Shown one piece after another: positions 1 through 64,000 of a stretch of 64,000 nucleotides of DNA. Source of the DNA: Amphibalanus amphitrite (taxonomy: Eukaryota > Arthropoda > Thecostraca > Balanomorpha > Balanidae); NCBI RefSeq assembly GCF_019059575.1, contig NW_024881536.1:992001-1056000 (forward strand). The letters run 5' to 3'. Position numbers and translations under genes: made by a program. The notes beneath the pieces are model-generated. The model had not been told where the DNA came from, ran no database searches, and was given only the letters and a program-made list of their open reading frames with translations. Every line of letters begins with the position of its first letter. The stretch's first letter is position 1.

Positions 1-243
1 TACTGCCGAGCGTGACCAGCGTGTGGCGCTCTGGCGCCAGGGCTGCAGGCCCCGGCCCCGCACAGCGCACGGCGCACCGACCCACCCCGCGTCTGCACGT
101 GGACAGTTGGGTGTGTTGTATGGGTGCTTCGATTGCTGAGAAATGAATAAACTAATCAATGCAGTAGAATAGAACCATATCAGCTTTGCAGTATTCGGAC
201 GAATAAAGCTCATAAACGTCATAAACGGGTGCCACTCTCTTCG

Positions 244-410
244 TCTAGTATCATTTGGTCTAGTGCCTTTTGAGCTAGTGCAATTGGTCTAGTGCTTCAG
301 CTGGTCTAGCGCCAGTTTAGCTAGTTTCGTTTGAGCTAGTGCCAAAGTGCCATTCATTTGAGCTAGTGCCTTTGGTCTAGTGCCGTAATTTCGTCTAGCT
401 TTCAGCAGAC
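244..410 (+). repeat. Left CTAGTGCC tandem array
   Basis: About ten degenerate 13-20 bp units share the core TNGTCTAGTGCC or TGAGCTAGTGCC. The core contains the palindrome CTAG. The reverse complement of this array is found at 1128-1255. Confidence 0.8.
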
Positions 411-649
411 TCATTTCCATGATGGAGGTGTATTATCATGCTTGGCACAATAATTAGACTCACGAGGAAAAGATTTTGCGGTTATTTTATTTTTTTACAG
501 AACTTCACGAGGCAGCTTTCATTCCTTTTCTGTTTCGACTGAAGCGAGGTAAATTTGTTGTGTGATAGACGCAAATTACGGGTTATCGGCTGTAGCTATG
601 GAAATTTTTAAGTCATCAAGGGGTGGGGACAAATTAAGCTTCGAAGGTT

Positions 650-889
650 TTGTCTACCGAAAGAATACTTCAAATATCATTACGATATCATACCGAAAGA
701 CAAGTTGTTACTAGGCAAGTTAACGATCTTTTCAGGTTTAAGGCGGGTCATGACGTTCAAAAATCCAAGAAAACTGTTAAAAATATGAATAAACGCCTGA
801 CAACACTTATAACCAGACTAGCGGAAGGCACCATAGAGCGGGCGGAATTCCTTCGTGGCGTGGGATATGCTATCACACTGAACGTTTAA
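650..889 (+). pseudogene. Exon-like 79-codon open frame inside the 227-1265 element
   Basis: The frame runs from an in-frame stop just before position 638 to a stop after ...ITLNV. It has no ATG at its start (the first usable codon is TTG), so it would have to be a downstream exon or a decayed gene. The translation is basic and helical, with a KSKKTVKNMNKRL segment followed by TTLITRLAEGTIERAEFL, a composition that looks protein-like rather than random. It lies between the two inverted repeat arrays, so it may be the last remnant of a transposase or accessory protein. I do not recognise the family. Confidence 0.3.
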
Positions 890-1127
890 ATCCGAAACAT
901 CAAGATTTGGGCGGGCTGCCTTTAAGGTTTGAAGAAACTATATATGTTTGTTCCGGCAAAAGGGCATCTGAACTAAGTACACCAACATCCGAACATGTGA
1001 AATCTGAAATGTGTTATACATAATCGAACGAACGAAATATATACAACGAGACCGAACTTTTTCATGGTAAACATGGCTGAGCATCTCAGGGAACTATATA
1101 TTTCAAATAAATTTCGGGAACTAGCAC

Positions 1128-1255
1128 AAATGAACTAGACCAAATATGACACTAGCTCAAATGAAGCTAGCTCAAGTGGCACTAGACCAAATAAAGCACT
1201 AGACCAAATGAATTAGCCCAAACGATACTAGACCAACTGACACTAGTCCAAGTGG
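1128..1255 (-). repeat. Right CTAGTGCC tandem array, inverted
   Basis: Units of GGCACTAGACCAAA and CACTAGCTCAAA type repeat here. They are the reverse complement of the array at 244-410 and form the right arm of the element. Confidence 0.8.
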
Positions 1256-1265
1256 AGGGGACTCC

Positions 1266-1590
1266 ATCCCATTTTATCTACAACCTGCAATGACAAACGC
1301 CAAAGTGATAGAGAACATCCTCAAACTATCATAATATCATTATCATTCAACACAAGCACACGATTTTCCGTCATGGAGCAAAGATTGCAAGCGAAAGACT
1401 GCAGCAGCATTGTTTTGCTTCCGTTCCTCCAACCCTCCCCTTCCTGACAGGGGAGGGGGCTCGGCTGAAGTCCGACGCCACTCCCCGTAAAGGCTGATGA
1501 CTGCACCCTCTGATATCCGAGCGAAGTGCCTCCACTCCCGTGTTCCGCCCTCGTCTCTGCAGGCTCCAGGGACCACCGCTGCTCCATCTC
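1266..1590. other. Non-coding flank
   Basis: Mixed-composition sequence leading into a GC-rich block. Open frames on the two strands overlap and none looks protein-like. No repeat or RNA gene was seen. Confidence 0.4.
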
Positions 1591-2560
1591 GGACGGTTTT
1601 TACCGATCGGCCGCGGCAGCTGCGCGCCGGGGCCCTATATTTCTACCCGAGCCGCGGCACGCCACACACAGTCGCAGCAATAATGGCGCGCGCGTCCCCC
1701 ATGTTTGCCGAGAGAGCTCCTTCATTTGACATGCTCTGGCCGGCGATAAGGCGGCAGAATTGCCGCGCGCTGTTAGCGACACGTGGCCAGCTGTTGCGGC
1801 ACGTGCGCGGCGCGCCAAAACTGCCGCCGGCGGGCATTATGCCGCAGCTCGGGACTGAGTCACCGGGCCGTCTCGGCACTAAGTGCGCGGTGGTCGCCGG
1901 GGAGCCGCCATCGAAACTGACGCTCCGAGGCACCCTCTCAGCCCGGCGAGGGAGAACTGCGCGCACGCAGGGAGTCCGGAAGACGACCGCAGCTCCACTG
2001 TCCGACCACCGAACTCGGGCTTTGTCCGATCGCTGCCGATCGGACCCGGGCCGGACGCGGGGCTCATTAACTCCAGGGAGACCGCCCAGATCCGTCCGGC
2101 GCCGCCAGAAACTGCAGACGGGGCCGCGACGAACCGGACGCCTCCGTATCGAGGGAGACGCACGGCCGCGCCGCGCGACGACGTCCAGATCCCGAAACGA
2201 TGCCAATTCGCCGCCGATTCCGGCAGAGACGCGCCTGCGGCAAATACGACAGCGAGCGGCCCTCCGATCGCGTTTCTAAGTTTTTCGTCCGTCTCGACAA
2301 GGCCAAAGCACAGATCGGCGTCTTCTAATGGCCGGCGGAGCGGCCGTCGCGCCGTTTTAGTGCCTCGTCGATCGGCGCCAGGCCACATCTCGGAGCGCGC
2401 GCCGCTCGGGGACGGCTCCGACGGGCAGCCCCAGGATGCTGGGCTCCGACGGCTCCGACGGCAGCCCTGCGGGTGCTGGGCGTGCTCAGTGCTGAGCCCC
2501 CGGAGACGCCGCACTCAGCGTCACACGCGGGGCTCTTACCCGGTGCAAATACCATACTGC
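1590..2560. promoter_or_regulatory. GC-rich, CpG-dense stretch
   Basis: CpG is frequent over about 1 kb, and long overlapping open frames occur on both strands, as expected of GC-rich DNA rather than genes. The translations are arginine-, alanine- and proline-rich with no domain signature. It could be a CpG-island promoter or the 5' exon of a gene, but no attached coding sequence was recognised. Confidence 0.3.
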
Positions 2561-3415
2561 AGCGAGGTCCTCAGGGAGCGGTGTTTTGAAGCTCGCGAGT
2601 GGATCAGACGGGTTCAAAGTTGGAGGGATAGTGATTCCAGGAACTTCAGTCAACGGCTTTCAAATCTGATTGCCATTTGATTTTATAGCTTCGATTTTTT
2701 TCACTATATATTTTGTTCGCGTTTTCCCAGGCATTGCGGGGACCGGGGAGCTTGAAAACCCAATTTCGTTTTTCATAGTTCCCCGAATACCTACCTATCC
2801 GATACCGTAACAAATTCCATAAATAGATGCATGTAACGTAGAATGTCAAATGTCATGCAATAGCTGCAGATGAATATGTACAATCTGCATACCACATTAA
2901 TCAAATGCGAAGATATTGCAGTCCCTGAGCATCAAAGCATGGTATGTATATGCTAACCAAACATTTATAACGACCAAGAGCCATTTCTGTCCTATCATCA
3001 CATTCATCTGTCTCAGATTTTGAAGTCGGCCTAAGTTTCGCTGGGACTGGATGTTGTCAAATTCTGGCGCAGTCTCCATGTCCAAATCAACATCGCATTG
3101 GCCCATTTGTCATCTCTCTATCTGCGGCCGGCACATGCTCACAGACGCCGGAGGCCGGTAGGAGGGCTCCCAGTGCAGACAGTTTGGCATTCGGGCCGTC
3201 GGGGGTGACTGATGGTGGCTCTAGCATGTCCCCAGTGCACTGCTGTCTGAGGCATAGCTGCGACCATCCAAACAGAATGTGGCCATCGACACTGCAAACT
3301 GCACAGCAATGCCATGAATTGCTCGCCGGACCACCACACATAGATGAACTGTCACCGTGTCAAAGAATTTCGATTGGGCCGATCCGATCGGCAAACTGAC
3401 GATGCCATGATGATA
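2561..3415. other. Non-coding sequence without recognised features
   Basis: AT-richer DNA with only short, non-protein-like open frames. It ends at the TTAA target site of the first TTAA element. Confidence 0.4.
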
Positions 3416-4428
3416 TTAACCCGCGCACCGACGGGGGGGGCGGATATCCGCCCCCCCCCTGAGGTTTTTCGCGGATAGCGGGAAAACCGCTGCGCGTAGC
3501 GCCGCGAAATTTGGTATGACTATTCTCTCATCAATTTTACACAGGGTGTGCAAGTTTGAACCTCCTAACTTTTAAGGTCAGGTCACCAGGTCACTTTGAA
3601 TGACCCAACCTCAAGTCACTTTTTTGCAACTTTGTCACCGTGCCAGAGCTACAGTAGATGTCGGAGGCCTTTGAAATTCGCAGGATGTTATTAGGTCATT
3701 AGTAGCTACAATTTGTATATCTCGGAATTTTGATATCGGTGACCTAAGGTCAGGTCAATTTCGCGACCTCCCCATTATAAGTCAATGGGGGAAAAATCAA
3801 CTCCCTGTTTTTACAACTAAAACGGGTCGGAATGGCCCCATATACCATACATGACTTCACATACGATCAACCTTCACTACCTTGAGGTCTGTTTTGCTGT
3901 TGGGCAGCTGTAAGGTCATGTGACGTCATCAAAGGTCACCAAAGGTTTTTTGCCAATAACTCCTTACAGGAACAAGATACAGCCGCGCGGATGGTCTCAT
4001 TGTGCTCAGCTCGTCAAGACGCATCGAATGATATACATGATGACCTCGAGGTCACGTGACCTGAGGTCAACCTTTGACCTTGACCTTTCGAGGTCAACAT
4101 ATATATCATTCGATGCGGATTGACGAGAGGATCACGATGATGCCCTTAGTTTGTTCCTATCTTGACTACTTCGAAAGTTATTCGAGAAAAATCCTCTCCA
4201 TATCTAGCGCCGCCATTTTGACTTTTTCGACCCCTGTGACGTCATCTTTGACCTGACCTGAAAATGACCTTAGTAAAAATTGTAGACCTTGTCCGTGCGT
4301 ATCCGATGCCGTTTACCGCTTGTCGCTATCTTGCTTCGTTCTCGAGATCTCAGGGGGGGGGGGCGGTCATCCGCCCCCCCCCCCGTCGGTACTAAGTTGG
4401 CGCAGACCCCCGTCGGTGCGCGGGTTAA
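3416..4428 (+). mobile_element. TTAA element A, piggyBac-like non-autonomous
   Basis: Flanked by TTAA at 3416-3419 and 4425-4428, with terminal repeat CCCGCGCACCGACGGGGG. At the left a run of G (3433-3440), a self-complementary loop CGGATATCCG and a run of C form a hairpin; a matching hairpin lies near the right end. The right end carries a second CGTCGGT (4384) 27 bp inside the terminal one (4411). The interior has dense AGGTCA/TGACCT half-sites, GACGTCAT at two places, and an inverted repeat around GGTCACGTGACC near 4053 whose arms end in TCGAATGATATA. No transposase is encoded. It is a near-copy of element B, about 95% identical by eye. Confidence 0.9.
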
Positions 4429-6040
4429 TGTCGATGATGATTAACCATTATCGTTATTGTCAATGCCAAGACAAATGCCTATTATTTCCATTTTTATGGG
4501 AAAAATAAATGCAAACAAAAAGTCAGCAAACATGAGAAAACGTCAAACCAGAATCCCACTCTGTTTTTAATTCGATAAAGACATCGCACTAGTTCGACTC
4601 ATTTCAGGTCAAAACGATGCAGTTCTTCAACACGATGAGAATGAAAATGGTTGCAATGTTTGTTTCTCGGCGGAGCTGCTGGGTCGCTCCATGTCGCTTC
4701 CTACAGCTCCGGGGGTCTCAGCCCGCGCCTCGCACCCTGGCCCAGGTCTCCGGGCGAGACCGGTCTCATCTGCGGCCTGCGCAGGCTGGCGGGCGTTGCG
4801 TCTGACGCATCTGCTATCAACTGGCCAAACCAGCTGAGGGGAAAGTCGCTCCGCATGAAATATTATCTTACTTAAAAAAGTGTGCACTCAATGTGTTATG
4901 TGACACAACAATGCTTGACTGGAAATACATCAGGGTAACATATCACACACGGAAAAGCAGAAGTGTAAACGTAGCAGGCATGTTCGAAGAACGCGAGTAA
5001 ATTCAATCAAAGCTGAATCATATCCGGTACTTAGCACGCGAGCCTGACACAAAACTGGCTTTGAGTTTGTTGTTTATGAAGCATTCTCCATTGATTAGTC
5101 ACTGCAGTGCGGATCCTGTCATATAATCCCCACAACAATAAAGTAACAATGGTGGGCTGCACATTTCACAGTCCTGCAGGCTGAATCGATTACACAGTTA
5201 CACCCTTCCGCATTACTTACCCCACTGAAAATGTACAATACTCGCCACATATGAGCGTGCAAAACACCCATCCCTTCCGTATGTTTGATGGTAATGGATA
5301 CTGCGCCGCTTCTGTCGCGCGCTAATGGATTTTGTTCCACCACCGGTACCCACTAGCAGGAATGGATACATGGGCGACGTCCTGTTGCCAAAGTTATCCA
5401 ATCAAAGTCGAATCCGCCGAACCCGGTAACTGGCGCAAAGTTTGGACAATGGCAAACAAGAAACTGATGAGAAGCTGTGAACGGAGCCTAACTTCTTCGC
5501 CGAGTCTGAGGGAAATATTGTCACATACTTCCTGTCGGAGTTGCAGCGAGGGATACTCTTGGGGTCCTGTGCTAAAAGAAACAAAGCAAATGAAATACAA
5601 TTTATAAACAGGTGATGCCAGCTATATGCCGTTGCCTTGCAAAATATACATGTCAGAATGTAAAATTGTGAAACAAGATTCAACCATTAGTTGTTAGCAA
5701 CTAATGAATTACTTTTCACATTATCTCGCGTAAATTATCCATTGTTAGCTCAATATTTTTTTTTTAAGTATAAATGCCATGAATAATATATAAGGTCGGC
5801 GATGCATATTATTCACAACTCATTTACTCTCCGTCACGTTGCCACAATATTGAAGACCGCTGACCATACGTCACCGCTTTCACGCCATTCTGCGCTCGCG
5901 GCTCGCCATTCGCGCTGCTGCTGCGGTCTGTTCTATCGGCTCTCCGGCCGGGTCACCCTCCACGCCACCGGAGCGGGCTCTTCATCGAGGCTCGCTCCCC
6001 CGCCCGGGCCTTTGTGGCACCCGCTTCCGCTGCCACAGCG
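4429..6040. other. Mostly non-coding; one possible minus-strand exon
   Basis: No repeat or recognisable gene apart from the low-confidence minus-strand exon candidate at 5394-5571. The open frames are short and overlap on both strands. Confidence 0.35.
5394..5571 (-). CDS. Possible internal exon, unidentified
   Basis: On the minus strand a pyrimidine-rich tract ending in TTCTTTTAG immediately precedes an open stretch of about 60 codons, a good 3' splice-site shape. Two frames remain open. One gives a leucine-rich helical peptide containing LRLGEEVRLRSQLLISFLF; the other contains DPKSIPRCNSDRKYVTIF. Neither was assigned to a family and no partner exon was found, so this is only a candidate. 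Confidence 0.18.
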
Positions 6041-6057
6041 TGTCACCATAATGGTGC

Positions 6058-6153
6058 ACGCAGTCACGTGGCGCCACGAGTCACTGGCCACCACCGGCTG
6101 GGCGGCACGTGCACCTCATGGCGGCACGTGCATCTCATGGTGACTCGTGGCGG
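6058..6153. repeat. Inverted repeat with clustered CACGTG boxes
   Basis: The left segment CGCCACGAGTCAC recurs reverse-complemented as GTGACTCGTGGCG about 70 bp later. Between and around them are three CACGTG motifs, two inside a short tandem GGCACGTGCAYCTCATGG duplication. CACGTG is the E-box bound by bHLH factors, but function here is not shown. Confidence 0.6.
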
Positions 6154-6217
6154 TGGGGCAACTCGGACACCATGGGACCAATGGATGGTTTCGGACAAAT
6201 GGGTGTCGCGAAATTCC

Positions 6218-6433
6218 ATAAGGCGCGGTGCGAGGACACACACAATACTACTAGCAGTTTCCAAGGGGCTATTTTGGCCATGCAAAACTCAATCTTTTTA
6301 GGAAAAATATTCCACAGCTCTGTATATAAGGCGCGGTGTGAGGACACACACAATACGACTAGCAGTTTCCAAGGGGCTATTTTGGCCATGCAAAAGTCAA
6401 TCTTTTTAGGAAAAATGTTCCACAGCTCTGTAT
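6218..6433 (+). repeat. 108-bp tandem duplication, two copies
   Basis: A 108-bp unit beginning ATAAGGCGCGGTG and ending CACAGCTCTGTAT is present twice head-to-tail with only a few differences, suggesting a fairly recent duplication. No coding function was recognised. Confidence 0.9.
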
Positions 6434-6920
6434 GCTCTTGTTTGTCGAATTATGCTTCCTTGTTTGACGCCTACCATCATACCTGATTTTGATTTACATT
6501 CGTCGATGTAAATGCAAGACGGCTGCAGAACAGTCGATGTCAAACGTAACTTGCGACATCACCTTGTAATAAGCGGCAAAAACACCACAGCATAATCGGT
6601 AACGCAGGATTTTAGCACCTTCGAGCCACCGCCCGTCTGCGCTGGCCGTCAGGTGGAAACGCACGGCCCAAGGCCGTCCCGGCCCAGCCATGCGTCGCCG
6701 TTGTTTGTTGCGTTGTTGACAGCCCGCATTCCGTCGAGGCACGCGGCTCACGAGCGTCCAGTGCGTATCTAATTGAAAGTGAGGGACGCTGTTTAATTAG
6801 CGCGGCTAATTTCGGTCGGGCCGTAAACACCACTCAATTCCGGGTGGGGTTAATTAATCATCGTCTAATGAAATGCGCACCGGGCGTGGACGGACGTCGC
6901 TCCGTCTGTCTGACGCGCGG

Positions 6921-6990
6921 AGATGCCGGCTGCAAAGACGCCCGTCTGTCTGGTGTGGGAAGATGCCGGCTGCAAAGACGCCCGTCTGTC
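6921..6990 (+). repeat. 40-bp tandem duplication
   Basis: AGATGCCGGCTGCAAAGACG with its following bases is repeated at a 40-bp period. A diverged third piece, GATGCCGGCTGCAG, lies near 7064. Confidence 0.8.
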
Positions 6991-7289
6991 CATGGTGTGG
7001 TGATGCTTGGGTGATGCTGTCTGCAGTGCTGCTACCAGCTACTCTGTCTGTCTGTAATGTGATGATGCCGGCTGCAGTGACTCCGGCACACATCTCCCGA
7101 ACTGCTCAGGAGTCAGCACTGTTCCGCGGGGTGCCAGCCGGAGTGGCTGCTTCTCACTCAGGTAAGCCTTACGAAGGACTGGCCGCCAGACATCGAGCCC
7201 TTCTTCGGTGTATCTGATCTGAAGGCATAAGAAATAGACGCTTTGTGCAGATTGTGCTACAATGAAATAACTTCATTGATAATGCTGCT

Positions 7290-8296
7290 TTAACCCGCGC
7301 ACCGACGGGGGGGGGCGGATATCCGCCCCCCCTGAGGTTTTTCGCGAATAGCGGGAAAACCGCGGCGTGTAGCGCCGCGAAATTCGGTACGACTATACCC
7401 TCATCAATTTTACACATGGTGTGCAAGTTTGAACCTCCTACCTTTCAAGGTCCGGTCACCAGGTCACTTTGAATGACCCAACCTCAAGTCACTTTTTTGC
7501 AACTTTATCACCGTGCCAGAGCTACAGTAGATGTTGGAGGCCTTTGAAAGTCGCAGGATGTTATAAGGTCATTAGTAGCTACAATTTGTATATCTCGGAA
7601 TTTTGATATCGGTGACCTAAGGTCAGGTCAATTTCGCGACCTCCCCATTATAAGTCAATGGGGGAAAATCAACTCCCTGTTTTTACCACTAAAACGGGTC
7701 GGAATGGCCCCATATACCATCATGACTTCATATACGATCAACCTTCACTAACTCGAGGTCTGTTTTGCTGTTGGGCAGCTGTGAGGTCATGTGACGTCAT
7801 CAAAGGTCACCAAAGGTATTTGGCCAATAACTCCGTACAGGAACAAGATACAGACGCGCGGATGGTCTCATTGTGTTCAGCTCGTCAAGACGCATCGAAT
7901 GATATACATGATGACCTCGAGGTCACGTGACCTGAGGTCAACCTTTGACCTTGACCTTTCGAGGTCGACATATATATCATTCGATGCGGATTGACGAGAG
8001 GATCACGATGATGCCCTTAGTTTGTTCCTATCTTGACTACTTCGAAAGTTATTCGAGAAAAACTCTCTCTATATCTAGCGCCGCCATTTTGACTTTTTCG
8101 ACCCCTGTGACGTCATCTTTGACCTGACCTGAAAATGACCTTTGTAAAAATTGTAGATCTTGACCGTGCGTATCCGATGCCGTTTACCGCTTGTCGCTAT
8201 CTTGCTTCGTTCTCGAGAGCTCAGGGGGGGGGGCGGTCATCCGCCCCCCCCCGTCGGTGCGAAGTTGGCGCAGACCCCCGTCGGTGCGCGGGTTAA
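7290..8296 (+). mobile_element. TTAA element B, piggyBac-like non-autonomous
   Basis: A near-copy of element A in the same orientation, flanked by TTAA at 7290-7293 and 8293-8296. The right end again has the inner repeat CGTCGGTGCG at 8252, 27 bp inside the terminal copy at 8279, and this inner copy matches the terminal one over 10 bp. Both poly-G/poly-C hairpins, the half-site clusters, the GACGTCAT sites and the central inverted repeat are preserved. Confidence 0.9.
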
Positions 8297-8399
8297 GACC
8301 ACCTTTCTACCAGGTGCAGCCCAGAAGCAAGACGATGCCCCGAACGTTACGAAACACCAGTGGATTGGTTGTGTGGGTCGTGGATGTTTTCAGAGCACA

Positions 8400-9100
8400 C
8401 TCCCTGAACCTCTGATTTTCTGTCGGCCGATGATGGAGCGCCTTGGCCCGGGGCGCTCTGGGCAGACCCTGGGCGCCGCGTCCCCCGTCCCATTTCGTTT
8501 CGATTCCGCCGGGGCAGTCGCTCTCGCCGTAGTAACAGCATTTCCCGGCGGCCGGCCGGCGGTGAATACGGTCCGGCCGGCGACTGATGAGGCCGTCAGC
8601 CGGGGAGCACTTCTCACCCCTGTGCGCGCCCGGCGCACCGCTGATTCCCCTCGGCCCTCCCCAGTGGCGAATAAAATCGTTTTTCCTTCCACTATCGCTG
8701 CCGATTGGGGGAGCGCAATTTGGGGACGCTCCCGGCCTGCGAGGGAGTCTTTGCGCGCTGATAATACACGCGACGGACCCCTGCGGTTAGCGGCTAAATG
8801 CTGTGAAAGCGCGGTATAATCCGTGATAATCAGCCCGGCGCAGACGGTTGGGGAGACCCGCGGCGATAAATTCCCCGCCGCGCTGTCCACCGCACCGCGC
8901 CGTTCCGTGGTCCGTCGGTCCGGTGGTCCGTCGGTCCACCGCTCCGAGGTCCGAGGTCCGTTGGTCCCTGGTCCGAGTTCCGAGGTCTGTCGGTCTCCAC
9001 TGAAGTTCACCAGACGCGCCAAATCGGGGAGGGGTCCGGCGGACAGCTGGAGCCGGAGATTGCGCCGGCGGCTGTGACACATCGCTCTGTCTGATTGGGT
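8400..9100. promoter_or_regulatory. GC-rich CpG-dense stretch with GGTCCG repeats
   Basis: CpG-dense sequence contains, at about 8905-8995, a degenerate short repeat of GGTCCGTCGGTCCG type. Overlapping open frames on both strands look compositional. It may be a CpG-island promoter; no gene was attached. Confidence 0.3.
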
Positions 9101-11804
9101 CGTGCCAACTTTGATCGGTCGCCCCATCGGCCTTCCATTCCCGAGGGCCGCCCGTGACATAGTGGCCGGCCGTGCCCTTATCAAACAGCAATGTGCTCAT
9201 TTCGTCTCCAATCATCGTCGACGAAAAATTGAAGCGGCTGTCATCGCTCTTTTCTCGCCCCCGGTCTGTGATTGGGTCTCCGTGGTTGTTTTTCGGTCTC
9301 ATTTGAGCAATGCGGCTCGTCACAAGTCGCCGACCGCTTGATTGGAACGTGACGAGGCGCTTCGTTTCGCGTGCGACCAAAGTGCGGCGACGAGTCAGCG
9401 GCGGCGGCCGTGGCGCGGCGGGTACTCATGGAGTCAATCATGACGCAGCAGCGCGCCATTGTGTCACCACTGCGGAGGCACATTGTCAGTGGCTTATTGG
9501 CGCTGCTCCCACCATGACTTGGCAATAAAGTCGCCAAGAAAAAGTCGCCAGACGAAGAAATGCGCCGGCCCGTGGCGGTAGCTAGTGATGAAGCGAGTTA
9601 CTCGCTTCCCAGAAAACGTCATCCAATTATCTGCGTGAAATTATCATTATCAAGGGAGTCTGGACGATATTTTACGCACTGCGGTTCCAGAAATATTTAT
9701 AGTGAAGCTTTGTGGCCTGGAGAGCCATGTTTATTGAGGAGGCTGCGTTTGCGCGAGCAGTGTCTGGTTACCTACCACCCAGGATTGTTTAAAGTTCAAA
9801 CTGTGCCGTGACAGCGGACTGGTTGTATGTATAAATTGGCCCCGCTCCCTGGCCGCCGAGTGTGCGTGGTGTCTGACTCATCGCCGCTGCGTCGGCATAT
9901 GCTCTGTACAAGAACGTCTTGGTATACCACCGGACTCTGACCACAGGTCAACGAATAACCAGTCTGTCATTAGCCCTACAAATTTCATTTCATCCCACAC
10001 GATCGCCCAATCTTCTACACCTTCACAACCGCTCTTGCGCCGTACAAAATCAAAAGGAGACACTTCATTCTTCCTCTTCCAGAAACATTCACTTCCCTTT
10101 ATATTGTGCCGATTACTCATATGTACTGGATGAAGTTGATACTTTAGCGTGCATGAAATGCACGCTCGCTTGTTATCATTTGTAATGCTCGAGAAAACAC
10201 GGCAGTCACGGCTTATATCAGACAGATGAATTACTGGCGACTGCGTTCTGTCAAACTGGCCACATGCTGCAACCCGATCAGTGAAAATATACTATACTAC
10301 AAGTCATGAGGCCGTCATGAGGTATGAGGCAAGGGTTGAAGGGCGGTCTCGGCTGGTGACGGGACGGTCGCTGTCTCACCCCCTCTCCCACTGCCGCGCC
10401 GCCTACTCCACCCGCGTCTACTCCGCGCCTCCAGAGCTGCTGACGACTCCCAGAACCCACCCATCAGGTGTGGTCCGGCAACTGAGGAGTGACAACTCCA
10501 ACCCCATCTGGAGGCGGGTGCAATGATCTGGTGATCGTGAAGAGCACTCCGCTGCGGAAGGTCGTCTTCCAGCTCACAACACGAGGAGACTGTTCTGGCG
10601 TGTGTCTGGAGAGCGCATGCTGTCAAGAGTCTGTGGCCTGTCGCACCCTGCTCAGTCGCTTATCGTGTGACGTGACGTGACACCGGCCGTCACGCTGACC
10701 GTCTGGTGCGGGGGGCGTGGCGACGCGCGGGGTGGGTGAACTCGGTGACGGTTGGGGACCGGCAGGATAGAAACAACGGGCACTGAGGGTGCGAGGGCCG
10801 CTGCGTATGAATGGCTACCGACCACGAACCACCCGCGGAAAGGCCCCGGCCGTGGATAAGTGGACTTCTGCTGCGCCGCCCGCTCAGGTGGTATGAACTC
10901 TGAAGGGACCCGGGGTCAGCCGGCTGCCATGAGACTGGGGCGACGCAGCGCGCGCAGGAATTCACCGCCGAGTTCACAGTGGCACGGTTCCGGGACCCGA
11001 CTGCACGCCACGGATTTTAATTCAGTCTCAGTTTGAAATTCAGCGTCTGCCCGACACGCTGGCGTGCCGAGGTTTGACGGCCGCTGAATAATGAACAAAC
11101 TTCGTCCCATTCCAAGCTCACTAACGTGACTGCCAGAAGGTGTCTTGTCAGAAGGTTGCTATACTCTTGGGCATTGTTTTCAGTAAAGCTGGAAATTTAT
11201 TTGGCATCTGATGGCCGTCTTTTACGGATTCGCTACAATTTGCTCGCTCGTGATGACATTCAAAGTTCTGACGAATGATGGTAATGCATTCTATTCCGGA
11301 TACTCCCTCGAGATATCAACATATGTGCTGTATGTTTCCCGCACTGAACATAGTGAACATGTTTCGGCAGTCGAACACTCTCAATAGATATTGATCAGTC
11401 GGTAACCTGCAGGGGTATTTATTCATGGCTTCATGTTTCGTCATGAGGGTATAACTCGAAGGGTAGCAAGAGTCGGCAATACATTGCAATGCCAAATGGA
11501 AATGTGTGTAAACTGAGCATGGGCACGCAGAGACAACCATTGGAGGACGTCCATAAGTCTCATGACTACCAAACTTTCCTTACTGTCGACCAAACCTAGA
11601 TTATTTTTTTTTTTGTCAGACCTTTCGAATGTTTTAGTTCTGAGTCATCTTACTCCCTAGGCTCTTCATGACATACGCAATGCACATCTTGACATCGTGT
11701 TCTGTCACTGCTTAACCGTTAGCTTTCGGCAATGTTTTACGTCACGCCAGGAACGAGGTTGCCCTATGGGATACTCAACACGAGTGTAACTATGTATCAA
11801 CAGT
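9101..11804. other. Non-coding sequence without recognised features
   Basis: No repeat family, RNA gene or protein-like frame longer than about 100 codons was seen. The composition falls from GC-rich at the left to AT-rich at the right. Confidence 0.4.
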
Positions 11805-12993
11805 TTAACCCGCGCGGGGCTGGGGGGGGGGGGGGGTAAATTTTACCCCCCCCTCGCGAATTTTTGCGATATCTCAAAAACGGCGGCGCGCAGCGCCGCC
11901 AAACTTTCAGTACCTTTTCTTACATCAATTTGACACGTTCCCTGAAAATTTGAGCGAAATCCGTCGGAAAATTTTTGAGAAATTGACGTTTTAGTGACGT
12001 CATGTTCGCCATTTTCGCCTCAAAAACGGCAAAAGTTCAAACGCCGCTAACATCTTCATTTTTAAAGGAATCAAGACGTAACAAAAAAGGTTATACGTAA
12101 TTTTACTTTGTCTATCAAATGGCTATCTCGGTTTTTTGAAAATTTTGGATTTTGGCCTAAATTTTTTCAAAAAACTGACTTTTTTGGGAAAATCATTATA
12201 AAATCCAAAATTTTGAGTCTATCGAAAAAACCGGAATATATGTCAGAGAAGTGGTCTATGTGCACCTACATACCAAATTTTAGAAGAATCGGTTCAAAAA
12301 TGTGGGAGTTATTCAAAATTTTATGACGTCACGACACACAAATTTTTTGAAAAATGACTTTTTTGGAAGTTCTAGACCTCGTACGGAAACAAAAATAGCA
12401 CCATTCGATTCGCCGTGAAAAACTGCATCAGATAGACACCTTTTTAGGCCTTAACAACCAACTTCAAAATTTGACCTCACTTGACCTGACCTTGACCTGA
12501 CCTCGACCTGAAATTCATCCAGAGGTGGTCCATATCACTTATTGAGTGTGCCTATTGAATTCTATGAGTAAAATGACCCATAAAACATGTGTCGCACATG
12601 CCCTTTTCTATATTTTGTTTTTTGGTGACCTGACCTGACCTGACCTGACCTTGACCTTGACCTCTGAATGATATTGTATGCAACGAATATTGTCTTGGTA
12701 GCCTAAGAACACGTTTTTGGCGATCAGTCTCAGTCCATGACTCCATTCTTCGGCAACTACGGTACAAGGCCGATACTGTAGAAACTTGCAATTTGTACCC
12801 TTGACCTGACCTTGACCTTGACCTCAAACTTTAAATTAAGTACATGTTTTTAGTAGTTCGTGATGAGAGCTTTCGATTGGCGTTTGAATTTTCCAAATCG
12901 GACCATTAGTTCGGGAGATAACAGGGGGGGTAAAATTTACCCCCCCCCCAGCCCCGCGCGTTCGGCTGGAGACCCCAGCCCCGCGCGGGTTAA
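11805..12993 (+). mobile_element. TTAA element C, piggyBac-like non-autonomous
   Basis: TTAA flanks lie at 11805-11808 and 12990-12993, with termini CCCGCGCGGGGCTGGGG. The left hairpin is a perfect palindrome, poly-G then TAAATTTTA then poly-C; the right hairpin has loop TAAAATTTA. At the right end GCCCCGCGCG at 12951 repeats at 12978, an offset of 27 bp. The interior includes a TGACC array (12626-12662), and GACGTCA occurs near 11996 and 12326. The interior matches element F in reverse orientation. Confidence 0.9.
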
Positions 12994-14025
12994 GTTGGCC
13001 ACCTTTCATTGCAAACATAAGCATTCCTGGCCACCTGAACCGTAAAGCTCGCTAACACGCATTCCATGTGACCTGACAAACAGCTGGCAACAGGCCTGAC
13101 ACGGCTGTCCTGCTACGCTGAGTATCCTGAAGCGGTTCCAAATACATGTCGAGTCAACTTCTCTTAGCAGCCTGTCCAATTAGGTACTGCACGAGTTGAT
13201 CACCATTGCAGACACTTGATCCATCCCAGACAGCCACCGAGAGAGTGGTTACAAATCTGCTAGGACCGCCAGTTAGAGACCTGAGACCCAGCAGACAATT
13301 CCGTCCGGACGCGCAGCGGACAGCCGCCCAGACACTCAGCAGACAGCCGCCCAGACACCCAGCATGAGCATTGAGCAAACAACCATCCCAGAGAGCAATT
13401 GCAAAACTGCCAGGACCGCCAGTCAGCCAGTCAACATGGACACCATTCCAGACAGCAGCGGGGCCGGCCGGCGTCATTTTGGGAGGTGCGAAGATGCAAT
13501 TTGGTGTATTGGCCAGCGGGATAGGTCAGTCAAGGCCCGGTCCTTCTGTTTGAGGGCGGACCGGCCAGCAAAGGTCCTGCCCTGCCGAGGGCGGCATTGC
13601 TCCCCGAATTTACAGTGTTTGCTCAGTGGAGGGGGGGGGGGGGATGACGGACAGCTCAGGCGCGCCGCCTGTGCAGGCGGAGCTGGGATTATCGCCCACG
13701 GCTCCGGCCGCGATTTAGATGCCTCAGACGGCGCGAATGATGAACTCGAGGCGTGCTCCGGGCTGTCGGATCAGTGTGACTGTTTTGTGGGCGGCGGCTG
13801 GTCGGGTCTGTACGAAGAAGGTCAGGAACAGCTGTAGTTGTCACCCGTGTGGGTATTTGCGCTGTCCGCCCCGGGGGAGGTCCGCGTGATATATTTTCCA
13901 TGGGATTTGGTCCGTGGTTACACTCTCTGCCGCCGTCTCCTCAGCCGTCGGGTGTGGCCGCCCTGAGCGAGTTTGGGGCCTGCTGGTGTCCATAAGTTCA
14001 CCCAAGGGACGGTCGCCGTGCTTAG
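12994..14025. other. Non-coding with diverged short duplications
   Basis: Between about 13215 and 13470 blocks of ATCCCAGACAGC, AGGACCGCCAGT and GACAGCCGCCCAGACAC type recur in diverged form, suggesting an old tandem array. No protein-like frame was recognised. Confidence 0.4.
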
Positions 14026-14929
14026 TTAACCCTCGCCGGCACAGGCCATTTTGCGTCCTTCGACGGCACAAGGGGGGGGGGGGTACGACCCCCCCCTCGC
14101 GTTTGGCCCCTGATCGAGCTAGAGCTTCGCGGAAAAAACGAGCGTGTTGCCCGTCACGAGAGGAAGCCGATGGTACCCAATTTTAAGGTCCTAGGTCATC
14201 GGGTGACCTTCCAGGTCAGGTCAATGACCCGAAAACCGGGAAAATCGGGACCTGTTAGAAAGTCGTAAAGTGTGGCTGCTATGTGGTTTTCCGGGGTGCT
14301 GATCACGAATATCGTGTTAGTTTTGATCAGTGATGATGTCTTTAAGCATTTTGACCAGGTCGGGTCAGGTCAGGTCAGGTCAACCGGTAGGGGCTGTGAC
14401 GGGTAATCGTAATACGTGTCAACCGCCTCTGACAGCTTCGTAACATGTTACAAAGGCACCAAAACTACTTCGTAAATGTTCAAATGGTTGCTAAATTCGA
14501 ATTCAGCTCCAAAAACTAGCCTAGAAACATGTAAAACTCGAAAAAAGTGAACCGAGGTCACCCGAGGTCACCAAAGGTCAATGACCTGACCTGACCTTCA
14601 GGTGACCTTGACACCCACCCCAATGTATGGGAGCAACATCAAATCACATGTTTGAACGTTTGAAACCACGAAAAGCTTGCAAACGCGCGGCTAATACGAG
14701 CCGACATACGCCGAATCGCGATTCCGGCCAAACATGGTCTCGGAAAAGAGGTCACAGGTCAAAGGTCATTGGGATCAGGGTCATGAAATTTTCAGGGTAG
14801 GTGTAAAATTGATCAATGCGAGGGCACTGGAAGTTTCGTCGCGATCGGCCGCTTTTTACGTGAGTTATTCGCGAAAAACCTTAGGGGGGGTTGCATCAAC
14901 CCCCCCCCCCCTGTGCCGGCGAGGGTTAA
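14026..14929 (-). mobile_element. TTAA element D, piggyBac-like non-autonomous
   Basis: TTAA flanks lie at 14026-14029 and 14926-14929, with perfect terminal repeat CCCTCGCCGGCACAG. The complex end is on the left: CGGCACA at 14037 recurs at 14064 (27 bp). Poly-G/poly-C hairpins lie at both ends. The interior contains GGTCAGGTCAGGTCAGGTCA near 14363 and further TGACCTGACC clusters near 14580. It matches element H in reverse orientation. Confidence 0.9.
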
Positions 14930-15178
14930 TGATGCCAGTGTCCTACATGGTGGACATTGTACATGTTGGAACACATCAGGTACCGACCCGCGCGACATCA
15001 TACAATATGCATATTCCAGCAACAAGCTCACGTTTGTAGCGTTCGCATGTGTAAAATAATTGGACGCATTCAGTTCGCATTGTCATTCATTTATTGTTTT
15101 TAAGGAAAATAGAGGATTTATCATATTGAGATGCCCTAAACGCTCTTTTCTTACATCTTTTAAAGTCAGTGCCGCACA

Positions 15179-16220
15179 TTAACCCTCGCCGGACCTATTG
15201 GTTTTCTACATACGCGCCGGCCGAGGGGGGGGGGCGGGTACGACCCCCCCCTCGCCGTTTCGCCCCTGGTGGAGCTAGCGCGTCGCGGAAAAAACGAGCG
15301 TGTGCGCCGTTACGAGACGCAGAGATTGGTACCCGATTTTAAGGTCCTAGGTCAACCGGTGACCTCTGAGGTCAGGTCAAGTGCCCCAAGGTACGGTTCA
15401 GTTTTTGGTGCATAACTTCGCAAAAAACGGCCGCAGAGCCGCGATTTTGGCAGCATCGTGTTCGCCCCGCTCAGGCGCGTCGAATGATATACTTTTTGTC
15501 CGGGTCAGGTCAACTTGGGGTGTTGACCTCAGGTCAAGGTCAGGTCAGCACCCCCAGGTCACGAAGTTGGTCGAAAGAGGTCATGTCGCATATCATTCGA
15601 TTCGGTAGGTCTTCCTGAGTCCATTGGTGGCTTTCCCGACTCGCTAGCTCAATTTGATCAGGAGTTATTGACGAAAAACTAATGTGACCTTGATGACGTC
15701 ATAAATGACGTCACGCGAGGTCAATATTGCAAAAGTGACGCATCTAACCTTGCAAGGAGTGCATAAAATCACGATTCTGTGTGCTTGAGATAGTTGGAGA
15801 TCGTTCCCGGCGCCAGAATAGCAGTTTTCATTTTTCCCCATTGACTTATAATGGTGAGGTCACGAAAATGACCTGACCTCATATGACCTTTAGGAAAAAT
15901 CCGAGATATACAAATTGTGAGACTCATAATGGATATTAGATCCTGCAAGTTTCATTTCCCTGTGACATCTCCTCTGGCAGTGAGGGCGTTGCGAAGTTGC
16001 GACATCTGGAGACCGTGCAGAGGTTCACTTATGACGTCATAGGTCAGTGACCTGACCTGACCCAAAAATGCGGTCGGTGTCAAAAGATGCGGCTTGGATC
16101 AAAGGTCAGGTATGCCAAGTTTCAGCTCTCTATCGCCAGCGTGTTCGGAGCTATCGCGAAAAAACCCTATGGGGGGGGGGGGGCGGCACCCGCCCCCCCC
16201 CCTCGGCCGGCGAGGGTTAA
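15179..16220 (-). mobile_element. TTAA element E, piggyBac-like non-autonomous
   Basis: TTAA flanks lie at 15179-15182 and 16217-16220, with terminal repeat CCCTCGCCGG. The complex end is on the left, with CGCCGG at 15187 and again at 15215 (28 bp), the inner copy continuing into the poly-G run. Hairpin loops are CGGGTACGA and CGGCACCCG. The interior carries many AGGTCA half-sites, two GACGTCA motifs near 15696-15712, one near 16031, and an inverted pair TCGAATGATATA/ATATCATTCGA (about 15480 and 15590). No close second copy was found in the window. Confidence 0.88.
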
Positions 16221-18470
16221 AAGGGCTAGGAACGTGAATGGGCGCTGCAACTGATCATCACGTATATGCAGGGCAGGCCTCGCACGAAACCAAGAGTGAT
16301 GAGCTCATTTTCCACACGCCTCATTGGTTAATGGTAAAGACTTAGGGTCGTGAAAGGTAAGGAATACTCTGATCTCCGACAACGGGTTGATGAGATTTGC
16401 GTTCATTTGAGTGATACGCAAAAAGCGGGTATATATCCGCAATAACTATACTAAGAAACTAGCTTTTATGAATGTACGGTATGAGTTATCGGTGTCAAAA
16501 CGTCCAGGCTTCATTTTCTCGGAGGGCAATATTCCATTTTTTTTCTCAATATTTTTACTTCCATATTTACAATAACAGGTATGTGCTGAAAAAATATCAC
16601 AGCATGCCACTTGAGGAGAGTGCAGCTTGTGACGCTTAACGCATGTCCAGCATGTAGCGTGATGAGAGCTGTCATGTCACATTCAGGTCCAGTGTCCACC
16701 GCCAGAGTCTAAAGCAAACAGTGTTCACCGAACCATGGCCGTTATGCCCCACCCAGTGGTTAGACGGCTATGCGTCTCAATTATATCGTACTGGTAGTGG
16801 GCGGAGATGGGTCGCGGTTATTAATTCAAACTCACCGTGTCGACAAATTATGGGATGCCATCCAGGGGGATCGCTCCACATGTCACAGTTGCGTCACTAG
16901 GGGTGGTGTCTGATACATTCTGCCGGGAACACATGTAAAATCCAGCAATGGCTCGTAGCGGAACCTGCGGTGCTCTGCTGTGACTAGCATTCAGGACTGT
17001 GTCCTGTGTGACCTGCGCAATACTTTAACCGAATCCGATACTAGCTTTTTGCTGGGGCTCACGAGAAAATCCCTATTATGTTTCACCATCTTTTGTCAAT
17101 TGCTTCGCTCCAGCATCCAGCAGGCCATTATACGGTTTAGGCGCTTTTATCATGGTTAGGTTAGGTGTGAACATGACGTACCAAAGTGTAGTTATTAAAA
17201 TGTGCTATGGAAACTAAGAAATGTTATCACACATGATCTAAGCTGCTAGTTATCATCATATTTTGCTAAATTCTCATCTGGTGCAAGGATGCTGCGGACT
17301 AAAAACGAGCCAACCATTCTCGCCGTTTTCGATCCGTAAATCACCGGCCAACTGCCGATTGGAGTCCGGCACACTCTGTACACAAAAGGCGCGCCGGAAT
17401 GGTCGCACCCTGGCTCTGATTTGGTATTCTGATGTGCCAGATCGGCGACCGTCACTGGCTGATAAACTGCAGTCGGATTCACCCTTCACAGCCCGCGAAT
17501 CCACGGTAACCCTCTCGCATTGTCATCGCACGATGTGCAGCTGTTGAGAGCGGAACAGAGGGGAGGGGAGAGATGGAGGAGGGGAGGGCGTGAGGGAGCC
17601 GAGCTGGGGACAGACTGCTCGTATACGGTCAGCGGGTGGGTTGAACGATCTGGGATAAAAGACTACATGTGTGTCTTTGTGGTGTATGCACGCATCATTT
17701 TGTTCAGTAAGAGACAGGGCAGCGGTAGTCTTTGACTGTGAATTTCGTGCGACCGTTCGGATAAAACGCCGTGAGACTGTCGTATTATCTCACCGTGTGA
17801 TGAGCTTTGAATGTAAAGCGTCACATAAAACATATCTGACGCATGGCATGCGTTGCATCGTGTCATGCGTAAGGCTGGCGCTTTGCTGCACTGCAGCATC
17901 AGTCGCAGACAGCCCGCAATGTTCACTGCACAATGATCACGTCACTTTAGTAGCAATGGGAGCTGTCTCGACGTCATAATCACGGCACAGCAATTATTCG
18001 TCGTTACTTGCGGTTAGTAAGTAGAAGAGATTAGGCATGCACAGAAGCATGGAGGTCAATCAGCTCCTGTTCAGTTCGGCCAGTGGCTCTGCACTTTGCA
18101 GTCTATAAGTCACTTCGATCATGGCTCATAAGCTCCCCTTTATTTCTTTGTTGCCATGGTTACACTGCTTTGTGCGAGGGATGGACAAAATGTGTGATTT
18201 CTTAGCTTCCATGATCGTATATTGCCATGAATCTGAATGACGTATAGCATCAGCCGAATAGTATGTGCTCATGATAAATGTTGTCTTTGGAACGAAATTT
18301 ACGCTCATCAGCGAAGCGCACGTTTTGATGCTGCTCAGTACTCATGCTCAGGTCTTTTGCCTATTCTGGTCCTCCTGACCTTGGCACAGTTTCTTCCTGC
18401 ATGCTGTATAATTTCGCAGGAGCGGGTACGGGTGGTACGGGCAGATCTGGGAGCAGCAGCTGGCTGCAGT
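16221..18470. other. Non-coding sequence without recognised features
   Basis: Moderate-composition DNA with one purine-rich stretch (about 17555-17600). All open frames are short and lack domain signatures. Confidence 0.4.
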
Positions 18471-19080
18471 AACACACCTGTGGCCCCCCACCGCCACCGT
18501 CCCAGCCCGCGTCGGCCCGCCGCGCCGGCCGCACGCGTCACTCACGCGCCGCGTCGAATCCGACGGCCGCGGCGCCGAACTGTGTTCAGCGCGTCGGACA
18601 CGACGTGCGGCGCCAAATGATTTCAGCGCGCCGCGGCCGGTCCGTGGGCCGGCAGGGCTCCGGCGCCGGAGACGCTCCACGTGCTGCAGAGCTCGCTCAC
18701 CTCCTGGGGAGGAGTCTGGCGATACCTCGCCGGCCGCTCAGAGACAGCGGCAGCTCCCGGCACAGAGCGTCGAGGAGAGGGTTACAGCCGCGCCGTTACC
18801 GTGTTTTGACGCGCTGTGCGTGCGAAAACAAACTCCCCTCCGTCTGCTCTCCAAACTTGGGTAAACTCGGGCTCTATTATCCGGCGGCGTTCCCTTACCG
18901 AGCTGCGTCGGAGCTGGGAGCAGGCCGTCTTGGGGCGGCTCGGAGCTCCACCGGGAGTCGGAACTTGGACGAGACGGCTCTAACTTGGCTGAGGTTTGGC
19001 ACTGCGCCGACGAAACTGGCACCGGACCCAAACACTGTGTCATTGCGTTCCGCTGGCCGGGCAGAGAGCTGTATCGCCGA
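18470..19080. promoter_or_regulatory. GC-rich CpG-dense stretch
   Basis: CpG-dense sequence with overlapping arginine/alanine/proline-rich frames on both strands. It may be a CpG-island promoter. No TATA box, start codon or downstream exon could be tied to it with confidence. Confidence 0.28.
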
Positions 19081-20640
19081 CGGTTCTGCAAATCTGCGAG
19101 CTAATCCATAAACAAATTCGAGCGGCTCGACAAGTAGACTTAGACATTCCTGAGGTTTCCGAAATCGACAGTGCCGTGGCGGAACGTCGTTTTCTTGGGG
19201 TGTTTTATTGAGTCATCTGGCGGGCTTCGGCGGACGTCGAATGGCCTCGTTCAGTCTTGAAGAGCCCCGCAAAGCGCATCAGCCATAGCGTCGGAGCCAG
19301 CGCTGGCGATTTCTCTCCAGAACGGCAGTTTATGCGGCTCGTGCTGAGATCTTCGCCAGCTAACGGCTCGATTCGACCCGGTCGCGATCCCCCAATCGCC
19401 ATGCAACACGCCTGATCCGGTGTGCCTCAGACGGCGCTCGCTCATTTCAGGTGCATTGGAACTGTAGAAAAATGCCGTGAAGTGATTGGACTCGGCTGTC
19501 CGGGACACAAGCTGCTGCTGATTGTATGGCCCTAGCGGCGCCATGGTCTGCACGTGTACTGCACGTCTGCACGGGCTGCACGTGCCACGTGGCATCAGAC
19601 AGGGACGAATGGCTTTGGCACCGCCTTACCAAGGAATGATGGAGGCCGCAGATGACAGCCGACATGCTGTGCCGCACGACACGGAGGCTTGCGGTGCAGT
19701 ATCTCGACAGTCTGTCTGCGGACAGCCGACAGTCGTGAAAACAGGACGTAGACCTCGTGTCCGACGAAACGTCTCCGTACGCCATCACCACAAGTCGATT
19801 GGGTGTTTACATATACGGCGTAACGAAACTAGTTACATGCGGCTGCTGCACTTACATCTCAATCATGATAAAACATCACATTTCTGTCCACAAAACCTGG
19901 CCTGCTGCAGCTGCTGAGTACGGTTATCAGTGAGCTCACCTCCCAACCGCGTGACGCGTGGCCCGGTGATGACCGCAATCAGGTCACCCTGTCATCATCT
20001 CGCTCCTCACAGCCCATCTGCCCGGGGGCTGGGTCAGCCCTGCCGTCCAGTAATGGGGTGCCTGCCTGCCCACCAACCTACTCATCCACGGCAGCGAGCC
20101 TCATAACCGTACACAGCCACATGCCAGTCGAGCCAGAAACCTCCGATCATAATGGGACGAGCGGCCGTCTAGCTGACCAGCTGAAGCGAATATACTGAGT
20201 CTTTGTGTGCACGGTCACATCGGGTGCATGGTACTTCGGTTCAATTAGCGTGCGCAGTCACATATCGAACTGGTGACCGCGCCAACTCGTACCACGCATC
20301 GGTGGTCCGGGGGCTCTTGGTCTGCCCTAGCCGCGGGAATATCTTACGAGTACTAAGTTTCATGTCTCGCAGGAAAAGCCCACTTTAGTTGATCATTTTG
20401 ATTAAAGCTTTTAGACTCAACACTGCATCAAGTAATGTTATGCAACCACGAATCTGGCGTAAGAGTTCAGAAAACCCCTCCAATATATTATTATGCCCAT
20501 GTCAACCAAGCTTATTCATGTTCACAACAAACTCTTTTCCATGAATATAGTTCAGCCCACACATGCGAAAACTCTGGGTGCCATAATGTGCAGGGCAGCT
20601 GCCGGACGGCGATAATTAATTATCTTCTGATGAACGGCGC
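19081..20640. other. Non-coding, with a CACGTG/TGCACG cluster
   Basis: At 19548-19592 TGCACG occurs about four times and CACGTG three times within 45 bp, a dense E-box-type cluster. Otherwise no recognisable gene or repeat was seen. Confidence 0.35.
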
Positions 20641-21260
20641 CTCTCGGTCGGTCTCCCGCCGCGCTCCGACCAATAACGACTGCACGGTAACGGATGGAGC
20701 GGTCAGCACTGAGAGGTGACCGGCGACGATCGGTCAGTACGCCGACCGGTCAGTCAACCATCGACCACTCGCCACCAGCGAGAGCCGCTGACTTTGGACC
20801 CGCGCCACCACCTCGTCATAGAGCGGTACACATTCTGCGCGAGAGGCGCCGCCTTTTTGTAGGCGCAGGTATGGTTTCTGGGGTGGAAGGTTGGTGCACT
20901 GGCGGCCCACTGCAGTGCTGTCCTTGGCCGGGCCGCTAATGACGGGGGCGGAGGGGCAGGGCGGCGGGCGGAGAGGGGCCGATAGGGGAGGGTACCGGGC
21001 CGAGAGGGGAGGGCACCGGCCCGGCGCAGGTAGGGGAGGGTGCTGACGGCGGCAGCGCGGGGACAGATGAGTACAAACATAGCCCGCCCCCCGGTTATCG
21101 GCCCGCCCCTCTGATTAGGGTCGGCACGCACCTGCTGTTTTCCCCGGCCCGCCGCCGCCGGCTCCGCGGCCAATCGCTCGTGGGAGCACTAACAAATGAA
21201 CCACCGCGGCCGGTCACAATTATAAAGCCATCAGCGGGCGGTGGCCGCGCCCGGCAGTCG
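20640..21260. promoter_or_regulatory. GC-rich stretch with GGTCAGT motifs and G-rich repeats
   Basis: Short GACCGGTCAGT-type motifs repeat near 20700-20765, followed by GGGGAGGGNACCGG repeats (about 20985-21040). ATTATAAAGCC at about 21219 resembles a TATA box. A promoter role is possible but no gene was identified. Confidence 0.25.
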
Positions 21261-21726
21261 ATCAGCACATCGTGCACGGGCGCGTCGAGTTGAAAATCAC
21301 CGGGTGGTGCCGCCGAGGAGCACCCCATGATTTGTCATCAGTTCAGCACTTCATGGCGGGCGTGGGCGGCCCTGCATGGCTATGCTGACATGGCAACTAT
21401 GGTGTGCTGTTAGGCCCGCTGATTCCATCTTCATCAGAGGTGGGCTTCTAGCGTACCTACGCAAGCATATGTATGATGTATTTAGTGACCTTTGCGATGT
21501 CATTGCTTCAAGCTTAGGCTCAGAGTATCAAATTACGTGGGACCGTGTTTCAGGCATGTGCAGAAAGAACGCACATTTCTTGGTCACCGTGAGCAGGCTC
21601 TTTTCTGCACTCCAGCAAATATAATGACCATTCGCTATTGTCAAAATGGGGCACAATATACTGCATATCTGTGCCATCAGTCACTAGTCCTGCGAGCGAC
21701 ATCCCCTCAGCTGTGAGCTGGACCCC

Positions 21727-21906
21727 AGCATCCGAGGCCGACGCCTCTCATGTGTTGCACCCCCGTGTGTTGCACTGCACCCAATCCTCTGCCGTCTTTG
21801 ATGTATGCTGCAACCTGGGACCGTCTCTGATGTAACTATGTTGCACCCCATCCGTGACCTCTGATGTATGTTGCACCCCATCCGTGGCTTCTAATGCATG
21901 CTGCAC
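21727..21906 (+). repeat. Minisatellite, first segment
   Basis: Degenerate units of about 30 bp contain TTGCACCCCATCCGTG and TCTGATGTATG. The same units resume at 27477-27530 and at 29716-29882. Target-site duplications show that the three segments were once one array. Confidence 0.85.
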
Positions 21907-22439
21907 TAGAGCACTTCACGGATACACTCAGAAAACACTTTGAGAACATTTTTGAATAAGGGCTCATATGAGTGCCAAAATAGGGCTCAAATCTGTATGA
22001 TTTTAAAATCGGGATCAGTTAGGCGCCCTTTTCGGGCTCAAAGTACATTAGCCCCGAAAGCGGCATCAGTTCGTCTTCCTTTTCGGGCTCAATTCGAGCT
22101 GCGTTTTAGGGCTCCATACGACATTCCGCCATTCCGTCTTTTGCTGTTTTCAGTGCCATGTGTTGGTGTACCTACCGCCGTGATTTCAAAATGAATGGTA
22201 AGTTATTAGTTATCAGTTATCGCTATCTTTTAGAAAAAAATCAAGATGTTGTTGCTCATGCCATTTTAACCCCTTATCAATTAAAATTGTGGTGGCATTT
22301 GTTCAGAAAAGGTCTGATCTACAATTGTGGCGCCGTTGATACGAATACGCACGGGTTTGATTATTCGTTTTTCTTGTATTTGCGCCACATGAAAGCATCA
22401 TATCTGGATTCAGGATGTCAAATAGTGTAAGAATATGCA

Positions 22440-23838
22440 AAATTTTTGTCTGGTTCTTCGTGATGATGTGATTGAAGCAATGCTTTCAAGGGTAGGTAAG
22501 GATTTTGTTACTTGTTCGTAATGGTTATCTTGATGCTCAACTAAAATTAATCCTAACCTTGCCTACTAACCTATTAAGTTAAACTTAGTACCAATACCTA
22601 CCAACCTACAACCTATTTGGATCTTTCATATACTTATAAGTTATAACATGCTGCTGCTTCTGCTAACATGCTGCGGAATGCTGGTTGACATGATGGAATG
22701 CTGGTATGACAGTGTTCCATGTTTCAGAATTTTAGGTGAATAACCACACATGATGGGGAAAATATTTTCATCCTAAAAATATGACAAGTGGCTTTATTTC
22801 ATCTTTGCTAAAAAAATATGTCAAAAGTTTGATTTAACAGCCAGCTGCCAGGTTACGCATGACTTGACAGTTGATGCATCTACTCTACATCATTTCATTT
22901 CAGATCCTGTGAAGGTTCTGACAAAATCTGAGGTAAAAATGGCATTATGCAGTTTTGCGGATAGACTAAATCTATCTCATTTTGTCTTCAGATTTTTTTT
23001 TTTATTGGGACACCCAATTGAAATCCAATTTTAGAACACTGTGACACCATGCCTGTGTGCCAAGTAAGAGGAAGGGTCTACAAGTATACATCAAGATAAC
23101 CAATTATGGACAAGTTGAGACTTGAGTCATGAGCTCTTATTTGTGGTTACAATACCTTCAACTGCATGATTTGACACAACTTCCATACAGGCATCCAGAC
23201 TGGAAAAGGTTCAAGTCCATACTTATTCTGGTGCTTGAATATGGCAGTTCAAAGATGGAAGGCATATGATGCTACAAAATGAAAAAAGTAATTCAACTTA
23301 TAAAAAATAGGTATTCATATCTATCCTAAACTAAACTAACCTAAACTTACCTAACCTAATCCAACCCAACCCAACCACCCCAACCAGCCCAGCCCAGCCC
23401 AACCCAGCCCAGCCCAGCCCAGCCCAGCCTAGCCCAACCCAACCCAAAACCTACAGTCTAAAACATAGAGCTAAAACCTGCAGCCCAAACTGGAAAACAT
23501 CCATATGGTACGCCGGACGCCCATGAAGCCGTCATGCGCCGAAGTTCGGCGCAAGCTATTTTGCAATTTGCGCTGAAATTTCTGCATTATTTGCGCCGAA
23601 GGTTAGTGCCCTTTTGCGTCAAAATTAAGCCACTTATACAAAAAGCACTTTACATCTGCTGGCCAAGGTTTTATAAACCAGACAGAACGCTCTGGGCCTT
23701 AACCACTCCTGACTCCCATGTTTGAGCGTCCAAATTAGTTGATGTTTCCATGGAAGCTGAATACCACAATACGTGTAGCGCACTGTAGCATCGTGCCGTG
23801 AAATAAGGCTCGGGACGGAAGTTCCGGGGTCACAAAAA
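22440..23838. other. AT-rich interior with CCTAA/CCCAGC tract
   Basis: Mostly AT-rich non-coding sequence inside the 5-kb element. At about 23325-23460 a low-complexity tract passes from CTAAACTAACCTAA-like to CCCAACCCAGCCCAG repeats. The CCTAA portion resembles the arthropod telomere unit but is too degenerate to call telomeric. Confidence 0.5.
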
Positions 23839-24800
23839 TTGGTGTGGCGGTGTTGTCGCGGCTGGCGGGCGCCAGCAAGGGGTTTAAGTTTACGACACCA
23901 CTCTTGTTTCAGGAGAGGTGTCAGCGATTCGAGACTACTTGGGCATGCGGGCAGCGGGGTCGGCGTGGCTGCCTGCGGCTGCGGCCACACATCTTGGCGT
24001 CCTGGAGGCGGAGATGCTGATGGTAGCATGAGTCATCACTGGCTGCCCGATTTCCATGCTCCAAGACTCGCCGTGAGGGCCGAGGCGGGCGTCGTGCCGA
24101 TGGAGAGATGAGGAGGGATGCGCTGGCATCGCGCCTACTGGCGAAGGCGCTCTCCCTCCCGTCGGAGGACCCGCCGCGTCGTGGCGGAAGCCCCCCCCCC
24201 CCCCCAACCGTGACTGAAGTCAGTGACCGGCTGGAGAGAGCGCGGGGGAGCGGTGTGGGACCACTGGAGTGGCGCTGCCCGCCGAGGCGCGCTTATCCAC
24301 GAGACTGCCCCCGTAGACGCCAACAGACGGCGTCACTGTCCACCTGGACCGGCTGCCGATCGGGGCGTCCGCGACAGCGAGGAGGAGTGCTGCGGAGGCG
24401 TGCCTGGGAGCGCTCCCCCAGCGTGCGACGTGGGCCTGGGTCGACGGGTCTGCGACCGGGGGAGTAATAGGAAGGCGGCGCTGGGGTCCTCACCGAGCAC
24501 CCAGACAGTACAACATTGGTACTGCGGGAGGCGGCGGGGAGGATTTGCTCCATTTACCGATCTGAGATGGTGGCGCTCAAGACGGCAAAGCAACATCTCC
24601 TGAAGCACCCGTCCTTCGAGGAAGACCCCATAATCATTTGCTCCGACTCGCAGGCGTCGCTGGCGACGCCACGAGGTGGACAAGTGGCCCAGACACCCCC
24701 TCCCCCCTCATCCCCTAGGTGCCGCCATCTGGGAGTATATGATGGCCCTAGTGGCTGTAGGGGGCCGAAGAATCCACCATAGAAGGAGGGCGGCGATAGC
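23839..24800 (+). pseudogene. Decayed non-LTR retrotransposon: RT tail and RNase H
   Basis: Several frames must be combined to follow the homology. Near 24000 the translation THLGVLEAEMLM resembles the segment after the reverse-transcriptase domain. RRDALASRLLAKALSLPSED (about 24110) and GAVWDHWSGAARRGALI (about 24245) resemble the linker. From about 24425 the RNase H signature follows: VDGS, then CSIYRSEMVALKTA, then IIICSDSQASL and LGAAIWEYMMALVAVGGRRIH, giving the catalytic D-E-D order. At least three frameshifts and stops make it inactive. RNase H-bearing non-LTR families include Jockey and I relatives; the precise clade is not resolved. Confidence 0.6.
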
Positions 24801-24837
24801 CCGATTAAGCTGGGCGTCCAGTGGAGCCTCGGCTCTA

Positions 24838-25890
24838 TCATGGGCATTGGGCAAGGACTCTGCGAGCACCCCCGTCTCCTCCATCTTCGACGGCACTCCA
24901 GTCAGAAAGCTGTCCCCACCCGAGTTTCCCAGCAGCATGGGCCACATGAAACCGAACAGCGCCGAGCCGCTCGACGCTGAGGACCAGGCGAGAGTAACAG
25001 TGAAAAGGTGAAACGCTCGAAACGGCGCGCGCCGCCGGCCGAGGGCGCCGAGCCGGCCCAGGCCGGCTGCGGGTCAAACAGAAGCCGTCTCCGCGGCGGC
25101 CGCCCAGTGACAGCGACTCGGACTGACGTCGAGGCACCGCTGCCGCCTCCGCCGACCAACCCGCCGCCCAGCAAGGGCAGTTTGAAGGCGGCTGCGCCGG
25201 TGAAGGTGGCGCGGCCTGGCAGGGGCCGCGGCCGGCCCACTCCCAGCTACCCGTCCCGCGAGGTGCTCAGTACCACCGACTCGTCCGATTCTGAGGCAGC
25301 GCCGTCGGCGGGCCGCCGCCAGCAGTGACGACGACCGGCTGGCGGCGTTCGCGCGGGACTTGTCCGACTCCTGGTACTCGGACTTGCCGCCCAAACTGGA
25401 CGCCGGCGGCGTGAGCACCAGCAACGCCAATAAAAAGTCCACCTTCATCCGGCTCTTCTCGCACCATGTCAAAAGGACTACGCCGCGCGGCCGGCCGGCC
25501 AACTCGAATGAGCGCAGCGAAGGGCACACGTCCCCGACGGCGGCACTGGCGCCTCCCGCCGCGCCGCTGCCGGCGTTGCTGGCAACGCCGATCCAGGCCC
25601 ATCGATTTCTACTGTTTTGTTGCCTACGTGCCGCTGCCGCCGCTCAGCCAGCACAATGGCGTGCCGGTGTTGCGCTGTCGGATCGAAAAGCGGCTCGTGC
25701 AGCGGACGGACGGGTGCGGCCCGCGCGATGAGCCGCCGCCGCACACCGAGCTGCTCCGCGCGGACGTGAAGGTGGAGCTGGCAGCGGCCTGCTCAGTCCC
25801 CTCAACGGCGTCGACCGGCTCTCCGGCGATTTGCGGTCAGAAACGCCGCCGCTTCTGGGACCAAGGTGTCAGAGCGCGGCGCTGCCCGTG
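24838..25890 (+). pseudogene. Frameshifted GC-rich coding remnant, unidentified
   Basis: Three successive frames each give protein-like text: a lysine/proline-rich part ending REVLSTTDSSDSEAAP (to about 25305), then DDDRLAAFARDLSDSWYSD and NKKSTFIRLFSHHVKR (about 25325-25485), then FYCFVAYVPLPPLSQHNGV and VKVELAAACSVP with a KRRR patch (about 25600-25855). Indels separate them, so this is a broken gene or a captured gene fragment. The serine/acidic tract followed by a VKVEL-type strand and basic patch weakly recalls AF4/FMR2 (Lilliputian) proteins, but this is only a hunch. Its position inside the 5-kb element suggests capture. Confidence 0.35.
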
Positions 25891-26660
25891 AGACGTTAAG
25901 TTAGCACAGGCAATGTCGTCTGCACTCCTTGCAGTTCATGTTGAATACACAACCATGTTGCGAAGTAATAGGCGCCGGGTTTTTCAGTTCATAGAACTTT
26001 TTCCCTGGCTATTACACCCCACAACCGAACACTGACACCTTGCACAAGTATGACTGTGTGTATGAATGTTAATAAATACATGAACCAATGTTGTGTTTTC
26101 GGTTCCAGTACCTTCTTTGGGCACCTCGGCAACAAGTAAGTAATCCGTTAGCTTTGCCACACCTAAGATAGGCTCCCACGTTGTTATTTGCTCCCGGGTT
26201 AACATAAACCGGTTTAACGTAACTTTTGCATCCCGGCCAAAATTGCCGGGTTAACTGTCCCACCGCTCGAGACTGGCGCTAGGCTGGCCGAGCAAAAAAA
26301 AAGTTTGTCCGCGGCTTCGTCTTATTCGCAGCTGCTGGACACGGGGGAGGGGGAGGAGGGGCTGTATCGGACGAAAAGCGGGCTCTGGTATTAACTGGAT
26401 TTTTTGCCAGCTGGCGCCGTATGGTGGCGCTAGCAGAGCTTCTTACATATCAATGCTAGATATAAAAGAATAAATATTTACCAATCAATTTTTCATTTAA
26501 AGCCATTTGAAATATTTATGTCCATCCTACTACCGCGCTTAGGTATATCTAAAATTAAATACCTTTCGTGCGTCGCCAGCTGGCCAGCCAGCTGACGCAA
26601 TCCAGCTTTTACCAAAGCCCCGAAAAGCGATGACGTGAGCCCTAATATTGGCTTCACCAC
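25891..26660. other. Non-coding interior of the 5-kb element
   Basis: No protein-like frame. The right part passes into GGCTCA/GAGCTC-rich subterminal repeats. Confidence 0.4.
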
Positions 26661-26938
26661 ACAATTTGAGCCCTCAAACTGGAATCAGGTGAGCTCGAAA
26701 ATGGGGATCAGTCTGAAAACTGGTATCATAGTGAGACTAGTTTTAGAGCTTGACACCGATAATGGGTACTGACTGAGCTCTGTTTCTGCGATCAATGATA
26801 CCGATTTAAGGGATCGTATGAGCCCATGTGGCGTTAGCTCAGAAAGTATTCTCGAAATGTGCTGTCTGTTTTGAATATGGTACATTAGCCCGAAAACTGG
26901 TCTCTGAGCCCGAAAATCGGGACACTGTTTTCTCAGTG

Positions 26939-27476
26939 TAGGCTTTTTAGGATCCGGCCCGGCCCATATCCGGCAAGTCATATCCAGATCCGCCCATTAT
27001 CCGCCTTTCTTTGAATATCAGAATCCGGCCCACCCATGGCCCGTATTGCAGCCAAACTTCCAAAAAATATCCGTAATAATCCGTTTCACCAATAACTGGT
27101 TTCACCCAAAACTGGACTAACAAATTCAATCTAAGGGACCAGACAGCCATACATCTCATAGACCATCATGGTTCCAAAAACCATGCATACATTGCATACA
27201 TTATCCACTTGAAGACAAGTCTTGTGACAAGTGAGTGTCATAAAATGATGCCTATTACTTTAATCAAACCTCTGCTGCCGCTTAACGCATTAGGTTAATT
27301 TTTAACTTCAATGTTGAATGTTAAAATTTTGATCCGTTTTGATCCGGGTTCAACCTTCAATTCCCAAATCCGGCCCGCCCATATCCGTTCTTTTTTAACA
27401 AATTTAGAATCCAATCCTATCCGGTCCGCGGATTTATCCGTGGATAACGGATTTATCCGGCCCATGAAGTGCTCTA
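26939..27476. repeat. CCGGAT/ATCCGG-rich part of the TGCTGCAC hAT-like element
   Basis: ATCCGGCCC, ATCCGCC and their complements recur many times in about 500 bp. Repeated transposase-binding-like words near the ends are typical of hAT non-autonomous elements. Confidence 0.55.
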
Positions 27477-27530
27477 TGCTGCACCCCATCCACCGGGACA
27501 ATCTCTGATGTATGTTACATCCCTTCCTCT
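27477..27530 (+). repeat. Minisatellite, second segment
   Basis: Contains TGCTGCACCCCATCC and TCTGATGTATGTTAC, the same units as 21727-21906. It is bounded by one copy each of the duplications TGCTGCAC and CTTCCTCT, showing that both insertions entered the same array. Confidence 0.85.
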
Positions 27531-27745
27531 CACTGGCGGATCCAGACTTGCGTTTTTTTTTTGGGGGGGGGGGGGCAACTCATGCAGGAGCCAAACCTAG
27601 GGTACCCCCAAATCCTGTTTTCTCATCGGATTTAGGCCACTTATTTTTCGTCACAGCCCTGACACTATGAATATTTTTTTTAACTAAAAATAAAAATATA
27701 TAAATGGTAGCCCACCCGACCCATGCCTTTATATTACTTTGTAAA

Positions 27746-28212
27746 CACTATTGCTTTTGTTGATAAGCGTTTAGGAAGGCCTTTAAATTAAATATTCATT
27801 TGCTTTAAATTAAGAATAAAGTTAAAATTGAAAAAACGATATAGAGCCCGACGTTTCGCATTTATTGCTTATTCATGGGCAACTGAGATACAGCACAATT
27901 TGGTCAACATACACATTAAAAATTCAAATATCATCATCGATCGAACTGATACGATATCGTTTAGTGAAAGACATGTTTATAGAAAAGCGTGCTGTCAATG
28001 ATGATATTTGAATTTTTAATGTGTATGTTGACCAAATTGTGCTGTATCTCAGTTGCCCATGAATAAGCAATAAATGCGAAACGTCGGGCTCTATATCGTT
28101 TTTTCAATTTTAACTTTATTCTTAATTTAAAGCAAATGAATATTTAATTTAAAGGCCTTCCTAAACGCTTATCAACAATTGTCAATCTATATATACTCAC
28201 TATTGCTTTTGT
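27746..28212. mobile_element. Fold-back insertion with 15-bp direct repeats
   Basis: CACTATTGCTTTTGT occurs at 27746-27760 and 28198-28212. Between them are two inverted arms of about 180 bp (27757-27936 and 27998-28178) that are almost perfect, with a 61-bp spacer and a short unpaired tail on the right. Each arm holds the string GCGAAACGTCGGGC with flanking complementary words, resembling the hammerhead core of Penelope-like retroelements. The most economical reading is an inverted pair of Penelope-like termini, which is an inference. Confidence 0.7.
28055..28089 (+). ncRNA. Decayed hammerhead-like motif (second copy inverted at 27846-27880)
   Basis: In order: GCCC (28055-28058), ATGAATAA, GCA/TGC with loop ATAAA (28067-28077), GAAA (28078-28081), CGTC ending at 28085, then GGGC (28086-28089). 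GCCC and GGGC can pair as stem I, GCA/TGC as stem II, and GTC is a permitted cleavage triplet. The conserved CUGAUGA box is altered to CATGAA-like sequence, so activity is not expected. Minimal hammerheads with a very short stem III are known from Penelope-like elements. Confidence 0.4.
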
Positions 28213-28726
28213 CGACCAGTTAACCCGCTTCGAGTCAGTGCTTGGGTCCCTTTGCGGGCCGGGAGGTGGTAAAACGGGAGGTGGTCTAACTCGGCTCCTG
28301 GGCCAGGCACTGATTGAACTGTGCTTCATTATCGCTTGGGGGAGGGGGCAAACGGGCCACTTTAGGCCTCTGGGAAGGGGGCATGGCCCTAAATGCCCCC
28401 TCCCTGGATCCGCCAGTGTAAGAGACCATTGGAGCTGCAGTTGAGTAGGTACCTCAGACGTCAGGGTACGTCCTCAGATGTATAGGACTCGCATGGAGAC
28501 CTCTTATGCTTTAGTGGACTGAAAGGACCCAAAGGAGCCTGTCTAGGGCTCCCGGAGATAGACGTGGGCCCTCAGGAGCCCGCCAGAGCCCCCAATGAGG
28601 GATAAGTGAGGGATACCAAGTGCCTGCAATTGCATATTGCATAAGCCATAACGCCATTACAAATCAATATAATATGTACCAGTGGCAGATCCAAGGGGGG
28701 CCACATGGGTCATGACCCCCCTTGGT

Positions 28727-29400
28727 GCCCGGGGGCACCACAGGCCTGTCAGGGGCACCACCGGCCTAGCAGGGGCACTACCAGCCCGCCAGGGGCACCA
28801 CAGGCCTAACAAGGGCACCACGGGCCTGTGAGGGGCCCCACAGGCTAGGCTTGTCAGGGGCACCCCAGGTCTGCCAGGGACACCAGAGACCTGCCAGGGG
28901 CGCCGCCGGCCTTGCAAGGGCACCATGGGCCTGTCAGGGGCACCAGAGGCCTAGCAGGTGTACCACAGGCCTTACAGGGGCACCTTGGGCCTGTCAGGGG
29001 CACCACAGTCCTGTCAGGGCCCAGGGACACCAGCGGCCTAGCAGGGGCACCACAGGCCTGCCAGGGGCACCACCGGTCTAGCAGGGGCACCACCGGCCTC
29101 GCAGGGGCACCATGGGCCTGTCAGGGGCCCCACCGACCTCGCAGGGGCACCACCGGCCTCGCAGGCATCACGGCATCACGCAGGGGCACCTTGGGCCTGT
29201 CGGGGGCATCACGGGCCTGTTGGGGGCACTTTAGGCTTGTCAGGGGCACCACAGTCCTGTCAGGTCCCAGGGGCATCAGCAGCCTAGCAGGGGCACCCTA
29301 GGCCCGCCAGAGGCACCACAGGCCTGCCAGGGTCCAGGGGCACCACAGACGTACCAAGGGCACCACGGGTCTGTCAGGGGCACCTCAGGCTCCCGTGCCC
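28727..29400 (+). repeat. 20-bp GGGGCACCACAGGCCTG minisatellite
   Basis: More than 25 degenerate copies of GGGGCACCACAGGCCTGYCA run head-to-tail. Because few units contain stops, long frames appear on both strands, but these are repeat artefacts. The same unit fills the element at 32498-33246. Confidence 0.9.
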
Positions 29401-29426
29401 CCCCCCCCCCCCCGGATCCGCCAGTG

Positions 29427-29640
29427 ATGCCACACCACGCGAAACACCGCCAACTCCCAGCTACCGCGCCATAAACACGTGCCAACAAGTCTTTTTTGAA
29501 GGTCGACTCCACTCGCGCAACTTTTGACTGACCCTCACTGCTACCATATTGCTTCCATATTATGCTGTGGAAAGCTTTACTTCACCAAGTGGCTAAAAAC
29601 CTCCATCAAGGTATATTTTCTTAGCAATTTTTCTTACGTT
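29427..29640. other. Unassigned interior of the CTTCCTCT hAT-like element
   Basis: Short unique sequence between an internal copy of the element's end and its true right end. Nothing recognised. Confidence 0.4.
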
Positions 29641-29715
29641 TTGGGGGGGCAAACAGGCCACTTTAGGCCTTTGGGGGGGGCCATGGCCCCCGTGGCCCCC
29701 CTGGATCCGCCAGTG

Positions 29716-29882
29716 CTTCCTCTGCCGTCTTTGATGATGTTACAACCCATTCGTGGCCTCTGATGTATATTGCACCCCTGATCCGTGACTTCTGATGTAT
29801 GCTTCACCCCATCCACTGGAACGGTCTCCGATGTATGTTGCAGCCCTCCGCGGCCTCTGATGCTGGTATGTTGCACCCATTC
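29716..29882 (+). repeat. Minisatellite, third segment
   Basis: Units with TCTGATGTATATTGCACCCC and CATCCACTGGAACGGTCTC continue the array interrupted at 27530. The first bases, CTTCCTCTGCCGTCTTTGATG, resemble the intact repeat near 21784 (ATCCTCTGCCGTCTTTGATG), which serves as a paralogous empty site. Confidence 0.85.
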
Positions 29883-30133
29883 TCGGCCTGGGCCGCCGAC
29901 TCGCCACTCTGCCCGGCTGGCGGCGCGATTTTATCATGCCAATAAAGCGACTGCTCGTAAATTCTGGCCGGCCGGCTGTCGGCTGCCGCCCGCGGTGCGT
30001 GTCGCCCCTCTCCCAGCTGCCCCTCCCCTCTCCCCTTCTGGTGACAGTGGCGACAGTTCCGCAGTCGTCAGACACGCTCTTCATTAGTGCCGAGAGAAAG
30101 GTCACTAAGGAGCTACCATGCCCTGACTGACGG
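29883..30133. other. Short GC-rich gap
   Basis: GC-rich sequence between the minisatellite and the next insertion. Nothing recognised. Confidence 0.4.
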
Positions 30134-30322
30134 AGCCGACCCATAGGCGGCGGAACGATTTGAGACAAGGGGGGGGCACCATGGCTCAAGGAGCCAAACC
30201 TAGGGTGCCCCCAAATCCTGTTTTCTCATCGGATTTAGGCCACTTATTTTTCGTCACAGCCCTGACACGATGATTTTTTTTTGATTTTTTACTAAACGAA
30301 AATGGCAGTTCACCCCCGTATG

Positions 30323-31192
30323 CAGGGGTGTAATTTTATATCTCTTTGTGGGGGCATATGCACCCACAATCCTGAAATATGTATGCCCACACAATGATGA
30401 AAATGCACCCACAAGTCTTTTACAAGGCTGCAAGCGTCCTTTCGAGAGTACGGTGCCCTTCGCATGCTCTAACGGCGTCCTCCTGACCGTCTCGCGTTCA
30501 TGGATAATATAGCGTTTTTAATCACTCGGCGCCCTTCTGGGAGAATGGCGCACTTTTGACAGCACCGCGCCATTCTCATGGTCTAACGGCGCCCTCCTGA
30601 CCGTCTCGCGTCCTTAGGTCTCTGTTCACCGTGCATCCCTCGACTGTTCGGCGCCCTTCTGGCCTCTCAGCGCCCCTGAACCACATATAGCGTTTTCAAT
30701 CACTCGGCACCCTTTTACGAGAATGGCGCCCTTTTCATGATCTCAATGCGCCCTCGTAACCATCTGGCGTCCCCACGTCCCCACCAACGTAGCACTACTG
30801 ACTGTGCGGCGCCCTTCTGGCCTCTTAGCGCCCCTGGACCACATAGCGTTTTCAATCACTCGGCGCCCTCCCAAGAGAATGGCGCCCTTTTCATCGTCTC
30901 ACGGCGCCCTCGTAAGTCGTAACCGTCTAGTGCCTCCACATTTGGTGCCCCTCCTACTGGATGGCGCCCTCTACAGCTTTTTAGTCCTTCCGGTCAGTTT
31001 CCACTTTTAAGCGTGTATTTGCTTAGTCAGACACGTCACTTGAAGCGCCATTCGGCTAGCAATGTTATCAAATTCGGTGTTAATTTAGGCTCCCACATAA
31101 AGAATAGGTATCTATCGCGCCCCAAAACGGCCTGGCGCCGGGCGCCCCTACAGCTGGGCACCCACAATCATTTTAGGAAAATTACACCCCTG
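30323..31192. mobile_element. hAT-like element with TSD CCCGTATG
   Basis: Terminal repeat CAGGGGTGTAATTTT lies at both ends in inverted orientation, and CCCGTATG duplicates at 30315-30322 and 31193-31200. The interior is almost entirely a degenerate array of GGCGCCCTT-type words, many with the palindrome GGCGCC, alternating with TCTCGCGTCC- and ATAGCGTTTTCAATCACTCG-like words. No coding frame was found. Confidence 0.88.
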
Positions 31193-31211
31193 CCCGTATG
31201 TGTGGTTAACT

Positions 31212-32390
31212 TTAACCCGCGCCCCGCTGGGCTATTCAGCCATACGCGCCCTGCTGGGGGGGGGGCAGATTCTGCCCCCCTGTCTAACTTCCGAACCGAT
31301 GGTCGTAGAAAGACGGGGAAAACGGCAATCGAAAGCTCTCAACAAGGCGGATCTTAAGAGCCCAAATTTTTTTGCTTAAGTAGGTCAGAGGTCAGGTCAA
31401 GGTCAGGTCAAGGGTACAAAATGCAAGTTTCTACAGTATCGGTCTTGCACCGTAGTTGCCGAAGAATGGACTGAGACTGATTGCCCAAAACGTGTTCTTA
31501 GACTACCAAGACAACATTCGTTGCACACAATGTCATTCAAAGGTCAAGGTCAAGGTCAGGTCAGGTCAGGTCAGGTCACCAAAAACAAAATATAGAAAAG
31601 GGCATGTGCGACACATGTTTTATGGGTCATTTTACTCATGGAATTCAATAGGCACACTCAATAAGTGATATGGACCACCTCTGGATGAATTTCAGGTCGA
31701 GGTCAGGTCAAGGTCAGGTCAAGTGAGGTCAAATTTTGAAGTTGGTTGTTAAGGCCTAAAAAGGTGTCTATCCGATGCAGTTTTTCACGGCGAATCGAAT
31801 GGTGCTATTTTTGTTTCCGTACGAGGTCTAGAAGTTCCAAAAAAAATCATTTTTAAAATTTTTGTGTGTCGTGACGTCATAAAAATTTGAATAACTCCCA
31901 CATTTTTGAACCGATTCTTCTAAAAATTGGTATGTAGGTGCACATAGACCACTTCTTTGACATATATTCCGGTTTTTTCGATAAACTCAAAATTTTGGAT
32001 TTTATAAATAATTTCCCAAAAAAGTCAGTTTTTTGGAAAAATTTGGCCAAAATCCAAAATTTTCAAAAAACCGAGATAGCCATTTGATAGACAAAGTAGA
32101 ATCACGTATAACCTTTTTTGTTACGTCTTGATTCCTTTAAAAATGAAGATGTTAGCGGCGCTTGAAATTTTGCCGTTTTTGAGGCGAAAATGGCGAACAT
32201 GACGTCACTAAAACGTCAATTTCTCAAAAATTTTCCGACGGATTTCGCTCAAATTTTCAGAGAACGTGTCAAATTGATGTATGATAAGGTACTGAAAGTT
32301 TGACGTCGCTGGCGTAACGCGTTTAGAAGTTATTGGCGAAAAACGGGAGGGGGGCAGATTCTGCCCCCCCCCCAGCGGGGCGCGGGTTAA
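31212..32390 (-). mobile_element. TTAA element F, piggyBac-like non-autonomous
   Basis: TTAA flanks lie at 31212-31215 and 32387-32390, with terminal repeat CCCGCGCCCCGCTGGG. The complex end is on the left: GCTGG at 31226 recurs at 31253 (27 bp). Both hairpins have loop CAGATTCTG. The interior is the reverse-orientation counterpart of element C, with AGGTCA arrays near 31385-31410 and 31547-31580 and GACGTCA near 31871 and 32200. It sits inside the AGCCGACC hAT-like element. Confidence 0.9.
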
Positions 32391-32497
32391 GCTGATCCCC
32401 AAGTACCTATGTGTTTGTCTCTTCCTTATTCTCGTTTGATAAATTCCATTAATCCTACATGTAACAAATTACCAAGAAGCCATCGCATGGTACTAAT

Positions 32498-33246
32498 CAG
32501 TGGCGAATCCCAGGGTGGAGGTCACATGGGTCATGACTTAGGGCCTGGGGTCACCACATGCCTGCCAGGAGCACCACAGGCCTGACAGCCGACAGGGGCA
32601 CCACAGGCCCGCCAGGGGTACCATAGGCCTAGCAGGGGCACCACGGGCCTGTCAGTGGCACCACAGGCCTGTCAGGAGCACCATCGGCCTAGCAAAAGCA
32701 CTACAGGTCTTCCAGGGGCACCACAGACCTGCCAGGGGCACCAGAGGCCTGCCAGGGGCACTATCGGATTCGCAGGGGAACCACCGGCCTCGCAAGGGCA
32801 CCATGGGCCTTTCAAGGGCACCACAAGCCTGTCGTTGGCAATTTAGGATTGTCAGAGGCACCACAAACCTGTCAAGGGCACCTGCGTTCTAACAGGGGCA
32901 CCACAAACCTGCCAAGGCCCTGCAGGGACACCACAGGCTTAGCAAGGACACCACAGGCCTGTCAGGGCTCATGGGCACCTAAGTCAAGTCAGGGCCCACC
33001 GTAGGCTTGTCAGGGGGCAGGGTAGGTAGGTACCACAGTCTTTCCAGGGGCATCAGCGGCCTAGCAGGTGCAGGGGCACCAGTCATCACATGACTAACCA
33101 AAAATAAAGAAAATAAAAAAACTGAAAATAGGGCACCACCAAAATTAGGTGGCCGAAATCCGTTGAGGTTTTAATTTTGGGCATAGGTAGGGGCACCACT
33201 TCGATTCATGGCCCTCCCCTTGGAGTTTTCCCCGAATCTGCCCCTA
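32498..33246. mobile_element. hAT-like element with TSD GTACTAAT and 20-bp minisatellite
   Basis: GTACTAAT flanks both ends (32490-32497 and 33247-33254). The termini CAGTGGCGAATCC and, reversed, TAGGGGCAGATTC are imperfect inverted copies. Most of the interior (about 32535-33075) is the GGGGCACCACAGGCCTG minisatellite also seen at 28727-29400, so the array travels as the body of this element family. Confidence 0.82.
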
Positions 33247-33418
33247 GTACTAATACATCAAATTTAAGGGGGGGCACCTTGCTATTGGTGCCCCCCTTGC
33301 AGAATTCAAGGGGGGGGGGGCACGGTGCCCCGGTGCCCCCCCGTTCCGCCGCCTATGAGCCGACCTAACGGAGCTGACCAATAGGACTCGGTGGGAGCTA
33401 GCCTAGAAATAGGCATAG

Positions 33419-33566
<148 letters not shown>

Positions 33567-36500
33567 AGAGAGAAGGTCAGCGAGAGAGCAGATACAATGA
33601 CAGAAAGAGACAAGTGCATAGTGAGACAGCCGGAGAGACAGACAGACACAAGGTAAAGACAAGAGGTAACCGAATTCAAGGAAACTAGCGCATAAGGGAA
33701 AATTTCCTGTCTTTGCTTGCTAAGACGATTGCTAATGACTCTTGAGGGGCATCGCCAGCCACTGCAGCTTGCAGCGATAGTCTGATGGTTCGTGTAGAAA
33801 CGGAATCGTTTACTGTATTGCTTACTTTGCTGTAAATTTATACGCAACGTAAAACTAAATTAGATAAGGAGCAAGTGCACCACAGGGAATTGCTCTCACT
33901 CTCGTTGTAACAACTACCACAGGTCTCCTCAATATAAAGCTGTAGAAATCTCATTCGCGTGTGTTCAATCTCACAAGTAATCCCAAAACTAGGCCTGCGG
34001 TGAAGAATACGGACCATCTCGTTCGCTATGAAAACGAATGACTGTGAATGTGATGATTGCTGGCTTGAATGGTAAAGAATGGTGGCAGTAACCAGGAAAT
34101 GGAAGGTTTTCTGCGGTGGAGCAGGGCTGCAGGCGGAGGGACTCTTGGCTAACTTTGGTGATACCACGTCACAATTCAACCGCCAGCCTTCAGCTTGTAT
34201 CACTGACATGTGTTGTACCAGTCTTGTATTAGAAGCGTTCTAACTTGAAGGTGCTAACAAACTGTTTTTTATTACGCTTATGTGTGCCTCTCGTACGTCT
34301 CTGTTTGATGCTTCAAGGCATTGGAATCAACGTTTTGACATAACACTTCATTTTCACTTTATAAGTAAAACTTTATCGCATATGTTGGTGCAAACTGCAA
34401 TACCATAAACAGACTGCGATCAGTTGCAGTAGAAAAAGTTGACACTGACCAATTCTTGAAGCTGGGCTGTGTATTTGCGCTAATTAAACTTTTGCGTGCT
34501 GTATTCATATCTCTTATCAAAAACTGCTTTGCGTCTGGGAAATATTCAAATCAAAGATCAATTTTGATAACTTACAGGCCTCTCAGCCACTATCAAAATT
34601 ACCTAAACGTTCTTGTGGAATCAGCCAGTCTCTCAGAGATGAGACGTGGCACCGCTCTGAACGAAATCTGCCTCCATGCTTATTTGTTTGGTGATTTCTC
34701 TCCATGTTTGTGTGCCATTCCTCACGCTACTTCAGTTATATGCCATATTAAATGTTCATTTACATGTATCATAGGTGAGGTGAGATTGCCTTTAACCACC
34801 TCATCCCCACAAGGCGATTTTACCGTATAGTCTGCGTGGCGTGCATTGTAAGCCGATGGTCCTGGATATCCCTATTTCTGATATCTCCGCAGAGTTCTAC
34901 GCAGCTGATGAGACCCGCCGGAACGAGAAGCATAATTAATGACGCTAACTTATGCCGTGTCTCCGCTGCAGCAGTCGCGGCCAGTGACGCCGGCCAGACA
35001 CCTCTGTCAGGGGGAGGGGGGGCAGACGGGGGGGGGGACATGGCCAGACCACCGGTGGTGATTTACACGGTGCCTTTGTCGGCGCAGCGCCCCGCCGCGC
35101 CCTGGAGACCGTCTCGCACGCGGCGCGGACGGATCGTGCCGGGCCGTGTTGTGTAAGCGGGCCGACCGATTGACTGCAGCCAGCTCGTCACGCTGTCGTG
35201 CCGACAGCTGAGTCTCCTGACAGCTCAGTCCTCTGCCGCTCCCAGCTCATTCCTCCGTCAGTTAGAGTTCAGTCTTCGTAAGTCAGCTCTCCAGTCATAG
35301 TGTTCAGTCCTCGAGTTCAGTCACAGTTCAGTCATTCCTGATTCTGAAAACAGTTGCCTCTAGACTTGGGATAATAAGCCTAGTGTGTAAGCCTCCTCAT
35401 ATACCTACCTGACCGAGTTCGCATGGGGACTTCAGACTGTAAAGCCCAGCCAGTGCCTCATTCCTTTCAGGTCATGCCATTCCTAACCCCGCGAACTGTC
35501 TGCTGTGTGCAGAAGGTACGTGCCGCCGTCACCAGCCAGCGGGCTCAGTGGCAGTGCAGGGTGCCTCGGAGACTGGCAACGAACTCTGGAGGAGGGCTGA
35601 TCTGCCCCGCCAGTGACCCGTCACGTGCCCCAACCCCAACCCCGAACCCGTCCGGCACATTGGCAGTGCAGTGGTAGGGGACAGAGAAAGTGGTAACCAA
35701 ACAAATACGACGACAAATACAACTGGAGCTCAGGTAAGAACCTGGAGTTTGAATTTGGTGTTATCGGCAAAATCAGCAAGGCCCCTAAAATGAATGGCTG
35801 TCAGTAACCAATTGCTTCCATCATGACTCCAATTGACATAATCTTACGAAATTGGCAGTTTGTCCATGGTCAGTAGGTATGGTGTTTGTTTGGACATTTT
35901 GGATCTGCCCTTTTTTCGATGATTTGTAAACCAAGTCATGTGATTGTCACAGACAGCCCTCTCGACTGTCACCTAGACGTTCAGGGTCCGGCGTGTGTTT
36001 AAAACTCATGCTTCTTACCAGAACTGCAGCCACCACGCCTGGACGCGCGCTGAGACACATGCGGCGTGTGTTTCGTTTCTGGCCGTTTGGAAATGTTTGA
36101 AGCGACGTGCCACGACATGCCATGTCACGTCACGTCACCTCCAGCCGCGTCACACGCAGTGACGCCTGGGAGGAATGTGGAGTGTCCGAAGGAACGACCA
36201 CCAGGTCTTGGTGATTCTTATTACTAGCACAGTGCTGCCTGCATCATTAATTATTATTGTATGGCGGCACTGCTCAGTGATGTAGTTGAATCCCTGATCG
36301 AAAACATTATTCTGTTGACTGAGCCCCTGCACTCTGCAGCATAGTCCTCAACTTGTAGTCTACACTGGTGTAGTGCTGTGTAACTTTTAAATAGAAAGAG
36401 CTATACTTTGGCAATTCAATCACGACAGAAGCCTGGGCTCCGCCTGACTGCAGACTCGGGACGGAATGTTTCCGACATTTCCTGCAATGAGGCCGGCGGC

Positions 36501-37148
36501 GCGCGCGGGGCGGCGGGAAGCCACTTTCCCGGGCCGAGTTGTTTTGTCGTGTGCCACAAACAAGTCCATTACGCCGACCCGAATCTGACGCCAAAAACGC
36601 GCCGCCGGCGGCGCACAATGATGGAGTCGGCGGCACACGCGCCAGATAAGTTTTCGTTATCGGCCGGCCCGCAGGGAAGGCGGGATAATGTCGCGGATGG
36701 CGCACACTTTGTACAACACGGCCCCGCCGCCGCTGGAGACCAAAGGGAATGGCGTACTTCTGCCGGCGGCACGCGTCTTCAGAATACAGACACAAACTGG
36801 CTGAGTGACGTTTGGATGTCATTATTTACAAACTCTGAGAGAGATGAAACGACTAGCGGCTGAGGCGGGAGCCTGGACGACTGTTGTTGACGAGCGGTAT
36901 TGACAGGCCTCAGAGGAGAGTCGGTTTGACAGTGATTGTTGCCGGATGACAAACGGCTGCTGGAGTTGCCGGGGGGAGGTGCCGAGTTTGAGCGACTGCA
37001 GACACCGGTACACAGAGGGAGGGAGGACACAACTTCTGAGGGACCGACACCACGTCCCCGGGCCCGCTGACTCGCCTGGTGAGGGTCCACCGGCCGAGCT
37101 GGGAAACGCGCCAGAAATGGAAACAGCTGGAAATCCAGGCCCAGCAAC
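33567..37148. other. Mostly non-coding
   Basis: Contains a minus-strand ATG-initiated frame of 123 codons at 33838-34209 and a plus-strand non-ATG frame of 124 codons at 34456-34830. Neither shows a domain, signal or codon pattern I trust. At about 35263-35335 short CAGTC/TTCAGTC words recur. Confidence 0.4.
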
Positions 37149-37296
37149 AACATTCGCATTGGATAACGACAACTCAAGAAACTCAAGATTACCAACCGAT
37201 ACTTTTAAAAGTAATTTTAAAATAAATATCGGTTGGTAATCTTGAGTTTCTTGAGTTGTCGTTATCCAACTGTCATGGATACTTAACATTCGCATT
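37149..37296. mobile_element. Fold-back insertion with 12-bp direct repeats
   Basis: AACATTCGCATT occurs at 37149-37160 and 37285-37296. Between them are 42-bp arms (37159-37200 and 37228-37269), inverted and essentially perfect, with a 27-bp AT-rich spacer and a 15-bp unpaired tail before the right direct repeat. This is the same layout as the larger fold-back at 27746-28212. Confidence 0.75.
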
Positions 37297-37579
37297 TCAT
37301 ATTCTTGCTGTTCTAATCCAAAACCGTTATCCCCCCCCCCCAAAAAAAATGAGGCAGCTCTGAATCCACAAACCTCAATCCACTTCCGGCTAATTCCAAG
37401 TCTTTTGAATATAGTTGTCAGGTGATGCGCTTCTCTGTTCAAGTTTGATTGAACGAATTAATGAGCTCAAACTTCATCGTATTTGTATTGTATTTACGAT
37501 CATAGGCGATCCACACATGGCGTGGCGATTACTGCCCATTCATCGTGTTGTATATTTACAACATATGATAACAACTCCT

Positions 37580-37740
<161 letters not shown>

Positions 37741-38940
37741 TCCGCCCACCTCTCCCGACCTCCCAGCCGCGTCGCTCCCAGTGGAGGAGGAGCAGATTTG
37801 TCTGTTAGTCAGTCCTGCAGCTGTTGCGCCCACTCCGGCCAGTCCTCTGCCGTCTCAGCGGCTCCCGCGGTGCTCCTCCCGCCGCCGCCGGGAGCCCCGG
37901 GAGCTGCTCACGCACATCTGCCCCCGTCGGAGGCGCGCCCCTTCCATCCCGGCCAGCAGGCTCAATAAACAGAGGATTAACGCACGACGTGGCGAAATAA
38001 GCACACCACTCACTCTTGTAGGGATAAGGAAAATGGCTCGGTGGTGCTAGCTGTGGCAGGCTCTGATATATCGAGAAAGCATGTAAAAGATACGCTTCCA
38101 AGTGTCCGTGTTGTGGTCCGCTGAATATCGCTCTATGGGCCGTTTTGTGCTAAGCTTTCCGTTTTTCGGTATTCGCTGACACCGAAATGATGGTCTAATT
38201 ACCATCAGATTGGCGCAAGTTAAACATCTGCCACAAAAGTGGTCATTTTCTTCAAGCCAGGAAATTTCATGTTACTATGGCTTCTTCCACTCATTGACAG
38301 CAAGAAGTGCCCAGGAAGATTTATCTCGACCACTGCACTGACCAGCACTAGCTAGCTACCGTTGTCACCGGTCCTAGCGATTCGGCGGGCTGCTGGGGAG
38401 ATACACTGTAACGGTACCGACCGCTGACAGGGGACGGTGCTCCACCCTGACCACTGCTCTCTTATCTCGGTCCGCATTTACATCAACAGGAGCTGCTACC
38501 ATGATGGAGAGATAGTGAAGAACGAAAGCAAAACAACGAACAACATTAGGCTTACTGACATAGCTAGCGGGACTAGCACGTCCTGGACGATTGTAAAAAT
38601 CCTAGGGATTGCGTATACCAACCACGCATCAACATGAGCATAAATGGCTCCAGTTTTTCTGGGCAGCTTGCTGCACATTTCCTATCGCGAGCCTGCGACT
38701 ATACCAGGGCCTGGTTTCATGCCATCCACACAAACCCGCGCTGACACTGCTTCCAGCCGTCCCCAGGGACATTTATCGTCACCCCGGCGCACGGGGACCG
38801 TTCAGGCCGCGACGTTACCGTCTTATCCTGGAACGTGCTAGGCGCGGCCGGCAGAAGCCGGTCGGGGAGAGGTCTGTTTATACGTGACCACGGCTGAGTG
38901 ACGGCAGCGACCGGCGCGATCGGTGGCGACTGATGGGTAA
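37741..38940. other. Non-coding sequence without recognised features
   Basis: GC-rich at first (37750-37960), then moderate composition. No protein-like frame independent of the neighbouring microsatellite was seen. Confidence 0.4.
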
Positions 38941-39525
38941 AGGAGCCGGCAGACTGTCTAGCTCAGAGCCAGCCTGACTGTTACAGCTCAGGGAATAGAG
39001 CCGGCCGACTGTCATATAGCTCTCAGAGTCAGCCTGACTGCTGTAGCTCAGGGAATAGAGCCAGCAGACTGTCATATAGCTCTCAGAGCCAGCCTGACTG
39101 CTACAGCTCAGGGAATAGAGCCGGCCGACTGTCATACAACTGTCATAACTCAGGGATAGGAGGTGTGTGACTGTCATAGCTTAGCGAAGAGAGCCGATTC
39201 GACTGCCACAGCTCAGCGAAAGGTGTCTCATCGACTGTCAGCTCAGACTTCAGAGCCGCCTTGATTGCCGGCTGCCGACGGAGCCGGCAAACCGGCGTAG
39301 CTGCTCAGGAAAAGGAGCCGATCCAACTATTTTAAAGCTCAGGAAAGCGGAGCACGTCTGACTGATACAGCTATTGGAAGCGAGTCTGTTCGACTGCCGT
39401 AGGTCGGGGAAAGGAGCCGGCAAAGTGTCACACAGCTCTGGCACAGGAGCCGACCAGACTGCGATAGCTCAGGGAAGGGAGCTGGATCGACTGCCACTGC
39501 TCTGGCAGCGGAGAGGTGAGCCAGG
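38940..39525 (+). repeat. Degenerate ~60-bp tandem repeat
   Basis: Units combine GACTGTCATATAGCTC, TCAGAGCCAGCCTGACTGC and AGCTCAGGGAATAGAGCCGG. The first three (38945-39130) are well preserved; later units decay to AGCTCAGGGAAAGGAGCCG cores. Confidence 0.85.
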
Positions 39526-41090
39526 GAGTGGATCGGTGCTAATGCGGACATAGGACTGTGTTTTTATTTTGATATTTCACGTGAAGTTACTTCTTGTAAT
39601 AATTGTTCATTCTTATGAGTGAGCTATGCAAAATGAAGATTGCAGAAGAGTTAGAACAAAATGGATGTTTCTTGTTTGCATTTGAGTCTTGATTTATGTA
39701 GGTACTGTTTCTATGCAGGCGAGATAAGCGAATAGTGGCTTCTTTGTTCTGGTTGCATTGCATATACATATGTCTAATGTTTACGAACTGCGCGAGTCGC
39801 TGCAAATCTGTGAAGGTACGGGTGGTTGTTTCCTGCATAAACATGTGTCCAGATTATCTCAAGGTTCACATTTTCCTTGTCCGCTCGATTCCGCGTGCAG
39901 CCGAAGACGAACCTCGGTGACAGCCGTTATCGCTTGGTCGGAGCTAATCACATAAACATCTGCAGCATATCTGAGCTCGATTCCAAACCGGACAACTCAG
40001 GATGTCAGCGTTTGAGGAAGTCACCGATCGCTCTCTCCCATAAAAAGGGAGGAACATCGTTCACCATAAACTGGAGGCCTCTCGTCCGCGGCAGGCGCGT
40101 GCGTTTGTTCTGTTGACACATTCCAGTATCCTCTCTCACCGTCTGAGCTCAGTCAGAGGCCCCTCCTGACCTGCGGCAGACGCAGCTCTGTACCCGCATG
40201 GGCCGCCTGGCCCGGGGTCTGCGCGTGACATTTATCGACCCGCCCACCTCACACCCACCCCGCGTCACACGAGCTGTCTGTGTGTGTATGGAGGTGTTTG
40301 TGCTCCAAGCCTGGACAAACACTCACACAGGAGGACCCGAAGCCAAACGCAGCCGACCAGGGGCGGAAAGCGGCCAGCAGACCAACAAAAAACATCCGGC
40401 CGCCGCGCCCGCTGGTGCGGGGCTTTATGGAGCGATGTGACGCTTTCGTCATGCCATAGAGGGAGCACGGACCAAGTTATTATGGGTCGCCACGGGTGGT
40501 GGGGGGCCCGAAATCGATCCGAAACGCACTCGGCGCCCTTATTGATGGCCCATTGACCCTCACAAAATACAACTGATAAAGTGCCGACGGCTCCGCACGC
40601 GGACTTTGCTCATTTGGAGGCGCTTGTGAATGTTAAAATTGGATACATGCGCTAAACGATGATACTCACGTTCCAATGTAGCCAAGTGCATCGAAAACGT
40701 TATCGAATATCCAATAAGAGATAATCATCGGCTTTGACAGCCAGCGCCACAGGCCATGTGAAGTTTACACCAGTCTCTGGCAAACACTGCCGCGGGGTCT
40801 CCTCTGCAGTTCGATCGCTCCCCATGAGTCCTCTCCCCCCGTGGACAGGAAAACCGGCAATCACCTCATGGGTTCCTATATCCGGCCCCTGATGGCAGTT
40901 ACGCCGTCAGCCGACCCCAACATTAGCGCTTGGACTGCATTAACGGCATGCTATAATCAAACGAGGGAGCAGGCCATGCGTAACATCCACTTTAGGCTGG
41001 TGTTAATCTTTGTACTACATTGCACCATAAATATCCCGAACTTCCGACGTTATGTCACAGGCATTTCTGCCACTGAACTCTGATGACAAT
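39526..41090. other. Non-coding sequence without recognised features
   Basis: No repeat family, RNA gene or protein-like frame recognised. Confidence 0.4.
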
Positions 41091-42455
41091 TTAACCCTAG
41101 AACGCCTGGGGGGGGATTGTATCAACCCCCTCCCCCCCCTGAGGTTTTTTTCGAAGTGCACGCTAAACGGCTTGTCGTAGCGGGCTGAAATTTTCAATAC
41201 CCTCTGGGGCAACCTTTGCGCATCTTTTGCCGAAAAAAATTGATCGGGTCATGTCAGGTCACGGAGTTATGACGTCATAAGAGGTACAGCCTCCGGCCGA
41301 CAGTTACCAAACGTGTGCGCCGAATCCCTGGGTTTTCTGCCGGTGATACCCACATTGTTTGATGGATCATGATGAAACTTCCCATGCATGTTGGGGCAAG
41401 CATTGGCTATCGTGTGGTGCAAGAAAATTGACCGGGTCAGGTCAGGTCACGGAGTTATGACGTCATAAGAGGTACAGCCTCCGGCCGGATTTTCACGAAG
41501 TGTGTACCGAGTCCCGAGGTTTTCTGCTGATGCTATCCACATTGTTGGAAGTTGGAAATACACTTTTCTGAGTCGTTACCTACAGTATTTATAGCGGAGC
41601 AGTGGTCAACAGCCGACGAATCGGGACAAACACCGGAGGGTGATGTGACACCATATCACTCGTCTATTGTGAAACTTGGTAGGTAGGTAGGTAGGTAGGT
41701 ACCACATAACTTGAAATTACTTGACGTAATGACATGATGTGGAAAGTGAAAATGATACCTAGGTATTGATGGAAATTTATGGACTTAGGTACGCTACAAG
41801 AAGATTGAATTGGTCAACCAATTCAAATTCAATCTACTTGTGGAGTAAGTCTATAGATTTTCAGTTACCATTACCACTTACCATTGAAGTTACTTGCTAT
41901 CATGTTGATTTTATACATAAGAACCTCATTTATTTTATTTGTATGACATGTTTGAATGCAATTTTCTCAATAAGTGAAGAAAAATGTTGGTAGTGCTCAA
42001 CAACACATTGGTAGTGCTCAGCTGAACATTGGTAGTGCTCGGGCACTCCCAGGCCTATACAAAACGACGCCCCTGCACTCATCAGCAATAGGCCTCTTAC
42101 TTTTATAGGGTAAATACACCAAAAACACCATATATGATGCAGAATTGAGTGGGAAATACGTTGCTGATGGTTTGAAGTTAATATCTCTCACCGTTTTGCC
42201 GCAATCGTTGCGCAAAGTTGAAAAAGTTTGATTTTTTCGGAAAATTTGACCTTTGACCGGTCATAAGTAGGTCAAATGTTGACCTAGGACCAAAAAATAT
42301 ACCACCAATCGCGAGATTACGTTGAGAGCAATCCGTTGGTTTTTTCCGCTAAGCTCTACGACCTTCCGTTTCGAAACGCCAGGGGGGGGGTCGTAACAAC
42401 CCCCCCCCCCTGGTCGTTCGTGTTATGAGAAATGGCCTGGTCGTGCGAGGGTTAA
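41091..42455 (+). mobile_element. TTAA element G, piggyBac-like non-autonomous
   Basis: TTAA flanks lie at 41091-41094 and 42452-42455. The left terminus TTAACCCTAGAACGCC begins with the same CCCTAGA as the well-known piggyBac terminus. The right end is complex: TGGTCGT at 42411 recurs at 42438 (27 bp). Poly-G/poly-C hairpins lie at both ends. It carries repeated GGTCAGGTCACGGAGTTATGACGTCATAAGAGG-type modules (cut here between words) near 41260 and 41440. The right half matches element I reversed. A probable later insertion (about 41665-42075) enlarges it. Confidence 0.87.
41665..42075. mobile_element. Probable hAT-like insertion inside element G
   Basis: The right boundary, read reversed, is CAGGGGCGTCGTTTTG, a hAT-like terminus. 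The segment lacks half-sites, unlike the rest of element G, and holds (GTAG)n at 41682-41700 and three TTGGTAGTGCTC units near 41987-42040. CACTCGTC (41657-41664) and CACTCATC (42076-42083) match 7 of 8 bases. The left terminus does not match the right one, so it may be truncated. Confidence 0.45.
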
Positions 42456-42880
42456 AAGTGGTTGAGAAAAGTAATGATTTTGCACTTACAAAGCACACTT
42501 TTGGATTGCTTCATATTTGAATATAACTAAAGGTCTTGATCTGTTGCAATGCACTGAATATATGACCGTGTGCTTTTATGCATTCGTTCCTGGTGACGGC
42601 GCTGGAACAAGCTGGACTGGCGCTTTTGGCTGCTGATAAGGGACTGCTGACGATGCTGATGATAGGTGGTGAAATGGTGATAGCGCTGTTGACGCTAGGA
42701 CACGGGTCACAGTGTGGATTTTACTTTTTCTGTGAGAGATTGATCTAAAAAAAAAGATTCAAAATGAAGCTTGTCTCTTCTAACTTAACTTCCTTGGTTA
42801 CCGGTTCACCCCTTCAATATACGCGCTTGTTTTGGGAGTCCAAAAGCTGTCAGCCCTAACATACGGCGGCATATATTCCG
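42456..42880. other. Non-coding flank of element G
   Basis: AT-rich then mixed sequence. Nothing recognised. Confidence 0.4.
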
Positions 42881-43340
42881 GGCGCCATTTACTGGGACAG
42901 GCCCAATTACGCGCTGTGCCGGCCGGCAGCTGCCCGCTGCTCGCCACCGCACTGAGATCACAGCGCGATCCGATCTACTGCGCCTGCCGGGTCCGCCGGC
43001 CGCGGGCAGCGCGCGGGCCGCCGGGACTCGGAAGCCGCCGTCCGATAGCCATCTCCCGACACCGGCCGGAGATCTACGGCTCCAGCCGCCAGCTGCTGCA
43101 GCTGCCGCCCACAACACCGGCCACGTGCAGACCGTGTCACGGCACGTGCCGACCGCCCGTGGCGTGACGTCACGGACGGCGCGTCACGCGGCGCCGGAGC
43201 CATAATTTGGTTATCGGCGCGCGTCTGGCGCATTTGTCATCCGTGCGCCAGTGCGCGTATTGTGCGCGCGCCGGCGCGTCTTCCCGCGCGCGCGCCGACC
43301 ATTACGCACGCATTCAGCGGCCGCACTCGGTCACGTGATC
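42880..43340. promoter_or_regulatory. CpG-dense stretch with CRE and E-boxes
   Basis: CpG-dense DNA with CACGTG at 43122-43127 and 43143-43148 and a full palindromic CRE, TGACGTCA, at 43165-43172. GCGCGC alternations follow (about 43260-43300). This is a promoter-like cluster; no downstream coding exon was recognised on either strand. Confidence 0.4.
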
Positions 43341-46140
43341 AGGGTCACGGCCGATGGACGGCGGCGGTTCTATAGGAGCCACGGGGTGAGTCGGAATGGC
43401 AGCCGACATTCCGAAATGTAGGGGGAGGCAAGCGACATCTGCTGTCGTTGTGAGTTGTGTTTTTATTCCTGGCTTGGGCTCGGAAACACCACCCATTTCG
43501 CCACCTATCATCGGCTCATCGCTCCTTCATCTGTCCGCTCTTGATGAAATGTGCAGGTCCTATAAAACTTGTAGAGAGACATCTCATAAGTCACACATAA
43601 TTCATGGTTGTAACTACTAAAGACGTGCTAAGAGTGAAGCATGACTCCACGACTGCTAACGCTGCAATTAAAATTAGCATTTATATATTGGCGCACCACC
43701 TGCACCATTATTTAGAGTGGTCCATAATTGTTACAGCAGACTTGCAACTGTAAACAGATGTGCCCTAATTACTACGATGTTCACATAATTACAGCGCATT
43801 AGGCGCACCCCTTATAATCTTATTGTTACTTTCCATAAACAGATAGCCATGCACTGGGATCTTCAACCGGCATCAGCCACCATTTACGGCAATTTGCCGA
43901 CCACCCATTGATTGTACAGTTGACCACAGAATATTGTTCTACCGTCACAATTTTGTTAGTTGACTGGAACGCTGGATTGTTATGGTCTATGGTCAGCTTA
44001 GAGTCATAGGAAGTAGGAACACATTACCACTCAACCTGTGTGCTCTGCCATTCTAGGCCAATGATGCCTGTGAGAAATGGAACATTCATTTTCTGTAGTC
44101 AATTGTTACTCAAGCGTACATCCAGCACCCACACATTTTCCATCAGCTATGGAATAAAATTATAGCAATAAAAGTTTCACTGGTCTTCTGCCTCAGAACG
44201 TTCGCAGAATAGGTGTGAGACCAACCAAAACTGAAACAGCCTTTCACCTCCGACCTATACTGACGTCATCTCCCGTCAGACGCGCTATATAGGTCCCGGG
44301 TAATGCCAGCTCCGGCCCGCCAATGCCCGCTCCTCGTCGGTTACCAGGTCAACCACCCTCGCCTGGTGACAGCAGTGCCACCGACCTCAGAGATACGGGA
44401 ACACACTGCTTAACAGCCGCGCCGATCGGTTGGACGTTAGACAGAACGGCAGCCAGGACTGTGGCTGTGTCCCTCCCCCCCCCCCCCGCAGCCGCCGCCC
44501 GATACACATGGTGTCTGCCACCCCCTCCCCTCACGTGCCTGTGGTGGATTGCCCCTCCCCCACCCTCCCCAGCGCGCCTGGTCCGGCCCACCGCAGTGGT
44601 GACGGTTTTTACCGGGCTCTGTATTTTCACCCCCGTTTTTACCGGCTCCATTAGAGCCAACGAGCCAGCCGGTGGATCGCCCGTTCCGTGCAGCTCACCG
44701 AATAGCCGTCGGAGCTCAGTGTCTGTGGCAGCTCACTGTGTCGGTATTGTGAGCTGTGGCAGCTCACTGTGTCGGTACGGAGCCACAGACTCTGAAAGAC
44801 GGTCCGAAGCAGCGGAACGAGTGCGATAAAGCTGCGAAAGCTTACGGCGGAGGCTGCGGCAGCTTCGCACCCGGCTCTGAGCTGAATGGTGATTGGATGT
44901 TGAGCGGGCTAAGGAGAGCGCCAGACGAGATTGCAGTGGAGCTGGATAGATGTTTGGCGCTCTCCGACCTAAGTAATTGATGGCTATTCGGTGGTCGGCG
45001 GACTTCGGATAGACTCCTAACAGCTCAGAGGGCTTAGAGAGGCCTCTCAAAAATAAATGGCTTTGTTGGAATGACCTACTTCAACGAAAGACCGAGAGCT
45101 TAGAATGATATTTGGCAAATCACTGCATCCAATTTTGAATTTTACAACGGTGTTCAAACGTTACGGTCTTGTTACCACCCGACTCGAGCCCAACACTGCT
45201 TAATTTCACACACATGCGCGCAGTTCCCGCTCCCGTGTTCCCCTGGAATTTGTGCTCGTTTGTGCTGAAGCCGGGGAAGCGCCGACCGGCCGCGGCGTAT
45301 TCAGTGTCCATCAATCGGGCCGCGTTTCGCTTCATCGCTGGTGCTCACGAGCTGGGGAGGGCCACAAATCTGGCAGAGGCGGTCGCCGCCCGCCGAGGGG
45401 CGCTCCCAAACGCCACCCATAAACTAGCAGGCGAGGCGGCGGCGAAAAAACGCGTCCACCGCGGCCGGCCGCGCCGGGCAGCGTTCCAGTTCCTGGGGAG
45501 GGGACAGTGCCCGGCGAAAGAGAAACACTTAACACAAAGTCGGCTATGGGAATTTTAAATGTAGGCGGACAGACAGTCGGCTAGCGATGGTATAGGGGAC
45601 AGATCATAATTTTAGGTGGTAGTATCTAAGAAGAGGAAGACAGCTATAGGGAAGATGGAAGGGAAGTGGTAATGTGAACATTGAAATTGAAGGCAGTTGC
45701 AATGAAAGCGGAAAAAATTGAGCTTCTAGACTATGCACCTTGATCGGCATCAATGACATGTCGTGACATTTTTGTTAATTGGTATTAGAAGTAGAGTCTG
45801 TTGCACAAACAAATGTGCAGCTGTTTATTGCATCGCAGACCAATCTCTGCCTAACATTTTATGCTATCTGGCTCGATTCTGTCCAACAAAAATATTTATC
45901 ATTAATCTATGCTTGTTTCAGTCCAAGTGTGCACTGTGCAAGTTGTCAAAAACATTGACGCTAATTTCGCGTACAGCCTTCGAATATCAACAGACTTCAT
46001 TTTTGTGGCTCCTTTAGTGAAATAAAAGCACTACCTTCCTCATCTTCAGCTGGGTTACGGCCAGAGCCCGCTGGCGCTGTCTGAGATCTCGATGTAAATC
46101 CGCGGATCAGCCGGGATATCAGACAGCTCTCAGCGGCTCA
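43341..46140. other. Mostly non-coding
   Basis: A 22-bp piece containing GTGGCAGCTCACTGTGTCGG is repeated at about 44728 and 44757. A G/C-rich block lies at about 45230-45500. No protein-like frame was recognised. Confidence 0.4.
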
Positions 46141-46145
46141 GCCTC

Positions 46146-46755
46146 TGTCGACTGACAGCCGGGGAGAGGGTTCAGTCGCCCTTCGACCTCCGGGTCTATC
46201 CTCTGACCCTCCGACCTCTGGGTCTGTCCTCTGACCCTCCGCTCCAACCTTTGGCTCTGTCCTCTGACCCTCCGACCCCCGAGTCTGTCCTCTGTCCCTC
46301 CGTGCAGTCCCGGGACACGTCTGTCCTCTCTCCCTCTGACCCCCGGGACACGTCTGTCCTCTCTCCCTCCGACCCCCGGGTCTGTCCTCTGACCCTCCGA
46401 CCCTCGGGTCTGTCCTCTGACCCTCCGACCCCCGGGTCTGTCCTCTGACCCTCCGACCCCCGGGTCTGTCCTCTGACCCTCCGCTCCAACCTCCGGGTCT
46501 GTCCTCTGTCCCTCCGACCCCCGGGTCACGTCTGTCCTCTGTCCCTCCGACCCCCGGGTCTGTCCTCTGACCCTCCGACCCCCGGGACACGTCTGTCCTC
46601 TGACCCTCCGACCCCCGGGTCTGTCCTCTGACCCTCCGACCTCTGGGTCTGTCCTCTGTCCCTCCGCAGTCCCGGGACACGTCTGTCCTCTGACCCTCCG
46701 TGCAGTGCCGGGACACGTCTGTCCTCTGACCCTCCGTGCAGTCCCGGCGCCGCGT
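46146..46755 (-). repeat. 28-bp minisatellite, open in several frames
   Basis: About 20 units built from CTCTGACCCTCCGACC, CCCGGGTCTGTC and the variant CCCGGGACACGTCTGTC. Since 28 is not a multiple of 3 and the unit lacks stops on the minus strand, three minus-strand frames stay open, the longest for 206 codons (GSEGQRTDPGVG-type repeats). This is most likely a non-coding minisatellite. Confidence 0.9.
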
Positions 46756-49685
46756 CACCGCCGCGTCCGCAGCATCAGCACGGAGCCGGCTGCCCTGGTG
46801 GCTTTTTGTCGGAAATATCGCGGAATCGTTCGAGGAAGAACAGTGTTTATCAGTGGTCCGTAGATGTCAAATACTTACTAGTGCTTGATGATCTGCGGTT
46901 CAAGAAGATGTTCGATACTCATCATAGGCCCAATGTGCACGAATCAAGGCTGCGACGACCTCTCAGAATATGCTGCTTACCCTGTGAAAGAATAGCAGAG
47001 GCCATTAACCTCATAGTAAGTTTGTGACTTTGTTATGGATGGTAATATGTACTGTAATTAGTCGAACAAATGGTGCAAAGCAGATGTGTTTTGCTAATAA
47101 TATTTCTGAAAACTTTAAAAGTGTCCGGAACAGCATTACCAATTTTTACACACGATACTGATCCACCATCCGAGGACTACCGGACTATGGACTAGGTCAC
47201 TCCTAGCGCACACGTGGATGGCTGTGCACAGAGGTCACAGATCAGCTCCTCCCGCCGCGCTGGGTAACGAGCTGAAGGGCGCTGCCGTCTCACTCGGACG
47301 GGTAAATTGACTCGTTCCCGGCGGTGCTCTGGGCACTGATCGGCACGCGGACGTCTCCGTCCCCGGCCGACTGACGGCGGCCCGCCCGCGCGCTAAGTGG
47401 AGGTGTCACCGGCAGCGGCCAGCGCCGGACGCCCCGCCGGCCGGTGGTAATAGCACGTCACCGCGGCGCGGCCGGCCGGCGCACCGCCCGCCGGTCACGG
47501 GCCGAGCGGGAGGACGGAGCTGGTCCACGTGCAGCCGCTCCCACGTGACAGCCAACCTGTCGACTGGTGTGGGTCAGTCCAGCCGGGTCCTGAGTCTCGG
47601 TGTCTCAGAGCTGCCCAGAGTGTCACTACCTCATTGAGCTGGTTAAAGTAGACAGGCAGGGGTAGACAGGAGCTCTCAGTTGCGTCTCGCGATATCCGAT
47701 TGTCGTTTGCACCAAACCTCGAGCTCGCGTGTGTGCGTCCGAATCCGACAGCCGCACCCACCCGCATGCCTGTTGCAGCAATGAACAGGCTACTTGGATA
47801 GCAGGTCACGAAGTATCGGCCCGTTTCCGTCTGCGCGGGACACTCGTCCATAGCCGGCCGGTCAGGTCGCTCCATCCACAGTCCTTGATCGCGGCGGTTC
47901 AATAACCCACCACACCGCAGCTTCTTGTGCGCATCTACGCTCAGATGCTTCCTCAGTAGGCACCAGAACGGTACCTTTTTACCGGTATTTGCCATCGACC
48001 CGACTATAATTACCGATCAGACGTCGGCAAAAACTCCAAACAAATAGGTGATTCGTCTGAGAGCTGGGCCTGTGCTGCGCGCTCTGTGACGTGGCTCGTG
48101 GACAAAACACAGCGGTGACTCGTCGATTAGGTCGGCCGGTTCGACACTGACGAACCGCCCGGTCAAGGGAGGAGCGGTGGTTCCTCCCGCTGACGGACAG
48201 CCCGTTCAGAGGAGGACCGGTGGGTCCTCTGGGACGGGTCCTAACTGGCTGGTGACCGGAGACCACCTTCGAGCTCGGCACCCGCCCCACACCGGGCCCA
48301 CACGTGACCTGGGCCCCGATAGAGGCGCGTGACTGGACTCTAGCAGGGAAGCTCACTACTTAGGTGCCGCAGGGTTTGCGCGGCTCGCAACAGGCTGCAG
48401 ACAGGATGCATGCAAATGCATGAATACCAACTATGATAAACCTATCGTCATACAGTATACACTTCTTCTTCTAGAGTTTATTTGGAGGGAAATCTTACTC
48501 TTGATTCGCTATCAAAACTATTTTGTTATTGGAAGGGTTTCAGTTATTGATCAATCAATGAACAAGTACATACCTATGCAAAAAGGAGCGTAAAAGTGCC
48601 TATTAAAAGGTGTTTAATTTGACATCATTTTGCTCTAAGAGCCGTCTTACCACGTCGGCATTAAATATTACGCTTGCCTACATTCATTTTACACAGGTAA
48701 ACTAGATAAAAAGAAATCAATTACTAGAAATCAATTACTACGAGCTGAAGCTCTGTTTGAGGCTTATTATGCATATCAATATTGTAAAAATAAATTGCTG
48801 TCGAAAAATAAAAATGATATGCAGAGTATTACACAGACACTACATACTCAGGTTGAGTAAACTATAATGTAGCTTGGATAAGCCAGACAATAAATATTTG
48901 ATTTTTAATCTACTTAGCTTTACGGTTGCATCTCACCCTACCATTCCACATGCCATGGGTAAAGTTGTATGCGAAATTGATAAACGGTTAGCTTGATTTC
49001 ATGCTCGCAAAAGTCATTGTAGATCGGTAACCGGTCAGTGGTCAAACGCACGTCCTTGGAAATATCTTTCGACTAGCCTACACTCTGCGTGTTTTCATTG
49101 CTCTCTTCTAAACGTTTCTTTCGGGAAATGTATTATTTATGGAATGGACATCCAGTATCATCGCCAGTTCTGGTTATTTACGACATTTGATGCGAGAAGC
49201 ACATCACACATATGCTGAACCACAGACCGAGCTGGCAAGTAGCAATCTATATGCAATTTCATTATTCAGCGGCGCTTTGCCACCTCGTTTCGGCGCCACA
49301 AGACTCGCATGTAATCCGAAATGGCGCGCCTGTGTGTGGGAGAATCTGGCGCGCCATCCTCTCAGTCTGTCGCGCCAAATTACCGCTGAATTCAGCGTCC
49401 GTCGAGCCACCCCGTCCTGCGGGACTTCACAGCGACGGGAGGAAATTCAATCAAACCTCCCCGGGCCTGCCAATTATCAAATTTATGCGCGACTTAGCCG
49501 CCGCGTCGCAGCCCTTCATGGTGCGTGGTGATGTGCTCTCCGGGCGCCGGTGTATGTTTGGTGATCTGCAAACGTTCAAAGTACATTAAACACTGTTCGA
49601 CTGTTTTATCTTCTCATTTTTTTTTTCTTCAAATTCCAGGGTCTTTGCCGATTATATGAAATTACTGCACTTCGTCAAGTGCAAG
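46756..49685. other. Mostly non-coding
   Basis: A GC-rich stretch lies at about 47330-47510, followed by AT-rich DNA from about 48400. A short duplicated AGAAATCAATTACTA word occurs at about 48712-48740. No gene recognised. Confidence 0.4.
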
Positions 49686-50577
49686 TTAACCCTCGCATGT
49701 GTAGGGGGGGGTCGGATGGACCCCCCCTGGTTTTTCGCGAATAACTCGCGTAAAAAGCGGCCGATCGCGACGAAACTTTCAGTACCCTCGCATTGAGCAA
49801 TTTTACACCTACCCTGTAAATTTCATGACCCTGACCCAAATGACCTTTGACCTGTGACCTCTTTTCCGAGACCATGTTTGGCCGGAATCGCGATTTCGCG
49901 TATGTCGGCTCGCACTAGCCGCGTGTTTGCAAGCTTTTTGTGGTTTGAAACGTTCAAACATGTGATTTGATGTTACTCCCGTCTGTGTCAAGGTCACCTG
50001 AAGGTCAGGTCAGGTCATTGACCTTTGGTGACCTCGGGTGCACTCGGGTCACTTTTCGAGTTTTACATGTTTCTAGGCTAGTTTTTTGGAGCTGAATTCG
50101 AATTTAGCAACCATTTGAACATTTACGAAGTAGTTTTGGTGACTTCGTAACATGTTACGAAGCTGTCAGAGGCGGTTGACACGTACTACGATTACCCGTC
50201 ACGACGCCTACTGGTTGACCTGACCTGACCTGACCCGACCTGGTCTAAATGCTTCAAGACATCATCTGTGATCAAAACTAACACGATGTTCGTGATCAGC
50301 ACCCCGAAAAACCCCTTAGCAGCCACACTTTACGACTTTCTAACAGGTCCCGATTTTCACGACTTTGGGTCATTGACCTGACCTGGAAGGTCAACCAATG
50401 ACCTAGGACCTTAAAATTGGGTATCATCGGCTTCCTCTCGTCACGGGCAACACGCTCGTTTTTTTCCGCAAAGCTCTAGCTCGATCAGGGGCCAAACGGC
50501 AAGGGGGGGGGTCCAACCGACCCCCCCCCCCCCTACACATTAGAAGCTGGCAAACGCCGCACACATGCGAGGGTTAA
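49686..50577 (+). mobile_element. TTAA element H, piggyBac-like non-autonomous
   Basis: TTAA flanks lie at 49686-49689 and 50574-50577, with termini CCCTCGCATGTGT. The right end is complex, with ACACAT at 50535 and again at 50561 (26 bp). Hairpins lie at both ends. The interior is the reversed counterpart of element D, including a TGACCTGACCTGACC array near 50217. The right TTAA is also the left TTAA of element I. Confidence 0.9.
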
Positions 50578-51519
50578 CCCTCGCCCGTAAACGGCGATCT
50601 GCCACCTTCGCCCATGCAGGGGGGGGGGTTGGTGCGACCCCCCCCCCCTTGGCGTTTGAAAACGGAGCGTCGTAGAGCTTAGCGGAAAAGACCAACGGAT
50701 TGCTCTCGCCGAGATCTCGCGATTGGTGGTATATTTTTTGGTCCTAGGTCAACATTTGACCTACTTTTGACCGGTCAAAGGTCAAATTTTTGGAAAAATA
50801 GATTTTTTTCAACTTTCCGCGGCGATTGCGGCAAAAGGGTGGGAGATATCGACTTGAAACCTTCACTATCGTGTTCCTTGATCAATTCTCTATCGTTTGG
50901 TATATATTTCGTTTCCCTAGCTCTAAAAATGGCGCGTTGGGAGCGCCGGAAGTCGGCAAGGTCACAGTCGGCGGCAGAAATTCTAAAAATCAAAATTTAA
51001 ATTTTTGAAATCTGATGTATTTTTGGATTTGGGAGGTCCATTTGCTCCCTATAGAAGCTAATATTGCTGCATATTCCCATTGAGGTGACAAGAATTAGCA
51101 AAATAGTGGTTCGGGCGCTTTTCAAAAATAGTACCGGACGCTGTTCCTCTTGTGACGTCATAGCTCCGTGACCTGACCTGACCCGGTCAAGTTTCTTATA
51201 CCATATGATAGCCAATACTTGCCCCAACATGCATGGGAAGTTTCATCACGATCCATCAACCGATGTCCGTACCACCGGCAGGAAACCTCGGGCGTTGGCA
51301 CTCAGTTTGTGAAAATCCGGCCAGAGGCTGTTCCCTTTGTGACGTCATAACTCCGTGACCTGACATGACCCGGTCAATTTTTTTTATCAAAAGACGCGCA
51401 AGGTTTGCCCCATAAGGTACACAAAATTTGGCGGCGCTGCGCGCCGCCGTTTTTGCACTATTTCCGAAAAACCTCAGGGGGGGTTGCACCAACCCCCCCC
51501 CTACATGGGCGAGGGTTAA
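50574..51519 (-). mobile_element. TTAA element I, piggyBac-like non-autonomous
   Basis: TTAA flanks lie at 50574-50577 (shared with H) and 51516-51519, with termini CCCTCGCCC. The complex end is on the left: TCGCCC at 50581 recurs at 50608 (27 bp), and the inner copy TCGCCCATG matches the opposite end better than the outer copy does. Hairpin loops are TTGGTGCGA and TTGCACCAA. The interior parallels element G reversed, with GACGTCA near 51152 and 51341. Confidence 0.9.
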
Positions 51520-53945
51520 AGCTCTTAGTCGTTAACTTCAACTCTGTTGCAGTGTGAAAACATGACGTATTAGCAATAGTGCTGTTAATAACATAAAATG
51601 TTAATAATCAATTTTGAAAGTATCCGCAAAGAACGCGACCAGAATCTTGAACAAGTGATTCCTAGTACTTCAGAGTAGTCTGCTCTCCCAAACTGATTGA
51701 ATTACGGCAGCCCTGGGTGCCGGACAGACTTCGTTAAACGACCAAGTACTCCACGCGGCGACGTGGAACTCATGGAGATCGGCGCAGCCCGGCGATCCAT
51801 TAGACGAAAACGATCGGCACAGTCGTTAACGTCTACACTCGCCTTTACTTGGCGGCACCATCGGTTTAATTTCCCTGTGAAACCATTCGTTCAGCCTCAG
51901 CCGATACATAAACATAGAAAGCCGATCATACCTGCAGGATACGAGCTCGTATTTTACCACAGCTAGCAGTGGTGGACCGTTGGAACTCTCTGCTGGCCGC
52001 TAATTTGATGAGCAGTAATTGTCAGTAATGGCGGGACTGTTCACTGGAACATGACTACTAATCGGGTTTAGCTGCTTTGTGTGCCCAACTGATCGACTGT
52101 TGGTTGTGCGTGCAGAGAATCACGCCATAGATTATTGACGATATATAGCTCGAGAAATCGATAAACCGATTTAGCAAATCAATTAGTGTTCTGGTTCGAT
52201 ATTGTCCAATGATTACTCAAAATGCTCGCTTCAAAGCAATATTGAAGTAAAATTTCGGCAAACATCACCTCGAATGATGTTTATTTTATCTATAGTGAAT
52301 TCATTACGCATTGAATGTTTCAAAACAAATTTTGCACCCAAAGCAAGCTCTACAATTTCGTTACATAATCTAACCTAACCTAACCAGTAACCTAACCGAA
52401 ATGTTCACAGATGTATTTACTAGGGAAGGGTACTGATGCATTGCATGATAATAATAAATACAAATACAGGCATTCATTTGTTTCGAATTTGTTCTCTAGG
52501 AGCTCATGGTACACATCTCTGCGTATTTTTTTTTTTTGTCACACGTCCTGTAGCGCAGAAGAGAGTCTCATATCTACGTTTTTCCGACGTTCATTTCCAC
52601 CACACGTCCCGTCATTTCCATTTAATCCCTCCAGGCGGATTAGCCTACGGGTCTGGCGCAGGGGTGCCGCCTGGGTCCCCTACTGTTCGTCGTTACCACT
52701 TCCTCTGTGGAGTGCGTGCGGATAGAATGGCCGAGCGCTTCCCTGGGGCACCAGAAGCCGCAATGATGAATTGCTCAGCGGGTCTCAGTCGAGGGGCGCT
52801 GCGCAGGGACTCGACGGCGGACCTCAGAGGTCAGAGGGTCACTGACGACCGAGCGCGCCGCCCGGGGAGTGGGGAGGGTACTATAGTTGTATGTACAGGT
52901 GCGCGATGATGATATGAAGCCATTGTACTACATGTTCCATCTCTTTCATCATGGTAATTGTTTCTTTTGATGGGAAACATAGCACGAGCAGGCGGTATAA
53001 GAAATTAGCTTTTATCAGTCAATTGTTTGCGCAATGAATAATTTGTTAGAAGTGCTAAATAGGGACTCAAGCATGGACTACAACGTTTTTTTTCTTAATG
53101 CGCCTGTTCCTTCATCTAATTTGCGGAAAAGTAATATTTGATTGGTTCCATAGCACCCGTACTTTTATGCCATCGGATGTTATGTGCTGTCAAAATGATT
53201 GCTCTGAAGACTAAAGGGGTGAGTGCAGAGGTTCTTTTACCGAACTGTAACAGCAGACTGTGGAGGCGATCAAGCCGTTACCTACAGCTCATCTCAGTCT
53301 GTGCGTTAGTTGTGCCCCTCGGCTGCCATCTGTTCTCACCTCAGAAGCCACTAAAAACGCTCCATTTATCCGCGGAGGCGTCCTACAGACGCGTCACCTC
53401 CCCATCGCTCATCGCCCCGAGGCGGCGGCCGGCCTGTGAAGTCGGAGCCGCCCCCCCCCCCCATGCCGTCGACGCCGACGAGCCCGGCGGACGGGGTGGA
53501 GGGGGGGGGGGGGGCTATTTTCGGCGGGCGCTAACGAGCCGCCGACGAGCTGTGACGTCACAGGTGACGAGCCAGCTGACTGACAGCTGGCGCCGGGCGA
53601 GTCGCAGGAATGCGTCAATGGACAGGGGTCGGCGGCAGCGGGCGCATTGACAGCGGCGCAGACTGTAAAGAAAGGGAGGCATTCAGGGCTGCAGTGCAAA
53701 GAACCAGGTGGGGGCTAGCATCATTTTCAGCGAGAATGTTTTGCTGACTTCCCTAGTTTTTTCAGTACCGATTGTTCATTAGGGTAATTGAGCGCACCCC
53801 TTTTCTGGCTGAGTTGCATTCTGAATTTGAAAGAAATGTACACGCACGCGAAAGTGGACAAGTGATACTGCACGAGCAAATATACCCACACGAAGAAGGA
53901 GGAGGTGAATCTTGGGAGCAAAAAAAAAAGACGATAAAGAGCAAT
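51520..53945. other. Non-coding; short CCTAA tract
   Basis: At about 52371-52400 CTAACCTAACCTAACC appears, four to five CCTAA units like the arthropod telomere repeat but very short. GC-rich sequence with G- and C-runs lies at about 53400-53530. No gene recognised. Confidence 0.4.
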
Positions 53946-54134
<189 letters not shown>

Positions 54135-54413
54135 GCTAGGGTGGACTGCGGGCGGATGACTCGCCCTGCCACACCGGCGCGGTGTGTGCTGGCTGCTGCG
54201 CTCGGTCTAATGAAGCGTTCTGACTTCTGAGAGATACGGACAGCACGTTATGCGGGGACCGTCTCGCTGCAGGAAGGTGACAGCCCAGAGACAGCCAGAC
54301 GCGTTGTTACTTCACATGCTATCCAGTGCCAAATCATCTTACCCTAACGCAACGGTCACGGCAGTTCCATCTCCTCCCTTTCTTTATTTCTTTCTTTCTT
54401 TCTTTCTTTATTT

Positions 54414-54580
<167 letters not shown>

Positions 54581-55219
54581 CTTTTCTATGCTCTATTGTA
54601 TTGCGATATATAGTCTAATCTGAACCAGAGTTTGCAGCTATACCATAGTCCTCATAGCTGCTGTTAGAAGTTCAGGTATGACTCGCCGATTTTCCCAATG
54701 TTTACTAACTCCCAAGAACGCTGCTATTCTGCAGTCTGCGGGGCAGCAGTTATATCCCCTCTTATATTCACGACCCTCTCCCTTCTAACGCTCTCTGGGG
54801 CCATGCCGAACCAATATCTAATGGTCTCTGCCAATATCCGGCACAGTTTCTCTCTTTTGTGTCAGTCTCCCGCCTACTGTCGTCGTATCCAGACACCAAT
54901 AACGCACTCACCGTCCCCTATGTTTGCAGTCGCCTTCTTCATTTGACATGTCCAGCGTACCCCCTGCCGCCGCAGACGACTCGCGCAGGGCGTCCAGCTG
55001 CTTCTGCACGTGCCGATGAGAGGGGGGAGGGCTGAGAGTAGGGGGCGGTCCGGCGGCCCTTCCTCCCGGCGCTGATGATTCAGGGTAATAAACGGCCTCT
55101 GATCGGTGCCAGCAGCCGCTCTCGGCGAAATTACGGCCGGCGGAGGAGACATATGGCAGCCGATATATGGTAGCTGTGACGAGAGTGACGGCACCGGATC
55201 ATCAACCGCATCCGTCTCA

Positions 55220-55390
55220 ACCCCACTTCTACCGCGTAACGAGGGGAGACGGAGCCCCACATCTACCGCGTAACGAGGGGAGACGGAGCCCCACTTCTGC
55301 AGGGAAACGGGGGGACACGCAGCCTCACCTCTGCCGGGAACGGGGGACACGCAGCCCCACTTGTCCCGGGAAACTAGTAGACACGGGGTG
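55220..55390 (+). repeat. ~38-bp tandem repeat
   Basis: Four to five diverging units of the type CCCCACTTCTACCGCG, TAACGAGGGGAGACGGAG; the first two are nearly identical. Confidence 0.85.
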
Positions 55391-58300
55391 TGCGGCCGGG
55401 ATTACAGCGAGCCTGACATACCTATTGGGTGATATGGGGCACGGCAAATGTCTCGGCGATTTGGCACGTAAAATTACAAGCGCTGTTCGCAGAATAAGAC
55501 CCATAATGAAAATTTTACTGGAACGGATCCTTTTTCCGACGCATTCTTGTGTTTGTTAGTCGTTCTTGCCTTCTTTCTGCGCTCGCTTACGTTCTAATTT
55601 TGCGAGGATGATTGAAATGTCAGAATGCCCTCATATCAGTTGTACACACTCAGTCCGTATACTAGCGTCATTTCACTGCATCCCACAATCACATACCAAT
55701 ATGAAGAATATACCGTGGTCCATTTTTCCATTACTAACCGCAGCGCAGGTAAGCACAGGACAAAAGACCAGCAATGTCACCCTGGTTTTATTCGAAGGCC
55801 TGGCGTGGAACGTTACTACGCGTTTCGCCTCGATCCAATCACAGTTTCCACCTGGGTCGTCGGGCCAACTGCCAAGTCAATGAACCCCATCAGGGAATAC
55901 CTATCAATTATCAGTCTATCGACACCCGGACTCCTTTCGGAGGAACCCTGCGCTACTCGCGGAGACCTGCCGCCGTTCGTTTGTTCCGGCCCGCCTCCGT
56001 GACCGGACAGTTTTCAAGACGAGTGACTCTCCGGGGTCGAACCTACCCAAGGCTCCCTCTGAAGATGGACGGCCATTAGGGTGAGCTCGAATGAGATGTC
56101 GAAATCAGACTCGGTTCGAATCACACAGCAACTCCTGGAAAATGTGGCCCGGATTGGCAAAATAAAGAACAGCCTCGACCCGTCAAAGCACAAAAATTGC
56201 TTTGACAACATTCAACAACTTCGTCTTTCTTAATTCAATTTCTTATTCTTTATTTTTACTTGCCCATTACAGTTCTCCCGGCCACGGCAGTCGGCCTGGC
56301 CTGTCTAAAACGTCAGCAGGTCGCAGAGGAGGCGCGCCCCGAGGACCTGCCCGCATTAGTGCCGGCCCATCCACGGACGTCTACCTGTGAGAGGGCCCCG
56401 GACACTGCCGTAAATTCCGCAGACAGGAGACATTAGGAGGGCAGTTACGAAGTCGGGACGTTTTCGGCCGCCGGCCGCTGTAAATCTATCGAGAGCGGTC
56501 AGTGTGCACGGTGAGAGATGGAAGAAAGCTCCTGTCGCCTGTCCCAGACCGTCCCCGATTTACAGAGGGGCTGATGAGGGTAGGGAAGGTAGACTGTAAA
56601 GCTATCACCTGGTTTCGTCTTAATTTTGTGCCTTCACTAGCTCACAGAATAACGAGGACGTCTTGCCATCAATTTACATCGTTAGAGAATGCTATAATTA
56701 TTAATTGGCTGATTCTGATCGTTTTTGTGCCCTCTGGTTTTTGTGGTTTATCGAAACTTACGGTCGGTCGGTCCCTGAAGGCGGGATAGTAGTTAACGTG
56801 ATTATGAGGTGCTGTTTGTTTCATGCATATTGATACGCTCCATTTCTGTCGAAACTCAGCCACAAAAACGGCCAACTGTGGAGGCACTAAATAATTATCG
56901 AGCACCTTTTACAAGCCTCAGCCCATCGTGTGCTCTACCGACACGGGAGCGCTTTCAGCGCTACCCGGCTAGTACACCGATCTAAATTTAAATCGGGCTA
57001 CGGCATTAATTCGTGGCGTTTTTGCTGGTGTCCGGGCAGGGACGGGTCTCGCCACCGTTACCGGCCGCTCACTGCGCTCACTCCACCACACCGCCCCGGA
57101 CGAGCACTGAAAAACAATCCACCCGACCCACAGCCGCGGGAGCGGGGAAGGAGCGAAACAACTTCATCGGCTCCGGCTGAGTCACTTTATTCCGGGGAAG
57201 GGTCTGTCCGGCGTCCCGGGGGGCCGCTCCGGACTGATACCGGCCCTCCGGCGGCCCCTGCCGACGATACACGGACTCTCCGGAGGGCAGTCTCAGCGCG
57301 ATGACGCACACGGGAGACGCCTCTTGACGGCCGCTTCCCGCGGCTGAAACCTCCCATATCTGACGCAGAGCTCTGACTCCCCTGCCGCATACAATCCGGA
57401 GTCGTCCGCGTCTCTCCGCGCGGGCTATAACTGCGACCTCGAGACGGCCGGGCCTGTGACCCTGCCCCCAGACGGTCACACTGCTGTGCTCGCGCCGCCG
57501 AGTGGAAGGTGGTGACTACGTGTTGGCAGCCGCGTCTGCCCGCCCGCTGGAGGCCGTCTGCCGCTGCTGATGTCACGGCTCTCTAACATCTCAAGTTAGT
57601 ACACTGCAATCAACATGGCTCACATTTATCACAGCTCTAGCCCTTCTAATGGATAAACACGGGTAAAACATGGCCATTATCATAAGTCCAGCCGTGTTAA
57701 TGGAACAAAATACGTCAGCGTGAAATTTGTGGGGCACTTCACTCGTCTATTTGTATCAGCGGTTCCATGCCACCCCGCGCGGTATCACGAGTGAGGCGAG
57801 TCTGCGCGGTGTTTTTCGGGAGTTCGGTATGGAGTTGTTGGGCGTAAATCAGGCGCGTCGACAGCTCCGCGAGGTGGGCTGATGAACCGCGGTGTCTCGG
57901 CACGCTAACGACATACCGGGGCTCTCCCGAACGGGGGGGGGGGGACGGAGGGTCATTGGTGACACAGAGACAAGGAGACAGGGGCGGAGACAGAGACGTA
58001 CAAATTAGCAGACAGAGAGCAAAATACAGAGGGAGGGCTGAACGTTGGGGAGGCGTGTGGAAAACATGTCTTGGATAATGACAATGATGACAATGATGAA
58101 GATGAAATAAGAATGATGTTGTAAAGAGTGTGAAGTGTGAAAAGGCGCTTTGTGGAATCATTTTAGTAAATAAACGAATATAGTTATTTGAACGCAACAT
58201 CCGCATGCAAGCTATTTTCATATGTGCATATTGGACGTCTGATAGCTCGACCTTTTATCTATCGACAATCGTTTCGGCTGTCGGTTCTGCTCAGTAGCAT

Positions 58301-58470
58301 AGCAAGGACCATGGGAACGGCAAACAGGGGACAGGATGATATGAGCCGGCGTGTGTCCTCATATAGGATCGCTGATACATGATGTGACCATTTATATTTG
58401 AATTACAATGGGCTGCATGAGGGAGGGTCACGTTGCTGGTCATGTTACCCACTCGTCACACTCTCCTTGG
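55391..58470. other. Mostly non-coding; CpG-rich 57.0-57.6 kb
   Basis: A CpG-dense block at about 57040-57580 has overlapping frames on both strands and could be a CpG island. A run of G lies near 57932. No protein-like frame recognised. Confidence 0.4.
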
Positions 58471-58473
58471 CCG

Positions 58474-58619
58474 CTATGCCGGCCAATCCTTCCACGACGC
58501 GCTGCGCTGTCGGCCTGGGATTGGTGGGCTCGTATCAGCTGTGCAAATACGCCGGCTATCGGTGCTGAGGGCACGGTCGGGTGTGTTCCGGTCCAGTATG
58601 GCTCCAGTGTGTGTGCGCC
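58474..58619 (+). promoter_or_regulatory. Possible TATA-less promoter of the 58620 gene
   Basis: CCAAT (about 58481) and its inverse ATTGG (about 58519) lie within 150 bp upstream of the start codon at 58620. No TATA box is evident at the usual distance. This is inferred from motif position only. Confidence 0.25.
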
Positions 58620-59195
58620 ATGGACTACCAGCTGCCCTCTGCGCACTTCCAGGAGAATCTGCGACCACCGCCAACCTCAATGGAGTTGGGCGTTGCCGAC
58701 GACGCCGTACTGTGGGACAGCAACCAGTCCTCTTCAGCACCCGGCGGAGAGCCTCAGAACCCAACGCCGCCACCCGAAACGTTGATCCAGGAGCTGAAAG
58801 AAGAAGACGACACCCACCAGTCAGGTCCTCGAACAAGTCCCAGCTCGGGAACAGGGGACGGTGGGCAGGGCGCAGCGCATCCGGTCAGTGACCAGAAGCC
58901 AGCAGGTCAGGACGAAGAGCTCACACCGCTCGGCCGTGCCATTCCGTGGCCCATTCCGAGTCAGGAACTCACCGAACAGCCGCCGGCCCTCCGTGAAGCT
59001 GAGGAACGACTGCGCGCCAGCTCCCGAGCACGACTGGCGACACAACTAGAGCTGGCGGAAGTGCGGAAAGAGCTCTGGCAGAGCATCATCCGTGAGGCGA
59101 AGTCGTACCGCAAGTTGCAGAGGACGTGGGAGGAGTTTCTTAAATTTCTGGAGACCGACTTATCAGCTGACCCACAGGACGATGATGACCTGTGA
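58620..59195 (+). CDS. Uncharacterised acidic protein with C-terminal coiled coil
   Basis: This ATG has a good Kozak context (GCCATGG) and gives a 191-residue protein beginning MDYQLPSAHFQENL; an in-frame ATG 39 bases upstream would add 13 residues. The first 100 residues are proline-, serine- and acid-rich and look disordered. Residues from about 125 on (REAEERLRASSRARLATQLE and onward to KFLETDL) form a charged heptad-like helix, and the tail ends DPQDDDDL. A poly(A) signal AATAAA follows 43 bases after the stop. Such a layout resembles small adaptor or SANT-partner proteins, but I do not recognise a family. It may also be the last exon of a longer gene. Confidence 0.55.
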   Translation: MDYQLPSAHFQENLRPPPTSMELGVADDAVLWDSNQSSSAPGGEPQNPTPPPETLIQELKEEDDTHQSGPRTSPSSGTGDGGQGAAHPVSDQKPAGQDEELTPLGRAIPWPIPSQELTEQPPALREAEERLRASSRARLATQLELAEVRKELWQSIIREAKSYRKLQRTWEEFLKFLETDLSADPQDDDDL

Positions 59196-59237
59196 ATGTT
59201 GAATACCGACGGGTGTCACGAGCGTCATGCATACGCA

Positions 59238-59243
59238 AATAAA
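59238..59243 (+). terminator. Poly(A) signal AATAAA
   Basis: A canonical AATAAA hexamer in the strand and at the distance expected for the 58620-59195 gene. A GT-rich and T-rich region follows. Confidence 0.5.
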
Positions 59244-59681
59244 TGTGCGCCTGGGCGCTTGAGTGGAACTCACTGGTTAGAGTTATCAATGTAAAAATGT
59301 TTTTTTTTTTTAAGTTTGTTTTCCCACGCTTTGTGTCATTGAAGTTGAATCCCTTGCTGTTTTGTGCAAAAGAAATTGGAAACTATTGACATGTCTACGA
59401 TCTATATAGCATGAACATTAAACAATGTCTCCTGGATAAAGTGAGCTCCCCATCGCTTATCTGTGAGTGGAAAGGGTGAGAACGGGAAGGGTAACATAAG
59501 ACTTAAAAGCAAACAAAGTAGGATGAGTCAAATTCCCTCTTACATTATGCAGCTCATTGTTCTTGGTACAAAACCGTTAAATCCTGTACAAATGGTAAAT
59601 TTGACATTCTTCCATGACTGCTGGCATGTCCGTTAGCGTGCGCAAAGGTAGCATAAGGCCTTTGTGGTTGACATCTGCATA

Positions 59682-59900
59682 ATGTATGCCACATTATATG
59701 GGAGCGGTTCAACAGCCCAGCTTTGTGAATTCTTTAGCCCAAAGAATGGCAGCAGCGCATCGAAATTTGATAGATATCCTCTAGAATATGTCCTGTTTCA
59801 TGTTCTTGGAGATGTTTCATCATACTATGCAATGGACTGCGTCAGATCTGAGAACTATAGAAAAATGAAGGACAAGAGGCTTGGCGAGGACGATGAATGA
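59682..59900 (+). CDS. Small open frame, unidentified
   Basis: This frame is open further upstream and ends in KMKDKRLGEDDE. The translation (SKFDRYPLEYVLFHVLGDVS in the middle) looks protein-like but short. It could be a terminal exon. No splice partner or homology was recognised. Confidence 0.15.
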   Translation: MYATLYGSGSTAQLCEFFSPKNGSSASKFDRYPLEYVLFHVLGDVSSYYAMDCVRSENYRKMKDKRLGEDDE

Positions 59901-62900
59901 TGCGTTACAAAGACTAATGTGGGGAAGGATTTCAGACGCCTGACATGGCCAGGTACCTTGAAAGATTCAAAGTTCAAATGATTGTTTGAGATGAACTTCA
60001 TCCTCATGTGGCAAGCCACTTACTATCCAGCCGTAGAACAGAGATGTGACTGTGAGGACGGATAAATTCAATACGACACCGCCCCGCTGATGACCACTGA
60101 CGGATTGTCCTCCCCGGTCGGTCACCCAGCTGCCCCAGCCTGTCACGCACGCCCTGCCGTCACGCCCGTCATCCGTCACACTGTGACGGAACTGCGTCAC
60201 GCTGGCCGCAGTTTGGTGACGGATAGGTCAGTGGTGACAGGCCAGCTGACCGATCGGTGCCTGGGTGGTGATAGTGTGGACCGGATGGACCTCTGACAGA
60301 TAGCGATCGTCAGTGAGGATGCGTAGTCCGCCACGCCGTCTCTATCAATGCATTTGATCAAATGGTATGGAGCGGAAACGCCGCTCACCTCTGATCACGC
60401 CGCTCACATAATAAAATGGCAGTGGACATTTACGATTTCGTTTTTTTTTTTGTCAGTACGGATCAACGTACGGATATATGTGTGCAAGCATGCACGTGAA
60501 AGTATGCAGGCTTTCGGTGCTTTTGCCATTCTTTGAAACTATGATGTTGTGGGAAGAAAATCGGCTTACCAGCGTATCATTTGAAGAAAAAAATCGATAA
60601 CAAAAAGGCACGCATAAGGGCCGCATTGTCAAAAACACGATCAAAAACACTCTTGAAGCTAATTCTTGTAAAACGGTATGCTGCGTTGATAATGGCATTG
60701 TCGCTTTCAACACCTTTTGAATAAGCAGGGTTAAATGAAAACGCGTCGCAGAATATTAGGGTGTTATGTAAAAATGAACCACCCGCCGGTATTTTCGCCA
60801 TTTCGGGAAGTCGCTGCCTCTCCCTCAGCAAAAAAATTACGGAACGACGAAAACAAAGGCATTAAAATGACGTAGAGAAATGGCTCAGTGTGCGCTACTG
60901 ATATCGCGGTTGCCGACATGCCGTGAATCCTCATATAAACCCGGGTCAGAGGTGTGTGGTGTGCATAATGTTAGAAATGAAATTTTCTCCATCCAATGTA
61001 AATTATCAGGAAGCAATGAATTTTCCAGTGAATTAAATTAAGCAGCTAAGTTTTGAGCTATAAGCAAGTAGGTATATGTGATTGTTTGGATGCATGATTT
61101 TAATTGTATGCAGTGCAGATTACGCTCCTATAGCCGCAATAGCTGGCACTGCAGAATAATCTGCACTGCGGAACAGTTCGCACTGCAGAACAGTTCGCAC
61201 TGCCAGCGAATCCCTGAGCGCCCCGTGTCGCACTTTGAACCCCGCTCCGCATTCCTCTCTCCCCATCGCCGCCCCTTGTCGCGATCTCAATCGGTGCTGA
61301 GCAGGATGGATATCACTCTCACCTGTCGGCTGCTCCCTGCCTCTCCCTCACCCACTCTCTGCCCTCTCACATTCCGATCAGGTCCGGCGCCCCGTCCTTC
61401 CATCTCTCTCCCATCCCGCCCCGTCCCTTCTCTCTCTCCTCGCGCCGCTCCGACACCTATGCTAAATCCCGGCGCCCGTGGTAGACGATCGGCGGACGAT
61501 CGGCGGACGATCGACGCCCCGATCGCGGCCACGCGAGCCGCGCCTGTCACCCGTTCGACGTCCGACCGACGCCGCAGCGAGCGGAGACGAGTCGGTGACG
61601 TACTGACCTGTCAGCCACCCCCCCCCCCCTCTCCGCCCCGCCCCGGCGCCGAGCCCCGGGGACAGGGCAGTGAGCACGGTACCCGGCGGCCGCTCGTGCG
61701 CGCGTGCCGGTGAGCCGTGTGTGTGCCGCGGTTGCCGACGGAGGTGGAGGGTCTCGGCGGAGAGGGTGTCCGCCCAGTGGTCGGGTGTCTGTCCCGGGAA
61801 CACTGAGGAATGCACGGAGATGGGGCGCTGATGCATGCCGCCACGTCGGGCCTCGAGCTGAGAGATGCCGAGACGGATAGGCCCGCTCTGCGCGGTCGAT
61901 GTGGCTGATTTGCAGCCAAATGTGAGATGCAGCCACTCTCCTGACGGGCGATCGGGACAGATCAGTGCCCTTCCAGCGAACTGGCTCCCGGGCCGTGGTC
62001 GGGGAGCGGGGTCGTGACTAGAGTTCTGCACGGCTGCAATTTTCCACAGCCTAGCCGCCCCGCAGCCGTGGCTCCACAGCCACAGCCGCCCACAGCCGTG
62101 GCAAACTGTGGGCAGCCAGCCGTCAGCCGGCCGTGGATAATTTCAATGAAATGCAACCAAATAGTATAAAATATGTTGTTCTTAGTTGAAACATATAGCC
62201 AAAGGCGCATTGCAATGGGCTATAGATTCTCAAGTTCATGAAGCATCATAGGTTAAGTGGTTGTGTATCTGGCTTTAGGCCAAAGGCCTGAAGCCTGATG
62301 CGCAACGCATGCCTACACAAGCCCTTGCAAGGGGTTAAGAAAGATGGGTAGGTAGGTACCTACATCAACAGAAAACATAAACAACGAACCAGAATAGAAG
62401 CACTAGCAGTGTAGACATCTAATGCCAAATCCTGAAGCATGGTTGTGGGACAGAACAACAGACCCTGATGCTTTTCATTTCATTATCAATGTTAGGTATG
62501 GAAAATGAAACTGAAGTTGATGAACTGTCAAACAGTGATTGTCTAGTCAAAACTCTTCCTTCTTTCTTACCTTGCATATTTTCTGGGGTGTGATATGCCA
62601 GGCTTGAAGCAGCCTTCTGGGCAAGTCTCGAACTAATTTGATATGCAAGGCATCAAAACACTAGTGAGCATCCAAGAAAGAAAAACATTCATCTATTTTG
62701 ATTTTTCCAAATAATGATCTTCGCTCAAATCCCCAAGGACGTGCGAGCCACAATTGCCTCTTTTAATCAAAAATTTTACTTGAGTTTTTAATGACGTCAA
62801 TAGCAAAGAAGTGGCAATAAATTGTTTTGTGTCTCTACAAACAGCCATAAAATTTTTAATTAAAAAATAATTATGCTATACAGTTGAAAACTTGCTCTCA

Positions 62901-62980
62901 AACAAAGATTAAGTACCAAATTTTTACATTTTTAGAAGAAGACGTCATTTGATTAGTAAAGTCAACAGCTCGCGTAAGAA
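59901..62980. other. Mostly non-coding with short repeats
   Basis: Clustered GTCAC words, including the palindrome CCGTCACACTGTGACGG, lie at about 60125-60245. GCACTGCAGAACAGTTC-type units lie at about 61150-61205 and three GACGATCGGCG units near 61486. CpG-rich sequence spans about 61220-61720, and CCACAGCCGTGG repeats occur at about 62045-62105. No gene recognised. Confidence 0.4.
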
Positions 62981-62987
62981 ATATTGT

Positions 62988-63049
62988 GTTCAGGGTTTTC
63001 ACCGTCATGTGAATTACGTGTTCAGGATTTTCACGATCATGTGAATTAA
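62988..63049 (+). repeat. Short direct repeat, two units
   Basis: GTTCAGGRTTTTCAC followed by a CATGTGAATTA word occurs twice at a spacing of about 31 bp. Confidence 0.7.
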
Positions 63050-63123
63050 CCGTAAGTAAGGTTCATGCTCACTTATAGTCTAATTCCATTGGCTTCGTTG
63101 ATCAGCATTTTCTGTTAGCGGTC

Positions 63124-63402
63124 TGTGGTATTTCCGACAAAAGTCCGAGTTGGTCTAGTCTTCTATTTCCATTCCATTCCAACGCCACCAACACCACACA
63201 CGGACCCGTCCTCTCGCCTGCGCCCTCTCTGCCTCACTGCCGCCTCTCACCCCGTCCACACATGGCCAGCAGGCGGCTTCCGCCCATGAACAACGTCGCC
63301 CTTCTTCCGTCCCTCCACGTGTCTCTGTCGCTAACGAAACAGTACTAATTCAGGCCCACTCGCCGACGCACAACTAAGCTAGAATGACACATTCGAAACA
63401 CA
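63124..63402 (-). mobile_element. Candidate 3' LTR of a Gypsy-type retrotransposon
   Basis: On the minus strand the sequence starts TGTGTTTCGAATG directly after a polypurine tract. A matching end ...GGAAATACCACA is found 279 bp on, giving TGTG/CACA terminal symmetry. The 5' LTR lies outside the window, so LTR identity and target duplication cannot be tested here. The inner boundary next to the polypurine tract is much firmer than the outer one. Confidence 0.45.
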
Positions 63403-63411
63403 TTCCCCCCT
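63403..63411 (-). promoter_or_regulatory. Polypurine tract
   Basis: AGGGGGGAA on the minus strand lies about 20 bases after the pol stop codon and directly before TG, the position of a plus-strand primer in LTR retrotransposons. Confidence 0.6.
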
Positions 63412-63429
63412 GTTCCTAAAGGAACACAT

Positions 63430-64000
63430 TCACTCAACCGTCTCGCTCGGGATGGGGTCACCGTACAGCTGTGTCGCCCGTCTCCAGCGCGCACTCCTTC
63501 TCAGTGTCTCACTATCGTTACACGGTCCACCCCCACCTTCCGCCGGTCCCTCAGCCTCATCCCTGCGGTCACTTTGCCTTTCATTTTCCAAAGCCGAACC
63601 TTGGCCTTCGGTGTCCGTTTCCAGTTTCACGTCACCTCCCGTCTCAGTCTGCGGGTCCCCGGCAGGGTCGTTAGTCGGCGCGACCGTCGGGGCCGTCGCC
63701 GGGGCCTCAATGGCCAGCCGCCCGGGCGCCCGGACGGTCGGAACCGGACAAGGGACGTCATTGTCCATCTGCCCGTGCTCGTCCTCTGTCGCAATCACTG
63801 TCGCGTCATCGACCAGACGATGCCGCACGTTTCGGACGTGCCACGGCACACCGTCCACCTCTATCGTCTGCGGTGAGACGATTTTAGTGACCGTGCCTTC
63901 CCTGGACACCGCGGTGCACCGATCACCCCGTTTCCGAATCCACACCGCGTCTCCGAGCTGAAATACTCCAGGCTGGCGGGCAGTAGGAACAGATGTGCCT
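63430..64000 (-). CDS. Retrotransposon pol C-terminus (integrase tail), partial
   Basis: The frame is open from the window edge to a stop at 63430. Near the start it reads FQLGDAVWIRKRG, then TVTKIVSPQTIEVDGVPWHV and RNVRHR, the small SH3-like integrase C-terminal domain in which GDxVW and VDGxPxHVR are typical of Ty3/Gypsy elements. About 110 acidic, low-complexity residues follow, ending with RRSARWRRATQLYGDP, a basic tail common in these polyproteins. The stop is followed within 20 bases by a polypurine tract and candidate LTR, consistent with an otherwise intact 3' end. The rest of the element lies beyond the window. Confidence 0.72.
   Translation of the reverse strand, partial: GTSVPTARQPGVFQLGDAVWIRKRGDRCTAVSREGTVTKIVSPQTIEVDGVPWHVRNVRHRLVDDATVIATEDEHGQMDNDVPCPVPTVRAPGRLAIEAPATAPTVAPTNDPAGDPQTETGGDVKLETDTEGQGSALENERQSDRRDEAEGPAEGGGGPCNDSETLRRSARWRRATQLYGDPIPSETVE

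Follow-up and report, generated by a model that had tools for sequence, protein, structure and literature searches.

The window analysed here is a stretch of 64,000 nucleotides from Amphibalanus amphitrite (contig NW_024881536.1, positions 992,001 to 1,056,000). It contains nine gene-less, i.e. non-autonomous, elements bounded by TTAA, here called A to I. As the first-pass annotation had claimed, each of them has one simple and one complex end. At the complex end a short box close to the tip is repeated further in. The elements and their ends are the following (positions in the window):

3416..4428, minus strand: element A, a member of family A/B with TTAA and CCC at either end and its complex end to the right
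4353..4428, minus strand: complex end of A, with TTAA, tip, box, spacer, second box at +27 and G/C palindrome
3416..3459, plus strand: simple end of A, with TTAA, tip, single box and G/C palindrome
7290..8296, minus strand: element B (family A/B)
8224..8296, minus strand: complex end of B, second box at +27
7290..7332, plus strand: simple end of B
11805..12993, minus strand: element C (family C/F)
12924..12993, minus strand: complex end of C, second box at +27
11805..11853, plus strand: simple end of C
14026..14929, plus strand: element D of interior family D/H, its complex end to the left
14026..14096, plus strand: complex end of D, second box at +27
14884..14929, minus strand: simple end of D
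15179..16220, plus strand: element E (mosaic)
15179..15251, plus strand: complex end of E, second box at +28
16171..16220, minus strand: simple end of E
31212..32390, plus strand: element F (family C/F)
31212..31280, plus strand: complex end of F, second box at +27
32349..32390, minus strand: simple end of F
41091..42455, minus strand: element G (interior family G/I)
42382..42455, minus strand: complex end of G, second box at +27
41091..41130, plus strand: simple end of G
49686..50577, minus strand: element H (interior family D/H)
50503..50577, minus strand: complex end of H, second box at +26
49686..49727, plus strand: simple end of H
50574..51519, plus strand: element I (interior family G/I)
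50574..50648, plus strand: complex end of I, second box at +27
51477..51519, minus strand: simple end of I

The anatomy of the ends can be read directly. TTAA is found at all 18 outer edges and all 18 ends start with CCC. On both strands together TTAACCC occurs 25 times in the window: 18 of these are the ends of the nine elements, and the other seven have no G-run within 106 bp behind the TTAA. Counted from the tip, the G-run is 13-14 bp away at 9/9 simple ends and 40-42 bp away at 9/9 complex ends. The palindrome consists of a G-run and a C-run with a variable core of 5-10 bp, and the length of the G-run ranges from 8 to 15 bp across elements. Eight box types are seen: ACCGACG, GGGGCTG, CCCGCTG, CGGCACA, CGGCCGA, ATGTGTA, ACGACCA and CCATGTA. 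An Rfam search gave no match at gathering scores. Elements H and I, whose interiors belong to different families, use one common TTAA (50574-50577) and lie complex end to complex end.

When each complex end is matched against itself, the best lag is 27 in A, B, C, D, F, G and I, 28 in E and 26 in H, which are exactly the offsets reported in the first-pass annotation. The same scan shows no such internal repeat at any of the nine simple ends. Further, the palindrome starts 26-28 bp deeper at the complex than at the simple end in 9/9 elements, while the palindrome centres scatter more than the offset does (22 to 31.5 bp deeper at the complex end).

The offset was compared with shuffled ends, in which the 7-bp tip was kept and the rest shuffled. 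With 2,000 trials for each end, a best lag of 26-28 then appears by chance in a fraction of 0.087-0.119. Multiplied over eight complex ends (the near-copy B was dropped), these probabilities give 8.5e-9, but this value assumes independent ends while the families are related, so it indicates that the feature is real and not that it is selected. With the same reservation about related ends, a chance origin of the offset is rejected by the shuffle tests. If all lags are scored and the G-run is excluded, A, E, H and I are individually weak (shuffle p 0.07-0.13).

The box sequence varies between elements and is consistent across the three sites of one element, and the spacing is kept. At bp 5-14 the simple end agrees with the outer copy of the complex end at 8.7 of 10 positions within an element versus 5.2 between elements. 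For the simple end and the inner copy the values are 8.8 versus 4.5, and for the outer and inner copies 8.4 versus 4.7. In a permutation test without B, one of 20,000 permutations reached the observed agreement in each comparison. The two ends share 7-10 of these ten positions in eight of the nine elements. The exception is G, where the simple end matches the outer copy at five and the inner copy at six positions of ten. The outer copy has also diverged from the inner one in both E and I, and in E the simple end is better matched by the inner copy. The palindrome cores also pair within elements (0/20,000 permutations, B dropped), except that two of eight, D and E, are closer to another element than to their own other end.

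The interiors fall into four families, A/B, C/F, D/H and G/I, and the mosaic E, which is D-like behind its complex end and A/B-like inside. A and B are collinear at 95.8% identity, with interiors that are 96.3% identical, and their boxes match at 7, 7 and 7 of 7 positions at the three sites. For the other pairs the interiors are 94.3% identical over 772 columns in D/H, 92.5% in C/F and 80.5% in G/I, with box matches of 2, 1 and 2, of 4, 4 and 4, and of 2, 3 and 3 of 7, respectively. The earlier claim that the repeated sequence differs between families while the offset persists thus holds, and the boxes differ even where the interiors are alike. When the complex ends of D and H are compared, the entire outer 42 bp differ and no homology is seen before bp 47-48 (numbered from the TTAA), which means that the spacer is affected along with the box. 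By eye, the spacers of some families resemble each other, as do those of H and I.

The nine elements most likely represent several non-autonomous families of the piggyBac superfamily. Their TTAA target site duplication and CCC tips agree with the TTAA and CC[C/T] termini of this superfamily (PMC2872659), and the 13-14 bp up to the palindrome at the simple ends lie within the range of about 12-19 bp for its terminal inverted repeats. piggyBac itself (IFP2, Trichoplusia ni; ends LE35 and RE63) has the same TTAA duplication and CCC tips and a 13-bp terminal repeat. Its ends are asymmetric, as the first-pass annotation stated, and its published right end has the layout seen here. There, the transposase core binds a box at bp 7-16, a second copy of which starts at bp 34 (offset 27), and next to this copy comes a palindrome to which the C-terminal domains bind (Chen et al., PMC7351741). 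The spacers of the two ends are given as 3 and 31 bp (PMC10140906).

We repeated the self-match on the piggyBac ends, using sequences that were checked against the numbered statements of the paper. RE63 shows a lag of 27 for bp 7-18, and LE35 shows no comparable repeat. On these ends the palindromes start at 17 and 45, a difference of 28. In both piggyBac and elements A to I, one palindrome is thus near the tip and the other deeper (28 bp in piggyBac, 26-28 bp in 9/9 elements), and a second box is found at the deeper end only, with an offset of exactly 27 in 7/9 elements. In elements A to I the counterpart of this palindrome is the G-run/C-run adjoining the box, so that the simple end corresponds in layout to the left end of piggyBac and the complex end to its right end. 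This supports the earlier reading of the offset as a conserved geometry of piggyBac type.

There are also differences: the box sequence is another one, elements A to I carry no transposase gene, and several of them with different boxes lie side by side. Further, the palindrome of piggyBac is an A-tract site, and the unlike G-run/C-run palindromes speak against our preferred reading. No piggyBac transposase (DDD, PF13843) was found in the window by tblastn with 120 listed of 978 relatives (best E 0.073), and Pfam scans of 18 ORFs out of the larger number in the window were empty, so the window gives no direct tie between these ends and a transposase. A 189-aa ORF at 63433-63999 had three relatives, all without a name. 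Elsewhere, patterns for the piggyBac transposase gave 46 matches in viral contigs and 23 in prokaryote genomes, none of them confirmed. In viral contigs neither the simple-end nor the sub-terminal pattern had a match. In prokaryotes the sub-terminal pattern had 17 matches, all without TTAACC or the palindrome within 250 bp upstream and hence taken as chance.

Our preferred reading is that A to I are probably cut-and-paste transposons without genes that belong to the piggyBac superfamily, with boxes and palindromes at the ends, docking of two dimers and a spacing kept by geometry. Behind the CCC tip, the box at about bp 8-14 would be read by the transposase core, and the G-run/C-run palindrome by two C-terminal domains acting as a pair. 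In its build the simple end would resemble LE35 and the complex end RE63, with the second box some 27 bp further in than the first and adjoining the palindrome. A first transposase dimer would cut at the tips, and at the complex end a second one would dock on the inner box together with its palindrome, by which a left-right pair would be synapsed. The sequences of boxes and palindromes would vary with the transposase reading them, and we propose that the spacing is kept because two dimers need a fixed distance and rotation. We infer the piggyBac-type transposase at these ends, the reason for the fixed spacing and the two-dimer docking, the last by analogy with the published piggyBac model.

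With nine related copies alone, constraint cannot be told apart from common descent. The second box and its offset might simply be inherited from one ancestor and retained in nine related copies without selection, and the regions behind both palindromes do align in all nine elements, blastn connects the families and some of their spacers look alike. However, we find this unlikely: each of the three sites has different boxes in the two members of D/H, of C/F and of G/I, despite interiors that are 80-94% identical, which means that the second copy stays in step, and the offset has shifted by at most 1 bp although the G-runs vary in length and the interiors contain gaps. A stronger candidate, which we still regard as doubtful, is that exchange or conversion between elements transfers the ends as blocks, rather than the ends co-evolving with the transposase, so that the spacing is kept as whole ends move. 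That the outer 42 bp of D and H differ as a whole makes such an exchange possible, since the two boxes and the spacer between them differ as a unit over a common interior; the mosaic E, the similar spacers of H and I and their head-to-head position with different interiors fit it too. Nevertheless, for D/H one element would have to be hit at both of its ends, each time by an end of the same box type, and the equal offset among ends with different boxes is left unexplained.

The inner box and palindrome could also act as a brake: a site at which transposase binding competes or silences and thereby reduces activity, instead of a needed part of the synapse. The innermost left-end site of piggyBat inhibits transposition (PMC11707139; PMC13405395), and in vitro RE33 of piggyBac integrated better than RE63 (PMC7351741). 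Against this, LE35/LE35 is inactive in cells with the native piggyBac transposase, transposition is about halved when the second box of RE63 is randomised or 5 bp are inserted, and adding a site to the left end roughly doubles it (PMC7351741). A hyperactive piggyBac enzyme tolerates symmetric ends (PMC7351741), and the second box is hence no absolute requirement in that system. A brake would be expected to be lost from non-autonomous copies, yet the inner box is retained in 9/9, and we judge this alternative improbable. Membership in Kolobok, another superfamily making TTAA duplications, has hardly any probability left and was rejected: Kolobok termini are 5'-RR and YY-3' (PMC9587614), while 18/18 ends here start with CCC and the end layout is that of piggyBac.

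The end geometry as such is already known from piggyBac, where Chen et al. describe the uneven ends as puzzling and enigmatic (PMC7351741). In the open full-text literature, as far as it was accessible, no report was found of a second-box offset conserved across piggyBac families. A natural set in which the recognised letters vary, with the second box still present at a spacing of 27 bp, is the type of evidence required to distinguish a working part from a relic. It suggests a rule, namely to find piggyBac-type elements by geometry and not by sequence. Tentatively, the set might reflect a switching of specificity within a fixed architecture, where three boxes and two palindromes are exchanged together as a lineage changes its transposase, with the spacing frame and the interior kept. 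The G-run/C-run tracts may provide the shared homology at which ends get exchanged. The natural end variants found here can also serve in tests of the evolution of transposase specificity.

Not all members of the piggyBac superfamily have this geometry. In piggyBat (Myotis lucifugus) the ends are also asymmetric, with more than one dimer site and a left end in which a repeated motif is followed by a palindrome, but the left-end motifs are 44 bp apart and the right end is described without a matching palindrome. The CMITEs of Acropora are small non-autonomous TTAA elements with several families per genome, and, as here, their interiors are better conserved than their terminal repeats (PMC2872659). 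They are only about 100 bp long, and a duplicated inner box is not among the features described in the accessible part of that report. CsuPLE1.1, a piggyBac-like element of Chilo suppressalis, has 13-bp terminal repeats and asymmetric sub-terminal inverted repeats; unlike elements A to I it carries a transposase gene, and it is 2406 bp long.

The window, 64,000 bp without any N, contains 25 TTAACCC sites when both strands are counted. Eighteen of these form the outer boundaries of nine elements, 892-1365 bp long counting both TTAA copies, while at the remaining seven no G-run is found in the 106 bp behind the TTAA.

Element A: 3416-4428
Element B: 7290-8296
Element C: 11805-12993
Element D: 14026-14929
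Element E: 15179-16220
Element F: 31212-32390
Element G: 41091-42455
Element H: 49686-50577
Element I: 50574-51519

Both ends of an element read inward from the TTAA as CCC, then [T/G]CGC (with one exception in 18, TAGA at the simple end of G), then an element-specific box at about bp 8-14. Past the box lies a palindrome: a G run and a C run with a 5-10 bp core between them. It follows immediately at the simple end; at the complex end it is separated from the first box by a spacer and then a second, inner box. The structure G6+...C5+ is present at all 18 ends. Matches to the stricter pattern G7..C7 are confined to element ends (15 of 18, missing at both ends of F and the simple end of G), with none elsewhere in the window and none in 100 shuffles. 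Some cores are themselves palindromic, for example CGGATATCCG and CAGATTCTG. Behind the palindromes there is a partly conserved stretch in all nine elements, distinct for each side.

In every element the distance from tip to G-run is 13-14 bp at one end and 40-42 bp at the other. When a program slid each end along its own sequence, the best self-match came at lag 28 in E, 26 in H and 27 in the other seven elements, exactly the offsets claimed by the first-pass annotation; the nine simple ends gave nothing comparable. With the G-run left out, shuffling gives p <=0.0086 for the lag 26-28 match at each of the nine complex ends (the smallest being 0 of 5,000), and when scored over any lag A, E, H and I are individually weak (p 0.07-0.13). 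If the first 7 bp are fixed and all other bases are shuffled, a best lag of 26-28 arises in about 10% of the trials per end. The product for the eight agreeing ends, excluding B as a near copy of A, is 8.5e-9, which overstates independence because the ends are related: it excludes coincidence but is compatible with shared ancestry.

The recognised sequences vary by element. Within an element the three copies agree on average at 8.4-8.8 of 10 positions over bp 5-14, compared with 4.5-5.2 between elements, and each observed value was reached by 1 of 20,000 permutations (B dropped). G is less uniform: no more than 5-6 of 10 positions of its simple end agree with the copies at its complex end. In E and I it is the outer copy that has diverged from the inner one. 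The palindrome cores of an element's two ends are likewise associated (0 of 20,000 permutations, without B); the exceptions among the eight are D and E, whose simple-end core is closer to another element's complex-end core.

Oriented with the complex end first, the pairs A/B, C/F, D/H and G/I are collinear. The complex end therefore keeps to one side of the interior, and this accounts for the earlier claim that reversed elements carry it on the opposite side. Element E is mosaic: directly behind the complex end it resembles D (85% over 154 bp), in the middle A/B (77% over 149 bp, 80% over 130 bp).

The interiors of D and H are 94.3% identical (772 aligned columns, 18 gap columns), and their simple, complex-outer and complex-inner boxes share 2, 1 and 2 of 7 positions. 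Similar interiors with differing boxes are also seen in C/F (92.5%; 4, 4 and 4 of 7) and G/I (80.5% over 825 columns, 429 gap columns; 2, 3 and 3 of 7), but not in A/B (96.3%; 7, 7 and 7 of 7). At the complex end the D/H blastn match starts only at bp 47-48 from the TTAA. Spacer and boxes therefore differ together there, and exchange of the whole end is as possible as change in place.

The proposal that a recognition geometry was retained while the sequence diverged is supported: the offset is kept at 26-28, and the boxes differ between elements. The part that concerns a transposase we infer: box and palindrome likely follow whichever transposase reads them, while the spacing would be preserved, being set by the seating of two dimers on the DNA.

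Uneven ends as in piggyBac (IFP2, Trichoplusia ni) had also been proposed, and the comparison bears this out. In the right end, RE63, bp 7-18 match the same end at lag 27. The start of the palindrome is at bp 17 in the left end and bp 45 in the right, 28 bp apart; for both measures the elements of the window give 26-28. The letters used for the piggyBac ends are consistent with four numbered statements in excerpts of PMC7351741 (Chen et al. 2020). In the published right end the transposase core contacts a box at bp 7-16 that recurs from bp 34 onward, again an offset of 27, ahead of a palindrome contacted by the C-terminal domains. The palindromes of the window are centred at 26.5-33 and 54.5-58, those of piggyBac at 25 and 53. 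Their between-end difference ranges from 22 to 31.5 bp, a spread put down to varying G-runs, and the strict regularity is therefore that of boxes and palindrome starts.

According to the same excerpts, with the native transposase in cells LE35/LE35 (two left ends) is inactive and RE63/RE63 allows excision without integration; the hyperactive enzyme accepts either pairing. They also report that activity fell by about half when the second box was randomised or 5 bp were inserted in RE63. In piggyBat the spacing is unlike that of piggyBac, with left-end motifs at 11, 55 and 99 (excerpts of PMC11707139), so the geometry is piggyBac's and not that of the whole superfamily. The piggyBat transpososome is described as an asymmetric tetramer of two dimers (PMC13405395, in excerpt).

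No remnant of a piggyBac transposase was found in the window when the 120 listed of 978 relatives served as queries (lowest E 0.073), and searches of viral and prokaryote DNA collections gave no relatives. The nine elements are best classified as non-autonomous transposons of the piggyBac superfamily with ends of the IFP2 type, the transposase that moves them being putative. The 27-bp offset has already been described in piggyBac. No report that it persists among elements with different recognised sequences turned up in the portions searched of open full-text papers, and this persistence is the point that merits pursuit.

Four of the nine elements (B, C, D and E) lie inside 9 kb (7290-16220). 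H and I have one TTAA in common (50574-50577), complex end against complex end, as if the target duplication of one had received the other; by eye their spacers are similar, though the interiors belong to different families.

The nuclear-receptor half-site AGGTCA/TGACCT occurs 135 times in the nine elements versus 27 times in the remainder of the window; in 300 mononucleotide shuffles of the elements the mean count was 4.3 and the maximum 11. One group begins 156-206 bp from the complex end in all nine and a second begins at about 330-400 bp in seven (A-F and H), adjacent same-strand copies being most often 5 or 6 bp apart. These groups may serve a host factor or may be an extra transposase-binding array.

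Other features of the window are:

28732-29390 and 32543-32833: a 20-bp unit, with a consensus near GGGGCACCACAGGCCTGTCA, repeated in two separate arrays
63433-63999, minus strand: open frame of 189 aa with 3 relatives, the best at 70% identity

Pfam gave no match for the open frame, which by eye looks like the end of a retrotransposon integrase.
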